DNA of 64,000 nucleotides from Naasia sp. SYSU D00057 (GTDB lineage Bacteria; Actinomycetota; Actinomycetes; Actinomycetales; Microbacteriaceae). Position numbers and translations under genes: made by a program. The notes under the pieces were generated by a model. It had not been told where the DNA came from. It worked only from the letters and a program-made list of their open reading frames with translations, and searched no databases. How positions within the stretch are numbered: the first letter of the stretch is position 1; each line of letters begins with the position of its first letter. Where the stretch lies: NCBI RefSeq assembly GCF_017916505.1, contig NZ_JAFMSZ010000003.1, positions 263,083 to 327,082 of the forward strand. The letters run 5' to 3'. This document shows positions 1 through 64,000 of the stretch, in pieces.

Positions 1-41
1 CCGATGCCGCCCCCCCCGGGCGTCTGACCCCCCCGACCAAT

Positions 42-54
42 AGGACGTTTCTGC
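42..54. repeat. Possible half of a long inverted repeat
   Basis: The 13-mer AGGACGTTTCTGC here is the exact reverse complement of positions 27908-27920, which begin a long inverted repeat downstream of another gene. It lies just past the 3' end of the GH3 gene, so the partner arm may lie before position 1. This could be chance; no second arm is visible in the window. Confidence 0.3.
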
Positions 55-64
55 AGCGGGGAGG

Positions 65-1906
65 TCAGAGGGTCAGGCCGTGCCCGTACCGGTACAGCGG
101 GTCCACCGTGTCGGAGGGGACGTCGGGGCGGCTCGCCTCCACGGCGACCATCGAGCGGGGCAGCTCGAAGGGCAGCCGACCGCGCGGCGCGATGCGACCG
201 CTGAGGGCTTCGAGAAGGGCCGCATCCGAAGCGCCGTAGGTCGCGACCAGCCCCGTTGCGGCCTCGTCGATGTCGGCGAGGATCGCCGGCCGGTCGAGCG
301 TGACGTCGACCACGACGGGGACCACGGCGGCGAGCGAGCGGACGTGGTCGACGACCTCGGCCGGGAAGTCGAGGGAGCCCTGGTGGAACATCGCCTCGAG
401 GAAGTAGTCGTTGCGCGGCTCGAAGGGGGCGGCGAGCCGGACGAGCGCGACGTCGGCCCCGGCCGGGTCGCTCACGACGGTGCCCCAGTCGCCGACCGCC
501 TCCGAGGCGACACCCTCGAGGTACACGCGCAGTCCCGGGCGCAGCGGCAGCACCGGCGCGCCATCGGGCAGGGCCCCGTTCTTCAGCACGGTCACCGACT
601 CGCCCTGCGCCCGGTGGCCGGCTTCCCGGAACTGGGCGGATCCGACGATGCGCTCCGCCTCGTCCTCGTCGAGGTACGGGTCGTCGAAGAGACCCAGCTC
701 GAACTTGACGAGGAGCAGGCGTCGCACCGCCTCGTCGATCCGGGACTCCGGAACGCGACCCGAGGTGACGAGGTCGAGCACCAGGTCGGTGCGCTCCTCG
801 CCGCCGAACTGGTCGGCGCCCGCCTCGAAGATGCGCTCCATCCGGTCGAGCGGGGTCAGATCCTCCACTCCCCAAGCGCGGGCGGGGAACGGCAGCCCCA
901 TGATCTCGACGTCGGTGATGAGTCCCCAGTCGGTGACGATGACGCCGTCGAAGCCGAGCTCCTCGCGAAGCAGCCGCGTGATGATGCGCCGGTTGAAGCT
1001 GAAGGCGACCTCCTCGATGGGCTCCCCGTCGAGCTCGAGGTCGATCGGCTTGCCGTACGCCGGCATCATCGCGCTCGTGCCCGCCGCGATCGCGGCTCGG
1101 AACGGGGCGAGGTGCTCCTCGAACCGCCCACCCGGATAGACCTGGTCGTGGCCGTAGACGAAGTGCGAGTCACCGCCGTCCTTCAGCGGGCCGCCGCCGG
1201 GGAAGTGCTTGGTCGTGCACGCGACACTGCCGGGGCCGACCCGTGGTCCCTGGAAGCCCTCGAGGTAGGCGTTGACGAACGCGGAGGCGGTCGCCGCGTC
1301 CTGGCCGAACGTCTGCATCTGGCGAGCCCAGCGCGGCTCGGTGGCGAGGTCGACCTGCGGATGCAGCGCTGCGCGGATGCCGAGAGCGACGTATTCCTGT
1401 CGGGCTATGTCGGCGAAGCGGCGGACGAGGTCGATATCGCCGATTGCTGCGAGCCCCAGCGGCTCCGGCCACTGCGACAGGTCGCCGGCCGCGATGGAGG
1501 CCCCCGCGTTCTCGCTGAACGCATGCCGCGGGTCGGTCGACAGCGTGATCGGGATGCCGTGCGGGGTCTCCTCGGCGAGCTCCTGCAGGGCGTTGTGCCA
1601 GCGCACCGTGTCCCGGACGGACGGCAGCGCGCTCACGTTGAAGTGGCTGAGCAGCTTGCCGATCACGAGCTCTCGCGGCGTGGAGGGGGAGAAGCCGGCG
1701 GGCTCGTCGTGCGCGCCGGGCTCGCCGACGCCGATCATCGAGTGGAAGAGCAGACCCGCCTTCTCCTCGAGGGACAGGCGGGGGACGAGATCGGCGACCC
1801 GCTCCTCGGGGCTGAGCCGGGGATCCTCGTACGGGTCGAGCTCGCCGTTGCCGTTGAGGTCACGGAACTCCACGCCGTCCGGCGCCACTGCCCTGCTGCG
1901 GTTCAT
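65..1906 (-). CDS. Glycoside hydrolase family 3 (beta-glucosidase/beta-xylosidase type)
   Basis: Predicted 613-residue GH3 enzyme that removes beta-linked sugars from the non-reducing end of oligosaccharides. The GH3 barrel covers about residues 35-400 and carries KHFPGGG and VTDW, the latter placing the catalytic nucleophile at Asp326. The GH3 C-terminal domain follows. No signal peptide is visible, so it should act in the cytoplasm. The ATG at 1906 is chosen over an upstream in-frame start because GAAGGA lies about 8 nt before it. It is the last gene of a likely PadR-sulfatase-GH3 operon, 78 nt after the sulfatase. Near the N-terminus, NGNGELDPYEDP resembles the short acidic segment seen in some GH3 exo-glycosidases. 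Substrate linkage cannot be read from the sequence. Confidence 0.88.
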   Translation of the reverse strand: MNRSRAVAPDGVEFRDLNGNGELDPYEDPRLSPEERVADLVPRLSLEEKAGLLFHSMIGVGEPGAHDEPAGFSPSTPRELVIGKLLSHFNVSALPSVRDTVRWHNALQELAEETPHGIPITLSTDPRHAFSENAGASIAAGDLSQWPEPLGLAAIGDIDLVRRFADIARQEYVALGIRAALHPQVDLATEPRWARQMQTFGQDAATASAFVNAYLEGFQGPRVGPGSVACTTKHFPGGGPLKDGGDSHFVYGHDQVYPGGRFEEHLAPFRAAIAAGTSAMMPAYGKPIDLELDGEPIEEVAFSFNRRIITRLLREELGFDGVIVTDWGLITDVEIMGLPFPARAWGVEDLTPLDRMERIFEAGADQFGGEERTDLVLDLVTSGRVPESRIDEAVRRLLLVKFELGLFDDPYLDEDEAERIVGSAQFREAGHRAQGESVTVLKNGALPDGAPVLPLRPGLRVYLEGVASEAVGDWGTVVSDPAGADVALVRLAAPFEPRNDYFLEAMFHQGSLDFPAEVVDHVRSLAAVVPVVVDVTLDRPAILADIDEAATGLVATYGASDAALLEALSGRIAPRGRLPFELPRSMVAVEASRPDVPSDTVDPLYRYGHGLTL

Positions 1907-1984
1907 CGCTGTCGTCCTTCGCCGGCGCCCCTCGTCGGACGCCGGATCGACGCTAACAGACAAAAGCGAGCGAGGGCTAGGTTT

Positions 1985-3409
1985 TCAGAAGGGCGACGGC
2001 TGCGAGCTGTGCGGAGCATCCCCCAGGCGCTCCTGCTCCCGCCACATCGCGCGCGTGAGCTCCTCCCGGATCTCCGCGTACTCCGGATCGTAGTAGACGT
2101 TGCGCACCTCGCCCGGATCGGCCTGCAGGTCGTAGAGCTCCCACTCCGGCGGGTAGCTGTAGAAGCCTGCGCCCTGCTGTCCGAGCCCGTCGTTGTAGAA
2201 GTAGATGAGCTTGTACCGCTGGGTGCGGTAGCCGTAGTGCGCGGACGCCTTGTGGATGATGTCGTCGTTCTCCCAGTACCGGTAGTACGCCCCCTCCGCC
2301 GGCGGCGAGTCCGGGGCGCCGAGGAGGTCACCCCAGAAGCTGCGGCCCTGCATGCGGGGGTGGTGCTCCACGCCCGCGGCGTCGAGGATCGTCTGCGCCC
2401 AGTCGACGTTGGTGACGATGCCGTCGAAGACCCGCCCGCCGGCGAGCCTGCGGGGGTAGCTCAGCAGCAGCGGCATCCGCAGGGACTCCTCGTACATGAA
2501 TCGCTTGTCGAACCAGCCGTGCTCGCCGAGGAAGAAGCCCTGGTCCGAGGAGTACATCAGCAGGGTGTCGTCGAAGTCGCCGCGCTCGCGGAGCCAGTCG
2601 GTGACGCGGCCGACGTTGTCGTCGACCGATGCGACGCAGCGGAGGTAGTCCTCCATCATCCGCTGGTACTTCCACAGCGCCTGGTCCTCGTAGCCGAGGT
2701 TCTCGGGCGGGTTCTCCTTGAGGTCGGAGGAGCTGAGGTCGTCCGCCACCCGCATGCGAGCCCGCCGCATCGAGACCGAGCGGGTCGAGTAGTCGTCGAA
2801 GAACGTCTCCGGCACGGGGATCGGCTCGGAGTAGAGGTCCATGTGCTTGGTGTCGGGCTCCCACGACCGGTGTGGGGCCTTGTGGTAGATCAGGACGCAC
2901 CAGGGGTCGTCGCCCTCGAGGCTCTCCACCCACTCCGTGGCGAGGTCGGTGATGATGTCGGTCGCGTAGCCCTCAACCACCCGCTCGCCGTTCTCGGAGA
3001 GGAAGGTGGGGTTCCAGTACTCGCCCTGGCCGTGCGTGCCGCTCAGCACCTCCCAGTGGTCGAAGTTCTGCGGGTTGTGACCGTCGCCGATGCCGAGGTG
3101 CCACTTGCCGATCATCGCCGTGCGGTACCCCGCCGCCCGCAGCTGGCTGATGAAGGTGGGCTGGCTCGCATCGATCGCCGTCCACAGCGTCGTGACGCCG
3201 TTCACATGACTGTGGGTGCCGGTGAGGATCGAGGCGCGGCTCGGCGAGCACAGGGAGTTCGCGACGAAGCAGCTGTCGAACCGGACGCCCGCCTGTGCGA
3301 TCTCGTCGATGCGCGGAGTGGTGTTCACCACGGAGCCGTATGCGCCGATCGTCTGGGTGCCATGGTCATCGGTGAGGACCATGACGATGTTGGGCCGGCG
3401 TTCGCTCAT
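1985..3409 (-). CDS. Sulfatase (type I, formylglycine-dependent)
   Basis: Predicted 474-residue sulfatase hydrolysing sulfate esters. The N-terminus NIVMVLTDDHG supplies the paired metal-binding aspartates (Asp14, Asp15). The activation motif CSPSR has Cys54, the residue an FGE converts to formylglycine. IGKWHLG and SSDQGFFLGEHG supply further conserved active-site elements. No signal peptide is visible, so a cytoplasmic role is likely. The ATG overlaps the PadR stop codon by four bases (ATGA), which indicates translational coupling. The FGE needed for maturation is encoded at 16088-17101. Neighbouring GH3 suggests a sulfated glycan fragment as substrate, though sulfatase subfamily and substrate cannot be assigned by eye. 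Confidence 0.92.
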   Translation of the reverse strand: MSERRPNIVMVLTDDHGTQTIGAYGSVVNTTPRIDEIAQAGVRFDSCFVANSLCSPSRASILTGTHSHVNGVTTLWTAIDASQPTFISQLRAAGYRTAMIGKWHLGIGDGHNPQNFDHWEVLSGTHGQGEYWNPTFLSENGERVVEGYATDIITDLATEWVESLEGDDPWCVLIYHKAPHRSWEPDTKHMDLYSEPIPVPETFFDDYSTRSVSMRRARMRVADDLSSSDLKENPPENLGYEDQALWKYQRMMEDYLRCVASVDDNVGRVTDWLRERGDFDDTLLMYSSDQGFFLGEHGWFDKRFMYEESLRMPLLLSYPRRLAGGRVFDGIVTNVDWAQTILDAAGVEHHPRMQGRSFWGDLLGAPDSPPAEGAYYRYWENDDIIHKASAHYGYRTQRYKLIYFYNDGLGQQGAGFYSYPPEWELYDLQADPGEVRNVYYDPEYAEIREELTRAMWREQERLGDAPHSSQPSPF

Positions 3410-4008
3410 CGGGGCTCTTCCTGTCGGAGGGGGAGGGAGGGTGCGGGGGAGGAGGCGAGGAGCGCGAGCCGCTCCTCGGCCGCCTCGAGCCAGGCGATCA
3501 GGTTGGCGCTGAGCAGCCGGCCACGGCCCTCGAGCAGCAGGTGCACCTCGCGGGCCCAGGCGGCGTCGTCGGCACCGGCGGGCAGCAGCGCAGGGTCGAA
3601 GGACGTCCGCCGGTCGTGCTGCGCGCGTCGGAAGGCCAGCTCGGTGCGAACCAGGTCCAGGACCGTGGCGGGCCCCCGATGACGGGAGAAGTGCATCCGC
3701 ACCTGGAAGTCGGGGTCCATGGGCCGCATCGCCGGCTCGTAGGGCGAATCCACCCACTCCTCGAAGGCGGTGCGGCCGTCCTCGGTCACGGCGTAGAGCT
3801 TCCCGTCCGGGCCGGTGCGCCGCGGGTCCGGGGTCGTGTCGGCCCAGCCGCGCTCGACCAGGCGGCCCAGCTGCCGGTAGATCTGCGAGGTTTGGGCGCT
3901 GTAGCCGAGCGCCCAGCCGTAGCGGTCGAGCCACTTCCGCACGTCGTAGCCGGTGCGGGGGCGCTCCCGAAGGAGGCCGAGGGTGATGACGTCGAGCCGT
4001 TGCAGCAT
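3406..4008 (-). CDS. PadR family transcriptional regulator
   Basis: Predicted 200-residue PadR-type repressor. The N-terminal winged helix occupies about residues 1-85 (VITLGLLRERPRTGYDV, then SQIYRQLGRLVERGW). A C-terminal helical dimerisation region follows, with several Arg-rich helices. It is the first gene of an operon with the sulfatase and GH3 gene and overlaps the sulfatase start by four bases. GAGGGAG lies about 5 nt before the ATG. A perfect inverted repeat CTATTCC-N6-GGAATAG lies 21-40 nt upstream of the start and is the natural candidate for its own operator. The inducing ligand is unknown; a carbohydrate intermediate would fit the neighbours, though PadR proteins more often sense phenolics or drugs. 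Confidence 0.88.
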   Translation of the reverse strand: MLQRLDVITLGLLRERPRTGYDVRKWLDRYGWALGYSAQTSQIYRQLGRLVERGWADTTPDPRRTGPDGKLYAVTEDGRTAFEEWVDSPYEPAMRPMDPDFQVRMHFSRHRGPATVLDLVRTELAFRRAQHDRRTSFDPALLPAGADDAAWAREVHLLLEGRGRLLSANLIAWLEAAEERLALLASSPAPSLPLRQEEPR

Positions 4009-4028
4009 CGCTCTCCCTCGAGGTTCCG

Positions 4029-4048
4029 CTATTCCTCAAGTGGAATAG
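4029..4048. promoter_or_regulatory. Candidate PadR operator
   Basis: Perfect inverted repeat CTATTCC-TCAAGT-GGAATAG immediately upstream of the padR-like gene. The nonamer AGTGGAATA inside it (4039-4047) recurs at 4106-4114, just past the 3' end of the nucleoside hydrolase, so two binding sites about 67 bp apart are possible. Autoregulation by the adjacent PadR is inferred from position. Confidence 0.55.
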
Positions 4049-4115
4049 TTCGAGGCGACCGTACGCTGACGCGCGCCGGAGCGCAACAGGGTGGCGCGGT
4101 GGTCGAGTGGAATAC

Positions 4116-5048
4116 TCAACGGGTGGAGGCGAAGCGCTCCAGCTTCAGGTACATGTCCTCGAACATGAGCCGGGTGTCGAGACGCGAGTACACGCGCATC
4201 GGCCGGCCGTCGGGGCGGTCCTCGTACCAGCCGGCTTCCGTCATCCGGGGCGTCGGAACCGTGACGTAGTCGCTCGACGACGGATCCGCCTCGAAGGACG
4301 AGTGCAGCGCGGTCAGCAGGACGAGGGGCTGGTCGCCGAGTGCGTACGTCTCGCCCATCAGCAGCCCGTGCCCCGCAGCCGTGGCGGTGAGGTCCGCGAT
4401 GCTGTCGGCCAGGCGCCGGCCGAGGGGGCCGTGGGGGCGCACGCGCATCTCCAGCTCGGTGGTGCTCACGAGCGCCTGCCGATAGGTGTTCCTCGGCACC
4501 TGCCAGATCGGCACGTCGAAGTCGTTGAACACGGTCTGCGCGGCCGGGATGTCGATCGCCAGGTTGTACTCGACCCGTCCCTCGAGGGGGAAGGGGAGTC
4601 CGATGCCCTCGTGCTCGGGGCCGCCGATCCAGACGGCGGTGAGGCGGTCGGCGATCCGCGGCTCGGTGAGCAGTGCGCTCGCGAGCTCGGTCAGGCCCGC
4701 CCCGAGCGCGAGGAACAGCGGCAGGTCGGTGTCGTCCCGCATCGCCTCGCGCACGATCGCGTCCGAGGCGGCGGACGGCCGCGCCTCGCCCGCATCCGCG
4801 AGACCGACGTTGCTGCCGGCGAGCACGGGGATGCTGCTGTCCAGCAGACGGAGCAGCTCGCGTGCGATGTCCGCGGCGTTCTCCGCCTGGCGGTCGGAGG
4901 GGTCGAAGAAGTCGCCGGGCGCGAGATGCGAGCCGATGACGAACGGGATCTCCACCGAGGGGCTGAGCACATGGTGCGCCAGCTGGAAGAGGTCGTCGGG
5001 ATCGCCCGAGAAGTCGTTGTCGATGATGACGCGGTACCGCGGCCCCAT
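4116..5048 (-). CDS. Nucleoside hydrolase family protein
   Basis: Predicted 310-residue protein of the inosine-uridine preferring nucleoside hydrolase fold, which cleaves N-ribosyl bonds to free base and ribose. The N-terminal IIDNDFSGDPDDL matches the calcium-binding aspartate cluster of the family. GSNVGLAD and VWIGGPEHEG fit conserved strands further on. AGGAGG lies 6 nt before the ATG, fixing the start. No signal peptide is visible. The gene is divergent from the ABC importer at 5240. Its upstream region contains an operator-like 16-mer that recurs before the Rbs-type importer (35.9 kb), which would fit ribose/nucleoside control. The family also contains hydrolases of other glycosidic substrates, so activity on a sugar conjugate is possible. 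Confidence 0.75.
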   Translation of the reverse strand: MGPRYRVIIDNDFSGDPDDLFQLAHHVLSPSVEIPFVIGSHLAPGDFFDPSDRQAENAADIARELLRLLDSSIPVLAGSNVGLADAGEARPSAASDAIVREAMRDDTDLPLFLALGAGLTELASALLTEPRIADRLTAVWIGGPEHEGIGLPFPLEGRVEYNLAIDIPAAQTVFNDFDVPIWQVPRNTYRQALVSTTELEMRVRPHGPLGRRLADSIADLTATAAGHGLLMGETYALGDQPLVLLTALHSSFEADPSSSDYVTVPTPRMTEAGWYEDRPDGRPMRVYSRLDTRLMFEDMYLKLERFASTR

Positions 5049-5093
5049 GTCGCCTCCTGTCTCGGCAGCGTCGGCGCTCCCGGTTCGGGCGCC

Positions 5094-5122
5094 AGGCTAA
5101 CCGGTCAACCGGTTCACAGCAA
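5094..5122 (-). promoter_or_regulatory. Promoter with embedded palindromic operator (nucleoside hydrolase)
   Basis: On the minus strand TTGCTG (5117-5122), a 17-bp spacer and TAGCCT (5094-5099) form a plausible sigma-70 promoter. The palindrome AACCGGTCAACCGGTT (5099-5114) fills the spacer, the classic position for a repressor site. A 15-of-16 match occurs at 35964-35979. Confidence 0.55.
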
Positions 5123-5136
5123 AACGTTACCAACCG

Positions 5137-5189
5137 CTAGAAATTGGGGCCCTCAAAACCTTGTCGCTACTAGGAATTGCGCTTACAGT
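5137..5189 (+). promoter_or_regulatory. Promoter of the oligosaccharide ABC operon with two CTAGRRATTG boxes
   Basis: TTGTCG (5161-5166), a 17-bp spacer and TACAGT (5184-5189) form a good promoter for the importer operon. CTAGGAATTG (5170-5179) lies in the spacer and CTAGAAATTG (5137-5146) lies 33 bp upstream, giving two direct repeats in phase for a DNA-binding protein. A third copy, CTAGGGATTG, lies upstream of the second sulfatase at 18815-18824. Confidence 0.55.
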
Positions 5190-5239
5190 TCCAGATCAGA
5201 CGGTCCGAGGACGGGTCGCACAGCATTGGAAGGACAACG

Positions 5240-6775
5240 ATGTTCAAGTGGAAGCGCGCCGCGGTAGCCGCGGCAGCTGCCGCCGCTCTGGCGCTCACCG
5301 GCTGCGCCGGCGGGTCGGGCGACGGCGGGTCCGGGGACTCGGCCGGCGGCGGAACCCTCACCTGGGGCGTCATCGCCCAGCCCACGACCCTCGCGGCCGA
5401 GGGCGCCAACTGGGCGAACGAGTCGCCCTACATCCAGGCCGTCTACGACACCCTGCTCCGGGCGACGCCCGAGGGTGAGGTCGAGCCGGGTCTCGCGACC
5501 GAGTGGGAGTACAACGAGGACAAGACCGTCCTCACTCTCACGCTCCGCGACGACGTCACCTTCACGAACGGCGACACCCTCACCGCCGCCGATGCCGCGG
5601 CGAGCCTGCTGGCGTTCAAGGCGGGCAACTCGCCCAATGCCTCGAACCTCATCAACCTCGCCGACGCGAAGGCCGTCGACGACACCACTCTCGAGCTCAC
5701 CCTGTCGGCTCCCGACCCGGCCATGCTCACGTTCCTGACGCAGAACAGCGGTGTCGTCGCCCCGGCCTCCTCCGCCGGCGACGAGGCGACCGCGACCAAC
5801 CCGGTCGGCTCCGGCCCGTACGTCTACAACGCGGGCGAGACGGTCGCGGGCAGCAGCTACGTGTTCGACAAGAACCCCGACTACTGGAACCCGGACGACC
5901 AGCACTACGACAAGCTCGTCCTCCAGTACTACGCCGACCCGACCTCGCTGCTGAACGCGGTGCAGGGCGGCCAGGTCAACGTCACCAACATCATCGACAC
6001 GAGCTCCGTCGACCAGATGAAGTCCGCGGGCTTCACGGCCAACGAGTTCGCGCTCAACTGGTGGGGCTTCATGCTGAGCGACCGCGAGGGCAAGCTCGCC
6101 CCGCCGCTCGCCAAGGTCGAGGTCCGCCAGGCGATCAACTACGCCCTCGACAAGGAGGCGCTGGTCAAGACGGTCGGCAACGGCTACGGCACCCCGACGT
6201 CGCAGATCTTCCCGACCTTCTCGCCGTCCTACGACGAGTCGCTGGACGACTACTACACCTACGACCTCGACAAGGCGAAGGAGCTCATGGCGGACGCGGG
6301 CTACGCGGACGGCTTCGAGATCACGATGCCCCGCGCGGCCGCCATCCCGGAGGCGCACTGGACCCTGTACGCCGACCAGCTCGCGCAGATCGGCATCACG
6401 GTCAACTACCAGGAGCTCCAGGCCACCGAGTTCATCCCCTCGATCATCGGCGGCGAGTTCCCGATGACCTGGTTCACGCTGCAGCAGGATCCGACCGACT
6501 ACCAGCTGGCGTCCTTCCAGATCTCGGGAGCGTCCACCTGGAACGTGCTGCACCAGACCACCCCCGAGGTGGAGGCCTGGATCAAGACGATCCAGACCGG
6601 CACCGAGGATGAGGCGGCCGAGGCCGGTCAGGCCCTCAACAAGTACCTGGTCGAGAACGCCTGGTTCGCGCCCATGTACCGCCCGACGTCGATCTTCATG
6701 AGCGACGCCAACACGCAGGTCGAGACGCAGGTCGGCAACGCCGTGCCGTACCTCTGGAACGTCCAGCCCAAGTAG
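5240..6775 (+). CDS. ABC importer substrate-binding lipoprotein, family 5
   Basis: Predicted 511-residue lipoprotein binding oligopeptides or, in many actinobacteria, beta-linked oligosaccharides. A signal peptide ends in the lipobox LTGC, so it is anchored on the outer face of the membrane. The body matches the family-5 binding fold (GGTLTWGV near the start, LTLRDDVTFTNGDTLTAAD, YVFDKNPDYWNPD, VEVRQAINYALDKEAL). The start at 5240 gives a normal signal peptide; upstream in-frame extension would spoil it. First gene of an operon with two permease/ATPase partners and then GH3 and GH43 enzymes, which favours an oligosaccharide rather than a peptide ligand. Confidence 0.9.
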   Translation: MFKWKRAAVAAAAAAALALTGCAGGSGDGGSGDSAGGGTLTWGVIAQPTTLAAEGANWANESPYIQAVYDTLLRATPEGEVEPGLATEWEYNEDKTVLTLTLRDDVTFTNGDTLTAADAAASLLAFKAGNSPNASNLINLADAKAVDDTTLELTLSAPDPAMLTFLTQNSGVVAPASSAGDEATATNPVGSGPYVYNAGETVAGSSYVFDKNPDYWNPDDQHYDKLVLQYYADPTSLLNAVQGGQVNVTNIIDTSSVDQMKSAGFTANEFALNWWGFMLSDREGKLAPPLAKVEVRQAINYALDKEALVKTVGNGYGTPTSQIFPTFSPSYDESLDDYYTYDLDKAKELMADAGYADGFEITMPRAAAIPEAHWTLYADQLAQIGITVNYQELQATEFIPSIIGGEFPMTWFTLQQDPTDYQLASFQISGASTWNVLHQTTPEVEAWIKTIQTGTEDEAAEAGQALNKYLVENAWFAPMYRPTSIFMSDANTQVETQVGNAVPYLWNVQPK

Positions 6776-6781
6776 TGCCCC

Positions 6782-6813
6782 GGGTGCCGGGCCGGGGCCC
6801 CGGCCCGGCACCC
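6782..6813 (+). terminator. Intercistronic GC hairpin after the binding protein
   Basis: A perfect 32-bp palindrome (16-bp halves, starting GGGTGCCGGG) lies 6 nt after the binding-protein stop and is followed by a C/T-rich stretch. Such hairpins commonly stabilise the upstream mRNA or partly terminate, giving more binding protein than permease. The two MalE-type genes in this window have similar hairpins. Confidence 0.6.
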
Positions 6814-6844
6814 TCCCCCTTCTGCTTCCCCCTCCGAAGGACCG

Positions 6845-7789
6845 ATGATGCTCCGCTTCATACTCCGCCGCCTGCTCGCCGGCGTGATCCTCCTCTTCGT
6901 CGTCTCGAGCGTCGCGTTCCTCCTGCTCTACCTGGGCGCGGGCGACATCGCACGCCAGATCCTCGGCGTCTCGGCCACGGAGGAGCAGGTCGCCCAGAAG
7001 ACCGCTCAGCTCGGCCTCGACCAGCCGCTGATCCCCCGCTACTTCGACTGGCTCACCTCGGCCGTCACCGGCGACTTCGGCACCTCCTGGTTCACCAGCC
7101 AGCCGGTCGTCGCCGCCATCACGTCCCGTCTCGCCGTCACCCTCTCGCTCGTCATCGGCACGACGATCCTCACCGCGGTCGTCGGCACGGCGCTCGGCGT
7201 CTGGGCCGCACGGAAGCGCGGCGCCGCCGACCGGACGGTGCAGATCGTGTCCGTGCTCGGCTTCGCGATCCCCGGCTTCCTCATCGCGATCTTCCTGGTC
7301 AACGTGTTCGCGCTGAACCTCAAGTGGTTCAAGCCCACGGGATTCGTGCAGCTGGGCGTCTCCTTCCCCGGCTGGCTCAGCACGGTGACCCTCCCGATCA
7401 TCGCTCTCGCGATCGGCGCCATCGCCGCCATCGCCGCGCAGATCCGCGGCTCGGTCATCGACACGATGCGCCAGGACTGGGTGCGCACTCTGCGCAGCCG
7501 GGGCCTGTCGGAGAACCGCGTCCTCTACAAGCACGTCCTCCGCAACGCCGGCGGCCCTGCGCTCGCGGTCCTCGCGGTCCAGTTCGTCGGCCTGCTGGGC
7601 GGCGCGATCATCGTCGAGCAGATCTTCGCGATCCCCGGCCTCGGCCCCGTCGCCACCACGTCCACCGCCCAGGGCGACGTCCCGCTCGTGATGGGCCTCG
7701 TCGTCGTCACGGCCTCGATCGTCGTGATCGTCAACATCGTCATCGAAATCCTGCACGGCTTCCTCAACCCGAAGGCGCGTATCTCATGA
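6845..7789 (+). CDS. ABC importer permease (DppB/OppB type)
   Basis: Predicted 314-residue inner-membrane permease with about six transmembrane helices, forming half of the channel for the family-5 binding protein. The N-terminal MLRFILRRLL and the long periplasmic loop before the second helix are typical of the DppB/OppB class. The BPD_transp_1 region near the C-terminus contains the coupling loop (about residues 210-240, beginning DWVRTLRSRGL). Two adjacent ATG codons (6845, 6848) are possible starts, both behind GAAGGA. It overlaps the next gene by four bases (ATGA). Confidence 0.9.
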   Translation: MMLRFILRRLLAGVILLFVVSSVAFLLLYLGAGDIARQILGVSATEEQVAQKTAQLGLDQPLIPRYFDWLTSAVTGDFGTSWFTSQPVVAAITSRLAVTLSLVIGTTILTAVVGTALGVWAARKRGAADRTVQIVSVLGFAIPGFLIAIFLVNVFALNLKWFKPTGFVQLGVSFPGWLSTVTLPIIALAIGAIAAIAAQIRGSVIDTMRQDWVRTLRSRGLSENRVLYKHVLRNAGGPALAVLAVQFVGLLGGAIIVEQIFAIPGLGPVATTSTAQGDVPLVMGLVVVTASIVVIVNIVIEILHGFLNPKARIS

Positions 7790-9612
7790 GCGAATCAGCT
7801 GCCACGCCGACCCCCGCGGTCGCCACCGAGCTCCGGGCGGCCCGCTCGCACCTCGGCCGCCGTCTCCTGAAGAACCCGACCGGACTCACGGCCCTTCTCG
7901 TCCTCGTCGTCATGATCCTGCTGGCCGTCTTCGCCGACTTCCTGGCGCCGATGGACCCGAACAAGGCCAACATCCAGGACGTGCTCGCCCCCGCCGGCGG
8001 CGCGCATCCCCTCGGCGCCGACAGCGCCGGCCGGGACGTGCTCTCCCGTCTGCTGTTCGCGACGCGGTTCAGCATCGCCGGCGCCCTATGGGCTGTCCTC
8101 ATCGCCGCGGTCATCGGTGTGACGAGCGGCCTGATCGCCGGCTACTACCAGAAGTGGTTCGAGTCGGTCTCCGTGTGGGTGATCAGCATCATCCAGGCGC
8201 TGCCCGGCATCGTGGTGCTGCTCGCCGCCCGCGCGGTGGTCGGCCCCTCGATCTGGCTCATCATGGCCGTGTTCGGCGTCATCCTCTCGCCCGCCTTCTA
8301 CCGGCTCACCTACACGGCGGTCGTCGGGGTGCGGAACGAGCTGTTCGTCGACGCCGCCCGCGTCGCCGGGGTCGGAGACGCGAGCATCATCGGCCGCCAC
8401 ATCCTCTCGGTGGTGCGCGCCCCGATCATCATCCAGGCCGCGCTGCTCGCCGGCATCGGCATCGCGGTGCAGGCGGGGCTCGACTTCCTCGGGCTCGGCG
8501 ACACCAACGTGCCGACCTGGGGCCAGATGCTCTCGGACGCGTTCTCCCGCATGTATCAGCAGCCCGTCCTGCTCGTGTGGCCCTCACTCGCCATCGCGCT
8601 CACCTCGGTCGCCCTCGTGCTCTTCGGCAATGCCCTCCGCGACGAGCTGGAGCGCGCCGCCGGCAAGCCGAAGAAGCGCCGCCGCGGCGCCGCCGCGTAC
8701 ACGCCGGACGCGTCCGGCCCCGCGCCGGTCGTGCACGCCGAGGAGCGCGACGACGCTCGGCCGGTGCTGCTCGAGGTGAACGACCTCGTCGTCGGCTACG
8801 ACCAGCCCGACGGCACCGTGAAGCAGGTGGTCAACGGTGTCTCGCTGAAGGTGCGGAAGGGCGAGGTGCACGGCCTGATCGGCGAGTCCGGCTCCGGCAA
8901 GACGCAGACGGCGTGGAGCATCCTGCGCCTGCTGCCGGGCGGCGGACGGATCGTCGCGGGCACCGTGCTCTTCGACGGCAAGGACCTCGCGCACCTGTCG
9001 GAGAAGGAGATGACGAAGATCCGCGGGCGGCGCATCGCGTACATCCCGCAGGAGCCGATGTCGAACCTCGACCCCTCGTTCACGATCGGCAGCCAGCTGG
9101 TCGAGCCGATGACGGTGACCCTCGGCATCTCGAAGGCGGAGGCGAAGAAGCGCGCCCTCGCCCTGCTCGGCCGGGTCGGCCTGCCGGACCCGCAGAAGAC
9201 CTTCGACTCGTACCCGCACGAGGTGTCCGGGGGACAGGCGCAGCGCGTGCTGATCGCCGGCGCCGTCTCCTGCGAGGCAGACCTCATCATCGCGGACGAG
9301 CCGACCACCGCGCTCGACGTCACGGTGCAGGCCGAGATCCTCGACCTGCTCCGCGAGCTGCAGAACGACCTCCACGTCAGCGTGCTGATCGTCACGCACA
9401 ACTTCGGCGTGGTCGCCGACCTGTGCGATCGGGTGTCGGTCATGCAGCACGGCCGGATCGTCGAGACCGGCCCGGCGCGGTCGATCTTCGCCGGTCCCCG
9501 GCACCCGTACACGAAATCGCTGTTCGACGCGATCCTCGAGGACGGCGCCGCCCGCGGCCCGCTCGCCCACTCCGCCGACCGCCACACCCTCACCGAGGAG
9601 AGTGCCCGATGA
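7786..9612 (+). CDS. Fused ABC permease (DppC type) and ATP-binding protein (DppD type)
   Basis: Predicted 608-residue fusion of the second permease and one ATPase of the importer. Residues about 1-300 are a DppC-like permease with a cytoplasmic N-tail and about six helices. A basic linker (KPKKRRRG) and Ala/Pro-rich stretch follow. Residues about 325-608 are an ATPase with Walker A GESGSGKT, signature VSGGQAQR and Walker B LIIADEP, ending with the oligopeptide-type tail HPYTKSLFDAI. The reading frame is continuous without a frameshift, so the fusion is real. Such fusions occur in several actinobacterial oligopeptide/oligosaccharide importers. Four-base overlaps at both ends indicate tight coupling. 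Confidence 0.9.
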   Translation: MSESAATPTPAVATELRAARSHLGRRLLKNPTGLTALLVLVVMILLAVFADFLAPMDPNKANIQDVLAPAGGAHPLGADSAGRDVLSRLLFATRFSIAGALWAVLIAAVIGVTSGLIAGYYQKWFESVSVWVISIIQALPGIVVLLAARAVVGPSIWLIMAVFGVILSPAFYRLTYTAVVGVRNELFVDAARVAGVGDASIIGRHILSVVRAPIIIQAALLAGIGIAVQAGLDFLGLGDTNVPTWGQMLSDAFSRMYQQPVLLVWPSLAIALTSVALVLFGNALRDELERAAGKPKKRRRGAAAYTPDASGPAPVVHAEERDDARPVLLEVNDLVVGYDQPDGTVKQVVNGVSLKVRKGEVHGLIGESGSGKTQTAWSILRLLPGGGRIVAGTVLFDGKDLAHLSEKEMTKIRGRRIAYIPQEPMSNLDPSFTIGSQLVEPMTVTLGISKAEAKKRALALLGRVGLPDPQKTFDSYPHEVSGGQAQRVLIAGAVSCEADLIIADEPTTALDVTVQAEILDLLRELQNDLHVSVLIVTHNFGVVADLCDRVSVMQHGRIVETGPARSIFAGPRHPYTKSLFDAILEDGAARGPLAHSADRHTLTEESAR

Positions 9613-10487
9613 CCGCCCAGACCGCGAACAGCCGGGAGCCGCTGCTCGTCGTCGACGACCTCGTCGTCGAGTACCCCGCGAAGGGCTTCGGCAAGAAGCC
9701 GTTCCGCGCCCTCAAGGGCGTCTCCATCGACATCCATCCGGGCGAGTGCGTCGGCCTGGTGGGGGAGTCGGGCTCCGGCAAGACCACCCTCGGTCGCGCC
9801 GTGCTCGGCCTCGCCCCGGTCACCGGCGGCAGCGTCCGCTTCAAGGGCAGGGACATCTCCCACTTGAAGCGGAAGCAGCGCCGGGCGCTGGCCGACGAGA
9901 TCCAGGTCGTGTTCCAGGACCCGTACTCGTCGCTCAACCCGTCGCTGACCATCGAGCAGACCCTCGCCGAGCCGCTCCGGGTGAAGAAGATGTCGGCCGG
10001 CGACGCGTCGAAGCGGATCCGCACCCTGCTCGACCAGGTGGGCCTGCCCTCGAACGCGGCCGACCGCCTGCCCCGCGAGTTCTCGGGCGGGCAGCGCCAG
10101 CGCATCGCGATCGCCCGCGCGCTCGCGCTCTCGCCCGAGCTGATCGTCTGCGATGAGCCGGTGTCCGCGCTCGACCTGTCGACGCAGGCCCGCGTGCTCG
10201 ACCTGTTCAAGGACATCCAGGAGCAGACCGGCGTCGCGTACCTGTTCGTCTCGCACGACCTCGCGGTCGTGCGCCATCTCAGCCATCGGGTCGCGGTCAT
10301 GTACCACGGCGAGATCGTCGAGTACGGCGACGGCGGGCAGGTCACGAGCGAGCCCGAGCACCCCTACACCCAGCGCCTCCTCCTGGCGGCGCCGGTGCCG
10401 GACCCGCTGCGGCAGGAGCAGCGCCGCGCGGATCGCCGGCGCCTGCTCGAGTCGCAGCGCGAGATGGAGGTCCAGGCCGGCGTCTGA
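9609..10487 (+). CDS. ABC importer ATP-binding protein (DppF/OppF type)
   Basis: Predicted 292-residue ATPase energising the family-5 importer together with the ATPase half of the fused protein. Walker A GESGSGKTT, Q-loop VVFQDPYSSLNP, signature FSGGQRQR, Walker B LIVCDEP and the H-loop VSHDLAVV are all present. The tail HPYTQRLLLAAP marks the oligopeptide/dipeptide subfamily. The ATG overlaps the fused gene's stop. The last gene of the transporter block proper; 134 nt separate it from the GH3 gene, so the downstream enzymes could be read through from the same promoter. Confidence 0.92.
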   Translation: MTAQTANSREPLLVVDDLVVEYPAKGFGKKPFRALKGVSIDIHPGECVGLVGESGSGKTTLGRAVLGLAPVTGGSVRFKGRDISHLKRKQRRALADEIQVVFQDPYSSLNPSLTIEQTLAEPLRVKKMSAGDASKRIRTLLDQVGLPSNAADRLPREFSGGQRQRIAIARALALSPELIVCDEPVSALDLSTQARVLDLFKDIQEQTGVAYLFVSHDLAVVRHLSHRVAVMYHGEIVEYGDGGQVTSEPEHPYTQRLLLAAPVPDPLRQEQRRADRRRLLESQREMEVQAGV

Positions 10488-10621
10488 TCCCGGCCCTCAT
10501 CCGCCCCGCCGCCACCCCGGCGGCGACCACAACGACCGGGGCGACCCGGAGCAGACCGTGCATCGGCGCGGGGGACGAGTGCGCCCTCCGCCCCGTCCCC
10601 CGAGAACAAGGAGAGATCGCG

Positions 10622-13090
10622 ATGAGCGACACCACCACAACCACCGACCGCATCGAGGCGGCAGTCGACAGCGCGCTCGGCGAGCTCACCCTCGAGGAGA
10701 AGGTCCTCCTGCTCACCGGCAAGGACTTCTGGAGCACCTGGCCGATCGAGCGGATCGGGCTGCGCAGCATGGTCGTGTCCGACGGCCCCTCGGGTGTGCG
10801 CGGACCCGTCTGGGACGAGCGGTCGCCCTCCCTCAACCTGCCCTCGGCGTCCGCCCTGTCCGCCTCGTTCGACCCGGAGATCGCCCGCCGCTACGGCGCG
10901 GTGGCGGCGTGCGAGGCCCGCCGCAAGGGCGTCGACGTCGTGCTCGGCCCGACGATCAACCTGCACCGCTCGCCGCGGGGAGGCCGTCACTTCGAGGCGT
11001 TCAGCGAGGACCCGGTGCTCACCGCCGAGCTCGCCCGGACCTACGTCCTCGGCCTGCAGGACAACGGCGTCGGCGCGACGCCCAAGCACTACATCGCGAA
11101 CGACTCCGAGACCGACCGCTTCACGGTCGACGTGCAGGTCCCGCCGCGCGCGCTGCACGAGCTCTACCTCCGCGCCTTCGAGGTCGCCATCACCGAGTCG
11201 CGCGCCTGGCTCGTGATGAGCGCGTACAACTCGATCCACGGCGTCACCGCCACCGAGCACGAGCTGCTCGAGACGCCGCTCAAGACCGACTGGGGCTTCG
11301 ACGGCGTCGTCATCAGCGACTGGACCGCCGTGCGCAGCCTCCGCTCCGCCGAGGCCGAGCAGGACCTCGTCATGCCGGGCCCGGACGGCCCGTGGGGCGA
11401 GGCCCTCGTCGCAGCGGTCCGCGACGGCCGCATCGCCGAGGAGGTCGTCGACCGCAAGGTGCGCCGCATCCTCCGCCTCGCCGCCCGCGTCGGCGCGCTC
11501 GGCGACAGCACCCCCGCTCCGCTCGTCCACGTCGAGGACGGCATCGCGTTCAGCCGCGAGGCGGCCGCCGACGGCATGGTGCTCCTCGAGAACAGGGGCG
11601 AGCTGCCGTGGGACGCGGCCGCCCTGACGAGTGTCGCCGTGATCGGCAACAACGCCCAGCACGCCCGCACCCAGGGCGGCGGCAGCGCCACCGTCCTGCC
11701 CGAGCGCACCGTCTCGCCGCTCGAGGGTCTGACGGATGCGCTGCCCGGCGTCGACATCCGCTACTCGCTCGGCGCGGTGAACCAGACCGGCCTCGCCGGC
11801 ATCCCGCGCGAGCGGATGACCAACCCGGTGACCGGTGGCCCCGGTGCCCGGGTCACCTTCCGGAACGGCGAGGGCGAGGACATCTTCACCGAGGACCGGC
11901 TCGCCACCGAGCTCGTGTGGTTCGGTGGCGACGTGCCGATCGCGAAGGCCCGCCAGGTCGAGATCGCGTTCACCCTCCAGCCGGCGCGGACGGAGCGACT
12001 CGACCTCGGCTTCGCGGCCGTCGGCCACGCCCAGCTCTGGATCGACGGGAAGCTGTCGATCGACGAGGTCGTGGAGCCCGAGGGCGACGACCTCGGCGCC
12101 GCGCTCCTCTCCCCGGGAACGAAGACCGTCCCGGTCGAGCTGACCGAGGGCGGAAGCGTCGACGTGCGATTCGTCTACGACCAGCCGGAGCGGGACGACG
12201 CGCTCTCGAACGCACTCTTCCTCACCGTCGGAACGCAGCCGTCGTCCGTCGACGAGGACCAGCTGATCGCCGAGGCCGTCGAGGCGGCGCGGAGCGCCGA
12301 CGTCGCACTCGTCGTCGTGGGCACGAACTCCAAGGTGGAGTCGGAGGGCTTCGACCGCACCGACCTGCGTCTGCCCGGCCGCCAGGACGACCTCGTCCGC
12401 GCGGTCGCCGCCGCCAACCCGCGAACCGTGGTCCTCGTCAATGCCGGATCCCCGGTGCTGCTGCCGTGGCGCGACGACGTCGCCGCGGTCCTCGTCGGCT
12501 GGTTCGGCGGGCAGGAGTTCGGCAACGCCGTCGCCGACGTGCTGCTCGGGGTCGCCGAGCCGGGCGGCCGCCTGCCCACCACCTGGGCGGCCGAGGAGGA
12601 GCACGTGCCCGTGCTCGAGACCACGCCCGCCGACGGCGTGCTCGAGTACACCGAGGGCATCCACATCGGCTACCGCGCGTGGCTCCGCTCGGACGAGGAG
12701 CCCGCCTACTGGTTCGGGCACGGCCTCGGCTACAGCGACATCGAGCTGAGCGACTTCGTTGCGCCGGCCTTCCTCATCGAGGGTGACGCGGCGCAGGTCA
12801 CCGTCACGGCCACGAACCGGGGCGACCGCGCCGGGAAGCAGGTCGTGCTCGTCTTCGCCGAGCGGCCCGACTCCGAGGTCGAGCGCCCGGTGCGCTGGCT
12901 CGTCGGCTTCGCGCCGGTCCGGCTCGCCCCGGGTGAGTCGGCGAAGGTGCACGTTCCCGTGCCGTCGAAGCTGCTCGCGCACTGGCGGGACGGCTGGCAG
13001 TACGAGGTGGGCGAGTACACGCTGCGCGCCGGCACGACCGCCGACGAGCTGCCCCTCGCCACGACGATCGAGCTCGAGAGCGATTCGTGA
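10622..13090 (+). CDS. Glycoside hydrolase family 3 beta-glucosidase with PA14-like insert
   Basis: Predicted 822-residue GH3 enzyme removing terminal beta-glucosyl or beta-xylosyl residues. The barrel carries GPTINLHRSPRGGRHFEAFSED-type sequence, PKHYIAND and VISDW, with Asp233 as the nucleophile. An inserted PA14-like sandwich (about residues 400-515, including AQLWIDGK) sits inside the second domain, as in many bacterial GH3 beta-glucosidases. The C-terminus has a fibronectin-III-like domain. No signal peptide, hence intracellular. AAGGAG about 7 nt upstream supports the ATG. It overlaps the GH43 gene (GTGA). Position after the importer suggests it processes the imported oligosaccharide. 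Confidence 0.92.
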   Translation: MSDTTTTTDRIEAAVDSALGELTLEEKVLLLTGKDFWSTWPIERIGLRSMVVSDGPSGVRGPVWDERSPSLNLPSASALSASFDPEIARRYGAVAACEARRKGVDVVLGPTINLHRSPRGGRHFEAFSEDPVLTAELARTYVLGLQDNGVGATPKHYIANDSETDRFTVDVQVPPRALHELYLRAFEVAITESRAWLVMSAYNSIHGVTATEHELLETPLKTDWGFDGVVISDWTAVRSLRSAEAEQDLVMPGPDGPWGEALVAAVRDGRIAEEVVDRKVRRILRLAARVGALGDSTPAPLVHVEDGIAFSREAAADGMVLLENRGELPWDAAALTSVAVIGNNAQHARTQGGGSATVLPERTVSPLEGLTDALPGVDIRYSLGAVNQTGLAGIPRERMTNPVTGGPGARVTFRNGEGEDIFTEDRLATELVWFGGDVPIAKARQVEIAFTLQPARTERLDLGFAAVGHAQLWIDGKLSIDEVVEPEGDDLGAALLSPGTKTVPVELTEGGSVDVRFVYDQPERDDALSNALFLTVGTQPSSVDEDQLIAEAVEAARSADVALVVVGTNSKVESEGFDRTDLRLPGRQDDLVRAVAAANPRTVVLVNAGSPVLLPWRDDVAAVLVGWFGGQEFGNAVADVLLGVAEPGGRLPTTWAAEEEHVPVLETTPADGVLEYTEGIHIGYRAWLRSDEEPAYWFGHGLGYSDIELSDFVAPAFLIEGDAAQVTVTATNRGDRAGKQVVLVFAERPDSEVERPVRWLVGFAPVRLAPGESAKVHVPVPSKLLAHWRDGWQYEVGEYTLRAGTTADELPLATTIELESDS

Positions 13091-14601
13091 CCCTGCCCAA
13101 CCCGCTGATCCCCGGCTTCAACCCCGACCCGAGCGCCGTCCTCGTCGACGGCACCTTCTACCTCGTCACGTCGACGTTCGAGTACCTGCCGGGCATCCCG
13201 GTCTACGCGAGCACCGACTTCGAGAACTGGGAGCGGATCGGGAACGTGCTCACCCGTCCCGAGCAGGGCGAGCTGGAGAACGCGCCCACCGGTCTCGGCG
13301 TGTGGGCCCCGACCATTCGGCACCGGGATGGCCTCTTCTACGTCATCGTGACCATCGCGGGCGGACGCGGCTGCGTCGTCTACACCGCGGAGCGCCCGGA
13401 GGGCCCCTGGTCGGACGGTCTCGTGCTCGAGGGCGTCGAGGGCATCGACCCCGACCTCAACTGGGACGAGAACGGCGTCGCGCTGGTGACGTATTCCGGT
13501 CTCGTCATGAAAGGGCCCGACATCGGCAAGCACGGCGGCATCCGCCAGGTGGACGTGGACCTCGCAACGGGCGAGACGCTCGCAGGCCCGCGGGACCTCT
13601 GGTCCGGAACCGGGTTCAAGTTCCCGGAGGCGCCGCACCTGTACCGTCGTGGCGACTGGTGGTACCTGATGATCGCCGAGGGCGGCACCGAGCGCGGCCA
13701 CGGCGTCTCGATCGCGCGCTCGCGGGACCCGCGTGCTCAGTTCGAGCCCGGTCCCGCCAACCCGATCCTCTCGGCGCGCAGCACCAACCGGCCCATCCAG
13801 AACACCGGGCACGGCGACCTCGTCGACACGCCGGACGGGCGCACCCTCATGGTGCTGCTCGGCGTGCGTCCCCGGGGTGGGACGCAGGCGTTCTCGGCCC
13901 TCGGCCGCGAGACCTTCGCGACCGAGGTGCATTGGCGTGAGGACGGCTGGCCGACCGCCGATCCGGTGCACCTGGACCCGCGCCAGGGGGAGGTCGAGGA
14001 GTCGCTGACCTTCGATGCGCCGCTCGACGCCGGCTGGCTCGCCATCCGCCGGACGCCGGAATCGATCGCCGATCTCGACTCCGCTCCTGGCCGGCTGACG
14101 CTGCACGGTGCGGGCGACCTGACGTCCTCGCATCCGGTGTTCCTCGGACGCCGGCAGCTGAATCAGACGGCGACCGTGGCGTCCACTGTCGACGCGCGCG
14201 CCGGACGCGGCGGCATCGCCGTCCGCTACGACGAGCAGACCGTCTACAGCCTGCTCGCCGAGGACGATGGGACCTCCACCACGGTGACCGCCGAGGCGCG
14301 GGTGCCGGGCATCGTGCAGTCCTGGAGCGCCACGCTTCCGTCGGGGCCGGTAGAGCTCTCACTCATCTCGGAGCCCGCGCCCGGGATGGAGCTCGGTGGC
14401 GACTGGGCCGAGGTGATGACGAGCGACTTCGTCCGCTTCGTCGCCCGCTCGGGCGACGAGGACGTCGAGCTCGCCCGCGTCGACGGCCGCTACCTCAGTG
14501 CCGAGACCGCGGCGTCCTTCACCGGACGCGTGCTCGGGCTCTTCGCGGTCACGGGCGATGTGGTCTTCGACGGCTATCGGTACAGCGGCTCGGAGCGCTG
14601 A
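13087..14601 (+). CDS. Glycoside hydrolase family 43 (beta-xylosidase/alpha-L-arabinofuranosidase type)
   Basis: Predicted 504-residue GH43 enzyme. The five-bladed propeller starts with NPLIPGFNPDPS, whose Asp14 is the expected general base. EGIDPDLNWDENG supplies the pKa-modulating Asp and KFPEAPHLY the general acid Glu. From about residue 320 a C-terminal beta-sandwich typical of xylosidase-type GH43 proteins follows. The GTG start overlaps the GH3 stop (GTGA), showing coupling. No signal peptide. With the GH3 partner, the pair suits arabino-xylo-oligosaccharides, though GH43 activities vary and cannot be fixed by eye. Confidence 0.9.
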   Translation: MTLPNPLIPGFNPDPSAVLVDGTFYLVTSTFEYLPGIPVYASTDFENWERIGNVLTRPEQGELENAPTGLGVWAPTIRHRDGLFYVIVTIAGGRGCVVYTAERPEGPWSDGLVLEGVEGIDPDLNWDENGVALVTYSGLVMKGPDIGKHGGIRQVDVDLATGETLAGPRDLWSGTGFKFPEAPHLYRRGDWWYLMIAEGGTERGHGVSIARSRDPRAQFEPGPANPILSARSTNRPIQNTGHGDLVDTPDGRTLMVLLGVRPRGGTQAFSALGRETFATEVHWREDGWPTADPVHLDPRQGEVEESLTFDAPLDAGWLAIRRTPESIADLDSAPGRLTLHGAGDLTSSHPVFLGRRQLNQTATVASTVDARAGRGGIAVRYDEQTVYSLLAEDDGTSTTVTAEARVPGIVQSWSATLPSGPVELSLISEPAPGMELGGDWAEVMTSDFVRFVARSGDEDVELARVDGRYLSAETAASFTGRVLGLFAVTGDVVFDGYRYSGSER

Positions 14602-14619
14602 CCCCTCCTGGAAAGACGG

Positions 14620-14654
14620 AAGCGCCCCGCCCGGCAGGAACCGGCGGGGCGCTT
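14620..14654. terminator. Bidirectional terminator between GH43 and TetR genes
   Basis: AAGCGCCCCGCCCGG pairs with CCGGCGGGGCGCTT around a six-base loop, with a single-base bulge. It lies between two converging genes and can serve both. Confidence 0.75.
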
Positions 14655-14660
14655 CGTCGT

Positions 14661-15281
14661 TCAGAGCGGGTGCTCGACGAGGGTGTTGACGTAGCTGCGC
14701 AGATCGGCCGCCATGTCGACCGAGTCGCGGTCGAGGAGCCACTGGATCTGGAGGCCGTCCATCAGCGCGATGACCCCGCGGGACGCGGCTTCCGGCTCGA
14801 CGCCCGCCCGCAGCTCGCCCTTCTCCGCGAGATCCTGGAAGCCCTTGAGGGTCATGCTCCGCGTGAACTCGTAGCGGTCACGGAACCACTGGTGGGCGGG
14901 ATGCTCGGGCGATGTCGCCTCCGCCGAGAGCGTGCAGAAGAGCTCGACGACGCCGGGCGTTGAGGCGTTGTAGTCGGCGAGCTTCACCAGGGAGCGGAGG
15001 ATCTCGGCGCCGTGGCTCGGGTCGAAGTCGAACTGCTCCTGCGTCTGCTCGTCGCGCCGCTCCAGAACGGCGGCAAGCAGGGCGCTCTTGCTGGGGAAGT
15101 GGTGCAGCAGCCCGGCTTCGCTCATGCCGACGCGATCCGCGACGTTGCGCAGTGACCCGCTCCGGTACCCTGACTCGGCGAAGACCTTCAGGGCGGCGTC
15201 GAGGATGGCCTTCCGCGTCTGCTCGCTCTTCGCGTACGGTCCGCGCGGTCCGCGCCGTATCGGGGGCTGTTCGACGACCAC
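14661..15281 (-). CDS. TetR family transcriptional regulator
   Basis: Predicted 206-residue TetR-type repressor. The helix-turn-helix lies at about residues 20-65 (RKAILDAALKVFAESGY, VADRVGMSEAGLLHHFPSK). The C-terminal helical domain would hold the ligand site; the sequence does not reveal the ligand. It diverges from the DUF202-DUF202-FGE cluster, and a TACTCT-N6-AGAGTA palindrome lies in the gap, so it probably controls both directions. Confidence 0.9.
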   Translation of the reverse strand: MVVEQPPIRRGPRGPYAKSEQTRKAILDAALKVFAESGYRSGSLRNVADRVGMSEAGLLHHFPSKSALLAAVLERRDEQTQEQFDFDPSHGAEILRSLVKLADYNASTPGVVELFCTLSAEATSPEHPAHQWFRDRYEFTRSMTLKGFQDLAEKGELRAGVEPEAASRGVIALMDGLQIQWLLDRDSVDMAADLRSYVNTLVEHPL

Positions 15282-15311
15282 GTCGGGCTCCTTGCTCCCT
15301 CGTCAGAGGGC

Positions 15312-15329
15312 TACTCTCAATACAGAGTA
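15312..15329. promoter_or_regulatory. Candidate TetR operator
   Basis: Perfect inverted repeat TACTCT-CAATAC-AGAGTA in the short divergent gap between the TetR gene and the DUF202/FGE cluster. A second inverted pair, CAATAC (15318-15323) and GTATTG (15338-15343), overlaps it. Position implies control of both transcripts. Confidence 0.6.
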
Positions 15330-15378
15330 CCCGTTCGGTATTGATCGGGGAAGGTGTCACCGACCCGGATGGAGTGGG

Positions 15379-15738
15379 ATGAGGACGAGATTCCCCGCCT
15401 CGGTGTACGGACGCGGCGAGGAGCCCGACCCGCGCTTCAGCCTGGCGAACGAGCGCACGTTCCTGGCCTGGATCCGCACCTCGCTGGCCCTCCTCGCGGC
15501 CGGGGTGGCGCTCGAGGCCCTCGAGCTGCCGATCCAGCCCGGACTGCGCATCGCCGCGTCGGTCCTGTTCATCGTGCTGGGACTCCTGGCGGCGCTTCAG
15601 TCCTGGTTCGGCTGGGCCGCCACCGAGCGGTCGCTGCGCGCGCAGCGTGCGCTGCCGGGGCCGACGCTCGGCGCGGCCATCACGGTCGGCGTCGTCGCCG
15701 CCACCATCCTCGTCTCCCTCGGGTTCCTGCTGCAGTGA
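15379..15738 (+). CDS. DUF202 family membrane protein (YidH-like)
   Basis: Predicted 119-residue membrane protein of the DUF202 family, function unknown. The diagnostic NERTFLAWIRTSLALLAAG is present, followed by about three transmembrane helices. The ATG at 15379 is behind GGAGTGGG at poor spacing, so the start is uncertain by several codons. It overlaps the next DUF202 gene by four bases (GTGA). DUF202 genes often occur as such pairs; here the pair leads into the FGE gene. Confidence 0.82.
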   Translation: MRTRFPASVYGRGEEPDPRFSLANERTFLAWIRTSLALLAAGVALEALELPIQPGLRIAASVLFIVLGLLAALQSWFGWAATERSLRAQRALPGPTLGAAITVGVVAATILVSLGFLLQ

Positions 15739-16073
15739 GCGATCGCCCGTTCGACCCGGGACTGCAGCCGGAGCGCACCCTGCTGGCGTGGCGCAGGACG
15801 GCGCTCGCGCTCGGCGTCGGCAGCGCAGTCGGTGCCCGGCTGGCCCTTCCCGTCCTCGGATCGGGTGCCGTCGTCGTGGGCGTGCTCGGCGTGCTCGCCG
15901 CCCTCGTGTCCTACCTGGCCGCGAGTCGCCGGTATCACCGCGCCCACCGGGCTCTGACCTCCGGTGACCGGCTGCCGACGGGAGGCGCTCCGCTCGCCGT
16001 GACCGCCGCAGCGGTGGGCGCGCTCGCTCTCGCCGCCCTGGTGTACGTGCTCGGCCTCGCCGCCGGGCAGTGA
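15735..16073 (+). CDS. DUF202 family membrane protein, second copy
   Basis: Predicted 112-residue membrane protein with the shortened DUF202 signature QPERTLLAWRRTALALGVG and three predicted helices. The GTG start overlaps the preceding stop codon. Sequence identity to the first copy is limited to the signature, so the two probably form a hetero-pair rather than a recent duplication. The FGE gene begins 14 nt downstream, in the same transcript by spacing. Function unknown. Confidence 0.82.
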   Translation: MSDRPFDPGLQPERTLLAWRRTALALGVGSAVGARLALPVLGSGAVVVGVLGVLAALVSYLAASRRYHRAHRALTSGDRLPTGGAPLAVTAAAVGALALAALVYVLGLAAGQ

Positions 16074-16087
16074 AGGAGAATCGGTCC

Positions 16088-17101
16088 ATGCCGGACTCCC
16101 CGATGCGTCAGGAGCCGCCCGAGGCGGAGCGGTCGAATGCGCCCGACAACCATTCGGCGCCCGGCTCCTGCTGCGCGCCGGCGAGGGGAAGCGGGTTCGG
16201 CGGCGGCTCCGCACCCGCCGAGCCGAGCACCGGCACGGCGCGGCACTCGATCGAGCAGGTGGACCTGCCCGGCGGCGTCTTCCTGATGGGGGACGCGTCA
16301 GGCGACGGGAACCGCATGGACGGCGAGACGCCCGTGCACGAGGTCGAGCTCGCCCCGTTCCGCATCGATGCGACCAGCGTGACGAACGCCGCGTTCGCCG
16401 AGTTCGCCGAGACGACCGGGTACGCCACCGAGGCTGAAGCATTCGGCTACTCCGCGGTCTTCCATCTCGCGGTCGCCGCCCCGCCGGCCGACGTGATGGG
16501 TTCCGCCGCCGGCGCTCCCTGGTGGTTCGGCGTCCGAGGCGCCGACTGGCGGCATCCCGGAGGGCGGGACTCGGGGATCGACGGCATCGAGGACCACCCG
16601 GTCGTCCACGTCAGCTGGAACGATGCCGTCGCGTACTGCGCCTGGGCGGGACGCCGGCTGCCCACGGAGGCCGAATGGGAGTATGCGTCCCGCGGAGGGC
16701 GGGAGGGTGCGCGCTACCCGTGGGGCGACGGCCTCATGGCCGGCGACGAATCCTGGCGCGTCAACATCTTCCAGGGACGCTTCCCTGCCGCGAACACCAC
16801 CGAGGACGGCTGGCCGACGACCGCGCCCGTGCGCACCTTCGAGCCGAACGGGTTCGGGCTGTGGCAGACGGTCGGCAACGTGTGGGAGTGGTGCTCGGAC
16901 TGGTTCGACGCCGGCTACTACGACGCGTCACCGCGCGTGGACCCTGCCGGCCCCGAGTCCGGTCAGGCCCGCATCCTCCGCGGCGGCTCGTACCTGTGCC
17001 ACTCCTCCTACTGCAACCGGTACCGCAACTCGGCCCGCTCCTCGAACACGCCGGACTCGTCGATGGGCAACGCGGGCTTCCGCACGGTCGCCCTCGCCTG
17101 A
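16088..17101 (+). CDS. Formylglycine-generating enzyme (SUMF1/FGE family)
   Basis: Predicted 337-residue copper-dependent oxidase that converts the Cys of CxPxR motifs in sulfatases to formylglycine. The FGE-sulfatase domain runs from about residue 55 to the end, with GGVFLMGDAS, VSWNDAVAYCAWAGRRLPTEAEWEYA and WEWCSDWFD. The catalytic pair is Cys304 and Cys309 in LCHSSYCNRYR, at the same five-residue spacing as in characterised FGEs. The N-terminal GSCCAPARG is common in actinobacterial FGEs. The ATG at 16088 is preferred to an upstream GTG because GAAGGAG lies before it and would otherwise be coding. Both sulfatases in this window carry the Cys-type motif and are likely clients. Confidence 0.94.
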   Translation: MPDSPMRQEPPEAERSNAPDNHSAPGSCCAPARGSGFGGGSAPAEPSTGTARHSIEQVDLPGGVFLMGDASGDGNRMDGETPVHEVELAPFRIDATSVTNAAFAEFAETTGYATEAEAFGYSAVFHLAVAAPPADVMGSAAGAPWWFGVRGADWRHPGGRDSGIDGIEDHPVVHVSWNDAVAYCAWAGRRLPTEAEWEYASRGGREGARYPWGDGLMAGDESWRVNIFQGRFPAANTTEDGWPTTAPVRTFEPNGFGLWQTVGNVWEWCSDWFDAGYYDASPRVDPAGPESGQARILRGGSYLCHSSYCNRYRNSARSSNTPDSSMGNAGFRTVALA

Positions 17102-17115
17102 GGAGGGGGCTCCTC
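17100..17115. terminator. Short hairpin between converging FGE and sulfatase genes
   Basis: GAGGAG-GGGG-CTCCTC fills the 14-nt gap between the two converging stops. The stem is only six pairs, so termination strength is uncertain. Confidence 0.4.
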
Positions 17116-18765
17116 TTACCGGGAGGGGAGCAGCGGCGCCTCGACCACCTCGCTCGCCGTGAACCCCATCCGCCACGCCCCCATCCACACCCGCTCGCCG
17201 ACCGGCGGCTCGAACGGCCCCGTGTAGAGGCGCCAGCGGCGGCCTCCGGTGTCGGGCAGGCCCAGAGCCGCCGTCCAGGACGGCGGTCCGCCGGCGGCCT
17301 CGCGAGGCGGGTCCGTGGTCCAGGCGAGGGAGGCGCCCTCGGTCGCACACGTCGCCGCGACGCGGCCGTCCTCGAGGAGCAGCTCGGGTGCCGCCGTCTC
17401 CGCCGTGCGACCTCCGGGCCGCCATGTCTCGATCAGCTCGCGCTCGGGCAGGAGCCCCAGGTCGCCGTAGTGCTCGGTCCACTCGTCGAGGGCCGCGCGC
17501 AGCTCGCCGAGCTTCCCTGCGAGCGCGGGGTCGCCCGCCAGGTTCACCGTCTCGTGCGGATCGGACTCGATGTCGTACAGCTCCTCGGCCGGCTTCGCGG
17601 GCGCGACGATCGCCCGCTGCAGGTCGGTGAGCCGATTCGGGCGCTCGCCGCGGGCGAGCTGCCCCGCCTCCTCGAAGGCGAGGCGCCGGAACTCCTTCCA
17701 CGTGTCCAGGTGGTCCGCGTACTCGTTGTGCTGCAGCTCGGATCGATCGGGGTGCAGGTTGCGGATGTAGCGGTAGCGGGCGTCCCGGACGGTTCGCACG
17801 GAGTCCTCCTGCTCGTCCATCCGCTCGCGAGCACCGAATGCGTAGATGTTCGGCGACCGGAAGCCGCCGTCGCTGCCGAAGAGGGGAGCGCCGTGCATGT
17901 GCTCGGGCACCGGCAGGTCAAGGGCGGCGAGCATGGTCGGCGCGAGGTCCATCAGCTGCACGATCTCGGTCCGGACGCTGCCGGGCGCGATCCGCTCCGG
18001 CCAGCGGACGAGCAGCGGCTCCCGCAGCCCCGCCTCGTGCGCCCAGCGTTTGGCGCGGGGCATCCCGAGGCCGTGGTCGCTCCAGAACACGACGATGGTG
18101 TCGTCCCGGAGGCCGTCCCCTTCGAGCTCCGCGAGCAGTCCGCCCACCCAGGCGTCCATCTCGGTGATGAGGTCGAGATAGCGGGCCCACGACTTCCGGA
18201 ACACCTCGGTGTCCGGATAGTAGGGCGGCAGCTCGACGTCCTCGGGCCGGTGCCGCTGCTCGTCGGATACGTGGGAGGTCGCGGCGAGGAACGCGTCGTC
18301 GTCGAGGTAGATCTGCGACTCGTGCGTGACCATGCCGTGGAAGGCGGCGAAGAACGGCGTCTCCGGCGTCGGGCGGTTCCGCCAGTGGCCGGTCTCGCTG
18401 CAGTCGTCGAACGCCGTCGGCGGCGTCTCCATCTGGAAGTCGGTGAACCAGTTGTTGGTCGTGTAGTAGCCGGCGGCGCGCAGGTACTCGGGGAACAGCT
18501 TGACCTCCGGCGGCGGCACCGCCTTCGTCCGCATGTGAATCGTGCCGATCGCCGTCGGATAGCAGCCCGTCATGATGGCGGCCCTCGAGGGGGCGCAGAC
18601 GGGCGCGGCGGCGAAGGCGGCGTCGAAGCGGGCCCCCTCGTCGGCGAGAGCATCGAGATGCGGAGTGACCGCCTGCTCGGCCCCGGGCCACACGCCCGCA
18701 TAGGCGCCGAGGTGCGGGCTGATGTCGTGGGTGGAGATCCACAGGATGTTCGGACGAGTCGTCAT
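17116..18765 (-). CDS. Sulfatase (heparan N-sulfatase-like)
   Basis: Predicted 549-residue sulfatase with the activation motif CAPSR (Cys57), a target for the FGE encoded next to it. The N-terminus reads NILWISTHDISP, with His-Asp in place of the usual Asp-Asp pair, as in the heparan N-sulfatase (sulfamidase) branch. FWSDHGLGMPR supplies the downstream metal site. No signal peptide is visible. GAGGGAAG before the ATG supports the start. It converges on the FGE gene. Residues about 455-549 form an extra beta-rich C-terminal region not needed for catalysis. The substrate is unknown; the fold does not by itself prove N-sulfate specificity. Confidence 0.9.
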   Translation of the reverse strand: MTTRPNILWISTHDISPHLGAYAGVWPGAEQAVTPHLDALADEGARFDAAFAAAPVCAPSRAAIMTGCYPTAIGTIHMRTKAVPPPEVKLFPEYLRAAGYYTTNNWFTDFQMETPPTAFDDCSETGHWRNRPTPETPFFAAFHGMVTHESQIYLDDDAFLAATSHVSDEQRHRPEDVELPPYYPDTEVFRKSWARYLDLITEMDAWVGGLLAELEGDGLRDDTIVVFWSDHGLGMPRAKRWAHEAGLREPLLVRWPERIAPGSVRTEIVQLMDLAPTMLAALDLPVPEHMHGAPLFGSDGGFRSPNIYAFGARERMDEQEDSVRTVRDARYRYIRNLHPDRSELQHNEYADHLDTWKEFRRLAFEEAGQLARGERPNRLTDLQRAIVAPAKPAEELYDIESDPHETVNLAGDPALAGKLGELRAALDEWTEHYGDLGLLPERELIETWRPGGRTAETAAPELLLEDGRVAATCATEGASLAWTTDPPREAAGGPPSWTAALGLPDTGGRRWRLYTGPFEPPVGERVWMGAWRMGFTASEVVEAPLLPSR

Positions 18766-18814
18766 CGACTTCCCTCGGTGCGCGTCGAGCAGGTTCCTGA
18801 AACTCTAACGACGA

Positions 18815-18824
18815 CTAGGGATTG
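18815..18824 (+). promoter_or_regulatory. CTAGRRATTG box upstream of the second sulfatase
   Basis: CTAGGGATTG lies about 50 nt upstream of the sulfatase start. It matches two boxes in the promoter of the ABC/GH3/GH43 operon at 5137 and 5170. A shared regulator is inferred. Confidence 0.35.
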
Positions 18825-18871
18825 GGCGGAAGACGGCTGCCAGGCGTGCCCGCGTCCTCGCCACGCGTTGG

Positions 18872-19279
18872 TCAGTCGAGCGGCGGCGGCACTCGGTGTG
18901 TCGATGCGAGGGTGACGAGCTCCCGCAGGGCCGGCCGGTCCAAGTCCTCCGGCCTCCGGATCTTCACGTGCCGCATGAGCCGGCCGGTGCCCTCGAGGAT
19001 GCCCTCCGGGTCCGGCAGCTCGGTGGCGTAGTAGAAGCCGAACACCACGTGCTTCGGGTAGGGGGCGAGCCAGCAGAACTGCTCGGTCATCTTCTTCGGA
19101 CCGGTGCCGTAGCCGGCCGTGCGCTGCTGAGCCCACACCACCTCGACGGCGCGGGGGAACACGTCGAGGATGAGGGCGCGCGAGCCGAGGGCCAGGGCGG
19201 GGATCGGTTCCGCGAACTCGTCGACCATGGCGCGGAACTCGGAAGGACCGGAGGTCACGACCCCTGCTGCGCCGCCCAT
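18872..19279 (-). CDS. DUF1801 domain protein
   Basis: Predicted 135-residue cytoplasmic protein of the DUF1801 (YdhG-like) fold. Conserved features include WFAY/WLAPYPKHVVFGFYYATELPDP-type sequence and the C-terminal MRHVKIRRPEDLD. AAGGA before the ATG supports the start. Function is unknown; the fold is small, single-domain and often found as a stand-alone gene. It has no evident link to its neighbours. Confidence 0.75.
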   Translation of the reverse strand: MGGAAGVVTSGPSEFRAMVDEFAEPIPALALGSRALILDVFPRAVEVVWAQQRTAGYGTGPKKMTEQFCWLAPYPKHVVFGFYYATELPDPEGILEGTGRLMRHVKIRRPEDLDRPALRELVTLASTHRVPPPLD

Positions 19280-19322
19280 CTCCGGTCCTTCCTGCTCGCT
19301 CCTGCCGAGCGTACCGACCCCG

Positions 19323-20642
19323 CTACGCGGCCGGGCCCTCGACCAGGGTCACCGTGACGTCGATGGAGGCGCCCATCGCGTCCGTGTAGGTGACCGTCAC
19401 GCTGTCGCCCGGCTCGTGAGCTGCGATGGCCGCGCTCAGCTCGTCGGGCGAGGTGACCGCAGTGCCGTCCACGGCGGTGACGACGTCTCCCGCGGCCAGG
19501 CCAGCGGCAGCGGCGGGGGAGCCGTCGACGACTCCGCCGAGCACCGCACCGGCGCCCGCGGCCTGCTGCCCGGAGAGGAGCACGCCGAGGAACGCGGGCA
19601 GGCCGATCTGGACGGTGCCGCTCTCCTCCCCGGACTCGATCTGCTGCACCACCGCGAGGGCGGTGTCGATGTCGATCGCATAGCCGGTCACCACCGGAGT
19701 GCCCGACGAGGCCGCGGTCACGACGCCGACGACCTCGCCGTCCGCGTCGAGCAGCGGGCCGCCGGAGTCTCCCGACACGACGTACGCGTCGACCTCGATG
19801 AGACCGGTCAGCTGCTCGCTGTCCCCGCCGGAGGCGTCGCCCGCGGTGATGCTCTCGTCGAGTCCGCTCACGCTGCCCGACGCCGCGACGAGGGTTCCGG
19901 TGCCGTCCGCGTTGCCGACGGAGGTGACGGCGTCGCCGACGGCCGGGTCGCCGTCGGAGTCGAGGGTCGCGGGCGCGAGACCGCTCGCGCCGTCGAGCTG
20001 CAGCACGGCGACGTCCTCCGACGCGTCGTAGCCGACGACCGAGGCGGAGTAGCTCTCCCCGGTCGACTCGACCGTGACCTCGATGCTCGTGGCGCCGTCG
20101 ATGACGTGGTTGTTGGTGAGGATCGTGCCGTCGCTTGTGAGGATGATGCCGGTGCCGGCCGCCTCGCCGGCGCCGTAGTCCACCTCGGTGACGATCGTGA
20201 CGACACCCGCGATCTGCTCGTCCGACGCGGTGACTGGCGTCTCCTGCGTGCTCGCGGTGCCCGTGTCGGTGCCGTTGCGGTAGGGGTAGGCGTAGCGCGT
20301 ACCGGGGTCCGCGGGGAGGATCACACTCGCCGCGGTGGAGCTCCCGTCGGCGGCGGCGACGCTGTTCGTGCCGGCCGCGAATCCGGTGCCGAGCCCGAGC
20401 GCGAGGGCGGTCGCCGCCACCCCGCCGGCGAGCGCCAGGACGCGGCGGCGGGAGGGCGTGCGCTTCTCGAGCGTGTGGGCGGGAGTCGGCTCGGACGGGG
20501 CCGGCTCGCTCCCGGTGTGCGCTGGCGCGGCCTGATCACGCTCGCCTGGCGTCTGATCGGCCGTGGTCGCTCCGGTGGGCTGGGGCGAGCCGGCCTGAGG
20601 CGCGCCGTCCTGCTCGGGACCGGGGGTGCTGTCGGCGTTCAT
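19323..20642 (-). CDS. S1C serine protease with PDZ domain (HtrA/DegP type)
   Basis: Predicted 439-residue membrane-anchored protease for extracytoplasmic protein quality control. Residues 1-65 are a Pro/Ala/Thr-rich cytoplasmic tail, then one membrane segment (RRRVLALAGGVAATALALG) sets the rest outside. The trypsin-like domain has the triad His179 (TNNHVIDG), Asp210 (SEDVAVLQL) and Ser293 (SGDSGGPLL). A PDZ domain covers about residues 345-435. GGAAGGA before the ATG at 20642 fixes the start; an upstream in-frame extension lacks a good ribosome site. The mature domain is Thr/Ser/Ala/Gly-rich, typical of actinobacterial homologues. Confidence 0.93.
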   Translation of the reverse strand: MNADSTPGPEQDGAPQAGSPQPTGATTADQTPGERDQAAPAHTGSEPAPSEPTPAHTLEKRTPSRRRVLALAGGVAATALALGLGTGFAAGTNSVAAADGSSTAASVILPADPGTRYAYPYRNGTDTGTASTQETPVTASDEQIAGVVTIVTEVDYGAGEAAGTGIILTSDGTILTNNHVIDGATSIEVTVESTGESYSASVVGYDASEDVAVLQLDGASGLAPATLDSDGDPAVGDAVTSVGNADGTGTLVAASGSVSGLDESITAGDASGGDSEQLTGLIEVDAYVVSGDSGGPLLDADGEVVGVVTAASSGTPVVTGYAIDIDTALAVVQQIESGEESGTVQIGLPAFLGVLLSGQQAAGAGAVLGGVVDGSPAAAAGLAAGDVVTAVDGTAVTSPDELSAAIAAHEPGDSVTVTYTDAMGASIDVTVTLVEGPAA

Positions 20643-20838
20643 GGGATGTCCTTCCGCTCGTTCTGCGGATACGAAACGCGTCCGCGCTATGCGGACCCGA
20701 TGGCGCTCCTCGGCGCTTCCTATGAGGTCGGCGGACATCGAGAACGCACCGATCGCGCACGCCGCTCGCGCGGGCACTCGCGGCGGCTCGGCTGTCCAGG
20801 TCCTGCGATCCGCGCCGCGGACAGGGGAGGGTGGATGC

Positions 20839-21438
20839 ATGCAGCTCTACTCGGTGTCCCCGCTCGTGCGCAGCCGCCAGATCGTCTCCGACCTGCTGGC
20901 ACTCGCCGTCGTCGTCGGATCGACGGCGCTGGGGATCACCGTCGGGCTCGCGTTCGCCGCGCTCGGCCGCTTCGGGCGGAGCGTCGAGGAGGCGGGCGCG
21001 GGGCTGCAGCGCTCGATGTCGGACGCCGCCTCGACCCTCGAGGACCTCCCGGTGGTGGGGTCGGCGGTGTCGGCGCCCTTCCGGGACGCGAGCGGGGTCG
21101 GCGCCTCCCTCGTCGCGTCCGGGCAGGAGCAGCAGCGGCTCATGACGACCCTTGGCATCGTCGCCGGGCTGCTCGTCGCCCTCCTGCCGATCGCTCTCGT
21201 GCTGACCGTCTGGCTGCGGCGGCGTCTGGCGTTCGTCCGCCGCGCCCGGCGGGTCTCGGCGCTCGCCGCGTCACCGGCGGGGCTCGAGCTGCTCGCCCTC
21301 CGCGCGCTGGCCGGGGCGCCGTCTCCGCGGGTGGTGGCGGCGGCGCCGGACGCGGTCGAGGGCTGGCGCCGCGGGGACCCGGAGGTCGTGCGGGCCCTCG
21401 CCGACCTGGAGCTGCGGGCGGCGGGCGTGCGGCGCTGA
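20839..21438 (+). CDS. Hypothetical membrane protein
   Basis: Predicted 199-residue protein I do not recognise. Two strong transmembrane segments (about residues 19-42 and 100-125) flank an extracytoplasmic loop rich in Ser/Ala/Gly. A basic stretch (WLRRRLAFVRRARR) places the C-terminal half in the cytoplasm. The C-terminus contains helices with AASPAGLELLALRALAG and a conserved-looking ALADLELRAAG end. GGAGG at 20826-20830 supports the ATG at 20839. Divergent from the HtrA-like gene. No function assigned. Confidence 0.75.
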   Translation: MQLYSVSPLVRSRQIVSDLLALAVVVGSTALGITVGLAFAALGRFGRSVEEAGAGLQRSMSDAASTLEDLPVVGSAVSAPFRDASGVGASLVASGQEQQRLMTTLGIVAGLLVALLPIALVLTVWLRRRLAFVRRARRVSALAASPAGLELLALRALAGAPSPRVVAAAPDAVEGWRRGDPEVVRALADLELRAAGVRR

Positions 21439-21471
21439 GGGCCCCTTGCGCTCCTTCTTCGCCGGTGCGAC

Positions 21472-21496
21472 ACTACTTTCCAAATAGGAAAGTAGT
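21472..21496. promoter_or_regulatory. 25-bp palindromic operator
   Basis: Perfect inverted repeat ACTACTTTCC-AAATA-GGAAAGTAGT, 13 nt before the start of the membrane-protein/HTH gene pair. The size and perfection point to a dimeric winged-helix repressor, most simply the HTH protein encoded at 21922-22248. Confidence 0.7.
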
Positions 21497-21509
21497 TGAA
21501 GGAGGAGCG

Positions 21510-21932
21510 ATGGACGACGAGGTCCTCGACCCGGCGGTGATGCTGGAGCGCTCGGCTCGACTCGAGGCCGCGACGCGGGCGGAAGCCGCCCCGCACGCCG
21601 TCGGCTGGTTCGCCGCGATGGCCGCCCTCATGCCGGTCGCCTTCACCGGCATCGGCGCCGCCCGCGGGGAGCCGGGCATCCTCGCCGTCGCCCTCGTCTT
21701 CGCCGGAGTCGTGCTCGCGCTCAGCGGGCTGCTGCTCGGCGTCCGCGCCTTTCCGACCGGGTTCACCCGCCGATTCGTGCCCGCGATGCTCGTCTGGGGC
21801 GCCGTCTTCGGCGTGCTGCTCAGCGTCGGGCTGCTGTTCTTCCGCGCCGAGCTCGCCTACTGGATCCCCGCCGGCATCGTGACCGCCCTGCCGCTCGCGC
21901 TCGCCGCGCGGCGCGAGGCCCGTGCCCGCTGA
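21510..21932 (+). CDS. Small integral membrane protein, co-transcribed with an HTH regulator
   Basis: Predicted 140-residue protein with four likely transmembrane helices (about residues 32-50, 57-77, 90-110 and 115-133) and a cytoplasmic acidic N-terminus. I do not recognise the family. AAGGAGGAG precedes the ATG. Its end overlaps the HTH gene by 11 bases, so the two are coupled. The strong palindrome in its promoter suggests it is the main target of that regulator, possibly a stress-responsive membrane component, but this is inference. Confidence 0.78.
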   Translation: MDDEVLDPAVMLERSARLEAATRAEAAPHAVGWFAAMAALMPVAFTGIGAARGEPGILAVALVFAGVVLALSGLLLGVRAFPTGFTRRFVPAMLVWGAVFGVLLSVGLLFFRAELAYWIPAGIVTALPLALAARREARAR

Positions 21933-22248
21933 GCCGGAGGAGCGGCACCCTCGGCACGCGCTGGACCCGCTCATCCACCAGCCCGTGCGGTTCTCGATCC
22001 TCGCGATGCTCGCCGCCGCCGACGAGGTGCAGTTCGCGATGCTCCGTGACGTCGTGGAGGTCACCGACTCGGTGCTGAGCAAGCAGCTCGCGCTGCTCGA
22101 GCAGAGCGGCCTGGTGGCGGTGCGCAAGGAGTTCGCGGGCAAGTACCCTCGCACCTGGGTGCGGCTCACCGAGTCCGGGCGCACCGGCTACGACGCCCAC
22201 CTGGCCGCGCTGCGCGCGATCGTCGCGGCACCTCCCGAAGCGCGCTAG
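21922..22248 (+). CDS. Winged-helix transcriptional regulator (MarR/ArsR-like, HTH_34)
   Basis: Predicted 108-residue regulator. The sequence LDPLIHQPVRFSILAMLA, then DVVEVTDSVLSKQLALLEQSGLV and a wing at YPRTWVRLTESGR, matches the small single-domain winged-helix family in which a second domain is absent. The GTG start lies inside the preceding gene. It likely represses its own operon through the palindrome at 21472-21496. Ligand or signal unknown. Confidence 0.85.
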   Translation: MPAEPEERHPRHALDPLIHQPVRFSILAMLAAADEVQFAMLRDVVEVTDSVLSKQLALLEQSGLVAVRKEFAGKYPRTWVRLTESGRTGYDAHLAALRAIVAAPPEAR

Positions 22249-22274
22249 CACAGCTGCTGCGGCAGGATGGCGGG

Positions 22275-23294
22275 ATGGATCCGGTCGCCGCCCTGCACGA
22301 GATCGCGTTCTGGCTCGAGCGGGAGCAGGCGCCCGGCTTCAAGGTGCAGGCGTTCCGCCGTGCTGCCGCCGCCGTCGCGACCCTCGACGCCGAGGAGGCC
22401 GCGCGCCGCGCGCGCGACGGCCGGCTGAAGAGCCTCAAGGGCGTGGGCGGGCGCAGCTACGAGGTGGTGCGCCAGGCGGTCGACGGGCAGGTTCCCGACT
22501 ACCTCGTCGCGCTGCGGGAGCGCGGCGCGGCGCCACTCGTCGAGGGCGGCGGCGAGATCCGCTCCGCCCTGCGCGGCGACCTGCACTCGCACAGCGAATG
22601 GTCCGACGGCACCGTGCCCATCCAGGAGATGGTCGACGCGGCGCGGGTGCTCGGCCGTGAGTACCAGGCGCTCACCGACCACTCCCCGAACCTGACGATC
22701 GCGAACGGGCTGACGAGCGAGCGGCTCGAGGAGGAGCTCCGGGTCGTCGCCGGCATCAACGCGCAGTATGAGGACTTCCGCCTGCTCAGCGGCATCGAGG
22801 TCGACATCCTCGAGGACGGCACGCTCGATCAGACGCCGGACATGCTCGGCCGTCTCGACGTGGTCGTCGCGAGCGTGCACTCGAAGCTGCGCTCGCCGCG
22901 GGACGTGATGACGCAGCGGATGCTCGGCGGCATCCGCGACCCGCACACCAACGTGCTCGGCCATTGCACCGGCCGGCTCGTGCAGGGCACCCGCGGCACC
23001 CGGCCGCAGTCCGAGTTCGACGCCGAGGCGGTGTTCGCCGCCTGCGTGGAGCACGACGTCGCGGTCGAGATCAACTCCCGTCCCGAGCGCCAGGATCCGC
23101 CCGACGACCTGCTCCGCCTCGCGGTCGAGATGGGCTGCCTGTTCAGCATCGACACCGACGCGCACGCGCCCGGGCAGCTCGCCTTCCTCGACTACGGCGC
23201 CGAGCGCGCGGCGCGGAACGGCGTCCCGGTCGACCGCATCGTCACGACGTGGCCCCTCGACCGCCTCCTCGCCTGGACGCGCGCCAAGCGCTGA
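22275..23294 (+). CDS. PHP domain phosphoesterase with N-terminal helix-hairpin-helix region
   Basis: Predicted 339-residue protein. Residues about 1-90 resemble the helix-hairpin-helix module of family X DNA polymerases (LKSLKGVGGRSYEVV). From about residue 98 a PHP metal-dependent phosphoesterase domain follows, with DLHSHSEWSDG, ALTDHSPNL, SGIEVDIL, ASVHSK, LGHCTGR and DTDAHAP as metal ligands. The polymerase fingers/palm domain is missing, so this is a stand-alone version of the C-terminal half of bacterial PolX. A role in DNA 3'-end processing is plausible; other PHP enzymes act on small phosphoesters. The ribosome site is weak. Confidence 0.85.
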   Translation: MDPVAALHEIAFWLEREQAPGFKVQAFRRAAAAVATLDAEEAARRARDGRLKSLKGVGGRSYEVVRQAVDGQVPDYLVALRERGAAPLVEGGGEIRSALRGDLHSHSEWSDGTVPIQEMVDAARVLGREYQALTDHSPNLTIANGLTSERLEEELRVVAGINAQYEDFRLLSGIEVDILEDGTLDQTPDMLGRLDVVVASVHSKLRSPRDVMTQRMLGGIRDPHTNVLGHCTGRLVQGTRGTRPQSEFDAEAVFAACVEHDVAVEINSRPERQDPPDDLLRLAVEMGCLFSIDTDAHAPGQLAFLDYGAERAARNGVPVDRIVTTWPLDRLLAWTRAKR

Positions 23295-23316
23295 CCCCCT
23301 GGCCTTTCCCAGTGCT

Positions 23317-23373
23317 CGAGTTGCCACTTTCCGCCCCTAATCCGGCGGTTGCCGGGCGGAAAGTGGCAACTCG
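23317..23373. repeat. Long perfect inverted repeat (20-bp arms)
   Basis: The arm 23317-23336 (CGAGTTGCCACTTTCCGCCC) is perfectly complementary to 23354-23373, with a 17-nt spacer. It lies between the PHP gene and the ABC exporter operon and could terminate the first transcript, or be a member of an intergenic repeat class. A comparable repeat with the same spacer length lies at 49372-49436. Confidence 0.85.
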
Positions 23374-23405
23374 GCCGGCCGGGAGAACTGGAAGGATCGT
23401 GGATC

Positions 23406-24329
23406 GTGACCGCCGTGATCGCCGCCGAGGCACTCGAGAAGCGCTACGGCGACGTCGCCGCCGTCGACGGGATCTCGTTCGAGGTGCAGGCGGGGGAGGC
23501 GTTCGGCCTGCTCGGTCCGAACGGGGCCGGCAAGTCGACGACGATGCGGATGCTCGGCGCCGTGTCGAGCCGGACCGGCGGCACGCTCTCGATCCTCGGC
23601 CTCGACCCTGACCGGTCGGGGCCCGAGATCCGTGCCCAGCTGGGCGTCGTGCCGCAGACCGACAACCTCGACCGCGAGCTGCGGGTGCGGGACAACCTGC
23701 TCGTGTACGGCCGCTACTTCGGTATGTCGCGCCGCGACCTGGGCCCGAGGGCCGACGCCCTCCTCGAGTTCGCGCAGCTCGCGGACCGCGCCAAGGCGAA
23801 GGTCGACGAGCTCTCCGGCGGCATGAAGCGCCGCCTCACGATCGCGCGGGCGCTCGTCAACGATCCGCGCATCCTGCTGCTCGACGAGCCGACGACGGGC
23901 CTCGACCCGCAGGCCCGGCACATCCTCTGGGACCGGCTGTTCCGCCTCAAGGAGCAGGGCACCACCCTCGTTCTGACGACGCACTACATGGACGAGGCGG
24001 AGCAGCTCTGCGACCGGCTCGTCGTCGTCGACAAGGGTGTCATCATGGCGGAGGGGTCGCCCGCCGAGCTCATCGCCCGCTACTCGAGCCGCGAGGTGCT
24101 CGAGGTCCGCTTCGGCTCCGAGCACAACGTCCGCGTCGCCGAGCAGCTGACCGGCCTCGGCGACCGCGTCGAGGTGCTGCCCGACCGGATCCTCGTCTAC
24201 ACCGACAACGGCGAGCGGGAGTTGGCTGCGATCGTCGGGCAGGGACTCTCGCCCATCACGAGCCTCGTGCGGCGCTCCTCGCTGGAGGACGTGTTCCTCC
24301 GCCTCACCGGCCGGAGCCTCGTCGAATGA
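23406..24329 (+). CDS. ABC-2 type exporter ATP-binding protein (NodI/DrrA-like)
   Basis: Predicted 307-residue ATPase energising an exporter built with the next two permeases. Walker A GPNGAGKST, signature LSGGMKRR, Walker B ILLLDEP and the H-loop TTHYMDEAEQL are intact. The C-terminal SSLEDVFLRLTGR is typical of the drug/lipooligosaccharide exporter branch. GTG at 23406 follows GGAAGGA at good spacing. It overlaps the first permease gene (ATGA). The exported molecule cannot be told from sequence; NodIJ-type annotation reflects fold only. Confidence 0.92.
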   Translation: MTAVIAAEALEKRYGDVAAVDGISFEVQAGEAFGLLGPNGAGKSTTMRMLGAVSSRTGGTLSILGLDPDRSGPEIRAQLGVVPQTDNLDRELRVRDNLLVYGRYFGMSRRDLGPRADALLEFAQLADRAKAKVDELSGGMKRRLTIARALVNDPRILLLDEPTTGLDPQARHILWDRLFRLKEQGTTLVLTTHYMDEAEQLCDRLVVVDKGVIMAEGSPAELIARYSSREVLEVRFGSEHNVRVAEQLTGLGDRVEVLPDRILVYTDNGERELAAIVGQGLSPITSLVRRSSLEDVFLRLTGRSLVE

Positions 24330-25162
24330 CGACCGTGCTCGGCGCCCCGGTCGATCACGCGGAGGCGGCCCGCCGCGCCCGCCGCTGGGGGTTCTGGTAC
24401 GCGACGGAGCACCGCCTGCTCGGGATGCGCGCGTACGCGGGGACGATCCTCGCGGCCACCTTCGGCAACCCGGTCATCTACCTGTTCGCGCTCGGCGTCG
24501 GGCTCGCGAGCCTCGTCGACCGGAGCGCGGGCGAGATCACCGCGGACGGGCACGGCTACCTCACGTTCGTCGCCCCCGCCCTGCTCGGTATCGCGGCGGT
24601 CACCGCGGCGATGGACGAGTCCACGTACGCCGTCATGGCGGGCTTCAAGTGGGACGCCACCTACTTCGCGATGAACGCCGCGCCGCTGTCGCCCGCGCAG
24701 ATCGCCACCGGCAACGTCCTCGTCGTGGTGCTGCGCCTCCTCGCAGCGTGCACGGTCTACCACCTGTTCCTGCTGGCCTTCGGGGCGGTGCCATCCCCGC
24801 TCGGCTGGCTCACGATCCTCGCCGCGACGCTCGGCGGCACGGCGGTCGCCGCATGCCTGGTCGCGTTCTCGTCCTCGCTGAAGGGGGAGGACAGCCCGCT
24901 CGCGCTCGTGATGCGCTTCGTGATCACCCCGATGATGCTCTTCTCGGGCACCTTCTTCCCGCTCGCGTCGCTGCCGCTGTTCCTGCAGCCGATCGGCTGG
25001 GTGTCGCCGCTCTGGCACGCGACCGAGCTGGGACGCGTGTTCAACTACGGGATGGTCGAGCCGATCTGGCTCACGGCCGCGCACGTGCTCTACCTGCTCG
25101 CGGTGATCGCGATCGGCTGGATGCTCGCGGTGCGGATCACGCGGCGGAGGCTCGGCGGATGA
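24326..25162 (+). CDS. ABC-2 type exporter permease
   Basis: Predicted 278-residue membrane protein with about six helices, of the NodJ/DrrB-like ABC-2 class. The sequence RFVITPMMLFSGTFFPLASLP with the following helix is the family's conserved region. It overlaps its neighbours on both sides by four bases, so the ATPase and both permeases are translationally coupled and probably assemble 1:1. Confidence 0.9.
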   Translation: MTTVLGAPVDHAEAARRARRWGFWYATEHRLLGMRAYAGTILAATFGNPVIYLFALGVGLASLVDRSAGEITADGHGYLTFVAPALLGIAAVTAAMDESTYAVMAGFKWDATYFAMNAAPLSPAQIATGNVLVVVLRLLAACTVYHLFLLAFGAVPSPLGWLTILAATLGGTAVAACLVAFSSSLKGEDSPLALVMRFVITPMMLFSGTFFPLASLPLFLQPIGWVSPLWHATELGRVFNYGMVEPIWLTAAHVLYLLAVIAIGWMLAVRITRRRLGG

Positions 25163-25992
25163 CCGCCCTCGAGCAGCGCTCCGCCGCCCCGGTTCCCCGC
25201 TCGGGCCGGCTGCTCGGCGCGCTCTACGCCGGCAACGCGCGGGCCGTGCTCGCGCGCGGCCTCACCGCGACGCGGAGCAGCAACTGGGTGGTGGTGCTCA
25301 GCGGCTTCCTCGAGCCGGTGCTGTACCTCCTCTCGCTCGGCATCGGCCTCGGCTCCGTCATCGGCACGGTGCGCGCCGGCAGCGGCGCCGAGATCGGCTA
25401 CGCCGCGTACATCGCCCCCGCCCTCCTCGCGGTGTCGGCGATGAACGGCGCGATCATGGACTCCACCTGGAACGTCTTCTTCAAGATGCACTTCTCGAAG
25501 CTGTACCAGGGCATGGTGTCCACGTCGCTCGGCCCGTTCGACGTCGCGCTCGGCGAGATCGCCCTCGCCCTGCTCCGCGGGGCCCTGTACGCGCTCGGCT
25601 TCCTCGTCATCATGCAGGCGCTCGGCCTCAACCTGGCCTGGACCGCGCTGCTCGCGCTGCCGGCCATCCTGCTGATCGCCGCGGGCTTCGCGAGCGTCGG
25701 GATGGCGGTCACGAGCTTCGTGAAGACGTTCCAGCAGATGGAGTGGATCCAGTTCTTCCTGCTCCCGATGTTCCTGTTCTCGGCGACGTTCTACCCCATC
25801 ACCGTGTATCCGCCGCCGATCCAGGTGCTCGTGCAGGTGTTCCCGCTCTACCACGGGGTCGAGCTCGTGCGCGGGCTCACGACCGGAATCCTCGAGCCCG
25901 GGATGCTGCTGCACGTCCTCTACTACGTGGTCATGGTGGCGCTCGGCATCGTCTTCACCACCCGGCGGCTGCGCGCCCTGTTCCTCGACTGA
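25159..25992 (+). CDS. ABC-2 type exporter permease, second subunit
   Basis: Predicted 277-residue six-helix membrane protein, related to but distinct from the preceding permease. The stretch FFLLPMFLFSATFYPITVYP corresponds to the conserved region of the first subunit, indicating a heterodimeric channel. ATGA overlap with the preceding gene. No ribosome site beyond coupling is needed. Confidence 0.9.
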   Translation: MTALEQRSAAPVPRSGRLLGALYAGNARAVLARGLTATRSSNWVVVLSGFLEPVLYLLSLGIGLGSVIGTVRAGSGAEIGYAAYIAPALLAVSAMNGAIMDSTWNVFFKMHFSKLYQGMVSTSLGPFDVALGEIALALLRGALYALGFLVIMQALGLNLAWTALLALPAILLIAAGFASVGMAVTSFVKTFQQMEWIQFFLLPMFLFSATFYPITVYPPPIQVLVQVFPLYHGVELVRGLTTGILEPGMLLHVLYYVVMVALGIVFTTRRLRALFLD

Positions 25993-26104
25993 GGCGGGCC
26001 CGCCCCGGCGCCCACTGTCGCGATCGCGCGGCGAGGGCAAGCCCTTGAGCGCCTGTGGGAGCGGGTGACAGCGTGGCATGCATCCCGACATCCAGGAGGC
26101 GCCG

Positions 26105-27256
26105 ATGCGTGCGATGGTCTATCGCGGTCCGTACAAGATCCGAGTCGAGGAGAAGGACAGACCGAAGATCGAGCACCCCAACGACGCGATCGTGAAGGTG
26201 ACCCGCGCGGCGATCTGCGGCTCCGACCTGCACCTGTACCACGGGGTGATGACCGACCTCCGCGTCGGCCACACGTTCGGCCACGAGTTCATCGGCATCG
26301 TCGACGAGGTCGGTTCCTCGGTGCAGAACCTCAAGGTCGGCGACAAGGTGATGGTGCCGTTCAACATCTACTGCGGCACCTGCTTCTTCTGCGCGCGCGG
26401 CCTGTTCTCCAACTGCCACAACGTCAATGCGAACGCGACGGCGGTGGGCGGGATCTACGGCTACTCGCACACGACGGGCGGCTACGACGGCGGCCAGGCC
26501 GAATACGTGCGCGTGCCGTTCGCCGACGTCGGACCGTCGATCATCCCCGACGACATCGACGACGAGGACGCGCTGATGCTGACCGACGCGTGCTCGACCG
26601 GGTATTTCGGCGCGCAGCTCGCCGATATCCACGAGGGCGACACGGTCGTCGTGTTCGGTGCAGGACCGGTGGGCCTCTACGCCGCGAAGTCGTCGTGGCT
26701 GATGGGCGCCGGCCGCGTGATCGTCATCGATCACCTCGACTACCGGCTCGAGAAGGCGCGGACCTTCGCCCACGCGGAGACCTACAACTTCGTCGAATAC
26801 GACGACATCGTGATGCTGATGAAGAAGCTCACCGACAACCTCGGCGCCGACCGGGCGATCGACGCCGTCGGCGCCGAGGCCGACGGCAACCTGTTCATGC
26901 ACATCACCGGCGTGAAGCTCAAGCTGCAGGGCGGCTCGCCCATCGCCCTCAACTGGGCGATCGACTCGGTGCGCAAGGGCGGCACCATTTCCGTGATGGG
27001 CGCCTACGGACCGGTGCCGAACGCGGTCAAGTACGGCGACGCGCTCAACAAGGGCCTCACCATCCGCGGCAACCAGGCGCCCGTCAAGCGCCAGTGGCCG
27101 CGGCTGATGGAGCACATCCGCAACGGCTACCTCAAGCCGAGCGACATCATCACCCACCGCATCCCGCTCGACGAGATCGCGGAGGGGTACCACATGTTCT
27201 CCTCGAAGCTCGACGACTGCATCAAGACCGTCGTCGTGCCGCCGAGCGCCGCCTAG
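26105..27256 (+). CDS. Zinc-dependent alcohol dehydrogenase
   Basis: Predicted 383-residue medium-chain zinc alcohol dehydrogenase. The catalytic-zinc region has AAICGSDLHLY and GHTFGHEFIG. The structural-zinc loop has YCGTCFFCARGLFSNC with its four cysteines. The nucleotide-binding motif is GAGPVG. The overall type resembles the glutathione-independent formaldehyde dehydrogenase/threonine dehydrogenase branch. ATG at 26105 is chosen because AGGAGG lies 5 nt upstream; a start nine codons earlier would run through it. The next gene begins 14 nt after the stop, so the two are co-transcribed. The substrate is uncertain. Confidence 0.88.
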   Translation: MRAMVYRGPYKIRVEEKDRPKIEHPNDAIVKVTRAAICGSDLHLYHGVMTDLRVGHTFGHEFIGIVDEVGSSVQNLKVGDKVMVPFNIYCGTCFFCARGLFSNCHNVNANATAVGGIYGYSHTTGGYDGGQAEYVRVPFADVGPSIIPDDIDDEDALMLTDACSTGYFGAQLADIHEGDTVVVFGAGPVGLYAAKSSWLMGAGRVIVIDHLDYRLEKARTFAHAETYNFVEYDDIVMLMKKLTDNLGADRAIDAVGAEADGNLFMHITGVKLKLQGGSPIALNWAIDSVRKGGTISVMGAYGPVPNAVKYGDALNKGLTIRGNQAPVKRQWPRLMEHIRNGYLKPSDIITHRIPLDEIAEGYHMFSSKLDDCIKTVVVPPSAA

Positions 27257-27270
27257 GAAGGAGCACCGTC

Positions 27271-27879
27271 ATGGCGAGCATCATCGAAGAGCGTCCGGGA
27301 GGCCCCGGCCGCGGCGCCTATCCCGCCGAGAAGCCGACGCCCCGGGAGAGCTCGGAGTCTCTCCGCGCCCGCATCCCCGGCTGGGGAGCGGACCTCGACC
27401 CCGCCGACCGTCCGTCCTTTCCGCGGGAGCAGCCGGGCATCGAGACCGGTGCGCACTGGACCACGCCGGAGGACCAGCCGGAGACGTATCCGCGGGAGCG
27501 CTCGATCGAGCACGCGTTCCTGACCCCGGTGTTCGGCACCGCCCAGCCGCCGAAGGGCGTCTCGGGGGTCATCCGCCGCTACTCGTACGCGCGGCACAGC
27601 GAGGCGAAGTTCGCGCACTGGGCGCTGCTGATCCTTGCGGACCGGGTCGACTCGATCGAGAGCCAGTTCACGTCGATCCTGCAGCTGCGTCCGGACAACC
27701 CGATCACCGAGACGGGCATCCTCAGCGAGGTCCGCCGGCACGGGCTCTCCTCCCGGTACGGCCGCAACCGCACCGACGTGAAGCACCTGTGGCTCGACCC
27801 GATCCTCATCGGCGGCCCGTACATCCTCGCCGGTTGGGCGGTCCTCCGCGTCGTCCGCGGCAAGCGCCGCCGCCGCTGA
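27271..27879 (+). CDS. Hypothetical protein with C-terminal membrane anchor
   Basis: Predicted 202-residue protein I do not recognise. Residues 1-75 are Pro/Glu/Arg-rich and probably disordered. A central helical region (about 95-165, SYARHSEAKFAHWALLILADRVDSIESQ) looks folded. A single hydrophobic segment near the end (IGGPYILAGWAVLRVV) followed by KRRRR suggests a tail anchor with the bulk of the protein on one face of the membrane. GGAAGGAG precedes the ATG. It follows the alcohol dehydrogenase by 14 nt, so a shared stress or redox role is possible but unproven. Confidence 0.7.
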   Translation: MASIIEERPGGPGRGAYPAEKPTPRESSESLRARIPGWGADLDPADRPSFPREQPGIETGAHWTTPEDQPETYPRERSIEHAFLTPVFGTAQPPKGVSGVIRRYSYARHSEAKFAHWALLILADRVDSIESQFTSILQLRPDNPITETGILSEVRRHGLSSRYGRNRTDVKHLWLDPILIGGPYILAGWAVLRVVRGKRRRR

Positions 27880-27910
27880 TCCGCGTGCGCTGCGGCCGGT
27901 CGCCGCGGCA

Positions 27911-27958
27911 GAAACGTCCTCGCCGCGGGTGTCGTTCCACCCGCCGGGAGGACGTTTC
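27911..27958. terminator. Long inverted repeat between converging genes
   Basis: Arms 27911-27931 and 27938-27958 pair over 21 bp with two mismatches around a 6-nt loop, outer sequence GAAACGTCCTC / GAGGACGTTTC. It sits between two converging genes and is likely to terminate both. The outer 13 bases also match positions 42-54 at the window's left edge. Confidence 0.65.
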
Positions 27959-27972
27959 ACGTGCGGGGAGAG

Positions 27973-29577
27973 TCAGAGGTCGAAGCGCCTCAGGTCGCCG
28001 TCCGGGGTCAGCTCCACGGCGGTCGTGATGCCGAGGCGGCGGAGGAACGCGTCGTCGTGGCTCACGACGAGGAGGCCGCCCCGGTAGCTCGAGAGCGCGT
28101 CGACCAGCTGGTCGAGGCTCGCGAGGTCGAGGTTGTTGGTCGGCTCGTCGAGCACCAGCAGCTGCGGGGGAGGATCGGCCAGCAGGAGCCGGGCGAGCGC
28201 CACCCGGAAGCGCTCGCCGCCGGACAGGGTGCCCACCGGACGCAGTGCCGCGTCGCCCCGCAGCAGGAACCGCGCGAGGCGGTTCCGGATCTCGCCGGGC
28301 GGCACGGTCGGTGCGAGCGTCCGCACGTTGTCGAGCGCGCTCGCCGCGTCGTCCAGCCCGTCGAGCCGCTGCGGCAGGTACGCGATCCGCTCGGTGTGCG
28401 CCGTCGCCGACGGACGGCCCTCGGCCGGGTCGCGGAGGCCGAGGAGCACCTCGAGCAGGGTCGTCTTCCCGGCGCCGTTCGCGCCCGTGAGCGCCACGCG
28501 CTCGGGCCCCTGCAGCACGATCTCGCGGCTGCCATCCGCGCTCCTCAGCTTGGCGAGGCGCCTCCCGGCGGGAACGCCCGGATCCGGCAGGTCGATCGCG
28601 ATCCGGTCGTCGGAGCGGACCCTGCCCTCCGCCTCGCTGAGCCGCTCCTGCGCGGACTGCACCCGGGAGTCGAGGGTGCCGCGGGTCTTGCCCGCCGACA
28701 CCTCGGCCGACCGCTTGAGTGCGCCTGCGAGGATCTTCGGCATGCTCTCGGCCGCCTTCGCGCCGGCTCGGGATCGGCGGGCGATCTTCGCCTCCGCCTC
28801 GCGGCGCTGCCGCTTCTCCGCCGAGAGCGCCTGCTTGGCGGTGCGCTCGGCCTGCTCGGCGGCCGCCTGCTCGGTCTCGAGCGCCTCCCGGTAGGCGGAG
28901 TACGGGCCGCCGAACACGCTGAGCTCGCCGTCCCGGAGCTCCGCGGTCTCGTCGAGTCGGTCGAGCAGCGCCACGTCGTGGCTGACGACGATGAGCGTCC
29001 CCGGCCACGTGTCGACGAGCGCCGCGAGCCGGCCCCGGGCCGCCCGATCTAGGTTGTTCGTCGGCTCGTCGAGCAGCGTGATCCCGGAGCGGCGCAGGCG
29101 GAGGCCCGCGATCGCGGCGAGCACCGCCTCCCCGCCGGACAGCCCGCCGACGGGCCGGTCGAGGTCGATGCCGCCGAGGCCGGCGTCCCGCAGGGCCTCC
29201 TCGGCGCGGGTCTCGATGTCCCATTCGTCGCCGAGCACGTCGAAGTGCGCCGGGTCGGCGTCGCCCGCGGTGATGGCGCGGAGGGCGTCCACCTTGGCTC
29301 GGACGCCGAGCAGCCCGGCGATGGTCTCCCCGACCTGCAGGGTCAGCGTCTGCGGGAGGCGGTCGACGATGCCGTCGGCGACCACCGTGCCGGAGGTGGG
29401 GGTGAGCTCGCCGGAGATCAGCCGGAGCAGGGTCGACTTGCCGGATCCGTTGGCGCCGACGAGGCCGGTGCGACCCCGGCCGAACGCGGCCGTGATGCCG
29501 TCGAGCGCGATGGACCCGTCGGGCCAGCTGAACGAGACGTCCGAGAGGACGAGCGATGAGGTGCGTGCCGAGGACAT
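27973..29577 (-). CDS. ABC-F family ATPase
   Basis: Predicted 534-residue soluble protein with two ABC domains and no membrane segments, the layout of ABC-F ribosome-associated proteins. Walker A motifs are GANGSGKST and GANGAGKTT; signatures are LSGGE in both halves; Walker B/H regions are LLDEPTNNLD with SHDVALL and LDEPTNNLD with SHDDAFL. The interdomain linker (about residues 240-310) is charged and helical, the element that reaches toward the peptidyl-transferase centre in antibiotic-resistance members. A short leader ORF and hairpin precede it, which would suit ribosome-mediated attenuation. Whether it confers resistance or is a housekeeping factor cannot be told. Confidence 0.92.
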   Translation of the reverse strand: MSSARTSSLVLSDVSFSWPDGSIALDGITAAFGRGRTGLVGANGSGKSTLLRLISGELTPTSGTVVADGIVDRLPQTLTLQVGETIAGLLGVRAKVDALRAITAGDADPAHFDVLGDEWDIETRAEEALRDAGLGGIDLDRPVGGLSGGEAVLAAIAGLRLRRSGITLLDEPTNNLDRAARGRLAALVDTWPGTLIVVSHDVALLDRLDETAELRDGELSVFGGPYSAYREALETEQAAAEQAERTAKQALSAEKRQRREAEAKIARRSRAGAKAAESMPKILAGALKRSAEVSAGKTRGTLDSRVQSAQERLSEAEGRVRSDDRIAIDLPDPGVPAGRRLAKLRSADGSREIVLQGPERVALTGANGAGKTTLLEVLLGLRDPAEGRPSATAHTERIAYLPQRLDGLDDAASALDNVRTLAPTVPPGEIRNRLARFLLRGDAALRPVGTLSGGERFRVALARLLLADPPPQLLVLDEPTNNLDLASLDQLVDALSSYRGGLLVVSHDDAFLRRLGITTAVELTPDGDLRRFDL

Positions 29578-29603
29578 GCGGCTCCCGAGGAATCAGTGGT
29601 GCA

Positions 29604-29645
29604 CTGACTCGCGGAGGCCGAGGCGGCCGGATCGACGGGAGTCAG
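29604..29645 (-). promoter_or_regulatory. Leader hairpin upstream of the ABC-F gene
   Basis: CTGACTC (29604-29610) pairs with GAGTCAG (29639-29645), enclosing a GGCCG-AGG-CGGCC inner stem. It begins at the stop codon of the candidate leader peptide and ends 26 nt before the ABC-F start, the right place for attenuation. A rearranged alternative structure is not obvious by eye. Confidence 0.4.
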
Positions 29646-29683
29646 CGCGCGGACAGGGGCGCGGAACCGTCGACGATCTTCAC
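29642..29683 (-). CDS. Candidate 13-residue leader peptide of the ABC-F gene
   Basis: A GTG-initiated ORF encodes MKIVDGSAPLSAR and stops 64 nt before the ABC-F start. GAGGAAAGG about 6 nt before the GTG is a strong ribosome site. Leader peptides regulate several antibiotic-resistance ABC-F genes by ribosome stalling. Real translation here is inferred only from the ribosome site and position. Confidence 0.4.
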   Translation of the reverse strand: MKIVDGSAPLSAR

Positions 29684-29755
29684 CGGAGGCCTTTCCTCGA
29701 ATGGGCGGGCACGAGTCTGCCAGTCGCGATGGGGATCCGGCAACACTTCGCCCCT

Positions 29756-29893
29756 CCGGTGATCGAGGAGCCGCCGCAGGCGGCGTCTCGAAATCACCCG
29801 ACCTTGTCCTTGGACCCAGCCAGCGCGTGGCCGAGTCCCCGGGCCCGTCGCCTGATTTCGAGACGGCCGCTTCGCGGCCTCCTCAATCACCGG
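29756..29893. repeat. BIME-like palindromic intergenic element, copy 1
   Basis: This 138-bp element begins CCGGTGATCGAGGAG and ends CTCCTCAATCACCGG, so its ends are near-perfect inverted repeats. Each end carries a hairpin: GCCGCC-GCA-GGCGGC on the left, GGCCGC-TTC-GCGGCC on the right, flanked by TCTCGAAATCA and its complement. A variable 50-60 bp centre separates them. It lies upstream of the MFS gene, in the gap after the ABC-F leader. Two more copies occur at 31295 and 36043. Confidence 0.9.
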
Positions 29894-29985
29894 AATGGGA
29901 TCTGAGCACGGGCGACGTCGGCCATTCTTCGGCGACCTTCCGCCAACCGGACGGAGGTGCCCTGCCCGACGGGCAGAATCGTCCG

Positions 29986-31275
29986 GTGACCGCGCAGACC
30001 GAGCGACCGAAGACCCGCCGCCGACTCCACCCCGCGTGGATCGTCGCAGCGGTCGCCTTCCTGGCGCTCGTCGGCGCGGCCGGCTTCCGCAGTGCGCCGA
30101 GCGCGCTCGTGGTGCCGCTCGAGACCGAGTTCGGGTGGTCGCGCAGCGAGCTGTCGATCCCGATCGGCCTCAACATCCTGCTGTTCGGGCTCACCGCCCC
30201 GTTCGCCGCCGCGCTCATGGAGCGCTTCGGACTGCGCCGGGTGACGAGCACCGCGCTCGTGCTCATCGCCGCCGGGGCCGCATCGAGCATCTTCGTCACC
30301 GACTGGTGGATGCTCATCCTCACCTGGGGTCTGCTGATCGGCCTCGGCACGGGCTCGATGGCGCTCGTGTTCGCCGCGATGGTCGCCGACCGCTGGTTCC
30401 TGCGGCGGAAGGGTCTCGTCACCGGCGTGCTCACGGCGGGCAGCGCGACCGGGCAGCTGGTGTTCCTGCCGATCGTGGCGGCCGTCGCCTCCGACCAGAG
30501 CTGGCGGTACGCGTCGCTGATCATCGCCCTCATCGCCATCTCGGTTGTTCCGCTCGTGGCGACGCTCCTCCGCGACTCGCCCGCCGATCTCGGCGTCACG
30601 CCGTTCGGGTCGCCGGACGACGCGGTGCCGGTGCACCCGCCGAAGAGCCCGATCAACCCCGCTCGCCGGGCGGTCGAGGTCCTCGGGCGGGCGATGCGTG
30701 TCCGCACCTTCTGGGCGCTCACGGTAGGCTTCGCGATCTGCGGCGCGACGACCAACGGCCTCGTCGGCACGCACTTCATCCCGAGCCTGCACGACCACGG
30801 CGTCCCGGAGACGACGGCCGCCGGCCTGCTCGCCGTCGTCGGCATCTTCGACGTGGTCGGCACCATCGCGTCCGGCTGGCTGACCGACCGGGTGAACCCG
30901 CGGATCCTCCTCGCGATCTACTACGCGGGCCGCGGCGTCTCGCTCGTGCTGCTGCCGTTCCTGCTGTCCTCGACGGTCCAGCCGCCGATGATCCTCTTCG
31001 TCGTCATCTACGGCCTCGACTGGGTGGCGACCGTGCCGCCGACCGCCGCGCTCTGCCGCGAGGTGTTCGGCGACGAGGGCGCTGTGGTCTACGGCTGGGT
31101 GTTCGCCTCCCACCAGCTCGGCGCCGCGCTCGCCGCCATCGGCGCGGGGATGCTGCGCGACGCGTTCGGTGACTACGCGGGCGCCTGGTTCGGGGCCGCC
31201 GCCCTCTGCGCGGTCGCGGCGATCGTCAGCGTCGGCATCGCGCGAGGACCACGGCCGCTGCCTGCGCTCCGCTGA
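29986..31275 (+). CDS. Major facilitator superfamily transporter
   Basis: Predicted 429-residue inner-membrane transporter with twelve likely helices and a cytoplasmic loop around residues 200-235. The MFS signature after helix 2 reads ALMERFGLRR; the corresponding motif in the second half is GWLTDRVNPR. The type resembles monocarboxylate/oxalate-formate-like carriers. The GTG at 29986 is chosen because upstream in-frame sequence runs through an intergenic repeat element. The gene is bracketed by two copies of that element (29756 and 31295). Substrate unknown. Confidence 0.85.
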   Translation: MTAQTERPKTRRRLHPAWIVAAVAFLALVGAAGFRSAPSALVVPLETEFGWSRSELSIPIGLNILLFGLTAPFAAALMERFGLRRVTSTALVLIAAGAASSIFVTDWWMLILTWGLLIGLGTGSMALVFAAMVADRWFLRRKGLVTGVLTAGSATGQLVFLPIVAAVASDQSWRYASLIIALIAISVVPLVATLLRDSPADLGVTPFGSPDDAVPVHPPKSPINPARRAVEVLGRAMRVRTFWALTVGFAICGATTNGLVGTHFIPSLHDHGVPETTAAGLLAVVGIFDVVGTIASGWLTDRVNPRILLAIYYAGRGVSLVLLPFLLSSTVQPPMILFVVIYGLDWVATVPPTAALCREVFGDEGAVVYGWVFASHQLGAALAAIGAGMLRDAFGDYAGAWFGAAALCAVAAIVSVGIARGPRPLPALR

Positions 31276-31294
31276 GCGGAAGGGCGTCCGCCCG

Positions 31295-31432
31295 CCGGTG
31301 ATCGAGGAGCCGACCGCAGGTCGGCGTCTCGGAATCACGCGACGCACCTCTGGACTGCCCCCTGTCGGCCGGCTCCACAGGCGAGGTCGCGTGATTTCGA
31401 GACGGCCGCTGCGCGGCCTCCTCAATCACCGG
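31295..31432. repeat. BIME-like palindromic intergenic element, copy 2
   Basis: Also 138 bp, with the same ends as copy 1. The left stem is GCCGACC-GCA-GGTCGGC and the right stem GGCCGC-TGC-GCGGCC; the left stem differs from copy 1 but remains fully paired. It lies downstream of the MFS gene and before the terminator of the Rbs-type operon. Confidence 0.9.
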
Positions 31433-31455
31433 AGTGGGCGCCAGGCGCACCCGAA

Positions 31456-31497
31456 ACGACGAATGGCCGGCCCCCGAAGGGACCGGCCATCCGTCGT
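31456..31497 (-). terminator. Terminator of the Rbs-type importer operon
   Basis: Fifteen-base arms (31456-31470 and 31483-31497) pair with one mismatch, 11 nt after the binding-protein stop. The strong GC stem is typical of terminators in this genome. Confidence 0.75.
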
Positions 31498-31508
31498 GCG
31501 AGCGAGTC

Positions 31509-33695
<2,187 letters not shown>

Positions 33696-33699
<4 letters not shown>

Positions 33700-35264
33700 C
33701 GCTGTCCCCCTTCTGTCTCGTGGCCGGCGTCGGCCTCGTGGACGGCCTCGCCGGACGCCACCATCAGCTCTTCACGGTTGGAGGTGCGCGGGTCGATCTC
33801 GCGCACGATGCGTCCCTTCGACATCACGACGACGCGGTTCGCGGTCGTGAGCGCCTCGCCCACCTCACTGGTGGCGAACAGGACGGCGAGGCCGCGGCGG
33901 GCCTCCCGGGCCATCAGCCCGAAGATCTCGGCCTTCGCGCCGACGTCGATCCCGCGCGACGGCTCGTCGAGCAGCAGGACCTGCGGGTCGGTGAGCAGCA
34001 CCTTGCCGATGACGACCTTCTGCTGGTTGCCGCCGGACAGGGACGTGATCGAGGCGGACGGGCTGGACGTCTTCACCCGGACGTCCTTCACGCCGCCGTC
34101 GACGGCCGTGCGCTCGGCCTTGCCGGAGAGCAGCATCCGCTTCACGTAGGAGAGGAGGCTCGCGAGCGACATGTTCTCGCCGACGCTCATCGTCTGGACG
34201 AGTCCGTCGCGCTGCCGGTCCTCGGGGACGAGCGCGAGGCCGAGCTGGATGCGCTCCGCGATGCTCTGCTTGGCGATCGGAGTGCCCTTGACGGTGACGG
34301 TGCCGCTCTGGATCGGCAGCCGTCCCGCAAGAGCCTCGAGCAGCTCGGTGCGGCCCGCGCCCATCAGCCCGTAGAGGCAGACGATCTCGCCGGCGCGCAC
34401 GGTGAGGCTGAGGCGGTCGACGCTCAGCCGGGAGGGGTTGGACGGGTCGGCGATCGTGATGTCGCGCAGCTCGAGGGCGGGCTCGCCGAACTCGTCGAGC
34501 AGGTCGGGGGCGAGGCCTTCCGCGCTGCGGCCGACCATGTTGGAGATGATCCACTCGATGTCGATGTCCGCGGCATCCGCCTCGGCGACGAGGGCGCCGT
34601 CGCGGAACACGACCGCGCGGTCGGCGATCTCGAGCGCCTCCTCGAGGTGGTGGGAGATGTAGACGATGGCGACGCCCGCGGCGGTGAGCTCGCGGATGAC
34701 CCGGAACAGCACCTCGACCTCGCTGCCGGAGAGGGCCGAGGTCGGCTCGTCCATGATCAGGACCCGGGCGTTGCCGGCGAGGGCGCGCGCGATCTCGACG
34801 ACCTGCTGCTGGCCGAGCCGGAGGTCGGCGACGAGGGTCTTCGGGCTGAGCTCCTCCTCGAGGTGCTCGAGGAGGCGGGAGGTCTCGGCGTTCTCGCTCT
34901 TGTAGTCGACGAGGAGACCGCCCTTGGTGGTCTCGCGGCCCATGAAGATGTTGTCGCGGACGCTGAGGTTGGGGGCGAGGCTGAGCTCCTGGTGGATGAT
35001 CGCGATGCCGCGGTTGCTCGCGTCGACCGTGTTCCGGAGGGTGACCGGCTCGCCGTCGAGCTCGAGCCGCCCGCTCGTCGGCGTCTCGACGCCGGAGAGG
35101 ATCTTCATGAGCGTCGACTTGCCGGCGCCGTTCTCGCCGAAGAGCACGGTGACCATGCCGCGACGGACCTCGAAGTCCACGCCCTTGAGGGCGTGCGTGC
35201 CGCCGTAGACCTTCGTGATGCCGACCGCGCGCATCACGACGTCGGTGGCGGCCGCGGTCGTCAC
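33696..35264 (-). CDS. Sugar ABC importer ATP-binding protein (RbsA type)
   Basis: Predicted 522-residue ATPase with two ABC domains. The first half has Walker A GENGAGKST, signature LRLGQQQ and Walker B VLIMDEP. The second half has a degenerate Walker A (LYGLMGAGRTE), signature LSGGNQQK and Walker B VLLLDEP, as normal for the RbsA class. It overlaps the permease and the DUF2291 gene by four bases each. Confidence 0.94.
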
Positions 35265-35896
35265 TCGACCACCTCGACGGCGGTCGGGACCACGGACACG
35301 AGCGCCGGGTTCACGCGGAGGAACGCGCCGGTGACCTGGATCGTCTTGCCCTCGAGGGCGGCCACGTCGAGGTTCGCGAGGACCTCGGACTTCACGAGCT
35401 CGTTGAGCTCGGTCGCGACCTGCTGGTACTCCAGCTGGTTCTTGAACTCGTTGAACGAGACCGTGCCGCTCACGTCGCGCAGTGCGGTGCCGTTGAGCGC
35501 GGGCCCCACCTGCAGCAGGACCGTCGTGCCCTCCGGCACGCCCTGCACCGTCAGCGGGAGGGTCGGCGGGGTCGGTGCGCCGGCGACCGCGGTGAAGGTG
35601 ACCGGGAAGGCGTAGGCGCTGCTCGCGCCCGACGTGTTGCCGAACTCGGCCTCGTCGGCGCCGCCCGCGAGGTCCGTCAGCAGCGTGGTCAGGTCGACCG
35701 CGTTCTCCTCGATGTACGGCACGATGTCCGCCTCGAAGTGGTCCTGCGCGTAGGTGGCCGGGTCGAAGGTGTCGGCGGCGCCGGCCTGGGCCTGCTCGGT
35801 GGAGACGACCTTGGTGGAGAGGGCGGCGGCGACGGCCAGGATCACCAGCGCGACGACGGCGACCATCCAGGGCCGAACCGGGCTTCGACGGGGCAT
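35261..35896 (-). CDS. DUF2291 family exported protein of a sugar ABC operon
   Basis: Predicted 211-residue protein with one N-terminal membrane segment (WMVAVVALVILAVAAAL) and an extracytoplasmic domain. This family recurs at the head of Rbs-type sugar importer operons; its role is not established. AAGGAG precedes the ATG. It overlaps the ATPase start by four bases, and it is the first gene of this operon. It may assist the binding protein or act as an accessory sensor, but nothing in the sequence decides this. Confidence 0.85.
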   Translation of the reverse strand: MPRRSPVRPWMVAVVALVILAVAAALSTKVVSTEQAQAGAADTFDPATYAQDHFEADIVPYIEENAVDLTTLLTDLAGGADEAEFGNTSGASSAYAFPVTFTAVAGAPTPPTLPLTVQGVPEGTTVLLQVGPALNGTALRDVSGTVSFNEFKNQLEYQQVATELNELVKSEVLANLDVAALEGKTIQVTGAFLRVNPALVSVVPTAVEVVE

Positions 35897-35942
35897 TGCT
35901 GCTCCTTTGCAGTACAGCGGCGGTGGTCCCCGCGCGGTGCCC

Positions 35943-35979
35943 AGACTAGTGGCAGAAGGCCGGCACCGGTCAACCGGTT
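35943..35979 (-). promoter_or_regulatory. Promoter region with the shared ACCGGTCAACCGGTT operator
   Basis: CACCGGTCAACCGGTT (35964-35979) differs at one base from the palindrome in the nucleoside-hydrolase promoter at 5099-5114. On the minus strand it contains TTGACC as a possible -35 box; TAGTCT (35943-35948) is a possible -10 with a long 19-bp spacer. Upstream of the DUF2291/Rbs-type operon. Confidence 0.5.
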
Positions 35980-36042
35980 TGCCGAATTGAACGCGTGTCG
36001 TGACCGTTCCCAGGCGCGCGGAGCGCCGCTACCGGCCTCCCC

Positions 36043-36182
36043 CCGGTGATTGAGGAGCGCCCGCAGGGCGCGCCTCGAAATCAGCCGAGCTCTCCCTGAG
36101 AACTCAGTCGTTCCGTGGTTCGTCGCAGGGCACGTCACGAGATTTCGAGACGCCGGCCTGCGGCCGGCTCCTCAATCACCGG
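36043..36182. repeat. BIME-like palindromic intergenic element, copy 3
   Basis: This 140-bp copy begins CCGGTGATTGAGGAG and ends CTCCTCAATCACCGG. Its left stem is GCGCCC-GCA-GGGCGC and its right stem GCCGGCC-TGC-GGCCGGC, again different in sequence but fully paired. It lies between the Rbs-type operon promoter and the 3' end of rhaB, where it could also act as a terminator. Apart from this and the operator, the 306-nt gap 35897-36202 holds nothing I can recognise. Confidence 0.9.
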
Positions 36183-36202
36183 GGTGGTTCCGGTGCAGAA
36201 CC

Positions 36203-37642
36203 TCAGCCCGCGCGGCGCTGGGCGCGGGTGCGCGCGGCGTAGGCCCGCGGCGGGAAGGAGAACGCGACGATCGAGCGCAGCGCCTCCAGGTCGCCCGACA
36301 CGAGGCCGTGTGTGCGCGCCTGGATGAGCAGGTTGCCGATCGCGGTCGCCTCGACCGGGCCCGCCACGACCGGCACGCCCACGGCGTCCGCGGTCAGCTG
36401 GCAGAGGAGCGCGTTCTGGGCGCCGCCGCCGACGAGGTGAACGGTGCCGATCGTGCGACCGGTGAGTCGCTCGATGTCGCGGATGGTGTCCGCGTAGGCG
36501 TTCGCGAGGCTCTGCAGGATGCTGCGCACGAACTCCCCGCGGGTGGCGGGGGCGGCGACGCCCTGTTCGGCGAAGAGCGCCTCGATGCGCGCCGGCATGT
36601 CGCCCGGCGCGAGCAGCGACGGGGAGTTGGCGTCGAAGGTCGGCACGTCGACGGGCGCGTCCGCGGCGGCCGCGAGCAGGTGCTCGAGGTCCTCCTGCTC
36701 GCCTCCCTTCGCCCAGGTCCGCAGCGACTCGCTCAGGAGCCACAGCCCCATCACGTTCTTCAGGAAGCGGGTGCGGCCGTCGACGCCGCCCTCGTTCGTG
36801 AACGCCGCGGCGCGCGCCTCGGGGGTGGCGAGCGGTCTTGGCAGCTCGGTCCCCACCAGCGACCAGGTGCCGCAGGAGATGTAGACGGTGTCCTCGCCGG
36901 CGGAGGGCACGCCCACCACCGCGGAGGCGGTGTCGTGCGAGCCGACCGTGGTGAAGCGGAGCTCCCGCGCGATGCCGAACTCGGCCCGTGCCTCCGCGGA
37001 CACCGCGGCGAGGTCCGTGCCCGGCGGCACGATCTCCGGCAGCAGCGCATCCGGCAGCCCGAGAGTCCCGAGCAGCTCGCGGTCCCAGTCGGTGCTGCCC
37101 ACCGGCACGAGACCCGTGGTGGTCGCGTTGGTGAGCTCGGCCACCGCGCGTCCGGTGGCCCAGTAGCCGATGAGGTCCGGGATCAGCAGCAGCCGGTCGG
37201 CCAGGTCGAGCATGCCGTCCCGAGCCTCGGCGGCCAGCTGGAACACCGTGTTGAACGGCAGGTGCTGCAGCCCGTTCCGGCGGAACAGCTCGGCCGCGTC
37301 CACCCGTGCATGCACCGCGTCGACGCCCGCCGCCGTCCGATCGTCCCGGTAGTGGTACGGATTGCCGAGCATCCGGCCGCCGCGCAGCAGCGCGTAGTCG
37401 ACCGCCCACGAGTCGACGGCGGCGCCGAGCAGTCCCGGCTCCTCCCGCGACGCCGTCCCGAGCCCCGCCATGGCGGCCGAGTAGAGGGAGAGGACGTCCC
37501 AGTGCAGCCCGTCCGGCGTGCGGACCGGGGTGTTCGGGAAGCGGGCGACGTGCCGCAGGTGCAGCTCGTTGTGCCCGACCGTGCCGAGGATGACCCGCCC
37601 GCTCGTGGCGCCGAGGTCGATCGCGGCGACCGCCCGCGTCAT
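36203..37642 (-). CDS. rhaB: L-rhamnulokinase
   Basis: Predicted 479-residue FGGY-family kinase phosphorylating L-rhamnulose at C1. The N-terminal DLGATSGRVILG is the rhamnulokinase form of the phosphate-binding motif. FNTVFQL, GSHDTASAVV and VGGGAQN are further family landmarks. The start codon shares one base with the stop of the upstream aldolase/dehydrogenase gene, and the operon also holds rhaI, so the assignment to L-rhamnose rather than another ketose is well supported. It is the last gene of the operon. Confidence 0.93.
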   Translation of the reverse strand: MTRAVAAIDLGATSGRVILGTVGHNELHLRHVARFPNTPVRTPDGLHWDVLSLYSAAMAGLGTASREEPGLLGAAVDSWAVDYALLRGGRMLGNPYHYRDDRTAAGVDAVHARVDAAELFRRNGLQHLPFNTVFQLAAEARDGMLDLADRLLLIPDLIGYWATGRAVAELTNATTTGLVPVGSTDWDRELLGTLGLPDALLPEIVPPGTDLAAVSAEARAEFGIARELRFTTVGSHDTASAVVGVPSAGEDTVYISCGTWSLVGTELPRPLATPEARAAAFTNEGGVDGRTRFLKNVMGLWLLSESLRTWAKGGEQEDLEHLLAAAADAPVDVPTFDANSPSLLAPGDMPARIEALFAEQGVAAPATRGEFVRSILQSLANAYADTIRDIERLTGRTIGTVHLVGGGAQNALLCQLTADAVGVPVVAGPVEATAIGNLLIQARTHGLVSGDLEALRSIVAFSFPPRAYAARTRAQRRAG

Positions 37643-39678
37643 CAGCGGAGGAACGCCGCGGCCACGCCGGCGTCCACGGGGACGTGCAGGCCGGTGGTGT
37701 GGGTCAGGTCGGGACCGGTGAGCACGGCGACCGCGTTCGCGACCGTCTCCGGCAGCACCTCGCGCTTCAGGATCGTGCGCTGCGCGTAGAACTTGCCGAG
37801 CTCCTCCTCCGGGATGCCGTAGGTCTTCGCCCGGTTGGCGCCCCAGCCGCTCGCGAAGATGCCGGAGCCGCGGACGACGCCGTCGGGGTTGATGCCGTTG
37901 ACCTTGACGCCGTGCTCGCCGAGCTCGACCGCGAGCAGGCGCACCTGGTGGGCCTGGTCGGCCTTGGTGGCCGAGTACGCGATGTTGTTCGGCCCCGCGA
38001 AGACGGAGTTCTTCGAGGAGATGTAGATGACGTCGCCGCCGAGCTGCTGGTCGATGAGGACCCGGGCGGCGGCCTTCGAGACGAGGAACGAGCCCTTCGC
38101 CATGACGTCGTGCTGCAGGTCCCAGTCGGCGGCCGTCGTCTCGAGCAGCGGCTTCGAGAGCGACAGGCCCGCGTTGTTGACGACCAGGTCGAGGCCGCCG
38201 AAAGCGAGCACGGTCGCGTCGATCGCGGCCTGCACCTGCGCCTCGTCGGTGACGTTCGCCCGCACGCCGATCGCCACGTCGCTGCTGCCGAGCTCCGCGG
38301 CGGCGGCCTGCGCCTTCTCCAGGTCGAGGTCCGCGATGACGACGCACGCGCCCTCAGCGGCGAGGCGCGTGGCGATCGCCTTGCCGATGCCGGACGCCGC
38401 GCCGGTGACGAGCGCGACGCGGGTCGCGTGCGACTTCGGCTTCGGCATCCGCTGGAGCTTCGCCTCCTCGAGCGCCCAGTACTCGATCCGGAACTTCTCC
38501 TCGTCGGAGATGGGGGAGTACGTCGAGAGCGCCTCGGCGCCGCGCATCACGTTGATGGCGTTGATGTAGAACTCGCCGGCGACGCGGGCGGTCTGCTTGT
38601 TCGCGCCGTAGCTGAACATGCCGACGCCGGGCACGAGCACGATGAGGGGGTCCGCCCCGCGCATGGCAGGAGAGTCGGCGGTCGCGTGCTTCTCGTAGTA
38701 CGCCTGGTAGTCGGCCCGGTACTCCTCGTGCAGCTCCTTGAGCCGCGCGATCGAGTCCTCGACCGACGCGCTCGCCGGCAGGTCGAGCAGCATCGGCTTG
38801 ACCTTGGTGCGGAGGAAGTGGTCGGGGCAGCTGGTGCCGAGCGCCGCCAGGCGGGGGTGCTCCGCGGAGGCGAGGAAGTCGAGGACGACGTCCGAGTCGG
38901 TGAAGTGGCCGACCATCGGGCGGTCCATCGAGGCGAGGCCGCGGAGCGTCGGCGCGAGGGCGGCCGCCTTCGCGCGCCGCTCCTCCTCGGGCAGCGCCTC
39001 GAAGCCGGGGAGGACGTCGCCGAACGGGTCCTTGCGGCCGTTCTCGGCGATGTACTTCTCGGCTGTTGCGATGATCCAGAGCGAGTTGGCCTCCGCCTCG
39101 TCGCTCGTGTCGCCCCAGGCGGTGATGCCGTGGCCGCCGAGGATGGTGCCGATCGCCTCGGGGTTCTCCTCCTTGATGGCGGCGATGTCGAGGCCCAGCT
39201 GGAAGCCGGGACGGCGCCACGGCACCCACACCACCTTGCCGCCGAAGATCTCCTTTGTCAGCGCCTCGCCGTCCGCGGCGGTCGCGATGGCGATGCCGGA
39301 GTCGGGGTGCAGATGGTCGACGTGCGCGGCGTCCACGAGACCGTGCATGGCGGTGTCGATCGACGGCGCGGCTCCGCCCTTGCCGTGCAGCGTGTAGTCG
39401 AACGCGGCGACCATCTCGTCCTCGCGCTCGATGCCGGGGTAGACGCCCTTCAGCGCGCGGAGGCGGTCGATGCGGAGGACCGCGAGGCCCGACTCCTTCA
39501 GGGTGCCGAGGTCGCCCCCGGAGCCCTTGACCCACATCAGCTCGACGTCCTCGCCGGTGACCGGGTCTGTCTCCCTGCCCTTCGCGGACGTGTTGCCGCC
39601 CGCGTAGTTCGTGTTCTTCGGGTTGGCGCCGAGCCGGTTGGAACGGGCCAGCAGGGCCGCGACGGTCGGATTGGTCAT
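37642..39678 (-). CDS. rhaEW: Fused L-rhamnulose-1-phosphate aldolase / lactaldehyde dehydrogenase
   Basis: Predicted 678-residue bifunctional enzyme. Residues about 1-400 are a class II aldolase domain (NYAGGNTSAK, VDHLHPDSG as zinc ligands) that splits L-rhamnulose-1-phosphate into dihydroxyacetone phosphate and L-lactaldehyde. Residues about 422-678 are a short-chain dehydrogenase (VTGAASGIGKA nucleotide site, catalytic YSATK) that oxidises the lactaldehyde. This is the RhaEW (YuxG-type) architecture known from other bacteria using rhamnose. It overlaps the upstream hydrolase gene by four bases and rhaB by one. Confidence 0.92.
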   Translation of the reverse strand: MTNPTVAALLARSNRLGANPKNTNYAGGNTSAKGRETDPVTGEDVELMWVKGSGGDLGTLKESGLAVLRIDRLRALKGVYPGIEREDEMVAAFDYTLHGKGGAAPSIDTAMHGLVDAAHVDHLHPDSGIAIATAADGEALTKEIFGGKVVWVPWRRPGFQLGLDIAAIKEENPEAIGTILGGHGITAWGDTSDEAEANSLWIIATAEKYIAENGRKDPFGDVLPGFEALPEEERRAKAAALAPTLRGLASMDRPMVGHFTDSDVVLDFLASAEHPRLAALGTSCPDHFLRTKVKPMLLDLPASASVEDSIARLKELHEEYRADYQAYYEKHATADSPAMRGADPLIVLVPGVGMFSYGANKQTARVAGEFYINAINVMRGAEALSTYSPISDEEKFRIEYWALEEAKLQRMPKPKSHATRVALVTGAASGIGKAIATRLAAEGACVVIADLDLEKAQAAAAELGSSDVAIGVRANVTDEAQVQAAIDATVLAFGGLDLVVNNAGLSLSKPLLETTAADWDLQHDVMAKGSFLVSKAAARVLIDQQLGGDVIYISSKNSVFAGPNNIAYSATKADQAHQVRLLAVELGEHGVKVNGINPDGVVRGSGIFASGWGANRAKTYGIPEEELGKFYAQRTILKREVLPETVANAVAVLTGPDLTHTTGLHVPVDAGVAAAFLR

Positions 39679-40595
39679 GATGCAGCTGCTCCTGAGGATC
39701 GGGAGGTCTCATGGGCGACGCCCACGAGCGGGTTCGGGATGAGCCAGGCGACGAGGCGCTCGATGCTGCGCACGGCGCCGAGGGTGCCCGGCTCGTTGAG
39801 GTGGCCGTGGCGTGTGTCGTCCTCGCGGATGAGGAGCAGGTCGACGCCCGCAGCGGCGAGCTCCGATGCGAACAGCTCACCGGAGGACCGGAGGCTGTCG
39901 GCGTCGGAGTTGAGGATGAAGACCGGCGGGAGCCTGTGCAGGTCCTGCGTCCCGGCGAAGGCGTAGGGCGAGGCGAGCACGGCCGGGTCGCCGACGTAGT
40001 TGACGTTGATCGCGAGCACGGCCTCCGGCGGGAAGTCGGGGGAGGGGAGGGCGGCGATCTTCTCGGCGAGCTCCGGTCGGTGCGGCGGCAGCTCCGCGTG
40101 CACGAGCGGGTACGCGAGCACGAGGGAGCGCGGCTGCGCGCGGCCCTCGTCGCGGAGGCGGAGTGCCGCGCCGGCGGAGAGATTCGCTCCCGCGCTCGCG
40201 CCGCCGAGCGACCACGATCCCTCCGGCACGCCGAACTCACCGGAGCGCGCCGCCCACTCGAACGCGAAGGAGACCTCCTCCGATGCGACCGGGAAGAGGA
40301 CGCCGTCCTTCGGCTCGACGCCGGCGTCGGCGGGGAAGCCGCTGGTGCCCGCCAGCTGGTAGTCGACGGAGACGACGGGGATGCCGCTCGCCGCGATCCG
40401 GCGCGCGACCCAGTCGGCCTCCGGCATGTCGAGGTCGCCGAACGCGAACGCACCGCCGTGCACCCAGACGAAGCCCGCGAGCGGCGGGTTGTCGGCCTGC
40501 ACGTAGGTGCGAACGCGCAGAGGCCCGTGCGGTCCGTCGAGCTCGCGGTCGACGACCTCGAGCGCTCCGACCTCGTCGGTCGTCAAGCTCCCCAT
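39675..40595 (-). CDS. Alpha/beta hydrolase (hormone-sensitive lipase-like) in the rhamnose operon
   Basis: Predicted 306-residue esterase-type hydrolase. WVHGGAFAFGD is the oxyanion motif, GGASAGANLS the nucleophile elbow with catalytic Ser; an Asp near LNSDAD and a His in DDTRHGHLNE complete the triad. No signal peptide. The ATG at 40595 overlaps the rhaI end by 13 bases; a TTG at 40586 is an alternative. It is embedded between rhaI and the aldolase gene with tight overlaps, so it belongs to rhamnose use. Removal of acetyl groups from acetylated rhamnosyl substrates is a reasonable guess. Confidence 0.85.
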   Translation of the reverse strand: MGSLTTDEVGALEVVDRELDGPHGPLRVRTYVQADNPPLAGFVWVHGGAFAFGDLDMPEADWVARRIAASGIPVVSVDYQLAGTSGFPADAGVEPKDGVLFPVASEEVSFAFEWAARSGEFGVPEGSWSLGGASAGANLSAGAALRLRDEGRAQPRSLVLAYPLVHAELPPHRPELAEKIAALPSPDFPPEAVLAINVNYVGDPAVLASPYAFAGTQDLHRLPPVFILNSDADSLRSSGELFASELAAAGVDLLLIREDDTRHGHLNEPGTLGAVRSIERLVAWLIPNPLVGVAHETSRSSGAAAS

Positions 40596-41749
40596 CCCGC
40601 CTGGTCGCCGCCGACGCGGTCGGCCTCGATCTTCTCCTGGTAGCCGCTCTCGGCGTACGCCTTCATCGGATCGGCGGGCAGACCGCGCGACTCGCGCCAC
40701 TCGGCCAGCGCCGGCCGGACATCGGTGTAGAACGCGTCCATGAGCACCTGGTGCGCGCCGAGCACGTTCCCGGCGCGCTGCTCGGCTTCGAGGGCCTCGC
40801 GGTCGAGGAGCAGTGCGCGGGCGGTCATCTCCTGCACGTTGAGCACGCTGCGGATCTGGCCGGGGATCTTCTTCTCGATGTTGTGGCACTGATCGAGCAT
40901 GAACGCGACGCCGCTGTCCTTGCCGTAGCCGCCGCCCCGGATGACCTCGACGAGGATGCGGAACAGCTGGAACGGGTCGGCCGCGCCGACGATCAGGTCG
41001 TCGTCCGCGTAGAAGCGCGAGTTGAAGTCGAACGAGCCGAGCTTCCCGAGGCGCAGGAGCTGCATGACGATGAACTCGATGTTCGTGCCGGGTGCGTGGT
41101 GGCCTGTGTCGAGGCAGACGAACGCCTTCTCGCCGAGGGCCGTCACCTGGGCGTAGGAGGTGCCCCAGTCCGGAACGTCGGTGTGGTAGAACGACGGCTC
41201 GAAGAACTTGTACTCGAGAACGAGGCGGTGACCGTCCTCGATGCGCTCGTAGATCTGCCGCAGGGAGTCGGCGAGGCGGTCCTGGCGGCCCCGCATGTCG
41301 TCCTGCCCGGGGTAGTTGGTGCCGTCCGCGAGCCAGATCTTGAGGTCCTGCGACCCGGTCTGGTTCATGATGTCGATGCACTCGAAGTGGTGGTCGATCG
41401 CCTTCTGGCGCACGGCGTCGTCGGAGTGCGCGAGGCTGCCCAGCATGTACGCCTCGTCCTGGAAGGTGTTCGAGTTGATGGTGCCGAGCCCGACCCCGAG
41501 GTCCTCGGCGTGCGACCGGAGGCCCGCGTAGTCGTCGACCTTGTCCCACGGGATGTGCAGCGCGACCGTCGGAGCGAGCGCCGTGAGCTCGTTGACCTTC
41601 GCCGCGTCCGCGATCTTCTCGAACGGGTCGCGGGGGACGCCGGCCTGGCCGAAGACGCGGAAGCGGGTGCCGGAGTTGCCGAACGCCCAGGACGGGAGCT
41701 CGATCGCCTGATCGGCGAGCTGGGCGGTGATGGCGGAGAAGTCGGTCAT
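40583..41749 (-). CDS. rhaI: L-rhamnose isomerase
   Basis: Predicted 388-residue metal-dependent isomerase converting L-rhamnose to L-rhamnulose. Length and sequence (LEYKFFEPSFYHTDVPDWG, CLDTGHHAPGTNIE, FDFNSRFYADDD) match the RhaI class found in Pseudomonas and many actinobacteria rather than E. coli RhaA. The Glu, Asp and His residues in those segments form the metal sites of the family. AAAGGA precedes the ATG. First gene of the catabolic operon, directly behind a promoter with a perfect LacI-type operator. Confidence 0.93.
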   Translation of the reverse strand: MTDFSAITAQLADQAIELPSWAFGNSGTRFRVFGQAGVPRDPFEKIADAAKVNELTALAPTVALHIPWDKVDDYAGLRSHAEDLGVGLGTINSNTFQDEAYMLGSLAHSDDAVRQKAIDHHFECIDIMNQTGSQDLKIWLADGTNYPGQDDMRGRQDRLADSLRQIYERIEDGHRLVLEYKFFEPSFYHTDVPDWGTSYAQVTALGEKAFVCLDTGHHAPGTNIEFIVMQLLRLGKLGSFDFNSRFYADDDLIVGAADPFQLFRILVEVIRGGGYGKDSGVAFMLDQCHNIEKKIPGQIRSVLNVQEMTARALLLDREALEAEQRAGNVLGAHQVLMDAFYTDVRPALAEWRESRGLPADPMKAYAESGYQEKIEADRVGGDQAGWGA

Positions 41750-41779
41750 GGCCGTCCTTTACGGGGCTTCGTTGCCGAA

Positions 41780-41820
41780 TGAATCGATTCATTGTGCGGG
41801 CGGGGATCCGGTGCTGTCAA
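41780..41820 (-). promoter_or_regulatory. Rhamnose operon promoter with operator A
   Basis: On the minus strand TTGACA (41815-41820), an 18-bp spacer and CACAAT (41791-41796) form a promoter. The perfect palindrome TGAATCGATTCA (41780-41791, extending to AATGAATCGATTCATT at 41778-41793) overlaps its -10 box. Close relatives of this operator occur at 55006-55017 and 56330-56341. Confidence 0.75.
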
Positions 41821-41828
41821 CTCCGGAA

Positions 41829-42836
41829 TCAGCGGGCCGCGGAGGAGGCCCGGGCGATGAGCTCGGGCTGGAAGACGACCTCCTGGGGCGGACGCCCGGG
41901 GTCCTCCGCCTCCTCGAGCAGGATCTGCACGGCGGTCTCGCCGATCAGCCGGCTCGGCTGGCGGATGGAGGTCAGCGGCACCACGGCGGTGCTCGCGAAG
42001 TCGATGTCGTCGTAGCCGACGAGCGCGACATCCTCGGGCACGCGCAGCGACCGCTGCATGACGAGGGCCTGCAGCAGGCCGACCGCCACCAGGTCGTTGG
42101 CGGCGAAGATCGCGTCGGGTCGCTCGCCGGCCGGGCGCGCCGCCAGGTGCTCCCCGGCGCGGCGCCCCTCGAGGACGCTCAGTGACGAGACCTCCACGAC
42201 CTCGAGCGCGGCGCCGCCGGCCGCGGCCGCGAGGCGCGCCCCCTCGAGGCGGTCCGTGACCTGCCGGATGGTGAGCGGGCCGCCGACGTAGGCGATGCGA
42301 CGCCGTCCCGCCTGAACGAGGTGCTCGACGGCGAGACGGCCGCCCGCGATGTCGTCCACCGCGACGGAGCTGACCGACGCGTCCTCGCTCCTCCGGTCCA
42401 CGAGCACGGCGGGCGTGCCGCGGCTGCGGAGGCGGCGCAGGCGCTCCTCGACGTCGCCGTTCGGCGAGATCAGCACGCCGTGGATCCGCTGCTTCTCGAA
42501 CAGGTCGAGGTAGTCGTCCTCCCGCGCGTCGTTCTCGTCGCTGTTGCCGAGGACGACGGTGAAGCCGTGGCCCGCGGCCTCCTCCTGGGCGCCGCGGGCG
42601 ACCTCGGCGAAGAAGGGGTTGCTGACGTCGAGCACCACGAGCCCGATGGTGCTGCTCCGGCCCGCCCGCAGCTGTCGTGCCGCGTCGTTGCGCACGTAGC
42701 CGAGCTCGTCGATGGCCCGCTGCACGCGGTCGACGGCGTCGGGCGAGACCCGGTCGGGGCGGTTGAGGACGTTGGAGACGGTTCCGACGGAGACGCCGGC
42801 CCTCAGGGCGACGTCGCGCACGCTCGCAGTCGGCAC
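41829..42836 (-). CDS. LacI family regulator A (rhamnose operon)
   Basis: Predicted 335-residue LacI-type repressor. The DNA-binding region is VALRAGVSVGTVSNVLN with hinge helix nearby; a sugar-binding core follows (NPFFAEVARGAQEEA, GYDDIDFAS). The GTG start is set by AAGGAGGG 3 nt upstream. It ends 9 nt before the -35 box of the rha operon promoter, so it is the natural regulator of rhaI-rhaB and operator A. Likely inducer L-rhamnose, L-rhamnulose or a phosphorylated form, by analogy with other LacI-type regulators. Confidence 0.92.
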   Translation of the reverse strand: MPTASVRDVALRAGVSVGTVSNVLNRPDRVSPDAVDRVQRAIDELGYVRNDAARQLRAGRSSTIGLVVLDVSNPFFAEVARGAQEEAAGHGFTVVLGNSDENDAREDDYLDLFEKQRIHGVLISPNGDVEERLRRLRSRGTPAVLVDRRSEDASVSSVAVDDIAGGRLAVEHLVQAGRRRIAYVGGPLTIRQVTDRLEGARLAAAAGGAALEVVEVSSLSVLEGRRAGEHLAARPAGERPDAIFAANDLVAVGLLQALVMQRSLRVPEDVALVGYDDIDFASTAVVPLTSIRQPSRLIGETAVQILLEEAEDPGRPPQEVVFQPELIARASSAAR

Positions 42837-42880
42837 TCGCCCTCCTTCCCGGGATGCTCATGATGGCATGCGGCGACATA

Positions 42881-42910
42881 GTGACACGTGCAAGTGGTTT
42901 CTGGCACACT
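42881..42910 (+). promoter_or_regulatory. Promoter with operator B for the GH43-like gene
   Basis: TGACACGTGCAAGT (42882-42895) is identical to 45074-45087 upstream of the MalE-type gene. GTGACA (42881-42886), 18 bp and CACACT (42905-42910) could be the promoter. That -10 lies 6 nt before the ATG at 42917, so the transcript would be leaderless, consistent with the lack of a ribosome site. Confidence 0.5.
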
Positions 42911-42916
42911 GCCGCC

Positions 42917-43993
42917 ATGACACTTCAGCAGGGCGACGTCGCCCCTCCCGGTACCCGCACCTCCATCCGTCCCGGGAAGGTGTGGCTCGACACCGCCGGT
43001 AACCGGATCCAGGCCCACGGCGGCTCGGTGATCGCCGTCGACGGGGTCTTCTACTGGTACGGCGAGAACAAGGAGTTCACGACCCCGGGCAGCGGCGTCT
43101 GGCACTGGGGCGTGCGCTGCTACTCGTCCACCGACCTCTACAACTGGGAGGACCGCGGGCTCATCATCCCGCCGGACGAGGACGACGAGAGCTCGCCCCT
43201 GCACCCGAAGCAGTACCTGGACCGCCCGCACATCATCTACAACGAGCGGACCCGGCAGTTCGTGTGCTGGATCAAGGTGATGACGCCGGGCGAGATCAGC
43301 CAGCGCTCCACCGTGCTCGTCGCCGACTCGATCCTCGGGCCGTACCGCATCGTGCGCGAGTGGATCCGCCCGCTCGGCATGAACGCCGGCGACTTCGACC
43401 TCGTCGTCGACCCGAGCGACGGCAAGGGCTACTACGTCTTCGAACGCGTGCACTCCGAGCTCATCGTGGCCGACCTCACCGACGACTACACGGACGTGAC
43501 GGGCTACTACTCGACGCACTTCCCGCAGCCCCAGCCGCCGTACGTGCGTGAGGCGCCCGCCTACTTCCGCCGCGGGGACCTGCACTACCTGGTGACGTCG
43601 GGGACCACGGGGTACTACCCGAACCAGTCGGAGGTCGCCGTCTCGCGCATGTACCACGGCCCGTACAGCGTGCTCGGCGACCCGCACCCCACCGACACCG
43701 CCAGGACGTCGTTCCGGACGCAGATCTCCTCGGTCTTCAAGCACCCGGGGAAGAGCGACCTTTACATCGCGCTCGGTGACCGCTGGCTGCCGCGCTACAC
43801 CGCGGACGGACGTCAGGCGCGGGAGGCGTTCGAGGCCTACTTCGCTCCGGGCCACGACCTGCGCGTGCCGATGGAGGAGTTCGCCGAGGTGAACACCTCG
43901 ATCGCCGACTACGTCTGGCTGCCGATCCGCTTCGACGGCGACATGGCCGTCATCGACTGGCGCGACGAGTGGAGGGTCGAGGACTTCGACTGA
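42917..43993 (+). CDS. GH43-like beta-propeller glycosidase
   Basis: Predicted 358-residue enzyme of the GH43-like five-bladed propeller superfamily. Blade features include GGSVIAVDGVFYWYGENKE, DRPHIIYNERTRQFVCWIK and NAGDFDLVVDPSDGKGYYVFER; the acidic residues in them are plausible catalytic positions. No signal peptide. No ribosome site precedes the ATG at 42917, and a promoter -10 lies 6 nt upstream, so it may be leaderless. The divergent LacI regulator B lies downstream, converging. Which sugar it cleaves is unclear; similar proteins occur beside exo-acting galactosidases and xylosidases. Confidence 0.75.
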   Translation: MTLQQGDVAPPGTRTSIRPGKVWLDTAGNRIQAHGGSVIAVDGVFYWYGENKEFTTPGSGVWHWGVRCYSSTDLYNWEDRGLIIPPDEDDESSPLHPKQYLDRPHIIYNERTRQFVCWIKVMTPGEISQRSTVLVADSILGPYRIVREWIRPLGMNAGDFDLVVDPSDGKGYYVFERVHSELIVADLTDDYTDVTGYYSTHFPQPQPPYVREAPAYFRRGDLHYLVTSGTTGYYPNQSEVAVSRMYHGPYSVLGDPHPTDTARTSFRTQISSVFKHPGKSDLYIALGDRWLPRYTADGRQAREAFEAYFAPGHDLRVPMEEFAEVNTSIADYVWLPIRFDGDMAVIDWRDEWRVEDFD

Positions 43994-44000
43994 CCGACTG

Positions 44001-44028
44001 ACGCTCCCCGGCTCCTGCCGGGGAGCGT
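44001..44028. terminator. Strong bidirectional terminator
   Basis: A perfect 12-bp stem ACGCTCCCCGGC with loop TCCT lies between the converging GH43-like and LacI genes. Its last base is the first base of the LacI gene's stop codon. Confidence 0.85.
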
Positions 44029-44999
44029 CAGCTCGAGGCGCGCGCGACGGCGCGGGCTGAGGAGGGCAGGAGCACGTCCCTGCCCTCCTCGCCGCGCGCG
44101 ACCTGCGCCACGCTCTTGGCGAAGGCGGTGACGAACTCGGTGACGTCCGACTCGATCGTCGAGAGGGCGGGCACCGCCAGGTAGCCGAACGGGTGGTTGT
44201 CGACGCCGATGACGGCGATCCTGCCGGGGACGTCGATCCCGGCGTCGTGGGCGGCCGCGAGCACTGTGAACGCGACCTCGTCGTTGTAGGCGCACAGGCC
44301 GTCGACCTCGGGGTGCTCGGCGAGGAGGGCACGGAGCTGCGCCGTCGCCTCTCCCCGGTTCGCCGAGAGGGTGAGGCGGACGGGATGGGCGAGGCCGAGC
44401 CGCCGGGCCTCGGTGACGATCGCCTGCCAGCGGATCTCCGAGGTGGGCTCGAGGTCGGCTCGCGGGGGCGCGGCGTAGGCGAGAACGCGGCGGCCGCGCT
44501 CGAGGAGGTGGTCGACCTGGGTGACGGCCGCGCCGCCGAGGAACCCCGGGAGCCCGGGGAAGGCGGGGAGCACCGGCACGGAGAACTGCTGCGTGAGCTC
44601 GGCGAAGGCCGGCTCCCCCTCGCCGGCGGACGACAGGACGACGGCCGGCGCGAGATCCATCGCGGCGCTCCGGTCGTCCTCGGTGCCGAGCTGCCATACG
44701 AGGTGGAGCCCGTGCTCGCGCAGCGCCATGCCCAGCTGGGTGACGATGCCCGCGGCGACGAAGTCCGTCGCGCGCTGAAGGCCCGGCGTGAGCATGAGCA
44801 CGAGGGTGCTGCGGGCTCCGCGGAGCAGGCGGGCCGGGCCGTAGGGTCGGTAGCCGAGGCGCTCCGCCGCGGCGAGCACTCGCTGACGGGTCGCTTCGGG
44901 GATCGTCTGCCGTGGATCGTCGTTGAGCACGTAGCTGACGGTGGCGCGCGAGAGGCCCGCTTCGCGCGCCACATCGGTGCTCGTGACCCGGCCGCTCAT
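44028..44999 (-). CDS. LacI family regulator B
   Basis: Predicted 323-residue LacI-type repressor. TDVAREAGLSRATVSYVLN is the helix-turn-helix, followed by a shortened core with DGLCAYNDEVAFTVL and VIGVDNHPFGYLA. The ATG at 44999 is preferred over an upstream in-frame GTG because the N-terminus then matches the family's usual length. It diverges from the MalE-type importer operon at 45151. The 14-mer TGACACGTGCAAGT occurs just ahead of that operon and of the GH43-like gene, so B likely controls both. Confidence 0.9.
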   Translation of the reverse strand: MSGRVTSTDVAREAGLSRATVSYVLNDDPRQTIPEATRQRVLAAAERLGYRPYGPARLLRGARSTLVLMLTPGLQRATDFVAAGIVTQLGMALREHGLHLVWQLGTEDDRSAAMDLAPAVVLSSAGEGEPAFAELTQQFSVPVLPAFPGLPGFLGGAAVTQVDHLLERGRRVLAYAAPPRADLEPTSEIRWQAIVTEARRLGLAHPVRLTLSANRGEATAQLRALLAEHPEVDGLCAYNDEVAFTVLAAAHDAGIDVPGRIAVIGVDNHPFGYLAVPALSTIESDVTEFVTAFAKSVAQVARGEEGRDVLLPSSARAVARASS

Positions 45000-45072
45000 G
45001 CGATTCCGGTCTTCCTCGTCGGGGGCATGGCGATCACCGTAGTGCACCTCCGCAACTCGCCGCCCTCCGTCG

Positions 45073-45102
45073 TTGACACGTGCAAGTAGATCGCTCTACA
45101 GT
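45073..45102 (+). promoter_or_regulatory. Importer promoter carrying operators B and C
   Basis: TTGACA (45073-45078), an 18-bp spacer and TACAGT (45097-45102) form a near-consensus promoter. Operator B TGACACGTGCAAGT (45074-45087) covers the -35 side and operator C GTAGATCGCTCTAC (45086-45099) covers the -10 side; the two share two bases. Two different repressors could therefore block the same promoter. Confidence 0.75.
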
Positions 45103-45150
45103 TTCCCCGATCGGGACGATGGAGTTCCCGACGGACACCAGGAGGTCCTC

Positions 45151-46419
45151 ATGCGGCACACCTTCGCCGTCACTGCTGCCGGCGCCGCGCTCGCACTCAC
45201 TCTCGCCGGCTGCGCCGGTGGCGGCAGCTCGGCGTCGTCGTCGGACAGCGGCTCTCTCGAGATCTCGTTCCTCACGGGGTCGGGCGAGGGCACCGGCAGC
45301 AACTACACGATGCAGAAGCTCGTCGACGACTACGGCAACGGGGTGACGCTCGAGATGGAGCAGCTCGACGCCTCCATGGATCAGCGGATCCAGCTGCTCG
45401 CCTCCCAGGACCAGCTGCCCACCTTCTTCCAGATCGGCACGCCGTCGCAGATCGAGGACCTGTACGAGGCGGGGAAGATCGCCGACCTGGAGCCCGTGCT
45501 GGAGGAGCTCGGGGTGCTCGACAACCTGAGCCCCTTCTCGATCGAGGTGATCAAGGGCCTCTACGGCGGTCACCTCCTCGGGCTCCCGCTCGAGGTCGCG
45601 GTCGAGGGGTTCTGGTACAACAAGGCGATCTTCGAGGAGCAGGGCATCGAGGCGCCCCAGACCTGGGACGACCTCGAGGCCGCCGCCGCGAAGCTGCAGG
45701 AGGCCGGCGTCCAGCCGTTCGCGACCTCCGGCAAGGCGGGATGGCCGGTCACGCGGCTCGTCTCGGGCTACATCCAGCGCTCCGTCGGACCGGACGCGCT
45801 GAAGGCGGTCGCCGACGGGGACGCGAAGTTCACCGACGCCGAGTACGTGGAGGGCGCCGAGAAGATCGCCGACTTCGCGTCGAAGGGCTGGTTCGGCGAG
45901 GCGCCGGAGGCCCTCGACTACGGGCCGGCGCAGGACCTCTTCCTGCAGGGCACTGCCGCGATCTACTACACCGGCTCGTGGGCCGTCTCCGACTTCAACA
46001 ACGCCGAGCTGAACCAGATCGGGGCCGAGAACATCGGCTGGTTCCCGATCCCGGAGGTCGCGGGCGGCGAAGGCGGCATCGAGCAGACCCCGGCGAACGT
46101 CGGCCTCCCGATGGCGGTCAACGCGAAGACCCTCACCCCGGAGGTGAAGGACTTCCTCAAGTACCTCGTCGAGAACTACGGCACCGTCGCGATGGAGGAC
46201 CTCGACCTCATCACGGGCTTCACCACCGACGCCACCTCCGACTCGCCGCTCGTCGCCGAGACCGCCGAGCGGATCGCCGGCCTCGAGGAGTTCATCCCGT
46301 GGTTCGAGTCGCTGCAGTCGCCCGAGGGCACGGCCGCCTCGCAGAGCGGCGCGGCGTCGCTCGTGTCGGGCGGACTCACCGGCCAGCAGTTCATGGAGCA
46401 GGTGCAGGCCGCCCAGTAG
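45151..46419 (+). CDS. Sugar ABC importer substrate-binding lipoprotein (MalE type, system 1)
   Basis: Predicted 422-residue lipoprotein of the family-1 sugar-binding fold. The signal peptide ends in LAGC. Features include GLPLEVAVEGFWYNKAIFEEQGI, AAIYYTGSWAVSDF and the C-terminal LTGQQFMEQVQ. AGGAGG lies 6 nt before the ATG. First gene of a binding protein-permease-permease operon without ATPase. Ligand unknown; co-regulation with rhamnose-related genes through operator C suggests an oligosaccharide from the same polymer. Confidence 0.92.
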   Translation: MRHTFAVTAAGAALALTLAGCAGGGSSASSSDSGSLEISFLTGSGEGTGSNYTMQKLVDDYGNGVTLEMEQLDASMDQRIQLLASQDQLPTFFQIGTPSQIEDLYEAGKIADLEPVLEELGVLDNLSPFSIEVIKGLYGGHLLGLPLEVAVEGFWYNKAIFEEQGIEAPQTWDDLEAAAAKLQEAGVQPFATSGKAGWPVTRLVSGYIQRSVGPDALKAVADGDAKFTDAEYVEGAEKIADFASKGWFGEAPEALDYGPAQDLFLQGTAAIYYTGSWAVSDFNNAELNQIGAENIGWFPIPEVAGGEGGIEQTPANVGLPMAVNAKTLTPEVKDFLKYLVENYGTVAMEDLDLITGFTTDATSDSPLVAETAERIAGLEEFIPWFESLQSPEGTAASQSGAASLVSGGLTGQQFMEQVQAAQ

Positions 46420-46439
46420 CGTCGGACGTTCGCTGCACA

Positions 46440-46470
46440 GCGGGCCCGGGGCGATGCGTCCCGGGCCCGC
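46440..46470 (+). terminator. Intercistronic hairpin after MalE-type gene, system 1
   Basis: A perfect 11-bp stem GCGGGCCCGGG with a 9-nt loop lies between the binding-protein and permease genes. It likely raises binding-protein mRNA relative to permease mRNA. Confidence 0.65.
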
Positions 46471-46491
46471 GCGCATCACGAGGAGTTCCCC

Positions 46492-47373
46492 ATGGAGAGA
46501 GTGCTCGGCGACCGCCGCGCCATCCTGCTGTTCATCGCCCCGGCGCTGCTGCTCTACACGGTCGTCATGCTCGTGCCGATCGTGTGGTCGACGAGCTACA
46601 CCTTCCTCGACGGCAACCCGATCACCGGATTCGAGTGGGTCGGCCTCAACAACTACGCCACCGTCCTCGCCGATCCCGGCTTCTGGCAGGCGACCGGATT
46701 CAGCGTCCGCTACGCGATCATCGCGACCGTCCTGCAGGTGGCCGCGGGGCTCGGCCTCTCGCTGCTCTACGTCTTCGTGCTCAAGCGCTCGTCGGCACTC
46801 GTGCGCACGCTCGTGTTCTTCCCGATCGTGCTGCCGACGGCGGCGGTCGCCCAGCTGTTCGTCCAGCTCTTCGCGCTCGTGCCCCAGGAGGGCCCGGTGA
46901 ACTCGCTCACGGCGGCCCTCGGCCTCGGGACCATGAACTGGCTCGGGCAGCCGGACATCGCCTTCATCGTCCTGATCATCATGGACGTCTGGCGGTCGAT
47001 GGGCTTCTACGCCGTCCTCCTCTACGCGGGACTCGTCGCGATCCCGGACGACGTGCTTGAGGCGGCCCGGCTCGACGGCGCGCACCGCTGGAAGCTGGTG
47101 CGCTTCATCGTGCTGCCGTCGATCCTGCCGGTGCTGGTCTCCACCGTCATCTTCAGCATCAACGGGGCCATCAAGGTCTTCGACTCGGTCTTCGCGCTGA
47201 CCGGCGGCGGACCCAACGGCGCCACCACGCCGCTGACGCTGCTGATGTTCCGCACCTCGTTCGCCTTCGGGCAGTACGGGGAGGGGAGCACGATCGCGAT
47301 GACGCTCACCCTCCTCAGCCTCGTCGTGACGATCGCCATCTTCCGTGGGGCTCGAAAGGACATGACGGTATGA
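46492..47373 (+). CDS. Sugar ABC importer permease (MalF type, system 1)
   Basis: Predicted 293-residue six-helix permease. The coupling loop carries EAARLDGA followed by the conserved IVLPSILP. GAGGAG precedes the ATG at 46492. It overlaps the MalG-type gene by four bases (ATGA). Without an ATPase in the operon, it presumably pairs with a shared MsiK-type ATPase encoded elsewhere. Confidence 0.92.
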   Translation: MERVLGDRRAILLFIAPALLLYTVVMLVPIVWSTSYTFLDGNPITGFEWVGLNNYATVLADPGFWQATGFSVRYAIIATVLQVAAGLGLSLLYVFVLKRSSALVRTLVFFPIVLPTAAVAQLFVQLFALVPQEGPVNSLTAALGLGTMNWLGQPDIAFIVLIIMDVWRSMGFYAVLLYAGLVAIPDDVLEAARLDGAHRWKLVRFIVLPSILPVLVSTVIFSINGAIKVFDSVFALTGGGPNGATTPLTLLMFRTSFAFGQYGEGSTIAMTLTLLSLVVTIAIFRGARKDMTV

Positions 47374-48251
47374 CCGCGATGACAGCCGGCAGCGTTCCCG
47401 CGCGGCGCAGCGTCGCCGTCGCCCGGGTCACTGTGGGGCGGGTCCTCGGCATGCTCGGCATCGCTGTGCTGATCCTGGTCGAGGTGGTGCCGCTGGTCTG
47501 GCTCTTCCTGTCCTCGCTGAAAGCGCCCGCGGAGTTCAGTGGCAAGCCGATGTGGACTCTTCCCGACGGGATCCACTGGCAGAACTACGTGGATGCGTGG
47601 ACGCGGGGCAACATGGCGACCTACATCGTCAACAGCGCCCTCGCCACGTTCCCCGCGATCGCCATCCTGCTGATCACCGGCCTGATGGCGGGCTTCGCCC
47701 TCGAGGTGCTCAAATGGCGCGGACGCGGGGGAGTGCTGCTGCTGTTCCTCGGCGGCCTCATGGTGCCGCTGCAGATGATCCTGCTGCCCCTGTTCGCCAT
47801 GTACGTCGGTGCCGGACTGCTCAACAGCCCGCTCGCGCTCATCCTCACCTACGCCGCGACGGGCCTCCCGCTCACCGTGTTCATGATGGCCGGCTACTAC
47901 CGATCGCTCCCGCGCGAGGTCATCGAGGCGGCCGTGATCGACGGCGCGAGCATCTACCGCGTGTTCTTCAGCATCTCCCTTCCGATGCTCCGCAACGCGA
48001 TCATGACCATCGCGGTCGTGCAGTTCTTCTTCTTCTGGAACGACCTGCTGTTCGCGCTGACCTTCACGACGGACAACAGCTCACGCACCATCCAGGCCGG
48101 GCTGCTGAACTTCGTGAACACGTTCGGACAGACGGAGTGGGGTCCGACGTTCGCCTCCATCTGCATCTCGATCGTGCCGACGCTCGCCATCTACCTGCTG
48201 CTCAACCAGCGCGTCATGGGCGGCCTCACGGAGGGCGCCGTCAAGGGCTGA
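47370..48251 (+). CDS. Sugar ABC importer permease (MalG type, system 1)
   Basis: Predicted 293-residue six-helix permease with a roughly 25-residue cytoplasmic N-tail. The coupling loop is EAAVIDGA, and the family's end motif is present (RVMGGLTEGAVKG). It is coupled to the MalF-type gene by ATGA overlap. Last gene of the importer operon. Confidence 0.92.
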   Translation: MTAMTAGSVPARRSVAVARVTVGRVLGMLGIAVLILVEVVPLVWLFLSSLKAPAEFSGKPMWTLPDGIHWQNYVDAWTRGNMATYIVNSALATFPAIAILLITGLMAGFALEVLKWRGRGGVLLLFLGGLMVPLQMILLPLFAMYVGAGLLNSPLALILTYAATGLPLTVFMMAGYYRSLPREVIEAAVIDGASIYRVFFSISLPMLRNAIMTIAVVQFFFFWNDLLFALTFTTDNSSRTIQAGLLNFVNTFGQTEWGPTFASICISIVPTLAIYLLLNQRVMGGLTEGAVKG

Positions 48252-48354
48252 CGCCGCCGCGGGTCGTGCGGATGGCTCACGACGGTCCACGGGGTTGCAG
48301 CTGTCCGCGGGATCCGCGGTTGCTCCGGTGCCCGCGGGCGACTTGAGTGTTGCC

Positions 48355-49350
48355 ATGCAGACGACGCGGCTGGGCACGTCCGACCTCGAGGTGTCGCGCA
48401 TCGCGCTCGGCACCATGACCTTCGGGTGGGAGGCGAGCAGGGAGGAGTCCTTCGCGATCCTCGACGCGTATGCCGAGGCGGGCGGCAACTTCGTCGACAC
48501 CGCCGACGTCTACTCGGACGGCGCCAGCGAGGAGATCATCGGCGAGTGGCTCGCGGGCCGCTCGCGCGACGAGGTGATCCTCGCCACGAAGGGCCGGTTC
48601 CCGGTCGGCGGGAAGCCGGCGTCGCTGTCGAAGCGGTACCTCGACGGGGCGCTCGACGCGAGCCTCCGGCGCCTCGGCGTGGACCACGTCGACCTGTATC
48701 AGGCGCACGCCGCCGACGGGGAGCACCCGCTGTCGGAGTTCGCCGAGTTCCTCGAGGGGGCCCAGCGGTCAGGCAAGGTGCGGTACGGCGGCGTCTCCAA
48801 CTTCACGGCCGCCGCGCTCGTCGAGCTGGACCAGGCGACGCGCGAGCTCGGCATCCCGCCGGTCGTCTCGCTGCAGCCGCAGTACAGCCTGATCGTGCGG
48901 GACATCGAGCTCGAGGTCCTGCCGACCGCCCGCCTGCTCGGCATGGGCTCTGTCGCGTGGGGGCCGCTCGCCGCCGGATGGCTGACGGGCAAGTACGCGC
49001 GGGACGTCGCGCCGCCGGAGGGCAGCCGCCTCGGCGACGATCCGGAGCGCGGGGCCGAGGCCTGGAGCAAGCGCGGCACCGACCGGACCTGGTCGATCCT
49101 CGAGGTGCTCCAGCACGCCGCGGCGGAGTCGGGGCAGTCGCAGGCCGTGGTCGCCCTGGCCTGGCTGCTCGATCGTCCGGGCCTGACGAGCGCGATCGTG
49201 GGCGCGCGCACGGTGGACCAGCTCGCGCAGACCGTTGGCGCGAGCGACGCCGAGGTGGCGCCCGAGCTTCTCGCCGCCCTGACCGCCGTGAGCGAGCCGG
49301 ACCTCCCCTCCTACTACGCGATCATGCGGCAGGACCTGCAGCGGCACTGA
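48355..49350 (+). CDS. Aldo/keto reductase
   Basis: Predicted 331-residue NADPH-dependent aldo/keto reductase barrel. The catalytic tetrad elements are present: FVDTADVYSDG (Asp, Tyr), ILATKGRF (Lys) and LYQAHAADG (His). GARTVDQL near the end fits the cofactor-binding region. ATG at 48355 gives the normal N-terminus (MQTTRLGTSDLEVSRIALG); an earlier in-frame start is less likely. It could reduce sugar-derived aldehydes, but no operon ties it to the rhamnose genes. Confidence 0.9.
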   Translation: MQTTRLGTSDLEVSRIALGTMTFGWEASREESFAILDAYAEAGGNFVDTADVYSDGASEEIIGEWLAGRSRDEVILATKGRFPVGGKPASLSKRYLDGALDASLRRLGVDHVDLYQAHAADGEHPLSEFAEFLEGAQRSGKVRYGGVSNFTAAALVELDQATRELGIPPVVSLQPQYSLIVRDIELEVLPTARLLGMGSVAWGPLAAGWLTGKYARDVAPPEGSRLGDDPERGAEAWSKRGTDRTWSILEVLQHAAAESGQSQAVVALAWLLDRPGLTSAIVGARTVDQLAQTVGASDAEVAPELLAALTAVSEPDLPSYYAIMRQDLQRH

Positions 49351-49371
49351 CCCGGCCGCATCCGCGCTGAA

Positions 49372-49436
49372 CAGGACTTCCTGCCGTCAGCAGGACCAGA
49401 AGGCCCCGGATCTCCTGCTGACTGCAGGAAGTCCTG
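49372..49436. repeat. Long inverted repeat (24-bp arms) between converging genes
   Basis: Arms 49372-49395 and 49413-49436 pair with one mismatch around a 17-nt spacer, the same spacer length as at 23317-23373. It lies between the converging aldo/keto reductase and GH78 genes, where it may terminate both. Outer sequence CAGGACTTCCTGC. Confidence 0.8.
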
Positions 49437-49454
49437 CCGAACGCGGGCGGGCGG

Positions 49455-52265
49455 TCAGTTCTGCGATCCGTTCCGCACGTCGGCGAGCGCCCGCTCCACG
49501 GCGTCGGCGACGTGCGTCGGCAGGTTGAAGAGGGATCGGCCGAGGGGCATGTGGCTCGCCCACTGGGTGTGCCGGCGATACTCGCGCGCCTGCTCCGGGT
49601 CCTCGTCCGCGATGGCGCCGACGATCGCCGAGTACGCCTCGCGGTCGTCGATGACGTGCTTCAGCGGGGTGTCGAGGGACACCTTCCGGGTCGGCTTCTC
49701 GGGCAGGGGCACCTCCGCGGTGAAGGTGTGCCGGCCGGAGCCGACCTCGCGCGCCTCGTCCACCCCCGGCAGGTGCACGGTGGCCGTGGTGTTCGGAGGA
49801 ACGACGACGTCGAGCGTGAAGGTCGTCCCCTCCCGCCGCCACTCCACGCTCGCAAGGCCGTAGGGGGTCTCGTGCGACGTGCTCGCCCAGTCGATCTCGT
49901 CGAGCAGGACGGGCCGGACCTCGATCCGCTGATAGCCCGGCGCGGCAGGGGCCAGGCCGCCGACGGAGCGATGCAGCCAGTCCGCCACGGCGCCGAAGGC
50001 GTAGTGGTTGAACGACGTCATCTCACCCGGGTTGATGGAGCCGTCCTCGAGCATGCTGTCCCAGCGCTCCCAGATGGTCGTCGCACCCATCGTGACCGCG
50101 TACAGCCAGGACGGGTTCTCGGTCTGGGTGAGCAGCCGGCCGGCGACGTCTGCGTGGCCGGCGCCGACCAGGGCGTCCTGGATGAGCGGAGTGCCGACGA
50201 AGCCGGTGCTCATGTGGTAGCCCGCGGCCCGCACGAGGAACGCGAGCCGGTCGCCGATCGTGGTCCGCCGCTCCGCGTCGCGCACCAGGTCGAACTGCAG
50301 GGCGAGGGCGTACGCGGTCGGCGCATCGCTCACGATCCGGCCGGTGGGCGTGACGTACTCGCGCACCCACGCCTCCCGCACCCGCTCCGCGAGCTCGCCG
50401 TACCGCGCCGCATCCTCGGCACGGCCGAGACGCTCGGCAGCGAGGGCGACGAGGTGCGTCGACCAGTGGAGGTAGGCGCTCGCGACGATGTCGTCGTCGG
50501 TCTTCGCGTCGCCCGGGCGGGTGGGCGGGGCGTCCGGGTCGAGCCAGTCGCCGAACTGGAAGTGGCCCTCCCAGAGCATCCGCTCCCCGGCGAGGCGGAG
50601 CAGCGCGTCCGCCCAGGCACGCATGCTCTCGTACTGGTCCTCGAGCACGCGCACGTCGGCGAATCGGTCGGCGAGCACGGTCGGCACCACCGCGGCCGCG
50701 TCGCCCCAGGCGGCCGCAGCCGACGCGCGGGTCGGCAGCACGCTCGGGACGATGAACGGCACGACGCCGTCCTGCGCAGCCTGCTCGAGCGCGAGGTCCT
50801 CGAGCCACGACGACAGGAACGCGTCGCAGTCGAACAGGTAGCTGGCCGTGGGGGTGAAGACCTGGATGTCGCCCGTCCAGCCGAGCCGCTCGTCGCGCTG
50901 CGGGCAGTCGGTCGGCAGCGACAGGAAGTTGCCCTTCATGCCCCAGACCACGTTCTCGTGCAGCCGGTTGACGAGCGGATGCGAGCTGTCGAACCAGCCG
51001 GTGCGGCGCATGTCGCTGTGCAGCACGACCGCCGTCACGGCGGCGGGGTCGACCTCTCCGCCGGGCCAGCCGTCGATCTGCGCGTACCGGAAGCCGTGGA
51101 AGGTGAACTCGGGCTCCCAGACCTCCTCGCCACGGCCGCTCAGCGTGTAGGTGTCCGTTGCGGCGGCGCGGCGCAGCGGCCGGATGCCGAGCTCGCCGTG
51201 CTCGAGCACCTCCGCGTGCCGCAGGGTGAGCGTGGTGCCCGCGTCGCCGGTCACTCGGATCCGGAGCCGGCCGACGAGGTTCTGGCCGAAGTCGAGGATG
51301 GCCGCGCCCGAGGGGCTGCGCAGCACCTCCGCGACGGCGACCTCCTCAGTGCGGCGCACCGGCTCGGCCGCTCGCGGCGTGGGCACGACCTGGACGCCGT
51401 CGATGCGGACGGGCTTCCACTCCTCGGCGAAGCCGGGCTCCGCCCAGCCGTCCTTCTCGAGGCGGGCGTCGTACGACTCCCCCTGGTAGATGCTGCTCGC
51501 CGTGCGCGGGCCGTCGCCGGTCGCCGTCCACTCGCCGTCGGTGACGACCGTGTCGACGCTGCCGTCCTCGTACTCGAGCACGAGCTGCGCCGCCACGGAG
51601 GGGTGCTCGCCGTAGAAGCGGGCCACGTTGTCCCGGAAGCCGTACTCCTCGGCGTACCAGCCGCCGGCCAGCTCGGCGCCCACCGCGTTCACGCCCTCGC
51701 GGAGCAGCGCGGTCACGTCGGTGACGTCGTAGAGGAGCCGGAACTGGTAGCTCGTCCAGCCGGGACCGAGCTCTGCGTCGCCGACCTGCCGCCCGTTCAG
51801 CAGCAGCCGGTGCACACCCTGCGCCGTCGAGTAGGCGAACGCCCGGCGCAGTCCGCCGCGCACCTCGAACTCGCGGCGGAGCAGCGCGGGCTGCGCCGGC
51901 CGCTCGGGATCGGCGAGCCCGATGAAGCCGGCGGTCCACTCGCCCTCGGCGAGGTGGCCGGCCGTGATGGTCAGCGGCTCGCTCCACTCGGAGGTGACGC
52001 CGTCGCCGCCCGTGACGCGGACGCGCACGACCGCCTCCTCGCGCGGGGCGAGCGGGGCGAACGGCCACGCCACGAAGACGGACACATCCCCCTCGACCTC
52101 GGCGATCGCCCCGTCTCGCTCGATCTCGGCGGAGGCCTGGATCCAGCCGGGGACCTCCGTCTCGGAGATCCAGCTGAGGCGGGGGCTGGGAGTCGCGACC
52201 GGGGCGCCGTCGTTGCGGCGCTCGGCGCGGACGCGCTGCACGCGGACGCTGGGGACGTCGTTCAT
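49455..52265 (-). CDS. Alpha-L-rhamnosidase (GH78), copy a
   Basis: Predicted 936-residue GH78 enzyme removing terminal alpha-L-rhamnose. The order is an N-terminal fibronectin-like segment, a rhamnosidase N-domain (about residues 135-300, LLNGRQVGDAELGPGWTSYQ), a further sandwich, the (alpha/alpha)6 barrel with CPQRDERLGWTGD (expected acid in that segment) and MGATTIWERWDSM, and a C-terminal beta-sandwich. A roughly 80-residue helical tail follows the sandwich and is unusual. No signal peptide. Its ATG overlaps the copy-b stop, so the two are co-translated from the promoter near 55 kb. Confidence 0.93.
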   Translation of the reverse strand: MNDVPSVRVQRVRAERRNDGAPVATPSPRLSWISETEVPGWIQASAEIERDGAIAEVEGDVSVFVAWPFAPLAPREEAVVRVRVTGGDGVTSEWSEPLTITAGHLAEGEWTAGFIGLADPERPAQPALLRREFEVRGGLRRAFAYSTAQGVHRLLLNGRQVGDAELGPGWTSYQFRLLYDVTDVTALLREGVNAVGAELAGGWYAEEYGFRDNVARFYGEHPSVAAQLVLEYEDGSVDTVVTDGEWTATGDGPRTASSIYQGESYDARLEKDGWAEPGFAEEWKPVRIDGVQVVPTPRAAEPVRRTEEVAVAEVLRSPSGAAILDFGQNLVGRLRIRVTGDAGTTLTLRHAEVLEHGELGIRPLRRAAATDTYTLSGRGEEVWEPEFTFHGFRYAQIDGWPGGEVDPAAVTAVVLHSDMRRTGWFDSSHPLVNRLHENVVWGMKGNFLSLPTDCPQRDERLGWTGDIQVFTPTASYLFDCDAFLSSWLEDLALEQAAQDGVVPFIVPSVLPTRASAAAAWGDAAAVVPTVLADRFADVRVLEDQYESMRAWADALLRLAGERMLWEGHFQFGDWLDPDAPPTRPGDAKTDDDIVASAYLHWSTHLVALAAERLGRAEDAARYGELAERVREAWVREYVTPTGRIVSDAPTAYALALQFDLVRDAERRTTIGDRLAFLVRAAGYHMSTGFVGTPLIQDALVGAGHADVAGRLLTQTENPSWLYAVTMGATTIWERWDSMLEDGSINPGEMTSFNHYAFGAVADWLHRSVGGLAPAAPGYQRIEVRPVLLDEIDWASTSHETPYGLASVEWRREGTTFTLDVVVPPNTTATVHLPGVDEAREVGSGRHTFTAEVPLPEKPTRKVSLDTPLKHVIDDREAYSAIVGAIADEDPEQAREYRRHTQWASHMPLGRSLFNLPTHVADAVERALADVRNGSQN

Positions 52266-54964
52266 CGGCTGAGTGCCTCCTCGTCGGATGGGGTGCTGGG
52301 GGTCAGCGGATCGGCGACCGCCGGAGCCGTGACGGTGATGGTGTGCTCGCCGTGCCCGAGCTCGAGGCCGTCGAGCGCGGCGCCGTTCACCGTCACGGTG
52401 GACTCGGGCGTCGTCGGAAGGTCGAGCAGCGCCGTCGAGCCGACGGGGATGGTGAGGCGGGCCTCGAACCGGTCGCCGTCGAGCCGCCAGTCGATCGCCA
52501 GGCGCCCGAGTCGCGTCTCGATGCTCGCGCGCACGGAGTCGACCGCTGCGGAGGGACGCGGCGCGACGCGGACGACGCGGTAGCCGGGGTGCTCGGGCAC
52601 CGGCGCGAGGCCGGCCACCACGCGGTAGACCCAGTCGATGACCGCTCCGTAGGCGTAGTGGTTGAAGGAGAGCATCTGCCCGCCCTCGTCCGTCGCCATG
52701 TCGCCGGGGTGGATGGAGCCGTCGGGACGCAGCGCGTCCCAGCGCTCCCAGATGGTCGTCGCGCCCATGTCGACCTGGTAGAGCCAGGAGGGCGCCTCGC
52801 GGCGCAGCAGCATCCGGTACGCCTCGTCCACGTGTCCCGTGTCGACGAGCGCGTCGAGCACGAGGGGGGTGCCGAGGAACCCGGTCGAGATGCGGCCGTC
52901 CTCGCTCCGCACGAGATCGGCGAGGGCGGCTCCGACGCGCTCGCGCTCGGCGTCGGGTGCGATGCGGAACTCGAGGGCGATGGCGCAGCCCGACTGGGTG
53001 GTGACCGCGTGCTCGCCCCACCGCTCCCAGGTCGCCGCGGCCACCTGGGAGGCGAGGCTGCCGTACCGCTCTGCGCGGTCCGGATCGCCGACGAGGCTCT
53101 CGGTGCGGGAGAGCAGTCGGGCGCTGTGCGCGTAGAAGGCGTTGGCCACGAAGTCGGAGGAGACCTTGGCCGCCCACGGCTCGTCGCCGGGCGCGTCCGG
53201 GTCGAGCCAGTCGCCGAACTGGAACACGGTCGGGAGGAGCCCGCCGTCGGTCGCGCGCGCCGTGAGGGAGTCGACCCAGCGGCGCATGCTGCCGAGCTGC
53301 CGCTCGAGGACCTCGGTGCTGCCGACCGTCAGGTAGGTCGCCCACGGGACCATGGTCGCGGCGTCGGCCCACCCCGCCTTGCCCATGATCGAGATGCCGC
53401 GGCCGTGGTCCTGGAAGTCGCCGTCGTGCACGATGTTCGGCACGACCGCGGCGACCGAGCCCGTCTCGTCCTGGTCGAGCTCGAGGTCGCGGAGCCAGGA
53501 CATCCAGAACGCCTCGACGTCGAACAGCGTGTTCGCGGTGGGGGCGAAGGCCTGCGCGTCGCCGGTCCAGCCGAGCCGCTCGTCTCGCTGCGGACAGTCG
53601 GTGGGCACCGAGACGAAGTTGTCCCGCTGCGACCAGGCGACGTTCTCGTGCAGCCGGTTGAGCGCGGCGTGGGAGGACTCGAAGGAGCCGCGCGGCACGT
53701 CCGCACTGCTGATGGCCACCGCGGTGGCCGTGACGACGCGGGCGCCGGTGACGTCGGCGTAGCGGAAGCCGTGGAAGGTGAAGGGCGGCTCGAGGGTCGT
53801 CCGGCCGTCCTCGGCGAGGATGTAGACGTCACTGGCCCTGGCGCCCCGGAGCGATCGCGTGTGCAGCGTGCCGTCCGGCTCGAGCACCTCGGCGTGACGG
53901 ACGGTGACCGTGTCGCCCGCGGTGCCCTCGACGACCAGGCGGACCCAGCCGGCGATGTTCTGGCCCGCGTCGAGCTGGACGCGGTCGTCGTGCTGCTCTT
54001 GCGACATCTCGAACTCGGCGACGGTGCGCACGCCCCCTGTGATGCGCGGCTCGAGGAGCCCGCGGTCGACCTCGATCTCGCGCACCGGCTGCCAGGAGCC
54101 GTCGTCGAAGTCGGCGGTGTCCCAGCCCGATTCGACGAGCCGGAGGTCGATGTCCGTGCCGTCGTAGATGCTCGACGCGGTGACGGGCCCGCCCGCCGTG
54201 CGCCAGTCCGGACCGGTCGTCACGCGCACTGTGGAGCCGTCGGCGAGCTCGACGTCGAGCTGGGCGATCAGCGCGAGGTCGTCGCCGTAGTGCCGGTCGC
54301 GGTCCATCCAGCCGAGCCGGCCGCGATACCAGCCGTCGCCGAGGGAGCCGCCGATCGCGTTCCGCCCCTCGCTGAGCAGGTCGGTGACGTCCCAGGTGGC
54401 CACGACGATGCGGCCCTGGTACGCGGTCCAGCCCGGGCTCAGGTGCTCGTCGCTCACCTTGGCCCCGTTGAGCCGCAGCTCGGACACGCCCAGCGAGGTC
54501 GCCCGCAGCCGGGCGCGAACGGGCGCGGCTGGCAGGTCGAAGGTCGTCCGCAGCAGAGGCGAGCGCCCCGCGAGGGGGGATTCGCCGCCGATCGCGGCGG
54601 CAGTGAAGTCCTCGGGGGCGAGGGCGGCCTCGACCTCCAGCACCGGCCCCCACTCCGTCCAGCCGTTCGCGGTCGCGATCCGGACGGCGTAGCGGCGCAC
54701 CTCCCCGCTGCCGAGGGCTCCGCCGGGGGCGGGCACTCCGATCGCGTCCGAGCCCGCGATGGGGTCGGTCCCGCCGTCCTCCTCGCCGCTCCAGCGCACC
54801 TGGAAGCCGAGCTGGCGGGCCGCGGGATCGTCGCTGCGGGCCTGCCAGGAGAGCCTCAGCCCGCCGCCCGGAACGCCGAGCAGCCCGTCCGGGTACTGGC
54901 TCCGCAGAGCCGTGATGCTGGTGGTGGAGTCGATCGAGTCGAGGGGAGGGAGGGTGTCGGACAC
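52262..54964 (-). CDS. Alpha-L-rhamnosidase (GH78), copy b
   Basis: Predicted 900-residue GH78 enzyme of the same domain order as copy a, with LRLNGAKVSDEHLSPGWTAYQ, CPQRDERLGWTGDAQAF and MGATTIWERWD. The GTG start at 54964 is chosen because AAAGGA lies about 6 nt before it; the upstream in-frame extension is not needed. The two copies share only family-level motifs, so they likely handle different linkages or substituents. Its promoter carries an operator-A-like site, linking it to rhamnose catabolism. No signal peptide. Confidence 0.93.
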   Translation of the reverse strand: MSDTLPPLDSIDSTTSITALRSQYPDGLLGVPGGGLRLSWQARSDDPAARQLGFQVRWSGEEDGGTDPIAGSDAIGVPAPGGALGSGEVRRYAVRIATANGWTEWGPVLEVEAALAPEDFTAAAIGGESPLAGRSPLLRTTFDLPAAPVRARLRATSLGVSELRLNGAKVSDEHLSPGWTAYQGRIVVATWDVTDLLSEGRNAIGGSLGDGWYRGRLGWMDRDRHYGDDLALIAQLDVELADGSTVRVTTGPDWRTAGGPVTASSIYDGTDIDLRLVESGWDTADFDDGSWQPVREIEVDRGLLEPRITGGVRTVAEFEMSQEQHDDRVQLDAGQNIAGWVRLVVEGTAGDTVTVRHAEVLEPDGTLHTRSLRGARASDVYILAEDGRTTLEPPFTFHGFRYADVTGARVVTATAVAISSADVPRGSFESSHAALNRLHENVAWSQRDNFVSVPTDCPQRDERLGWTGDAQAFAPTANTLFDVEAFWMSWLRDLELDQDETGSVAAVVPNIVHDGDFQDHGRGISIMGKAGWADAATMVPWATYLTVGSTEVLERQLGSMRRWVDSLTARATDGGLLPTVFQFGDWLDPDAPGDEPWAAKVSSDFVANAFYAHSARLLSRTESLVGDPDRAERYGSLASQVAAATWERWGEHAVTTQSGCAIALEFRIAPDAERERVGAALADLVRSEDGRISTGFLGTPLVLDALVDTGHVDEAYRMLLRREAPSWLYQVDMGATTIWERWDALRPDGSIHPGDMATDEGGQMLSFNHYAYGAVIDWVYRVVAGLAPVPEHPGYRVVRVAPRPSAAVDSVRASIETRLGRLAIDWRLDGDRFEARLTIPVGSTALLDLPTTPESTVTVNGAALDGLELGHGEHTITVTAPAVADPLTPSTPSDEEALSR

Positions 54965-54997
54965 CGGTGTCCTTTCGTAGCGCCGTCGCTGCGGGTC

Positions 54998-55025
54998 AGA
55001 GTAGCTGGAACGATTCAAAGAGCAA
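54998..55025 (-). promoter_or_regulatory. Rhamnosidase promoter with operator A-like site
   Basis: On the minus strand TTGCTC (55020-55025), a 16-bp spacer and TACTCT (54998-55003) are promoter-like. TGGAACGATTCA (55006-55017) in the spacer matches the rha operon operator at 10 of 12 positions. Confidence 0.55.
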
Positions 55026-55060
55026 AAGCGGGGAAGTGACCGGCGGGTCCTGGCGGCAGG

Positions 55061-56116
55061 TCACCCCGCCGCTGCAGCCGCGGGACTCCCGGCGGTCACG
55101 GACTCGGCCGGTGCCCGCGTCGACCGCCTCGGTACGAGCGTGGGCGCGAAGACCTCGTGCACCGGCTCGGTCCGCCCGGCGATCCGGTCGAGCAGCAGCC
55201 GCACGGCGCGCTCGCCCATCTCTTCGCCCGACTGGTCGACGGTAGTGAGCGAGATGCCGGGCTGCGCGGCGATCCGGATGTCGTCGTAGCCGGCGACGGA
55301 CACGTCGAGGCCCGCCTCGTCGACGGCGCGCAGAGCGCCGATGGCGAGCTCGTCGTGCGCGGCGAAGATCGCGGTCGGGGTCGGCTCGCTGCGCAGCAGC
55401 TCCGCCGCCGCGGCCTCGGCGGCCTCCTCGCCCTCCCCGGTGCGCACCACCCGAACCTGGTTCTCGTGCCCGGCGGCGCGCATCCGCTCGAGGTACACCG
55501 CGAGGCGGATGGAGTGCGGCGTGCCCGAGCTCGGGACGGTGACGTCCTCGCTGCGCGTGAGGTGGGCGATGCGCCGGTGGCCGAGCCCGAGCAGGTGGTC
55601 GAGCACGAGCCGCGCGCCGGCGGCGTCGTCGCCGACCACGGTGTCGTAGCCCGTGGAGCGGTCGTGGCGGCCGAGCATCACGAGCGGCGTGCGCTCGGCG
55701 AGCCGTTCCAGCCATTCGGGGGAGACGAGCGGGGAGATCGCGACGATGCCGTCGACCTGCCGGTCGGCGAGGGCCTCGATGGCGCGGTAACCCTCCTGGG
55801 AGCCGCCCTCGGCCGGCGCGATGATCAGCTGGTAGGGCGTCCCCACGAGCGCGCGCGTCGCTCCGCCGAGCAGCCGGGTGAAGAAGTGGTTGCCGAAGTC
55901 GGGGATCTCGATGCCGAGCGTGAAGCTCGACCCGCGCATGGCGCGGGCGGCGACGCGGGGCCGATAGTGCAGGTGCTCGATGGCGGCGTCCACCCGCTCC
56001 TTCATCGCGGGGCTCACGCCGTAGGCGTTGCGCAGCACCTTGGACACCGCGGCGCGCGAGACGCCGGCGGTGCGCGCGACGTCCTCGATGGTGGGGTGCC
56101 GCTTCTGCTCCTGCAC
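55061..56116 (-). CDS. LacI family regulator C
   Basis: Predicted 351-residue LacI-type repressor. TIEDVARTAGVSRAAVSKVL is the helix-turn-helix; the core includes NHFFTRLLGGATRALV, IFAAHDELAIGAL and VAGYDDIRIA. The GTG start at 56116 follows GGAGG and gives the usual short leader before the HTH. It lies between the rhamnosidase pair and the second MalE-type importer. Operator C (GTAGATCGCTCTAC) lies 131 bp upstream and recurs at 45086 and 61709, so C probably regulates itself, both importers and the third GH78-like gene. Confidence 0.9.
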   Translation of the reverse strand: MQEQKRHPTIEDVARTAGVSRAAVSKVLRNAYGVSPAMKERVDAAIEHLHYRPRVAARAMRGSSFTLGIEIPDFGNHFFTRLLGGATRALVGTPYQLIIAPAEGGSQEGYRAIEALADRQVDGIVAISPLVSPEWLERLAERTPLVMLGRHDRSTGYDTVVGDDAAGARLVLDHLLGLGHRRIAHLTRSEDVTVPSSGTPHSIRLAVYLERMRAAGHENQVRVVRTGEGEEAAEAAAAELLRSEPTPTAIFAAHDELAIGALRAVDEAGLDVSVAGYDDIRIAAQPGISLTTVDQSGEEMGERAVRLLLDRIAGRTEPVHEVFAPTLVPRRSTRAPAESVTAGSPAAAAAG

Positions 56117-56247
56117 GCCGCCTCCGTCCCGCTGCTCGGACTCACATCTTCGCCGAAGAGACGCCCCAGGGGGCGTCGGCGATCCCCGCATGCCCCAACC
56201 CGGGGGCGCCCCCGTGCGCAACATCGCCGGAAATCTCCTGGTCAGGA

Positions 56248-56261
56248 GTAGATCGCTCTAC
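56248..56261. promoter_or_regulatory. Operator C between regulator C and importer 2
   Basis: GTAGATCGCTCTAC, an imperfect palindrome (GTAGA-N4-TCTAC). Together with flanking bases, a 16-mer here is identical to 45085-45100. Placed to affect the regulator gene on one side and the importer promoter on the other. Confidence 0.65.
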
Positions 56262-56290
56262 ACGTTACTGGATCGTTAGGCGGGAACCGT

Positions 56291-56341
56291 TTGACACGGC
56301 CCTAGCCTGACCGTACGTTGACTCGGAATTGAACCGATTCA
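56291..56341 (+). promoter_or_regulatory. Importer 2 promoter with operator A
   Basis: TTGACA (56291-56296), a 17-bp spacer and TACGTT (56314-56319) form the promoter. TGAACCGATTCA (56330-56341), 11 of 12 identical to the rha operon operator, lies just downstream of the start region, a roadblock position. Confidence 0.7.
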
Positions 56342-56392
56342 TCGGCTCAAGAGAGCACCAACAGCGAAGTTGTCTTTACATGGAGGTAAAGG

Positions 56393-57721
56393 ATGTTCTC
56401 CCGGCAATCACGGCGCACTCTGCTCGCGTTCAGCGCGAGCGGGATCGCGCTCACCCTCACTCTCGCGGGCTGCAGCGGCGGCGGAGGCGGAGGCGGTGCC
56501 AACGCTGACGGCTCCGTCACCCTCTCCTACCTGGTCGACAACCAGGAGGCCACGGTCGCCACGGCCGAGGCGCTCGCCGACGCGTTCATGGCGCAGAACG
56601 AGAACATCAAGGTCGAGGTCGAGACGCGTCCGCAGGGCGCCGAGGGCGACAACCTGATCAAGACCCGCCTGTCGACCGGGGAGATGAGCGACGTCTTCGC
56701 CTACAACTCCGGCTCCCTCTTCCAGGCCCTCGCCCCCGACAACACCCTCGTCAACCTCGACGACCAGGAGTGGGTGGGCAAGCTCGACGAGAACTTCGTC
56801 AACACCGTCTCCACCGACAACGGCGTCTACGGCGTCCCGATGGGACAGGCCATGGCGGGCGCCGTCATCTACAACAAGGACATCTACGCCGAGCTCGGCC
56901 TCACCGTCCCCACGACGTGGGACGAGTTCATCGCGAACAGCCAGGCCATCAAGGACGCCGGCGCTGCGGCGCCGATCGTGCAGACCTACGGCGACACGTG
57001 GACGTCGCAGCTGTTCGTGCTCGGCGACTTCAACAACGTCCTCGCCGAGGACCCCGACTGGGCCGAGAAGTACACGAACAACGAGGCGAAGTACTCCGAC
57101 GAGCCCGCGATCCGGGGCTTCGAGCACCTGGAGGAGACCTTCAAGGCCGGCCTGTTCAACGAGGACTTCGCGTCGGCCACCTACGCCGACGGCGTCCGCA
57201 TGGTCGCCACCGGCGAGGGTGCCCAGTACCCGATCCTGACCTTCGCGGCGTCGCAGCTGATGACCTCGAACCCGGAGGCGGCCGATACCGTCGGCGTGTT
57301 CCCGCTGCCGGGCGACGACGCGGCGACCAACGGGCTCACGGTGTGGATGCCGGGCGGCGTGTACATCCCGAAGTCCACCGAGGGCGACAAGCTGGAGGCG
57401 GCGAAGACCTTCCTCGAGTTCCTCGCCACCCCGGAGAGCTGCGACATCCAGGCCGAGACGAGCGCGCCGCAGGGCCCGTTCGTGATCGAGGGCTGCGACC
57501 TGCCCGAGGACGTGCCGGCCATCGTGTCCGACCAGCAGAAGTGGTTCGACGAGGAGAAGACGAACCTCGCGCTCGAGTTCCTCTCCCCGATCAAGGGACC
57601 GGCCCTCGAGCAGATCACGGTCGCGGTCGGCTCGGGCATCACCTCCGCCGCGGACGGTGCCGCCCAGTACGACGAGGACGTGAAGAAGCAGGCCCAGCAG
57701 CTCGGACTCGAGGGCTGGTAG
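56393..57721 (+). CDS. Sugar ABC importer substrate-binding lipoprotein (MalE type, system 2)
   Basis: Predicted 442-residue lipoprotein of the family-1 sugar-binding fold, with signal peptide ending in LAGC and a Gly-rich linker. Landmarks are VPMGQAMAGAVIYNKDIYAELGL and WMPGGVYIPKSTEGDK. GGAGGTAAAG precedes the ATG. Two cysteines late in the mature protein (CDIQAETSAPQ..., EGCDLPED) may form a disulfide. The operator-A site ties it to rhamnose control, so a rhamnose-containing oligosaccharide is the favoured ligand. Confidence 0.92.
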   Translation: MFSRQSRRTLLAFSASGIALTLTLAGCSGGGGGGGANADGSVTLSYLVDNQEATVATAEALADAFMAQNENIKVEVETRPQGAEGDNLIKTRLSTGEMSDVFAYNSGSLFQALAPDNTLVNLDDQEWVGKLDENFVNTVSTDNGVYGVPMGQAMAGAVIYNKDIYAELGLTVPTTWDEFIANSQAIKDAGAAAPIVQTYGDTWTSQLFVLGDFNNVLAEDPDWAEKYTNNEAKYSDEPAIRGFEHLEETFKAGLFNEDFASATYADGVRMVATGEGAQYPILTFAASQLMTSNPEAADTVGVFPLPGDDAATNGLTVWMPGGVYIPKSTEGDKLEAAKTFLEFLATPESCDIQAETSAPQGPFVIEGCDLPEDVPAIVSDQQKWFDEEKTNLALEFLSPIKGPALEQITVAVGSGITSAADGAAQYDEDVKKQAQQLGLEGW

Positions 57722-57748
57722 GAGGCGCAGCCTCCTCGCACGAAATCC

Positions 57749-57779
57749 ATGGGGCCGGTCGGACTCCGGCCGGCCCCAT
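57749..57779 (+). terminator. Intercistronic hairpin after MalE-type gene, system 2
   Basis: A perfect 10-bp stem ATGGGGCCGG with an 11-nt loop lies between the binding-protein and permease genes, as in the other two importers that start with the binding protein. Confidence 0.65.
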
Positions 57780-57806
57780 CCCCGTGAATCGATCGACGGA
57801 GATCCG

Positions 57807-58745
57807 ATGACCACACTGACGGCGCGCCCCGGCGCGGACACCGCCGGTCCCGACCAGGGGCGGGACGCGGCGGGGAAGAAGCGGAAGGGCATCAAGAGCC
57901 CGTACCCCCTGTGGTTCTACATGCCGGCCGGGGTCTTCTACGTGATCCTGTTCCTGGTGCCGACCGGCGCCTCCCTCTACTTCTCGCTCACCCGCTGGAC
58001 CCTGTTCGAGCAGGAGTTCATCGGACTCGACAACTTCGTCCAGTTCTTCCGCGAGCAGGCGCTCGTGCAGGGCTTCATCAACACCTTCATCTACGCCTTC
58101 CTCACCTCGGGACTGAAGGTCGTCCTGGGGATGCTGCTCGGCGTCTTCCTCACCTCGCAGATCATCGCCCGGGGGTTCCTCCGCAGCGTCGTCTTCTTCC
58201 CGGTGCTCGTCAGCACGATCGGCGTCGGCATCACCTTCGAGGTGTTGATGAATCCGTTCGACGGACTCATCAACCAGACCCTCGCCGCGATCGGCATCCA
58301 GGGGCCCGGCTGGCTCACCGACCCCCAGTGGGCGCTGCTCTCCGTCGCGCTCGTCGACGTGTGGAAGGGCGTCGGCCTCGCGACGCTGATCTTCATCGCC
58401 GGCATCGTCGCCATCCCGCAGGAGTACTTCGAGGCGGCGAGGGTGGACGGCGCGAGCTCCTGGAAGAACTTCTGGCACATCACGCTGCCGCTCGCTCGTC
58501 CCGCGACGGCGACGGTGGTCACCCTGTCGCTCATCGGCGGACTGCGGTCCTTCGACCTCATCTGGGCGATGACGGGTGGCGGCCCCGGCTTCACGAGCGA
58601 CGTCATCGCGTCGGTCATCTACAAGCAGTACCAGGCCGGCTTCTACGGCCTCTCGACTGCCGGCAACGTCGTGCTGTTCGTCGTCGTGGCCGCGCTCATC
58701 GTCCCGCTGCAGGCGTGGCTCAACCGGGGGGAGAAGGACGCATGA
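57807..58745 (+). CDS. Sugar ABC importer permease (MalF type, system 2)
   Basis: Predicted 312-residue six-helix permease with a charged 30-residue cytoplasmic N-tail (GKKRKGIKSPYP). The coupling loop is EAARVDGA, then ITLPLARPA. It overlaps the next permease gene by four bases. No ATPase gene is in this operon either. Confidence 0.92.
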   Translation: MTTLTARPGADTAGPDQGRDAAGKKRKGIKSPYPLWFYMPAGVFYVILFLVPTGASLYFSLTRWTLFEQEFIGLDNFVQFFREQALVQGFINTFIYAFLTSGLKVVLGMLLGVFLTSQIIARGFLRSVVFFPVLVSTIGVGITFEVLMNPFDGLINQTLAAIGIQGPGWLTDPQWALLSVALVDVWKGVGLATLIFIAGIVAIPQEYFEAARVDGASSWKNFWHITLPLARPATATVVTLSLIGGLRSFDLIWAMTGGGPGFTSDVIASVIYKQYQAGFYGLSTAGNVVLFVVVAALIVPLQAWLNRGEKDA

Positions 58746-59572
58746 GGAACACGCTCTGGCGCTGGGGAGGAGGCACCGTCGCGATCGTGCTCTCGATCGT
58801 GGTGTTCATCGTCCCGTTCGTCTTCATCTTCCTCACGGCGTCGAAGACGCAGCAGGAGGCGTCGCTGCTCGAGTTCACGCTGCCGACGCAGTGGGCGTTC
58901 TTCGAGAACCTCGTCGCGGTCGTTCAGACTCGGGACTACGTGCTGCTGCGCGCGTTCGTCAACAGCACGATCCTCACGGTCGCGGCGGTGGCGATCATGG
59001 TCGTCCTCAGCGCCATGGTCGGCTACGTCCTCCAGCGCCGGCGGTCCCGCTGGAACCCGCTCGTGAACGGTCTGGTGCTCGCGGGACTCATCATCCCGCC
59101 CGCGGTGGTGCCGACGATCTGGGTGCTGCAGGGGCTCGAGCTGTTCAAGACGCTGCCGGGGCTCATCGCGGTGCACGTCGCGTTCGGAGTGCCGTTCTGC
59201 GTCCTGCTCTTCCGGGCGTTCGTCTCCACGATCCCGAAGGAGCTCGACGAGGCGGCGATCATCGACGGGGCCGGCTCGGTGCGCCTGTTCTTCCGTGTCG
59301 TGTTCCCACTGCTCAAGTCGGTGATCGTCACGGTGATCGTCGTCCAGGCGGTGTTCGTCTTCAACGACTTCACCTATGCGCTCTACTTCCTGCCGGGGGA
59401 CGAGAACGCGACGGTGCAGTTGACGACGTACAACTTCCAGGCCCAGTCGGTGAGCTCGCTCAACCTCCTGTTCATGGACATCCTGCTGATCACGGTGCCG
59501 CCGCTGATCATGTACATCTTCTTCAACCGGCAGATCGTCGCCGGCATGACGGCCGGCTCCGTCAAGGGCTGA
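58742..59572 (+). CDS. Sugar ABC importer permease (MalG type, system 2)
   Basis: Predicted 276-residue six-helix permease. The coupling loop is EAAIIDGA, and the tail IVAGMTAGSVKG is the MalG-family ending. ATGA overlap with the MalF-type gene. A strong terminator follows 7 nt after the stop. Confidence 0.92.
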   Translation: MRNTLWRWGGGTVAIVLSIVVFIVPFVFIFLTASKTQQEASLLEFTLPTQWAFFENLVAVVQTRDYVLLRAFVNSTILTVAAVAIMVVLSAMVGYVLQRRRSRWNPLVNGLVLAGLIIPPAVVPTIWVLQGLELFKTLPGLIAVHVAFGVPFCVLLFRAFVSTIPKELDEAAIIDGAGSVRLFFRVVFPLLKSVIVTVIVVQAVFVFNDFTYALYFLPGDENATVQLTTYNFQAQSVSSLNLLFMDILLITVPPLIMYIFFNRQIVAGMTAGSVKG

Positions 59573-59579
59573 ACGACCG

Positions 59580-59613
59580 GAAGGGGGCCCGCGGAGAACC
59601 GCGGGCCCCCTTC
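59580..59613. terminator. Strong bidirectional terminator
   Basis: A perfect 15-bp stem GAAGGGGGCCCGCGG with loop AGAA separates the converging importer operon and the third GH78-like gene. Confidence 0.9.
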
Positions 59614-59629
59614 GCCGTTCCCGGGCGGC

Positions 59630-61699
59630 TCAGGCGGGAGCCAGGGTGACCCGCGCCGGGCCCGCGTGCCGCCGCTCCCCGTCGACGAGCGTGGTGCCCG
59701 CCGGGATCTCGACGGTCGTGCCGGAGGCGTCCGCCGTGACCACGATGTCGCCCGCCGGCGCGGGCACGATCGCGTCGGCCCAGGCGAGGGCCCCGAGGTG
59801 CGGCCGCACCTCGAACTCGGCCCAGCCGTCCGCGAGGGGCCGGATGCCGAGCACGAGCTCGGGGAGCAGCGCGGCGGGTCCTGAGCTCCACGCATGGCAG
59901 AGGCTCTTGCCGTAGGGGCGGCCGTACATCGCGTAGCGGCCGTCTCCCGGCTCGTCGAACTCCTCCCAGAACGTCGTGGCGCCCGCGTCGAGCATCGCGC
60001 CCCACAGGTCGCGGATGCGGTCGAGGGCCGTCCCGTGCTCGCCCGTCTGCGCGAGCGCGCGGAGGGTGAACGAGGTCATGAAGGGCGTGCCGGCCCGTTC
60101 CGCGGCGAGCAGGGAGCGGCGGACACCGGGAGCGTCGGGCGGCGTGAGGCCGCTGAGGACGGCGAGCATGTTCGCGTGCGGCGACGCCGTTCCGCCCCCC
60201 TCCAGGTACTCGCGCCAGGCGCCGGCCGCCGGGTCCCATGCCTCCTCGAGGAGGGTCTGCCGCACCCGGTCCGCCAGCGCCGCCCACCGGGCAGCATCGG
60301 CCGATCCGGTCTCGGCGAGGAGCTCGGCCGCGCTGCGGAGCGCCCAGTGCCACAGCACCTGCAGGGCAGTCGACGTGCGGGAGGGGTCGATCGTCACCCC
60401 CCAGTCGAGGAACACCGAGCCGGCCGACGCGTCGCCGAACCCGTCCGGCTCCTCGCGCGGTCGGAACAGGCCACGCTCGTCGGCGTAGCCGGCCAGGTGC
60501 CGCAGGAACCCGGCGAGGACGCCCGCCTCGCGGACGAGATGGTCGCGATCGCCGAAGCAGCGCCGATAGGAGGCGCTGTTGACGACCCACCAGAGCGAGT
60601 AGTCCGAGATCCCGTTGACGTAGCCGTGCCGCGGACGGCCCAGGGCGGTGAGTCCGTCGCGCACGATCGCGCCGTCGCCGAGAGCGTATGCGTTGGCGAG
60701 CGTGTTGAGGGCCTGGTCACCGGCCCAGGGCATCCGGTCGCGCTTGATGCCGTCGAGCACGAGCTCCTGCAGGCAGAGCCGGAGCGTGTACGCGCTCGTT
60801 CCCCAGATGCGGTTCAGCAGGTCGTCGGAGCAGACGAAGGCGCCGCGCCGGGGGGCCGGCCGCACGGAGGCCTCCACCGTGACGTCCGCAACCTCGGCGT
60901 CGAGGACCACGAGGTGACGGAAGGCGAGCCGGTGCACCGAGGTCCAGCGGCCGTCCGGCAGGCGCCGCAGCTCGTGCCGCGACTCGGCGTCCGGCGACGC
61001 GGCCAGGGCCTCGTCGCGGGACTCGCCGGTCGAGATGCGCGGACTCCCGGCGCAGGAGATCACCGGTCGGCCCAGCACGGGGGCCTCGAGGGAGAAGATC
61101 CCGTCAGCGTCGCGAGGGACCGGGAGCACGACGGTGGGCTCCCGGTCTTGGTGCGGTGCCCGACCGGCCGCGCCGATGCGCTCGAGGGCCGGACGCCAGA
61201 CGCCGCTTACGTCAAGCGCCTCCCAGGGCGCCCCGGGCAGCAGCGCGCCGTCGTCGGCGACCGCGACGGCGGCCGGCTCGCCTTCGGGCGCCCGGATGCC
61301 GAGGACGAGCATCCGGGCGCCGTCGGGCACGTCGAGGCGGCGGGCGCCGTCGTGGGACGGCGGCAGCGGGGCGGGATCCGCGTCGTCGAATGCCGCCGCG
61401 ATCGATCCGTCACCCGTCAGGAGGACCTGGCCGGGCCGGCCGGTGAGGCGCCGGCGGAGGGTCGTCCGTCCCTGCACGGACCCGTAGTTGGCGGCGTAGT
61501 GCACGAAGCGGTTGGCCGCGAAGCCCTCGCGGACGAGGCGCTCCAGCTTGGCGAGCTCGAACTCACCCGGCGCGTAGAGCCAGGACACACCGTCGCCTGG
61601 AGGGAGGGCGGGGGAGTCGGGGAGCAGGTCGGGTGAGAACTCGCGCGCGTGCTCCCGGATCTCGGCGGCACTCCGCCCGTTCGTGTACCGCTCCGTCAC
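59630..61699 (-). CDS. GH78-like alpha-L-rhamnosidase, compact form
   Basis: Predicted 689-residue enzyme with a reduced domain set: a beta-rich N-terminal part (about 1-280), an (alpha/alpha)6 barrel (about 285-600) with LDGIKRDRMPWAGDQ and ATTFWEEFDE, and a C-terminal sandwich. The barrel motif differs from CPQRDERLGWTGD of the other two copies, so it belongs to another branch and may not act on rhamnose. The start is GTG at 61699. A TACACT -10 box lies 6 nt upstream, so the mRNA may be leaderless. An operator-C-like site overlaps that box. No signal peptide. Confidence 0.85.
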   Translation of the reverse strand: MTERYTNGRSAAEIREHAREFSPDLLPDSPALPPGDGVSWLYAPGEFELAKLERLVREGFAANRFVHYAANYGSVQGRTTLRRRLTGRPGQVLLTGDGSIAAAFDDADPAPLPPSHDGARRLDVPDGARMLVLGIRAPEGEPAAVAVADDGALLPGAPWEALDVSGVWRPALERIGAAGRAPHQDREPTVVLPVPRDADGIFSLEAPVLGRPVISCAGSPRISTGESRDEALAASPDAESRHELRRLPDGRWTSVHRLAFRHLVVLDAEVADVTVEASVRPAPRRGAFVCSDDLLNRIWGTSAYTLRLCLQELVLDGIKRDRMPWAGDQALNTLANAYALGDGAIVRDGLTALGRPRHGYVNGISDYSLWWVVNSASYRRCFGDRDHLVREAGVLAGFLRHLAGYADERGLFRPREEPDGFGDASAGSVFLDWGVTIDPSRTSTALQVLWHWALRSAAELLAETGSADAARWAALADRVRQTLLEEAWDPAAGAWREYLEGGGTASPHANMLAVLSGLTPPDAPGVRRSLLAAERAGTPFMTSFTLRALAQTGEHGTALDRIRDLWGAMLDAGATTFWEEFDEPGDGRYAMYGRPYGKSLCHAWSSGPAALLPELVLGIRPLADGWAEFEVRPHLGALAWADAIVPAPAGDIVVTADASGTTVEIPAGTTLVDGERRHAGPARVTLAPA

Positions 61700-61705
61700 T
61701 CCGCC

Positions 61706-61722
61706 AGTGTAGATCGGTATAC
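61706..61722 (-). promoter_or_regulatory. Operator C-like site over the -10 box of the third GH78 gene
   Basis: GTAGATCGGTATAC (61709-61722) matches operator C at 12 of 14 positions. It overlaps TACACT (minus strand, 61706-61711). No good -35 box is visible. Confidence 0.5.
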
Positions 61723-61763
61723 GCGCTGGACGGCGGTACGGAGGCGAGCGTGCCTGCGGCCCG

Positions 61764-62804
61764 TCACGGCTCCGCGGCGGGAGCCGGCGGGCGACAGCGG
61801 ATCGCGGTGACGGCCCCGCGGAGCGTCAGCGGGCCGGCGCCGTGTGGAACCACGAGCGTGTCGCCGCGCTCGATGCTCATCCGGTCCCCGTTCCAGCCGA
61901 GCGCTCCCGTCCCGTCGAGAACCACCAGGATCGAGAAGCCGGCGTCGAGGTGCACCTCCGCCTCGCCGGCCCGGATGCGCTCGGCGCGGAAGAAGGGGTC
62001 GGCCTCCTCCGGGAACAGGCGCTCGACGTCCTCCGCGCCGGTCCCGCGACCGCCCGTCAGCTCGGCCAGTCGGCCCACGGGAGTCGCGGACCGGTCGACC
62101 GCGCGAAGCGCCACGTTCCGGTCGAGGCCGAGGAACGCGTCACGCTCGCCCAGACCGCGATAGCCCTGCCACTCGAGGAGGACGGACAGGTCGGTCGGCT
62201 CCTGCAGCTCGACGAGCGTGATGCCGGGGCCGATCGCGTGCGCCATGCCCGCCGGCACTAGCAGCGTGGAGCCCGGGCGAAGCGGCACGCGGTGCATGGC
62301 GGCGAGCATCGCCTCGGCACGCTGCCCGCTGACCCACGCGGCGACCTCGTCCGCGCCGACATCGCGCGTGAAGCCGAGGCAGGCGTAGCCCTCGCCCTCC
62401 GGCCGGACCGCCACGACGATCCACGCCTCGGTCTTCCCGTGGCCTAGCGAGAGGTGCTCGCGCGCGAACCCGACGTCGGGGTGCACGTGCACGAACAGCC
62501 GCTCGGCGGTGTCGAGCAGCTTGACGAGCAGCTCGGTGCTGGTGCCGAAGCGGGCGACGTGCTCGTCGCCCAGCCAGGTAGCCGGGTCCTCCTCGATGGC
62601 CGTGCGGAGCAGCTCGCCCGAGGGGAGCGCGGAGAGGCCGATGCCGCCGCCCGCGAAGATCTCGGTCGCCGACCCGACGAAGTCCTCCGGCGAGAACTCG
62701 CTCGGCTGCGGCGAACCGCGGAAGGCGGCGATGCCCGCGCCGCCGCGGTACGGACGGTCGGGCTGGTTCGGGGCCAGGCGGAGGGGAGAGGGGGCAGTCG
62801 TCAT
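61764..62804 (-). CDS. manA: Mannose-6-phosphate isomerase, class I
   Basis: Predicted 346-residue zinc-dependent cupin isomerase interconverting mannose-6-phosphate and fructose-6-phosphate. LFVHVHPDVGFAREHLSLGHGKTEAWIV supplies the Gln/His/Glu zinc ligands in diverged form, and LLVPAGMAHAIGPGITLVELQEPTD is the second conserved block. It is shorter than typical bacterial ManA, lacking part of the helical insert, so activity on a related sugar phosphate is possible. GAGGA precedes the ATG. It stands alone, 64 nt upstream of the third GH78-like gene and in the same direction. Confidence 0.8.
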   Translation of the reverse strand: MTTAPSPLRLAPNQPDRPYRGGAGIAAFRGSPQPSEFSPEDFVGSATEIFAGGGIGLSALPSGELLRTAIEEDPATWLGDEHVARFGTSTELLVKLLDTAERLFVHVHPDVGFAREHLSLGHGKTEAWIVVAVRPEGEGYACLGFTRDVGADEVAAWVSGQRAEAMLAAMHRVPLRPGSTLLVPAGMAHAIGPGITLVELQEPTDLSVLLEWQGYRGLGERDAFLGLDRNVALRAVDRSATPVGRLAELTGGRGTGAEDVERLFPEEADPFFRAERIRAGEAEVHLDAGFSILVVLDGTGALGWNGDRMSIERGDTLVVPHGAGPLTLRGAVTAIRCRPPAPAAEP

Positions 62805-62852
62805 CGTCGTCGTCCTCGGGGTCTGGTGCGGCCATCCGCAACGCTAGCGGCG

Positions 62853-63869
62853 ATGCGAGAGGATACGGACGTGGACGCCGGTCTCCAGGAGCTCGCCGAC
62901 GAGCTGTACGGGCTCACGCCGTCCGACTTCACCGCGCAGCGGAACGCCCGCGCCAAGGAGGTCCGCGCTGCCGGGGACCGCGACCTGGCCGCACTCGTCG
63001 CCAAGCTGCCCAAGCCGTCCGTCGCCGCGTGGGGAGCCAACCTGCTCGTCCGGGAGCGCGCCGACCAGATCGGCGACGTCCTCTCGCTCGGCGCTCTGCT
63101 GCGGGAGGCCCAGGAGGACCTCGACCCTGAGGCGCTGCGCACGCTCACGCGGCAGCGTCGCCAGCTCGTGGCCGCCCTCGGTCGGGAGGCCGCACGCCTC
63201 GCATCCGGGCGCGGGCAGCAGCTGAGCAGCGCGGCGGTCGAGGAGCTCGAGCAGACCCTGCAAGCCGCGATGACCGACCCTGCGGCGGCGGACGCGCTGC
63301 GCACGGGCCGGCTCGTCCGCTCGCTCACCGGCACCGGCGTCGAGGCGGTCGACCTCACCGACGCGGTCGCCGCCCCCGACGGCGGCCCGGCCCCGACGCG
63401 GAAGGCCGAGCCTGCACCGGAGCCCGCGCCCGCGCCACGCGGAGCGGCCCGCGGCAAGCTGCGGGCGGTTCCGCGGCCCGAGGAGGACGAGGAGCGCGCC
63501 GAGCGCGAGCGCGAGCGGCAGCGGAAGGAGCAGGAGCGAGCCGAGCGGGAGCGTGCGGAGCAGGCGCTCGCGGAAGCCCGGCGGAGCGCGGAGGAGGCCG
63601 ACCGGGAGGCCGGGAGGGCGGACCGGCGGCTCCGCGACGTGGAGCGGCGCCGCGAGGAGGCGCGCGACGAGCGTGAGCGAGTGCGTGCGGAGGTGCGGCG
63701 GCTGAAGGCGGAGCTGGCCGAGCTCGAGGGGCGGCTCGGCGGAGTCGAGGACGAGCTGGAGTCGCTCGAGACGGACCGGGACGAGGCGGCTCGCGCGGCG
63801 GATCGGGCGCGGCTCAGCGCCGACCGGGCGCAGGAGGCCGTGGCTCGCGCGGAGGAGCGGCTCCGCTAG
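62853..63869 (+). CDS. Hypothetical coiled-coil protein
   Basis: Predicted 338-residue cytoplasmic protein of unknown function. Residues 1-150 are helical (LADELYGLTPSDFTAQRN, LVAKLPKPSVAAWGANLLVRERAD), a pattern I have seen only in actinobacterial hypothetical proteins. A Pro/Ala linker (about 175-200) leads to an acidic/basic coiled coil of about 135 residues (EERAERERERQRKEQERAE). GTG at 62871, behind AGAGGA, is an alternative and perhaps better start than the ATG at 62853. The coiled coil suggests a scaffold or cytoskeletal-type role, unproven. Confidence 0.7.
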   Translation: MREDTDVDAGLQELADELYGLTPSDFTAQRNARAKEVRAAGDRDLAALVAKLPKPSVAAWGANLLVRERADQIGDVLSLGALLREAQEDLDPEALRTLTRQRRQLVAALGREAARLASGRGQQLSSAAVEELEQTLQAAMTDPAAADALRTGRLVRSLTGTGVEAVDLTDAVAAPDGGPAPTRKAEPAPEPAPAPRGAARGKLRAVPRPEEDEERAERERERQRKEQERAERERAEQALAEARRSAEEADREAGRADRRLRDVERRREEARDERERVRAEVRRLKAELAELEGRLGGVEDELESLETDRDEAARAADRARLSADRAQEAVARAEERLR

Positions 63870-63879
63870 GACGGGCCGG

Positions 63880-63897
63880 AGCGCGGGGTGCCGCGCT
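63880..63897. terminator. Short hairpin between converging genes
   Basis: AGCGCGG-GGTG-CCGCGCT, seven pairs, lies between the coiled-coil gene and the partial gene and overlaps the latter's stop codon. Confidence 0.4.
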
Positions 63898-64000
63898 AGC
63901 GGCAGGACACGTTGTAGTCGAGGCCCTTGGCGATGAACTGCACCATGGCGACCGTGCCGTCCGCGGTGAGGGGTGCGGCGGTGGTGCACATCTTCCGAGC
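63896..64000 (-). CDS. C-terminal end of a protein cut by the window edge
   Basis: The last 34 codons of a minus-strand gene are visible, reading MCTTAAPLTADGTVAMVQF and ending YNVSCR. Two cysteines near the ends could form a disulfide, which would suit an exported protein. The frame stays open to the window edge and ends in TAG. Family not recognisable from this fragment. Confidence 0.5.
   Translation of the reverse strand, partial: ARKMCTTAAPLTADGTVAMVQFIAKGLDYNVSCR

Follow-up and report, generated by a model that had tools for sequence, protein, structure and literature searches.

Three LacI-family regulators and their predicted operators at two sugar importers in a carbohydrate gene region of Naasia

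Which sugar signals govern a carbohydrate gene region where three LacI-family genes lie close together and three distinct short operators recur within 20 kb? For the window, by which we mean the whole 64,000-nucleotide stretch of Naasia sp. SYSU D00057 DNA analysed here, a preliminary description had listed eight such sites and claimed that each operator lies near its own LacI gene, that both importers would answer to two sugars and the enzymes to one. The reading we favour, with a probability of roughly 0.7, is that three LacI repressors act through operators of their own, that importer 1 is an AND gate, and that importer 2 is under rhamnose control and possibly under R3 control as well (Table 1). 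R1, of the RhaR type and with a paralog (R1') elsewhere, would bind operator A (TGAAnCGnTTCA) at the rha operon, the GH78 pair and importer 2, and beyond this region at a rhamnose importer and an lldD-like gene; R2 would bind operator B (TGACACGTGCAAGT) at the GH43 gene and at importer 1/R2; and R3 would bind operator C (GTAGAnCGnTCTAC) at importer 1, at R3/importer 2 and at the third GH78-like gene. The likely inputs would be rhamnose for R1, a galactan- or arabinogalactan-derived sugar for R2 and a rhamnosyl-oligosaccharide for R3.

Table 1. Genes, predicted operators and inferred promoter elements of the region (positions in the window).
Feature	Coordinates	Strand	Location and evidence
rhaB, rhamnulokinase-like	36203..37642	-	TIGR02627 E 4e-117, below curated cut-off
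rhaEW, bifunctional rhamnulose-1-phosphate aldolase / dehydrogenase	37642..39678	-	TIGR02632 1017.5 bits, above cut-off
Alpha/beta hydrolase inside rha operon	39675..40580	-	PF07859
rhaI, L-rhamnose isomerase	40583..41749	-	TIGR02635 622.9 bits, above cut-off
Operator A (TGAATCGATTCA)	41780..41791		30 bp upstream of rhaI; matrix match; letters identical in sister genome
R1, LacI-family, RhaR-like	41829..42836	-	recognition residues VG..N; PF00356 + PF13377
Operator B (TGACACGTGCAAGT)	42882..42895	+	between R1 and GH43, over inferred GH43 -35 (GTGACA); identical in sister genome
GH43, exo-beta-1,3-galactanase-like	42917..43993	+	PF04616; PDB matches 6eug, 3vsf, 7bys, 5flw; inferred leaderless start
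R2, LacI-family	44028..45047	-	recognition residues RA..Y; PF00356 + PF13377; start may be inner ATG 44999
Importer 1 inferred -35 (TTGACA)	45073..45078	+	overlaps operator B; 18-bp spacing to inferred -10
Operator B (TGACACGTGCAAGT)	45074..45087	+	at importer 1 / R2; identical in sister genome
Operator C (GTAGATCGCTCTAC)	45086..45099		importer 1, between -35 and -10; matrix match; GTAGACCGCTCTAC in sister genome
Importer 1 inferred -10 (TACAGT)	45097..45102	+	first three bases inside operator C
Importer 1 substrate-binding protein	45151..46419	+	PF01547 (scanned from 45073)
Importer 1 permease a	46492..47373	+	PF00528
Importer 1 permease b	47370..48251	+	reading frame; syntenic matches 54-84%
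Aldo/keto reductase	48295..49350	+	PF00248
GH78 alpha-L-rhamnosidase, one of pair	49455..52262	-	PF17389 405.7 bits
GH78 alpha-L-rhamnosidase, other of pair	52262..54964	-	PF17389 350.5 bits
Operator A variant TGGAACGATTCA	55006..55017		upstream of GH78 pair; matrix match; same 12-mer in G068 and G021
R3, LacI-family	55061..56116	-	recognition residues RA..K; PF00356 + PF13377; scanned as 55061-56125
Operator C (GTAGATCGCTCTAC)	56248..56261		between R3 and importer 2; matrix match; ATAGATCGCTCTAC in sister genome
Importer 2 inferred -35 (TTGACA)	56289..56294	+	17 bp before TACGTT; embedded C copy decayed in window
Operator A (TGAACCGATTCA)	56330..56341		at importer 2, just downstream of inferred start site; matrix match; TGAACCGTTTCA in sister genome
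Importer 2 substrate-binding protein	56393..57721	+	PF01547
Importer 2 permease a	57807..58745	+	reading frame; syntenic matches 67-82%
Importer 2 permease b	58742..59572	+	reading frame; syntenic matches 65-83%
Third, divergent GH78-like enzyme	59630..61699	-	PF17389 75.9 bits, above cut-off
Operator C variant GTAGATCGGTATAC	61709..61722		9 bp before third GH78-like start codon; matrix match; GTAGATCGATATAC in sister genome

The sites, their pairing with repressors and their conservation come directly from computation. When matrices were trained on sites beside orthologous repressors from other genera alone, without the same-genus loci L030, L055, L067 and L104, their best matches in the window were the eight claimed sites and no others, at scores of 20.4-28.2; the three operators of the preliminary description were thus recovered independently. 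The best other window matches scored 12.2 (A), 8.7 (B) and 14.8 (C), a B match of 13.6 being the 42882 site shifted by one base, and 62 kb of sequence surrounding 20 further LacI genes of the same genome gave at best 18.7 (A), 10.0 (B) and 12.7 (C). The three LacI genes are themselves real, with PF00356 and PF13377 above cut-off in each. All eight sites are kept in the sister genome, Naasia sp. SYSU D00948, within stretches 48-82% identical; the four substitutions in them fall at one of the 94 specified positions and three of the 12 free ones.

Chance as the source of the repeats is rejected on exact-match genome counts together with the matrix scores, simple mismatch counts alone not being enough. 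The exact B 14-mer occurs at two places only in the 3.36-Mb genome and at two only in the sister genome, all within the cluster. With up to three mismatches, B matches in the window do not exceed the chance expectation, and with up to two the genome has 6 places vs. 4 for a control pattern and the sister genome 2 vs. 10. Matches to C with mismatches are also no more numerous in the window than chance would give. At one mismatch or fewer, GTAGANCGNTCTAC is found in the whole genome only at the three C places (control pattern, 1), and the sister genome likewise has only three C sites; genome-wide in ten relatives, C at this threshold outnumbered the control in four, equalled it in three and fell below it in three. 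As C is no commoner than the control in most relatives, the case for it rests on the location of the sites. Operator A gave four window matches at up to two mismatches vs. 0.48 expected from shuffles, the fourth of which (57785) was rejected as an A or C site, since its matrix scores of 10.6 (A) and 14.8 (C) lie under those of every claimed site. Genome-wide, TGAANCGNTTCA has 5 places vs. 1 for the control pattern; the A match at C14:603917 was discarded as an operator because it lies inside a coding gene, as does the extra A match of the sister genome, in what by visual inspection is the same kind of gene.

Assignment of each repressor to its site had been made by proximity and now follows from recurrence at orthologous loci, the sites being conserved upstream of orthologous genes by the matrices, in the sister genome and in other genera, which was the test that the preliminary description had set for itself. 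Operator A lies near 17 of 29 R1 ortholog starts (24 matches vs. 0.68 expected) and is missing nearby at the other 12; these are 29 of the 30 loci fetched, the window's own being left out, and 135 of 249 genomes had a match. B-like sites lie near 12 of 79 R2-like starts (14 matches vs. 0.31 expected), counted among the best 80 of 139 relatives, with four separately fetched R2 loci outside the count. The 67 loci without a B-like site near R2 comprise 66 at 42% identity or less and that of Subtercola sp. Z020, where the exact 14-mer precedes a GH30 gene near R2; the R2 relative of genome G008 (43%) has no B at up to two mismatches in the 19 kb fetched. C-like sites lie near 13 of 20 R3 ortholog starts (20 matches vs. 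0.34 expected) and are absent nearby from seven, these being 20 of 21 loci, from 18 other genomes, with the window's own again left out. Here the site follows the recognition residues: among the R3 relatives, 10 of the 11 with RA..K have C, as do none of the five with RS, HS, KG, QG or AS and three of the four whose residues the pattern did not read.

Operator A is the predicted rhamnose (RhaR) operator. In Actinomycetales, a LacI-type RhaR controls the rha catabolic genes; its regulons in several of these organisms take in rhamnosidases (ramA, rhmA) and an ABC importer (rhiLFG), RhaFGHJ-type transport and, in certain genomes, lldD, and its operators are described as 20-bp palindromes (Rodionova et al., 2013; PMC3870299). 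Compared by regulon content rather than motif logo, operator A and its targets agree with that outline. R1 is next to rhaI in the window and lies about 6 kb away from it in genome G068. The window, G068 and G021 all have A upstream of rhaI, and further A sites are found at the GH78 pair, at importer 2, at a RhaS-type rhamnose importer (TIGR02637 above cut-off) and an LldD-like gene; in G021, the 37 kb fetched hold no R1-type gene, the best match lying about 75 kb away. Adjoining the RhaS-type importer, on another contig, is R1' with an A site, a second RhaR-like LacI that is 61% identical to R1 and has the same VG..N residues. The claim that each operator accompanies its own LacI gene holds for the pairing, but A is not private to R1, and the region upstream of R1 in this genome has B and no A. 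We consider it unlikely that A belongs in practice to R1', with R1 as a minor or redundant partner: the shared residues, the A site at the R1' locus and the lack of one upstream of R1 would suit this, yet in the sister genome a relocated R1 does have A upstream, and only one R1-type match is present there at E 1e-75. R1 and R1' are probably common users of A. Unlike the RhaR regulons as outlined in that study, two RhaR-like paralogs would then share one operator, and one or two additional LacI regulators also have sites at the oligosaccharide importers and at a third GH78-like gene.

Operator B probably reports galactan, as the gene it precedes suggests. Eight PDB sequences matched the GH43 protein; 7bys and its relatives and 5flw are named exo-beta-1,3-galactanases, but 6eug, which matched best, is labelled 'Beta-glucanase'; we take it to be a GH43_24 exo-galactosidase. 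The Subtercola GH30 enzyme was considered as a beta-1,6-galactanase but not accepted as one, its 21 PDB matches being mainly glucosylceramidases and GH30 xylanases with none named galactanase, so that the galactan reading rests on GH43. Operator C probably reports rhamnosyl-oligosaccharides.

At importer 1, the clearer of the two-input cases, B lies over the inferred -35 and C in the spacer up to the -10, with centres 13 bp apart. The 18-bp spacing is shared with the sister genome, Propioniciclava soli and Microbacterium ureisolvens, and the -10 of relatives reads TACCAT, TACGAT or TAGCAT (by eye). Given these positions, R2 or R3 alone should block importer 1 and both inducers would be needed; occupancy of B and C is probably exclusive and the output probably an AND of the two inducers, with binding, the sign of regulation, exclusivity and inducers all inferred. 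A bolder proposal, to which we give slightly less than even odds, is that importer 1 is a natural two-repressor AND gate, in which operators of unrelated LacI proteins are tiled over -35, spacer and -10 and bound in a mutually exclusive manner, and that it arose recently in Naasia from a B-only promoter by a few base changes. In Propioniciclava soli and Microbacterium ureisolvens, importer 1 has the exact B 14-mer but no C; the two Naasia genomes were the only ones in which importer 1 was found to have C. The R3 relative has KG..K residues in Propioniciclava and RA..K in Microbacterium, and the stretch fetched upstream of each has no canonical C; the KG..K residues and the lack of canonical C at either R3 relative weaken the argument that C is missing from these importer 1 promoters despite the presence of R3.

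The B-only promoters of these two relatives would also suit three separate, abutting regulons, with the importer 1 C a by-product of a B-type promoter and the importer 2 C serving R3, leaving importer 1 to R2 and importer 2 to R1. Indeed, the importer 1 C match comes partly free, because it overlaps the -10 and AAGTAGAT, a part of the B-type promoter (in Propioniciclava too) that follows B and supplies the left half of C. Against this, both Naasia genomes match C in full at importer 1, the sole substitution there falling at a free position, and each of them has just two other sites of this kind. The layout at importer 2, where C lies upstream of the inferred promoter and between divergent genes, is more congenial to separate regulons, and this C may serve mainly R3's own promoter. 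However, at 6 of 13 loci from 5 other genera the importer 2 -35 box lies within a copy of C that has decayed in the window, so that R3 control of importer 2 is probably old, and we regard separate regulons as improbable.

For the three-repressor reading, the positions at importer 2, with A at the transcription start and C upstream, would make rhamnose control direct and R3 control possible. Of the 20 R3 upstream regions, 7 combine C with an A-like site scoring at least 17, that of the sister genome among them; this cut was set after the scores had been seen, and 4 of the 7 exceed the 18.7 reached by an unrelated LacI locus of the same genome. That R3 is instead an activator at some sites, so that importer 2 integrates R3 activation with R1 repression, is less likely still: C upstream of the inferred importer 2 -35, the conserved CGTTACTnGATCGTTAG between them and the AraQ upstream sites read as activating in bifidobacteria (Arzamasov et al., 2018; PMC5928203) would allow it, but the importer 1 C overlaps promoter elements, the usual repressing position, another C lies just before the third GH78-like start codon, and C covers the -35 in other genera. 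Each importer operon is preceded by operators of two non-orthologous LacI regulators, as the preliminary description had it, with the reservation that the importer 2 C may act mainly on R3. Its statement that the enzymes answer to one sugar agrees with the window and the sister genome but not with G021, where the GH78 promoter has both A and C.

Two-factor control of the same genes has a parallel in the Bifidobacteriaceae, where two transcription factors are predicted to act jointly on arabino-oligosaccharide genes (Arzamasov et al., 2018; PMC5928203). The regulators and sugars differ from those here, where three regulators share two importers within 20 kb; B and C physically overlap between -35 and -10, whereas the comparison with those overlapped LacI regulons, as they are presented there, is by shared genes and not by site overlap. 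In the joint regulon of Bifidobacterium MalR1, MalR2 and MalR3, adjacent-branch regulators have one motif (Khoroshkin et al., 2016; PMC4746261), which R1 and R1' resemble in probably sharing A; R1, R2 and R3, in contrast, go with three different motifs. A literature search by topic rather than by motif did not find the R2 (RA..Y/TGACACGTGCAAGT) and R3 (RA..K/GTAGAnCGnTCTAC) pairs, and nothing was found on LacI with arabinogalactan in Bifidobacterium, GH43_24 with GH30_5, or Microbacteriaceae LacI with rhamnosidase; on combinatorial operators it returned synthetic-biology and unrelated work, with no Naasia paper among the matches listed.

In summary, the arrangement of known parts in this plant-sugar gene region of an actinobacterium is new and well supported, and uptake probably depends on two sugar signals. 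It offers candidate operator-repressor pairs for two LacI groups, R2 (RA..Y/TGACACGTGCAAGT) and R3 (RA..K/GTAGAnCGnTCTAC), and a compact natural case in which uptake, not digestion, seems to integrate two sugar signals. With the B-only promoters of relatives at hand, the evolution of such a gate can be tested; if the AND gate at importer 1 is real, these promoters would keep the earlier B-only state, so that the birth of a combinatorial switch could be traced base by base.

The three-regulator arrangement of sites is real, and its support is firmer than the preliminary description could show. The window, a single stretch (C15:263083-327082) of the 3.36-Mb genome, carries a rhamnose operon (rhaI, an alpha/beta hydrolase gene, rhaEW and rhaB), three LacI-family genes (R1, R2 and R3), one GH43 gene, two ABC importers, a GH78 pair and a third GH78-like gene; no ATPase gene was noticed beside either importer among the window genes. 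A pattern search of the window found all eight operators where they had first been placed: A, paired with R1, at rhaI, the GH78 pair and importer 2; B, paired with R2, at the GH43 gene and importer 1; and C, paired with R3, at importer 1, R3/importer 2 and the third GH78-like gene. Across the whole genome, C with at most one mismatch occurs at exactly three places, all of them claimed sites (control pattern, one), and the exact B 14-mer occurs twice. The A sequence TGAANCGNTTCA occurs at five places versus one for a control pattern: at rhaI, at importer 2, upstream of an LldD-like dehydrogenase gene (family score below the family's cut-off), beside a second RhaR-like LacI gene and a RhaS-type rhamnose importer, and within a coding gene. 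Excerpts of a published study place lldD in the RhaR regulons of certain Actinomycetales (PMC3870299). When mismatches are allowed, B and C are no more frequent than chance or control in the window and most genomes searched, so the evidence lies in exact matches and their positions. Among the other LacI loci of this genome (L009-L028), one bears CGAATCGATTCG, an A-like palindrome scoring 18.7, from which another LacI protein may have an operator closely related to A.

Features and their coordinates (window positions unless a comparison stretch is named)
Feature	Position	Detail
Alpha/beta hydrolase gene	39675-40580	within rha operon; retained in G068 (85%) and G021 (46%)
R1	41829-42895	gene together with its upstream region, which bears B; between rha operon and GH43
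Importer 1 -35 (inferred)	45073-45078	TTGACA; 18-bp spacer
Importer 1 -10 (inferred)	45097-45102	TACAGT
Importer 1 genes	from 45151	+ strand
Direct repeat CGTTACTGGATCGTTAG	56263-56279	between C and importer 2 -35
Importer 2 -35 (inferred)	56289-56294	TTGACA; TACGTT 17 bp on
Importer 2 genes	from 56393	+ strand
R1 paralog gene	L183:8452-9606	own genome, contig C18; adjoins RhaS-type rhamnose ABC importer
GH30 enzyme, Subtercola sp. Z020	L102:10382-13440	exact B 14-mer before it; ~3 kb from R2 ortholog; three F5/8 type C stretches

Each repressor had been assigned to its site by proximity, and this predicted pairing is borne out by ortholog-locus counts, matrices and recognition residues. Counting the own genome, orthologs were found in 135 of 249 family genomes for R1 (E 1e-75; 30 loci taken), 4 of 249 for R2 (E 1e-50; 2 of 9 in the genus) and 19 of 249 for R3 (E 1e-60), and 79 R2-like loci came from species genomes among the best 80 of 139 relatives. 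The interval searched for sites reached 250 bp upstream and 60 bp downstream of the repressor start, with expectation taken from the rest of the loci and the window's own loci omitted (29 of 30 R1 and 20 of 21 R3 loci used). Operator A lies at 17 of 29 R1 loci (24 matches, 0.68 expected), a B-like site at 12 of 79 R2 loci (14 matches, 0.31 expected) and a C-like site at 13 of 20 R3 loci (20 matches, 0.34 expected). Neither B nor C was found at the 29 R1 loci. Of the 79 R2 loci, two have A and two have C; of the 20 R3 loci, one has B and eight have A, importer 2 being the usual neighbour there. Matrices built from ortholog-locus sites, all same-genus sites omitted, rank the claimed window sites top. 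The recognition residues are VG..N in R1, RA..Y in R2 and RA..K in R3; C is present near 10 of 11 R3 relatives with RA..K, none of five with other residues and three of four whose residues the pattern left unread, which ties C to the DNA-reading head of R3.

Conservation of the sites at orthologous genes had been set as the refutation check, and all eight are present in G068 (Naasia sp. SYSU D00948), the nearest syntenic relative. Its A sites lie at rhaI, the GH78 pair, importer 2 and beside a relocated R1, next to an aldo/keto reductase gene; its B sites at GH43 and importer 1; and its C sites at importer 1, R3/importer 2 and the third GH78-like gene. Between the two genomes the eight sites differ at 1 of 94 specified and 3 of 12 free positions, and identity across the aligned surrounding stretches is 48-82% overall. 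G021, from another genus, has A at rhaI and both A and C at a GH78 gene and importer 2; the third of its A sites directly precedes a reading frame that is presumably L-rhamnose mutarotase-like. The hydrolase of the rha operon is perhaps an esterase acting on acylated rhamnosides.

R1 is 61% identical to the paralog beside the rhamnose importer, and both carry VG..N; at the paralog locus an A site is accompanied by a second, with one mismatch, 69 bp apart. R1 itself may be under R2 control in the own genome; in the sister genome, A stands upstream of R1 in place of B.

At importer 1, B covers the -35 element, and C covers the spacer and the first three -10 bases, with a B-C centre distance of 13 bp in the window and G068 alike. 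The same importer in Propioniciclava soli and Microbacterium ureisolvens has B with the 18-bp spacing kept and no C at this promoter, so B is the wider and probably older control; C at importer 1 is known here solely from Naasia. Both species have R3 relatives (55% and 60%, respectively), that of Propioniciclava soli with KG..K residues, and no canonical C was found upstream of either in the stretch taken, which suggests that both genomes may be without R3's C altogether. The outgroup argument, thus weaker, is offset by the R3 residue test. Part of the match to C is supplied free by AAGTAGAT, which follows B, and by the -10 element, and this makes the case for C weaker at importer 1; the sole substitution between the two Naasia C sites, which falls at a free position, makes it stronger.

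The importer 2 sites lie on either side of the expected start, A immediately downstream and C upstream. Among 13 other loci examined (five genera), six have a C copy that embeds the importer 2 TTGAC (GTAGAnCGnTTGAC), an overlap that would block the promoter directly; the corresponding place in the window scores 10.6 versus 21.6 for intact C. Seven of the 20 regions upstream of R3, that of the sister genome included, combine C with an A-like site scoring at least 17, and four of these seven sites score above 19 (the own-genome control reached 18.7). The repeat CGTTACTGGATCGTTAG, near-identical in both Naasia genomes and partly retained in G021, is a possible site for an additional regulator.

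The arrangement belongs with the overlapped LacI regulons (PMC5928203) and the RhaR regulon (PMC3870299) already known, as excerpts of those sources describe them. Three things appear to be new: which operators pair with R2 and R3, how two operators are tiled over a single promoter, and the probably recent origin of that tiled promoter.

Operator A is tied to rhamnose. The GH43 protein resembles named exo-beta-1,3-galactanases, its best PDB match being filed as a beta-glucanase, and B or B-like sites also stand before a GH30 gene close to R2 (Subtercola) and, in Propioniciclava, before a frame that by eye looks GH30-like; R2 therefore probably reports an arabinogalactan-type galactan. Since C is found with importer 2 and GH78-type enzymes, the signal for R3 is likely a rhamnosyl-oligosaccharide. 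Arabinogalactan side chains in plants are capped by rhamnose, and such a rhamnose-capped polymer would explain why importer 1 may answer to both R2 and R3.
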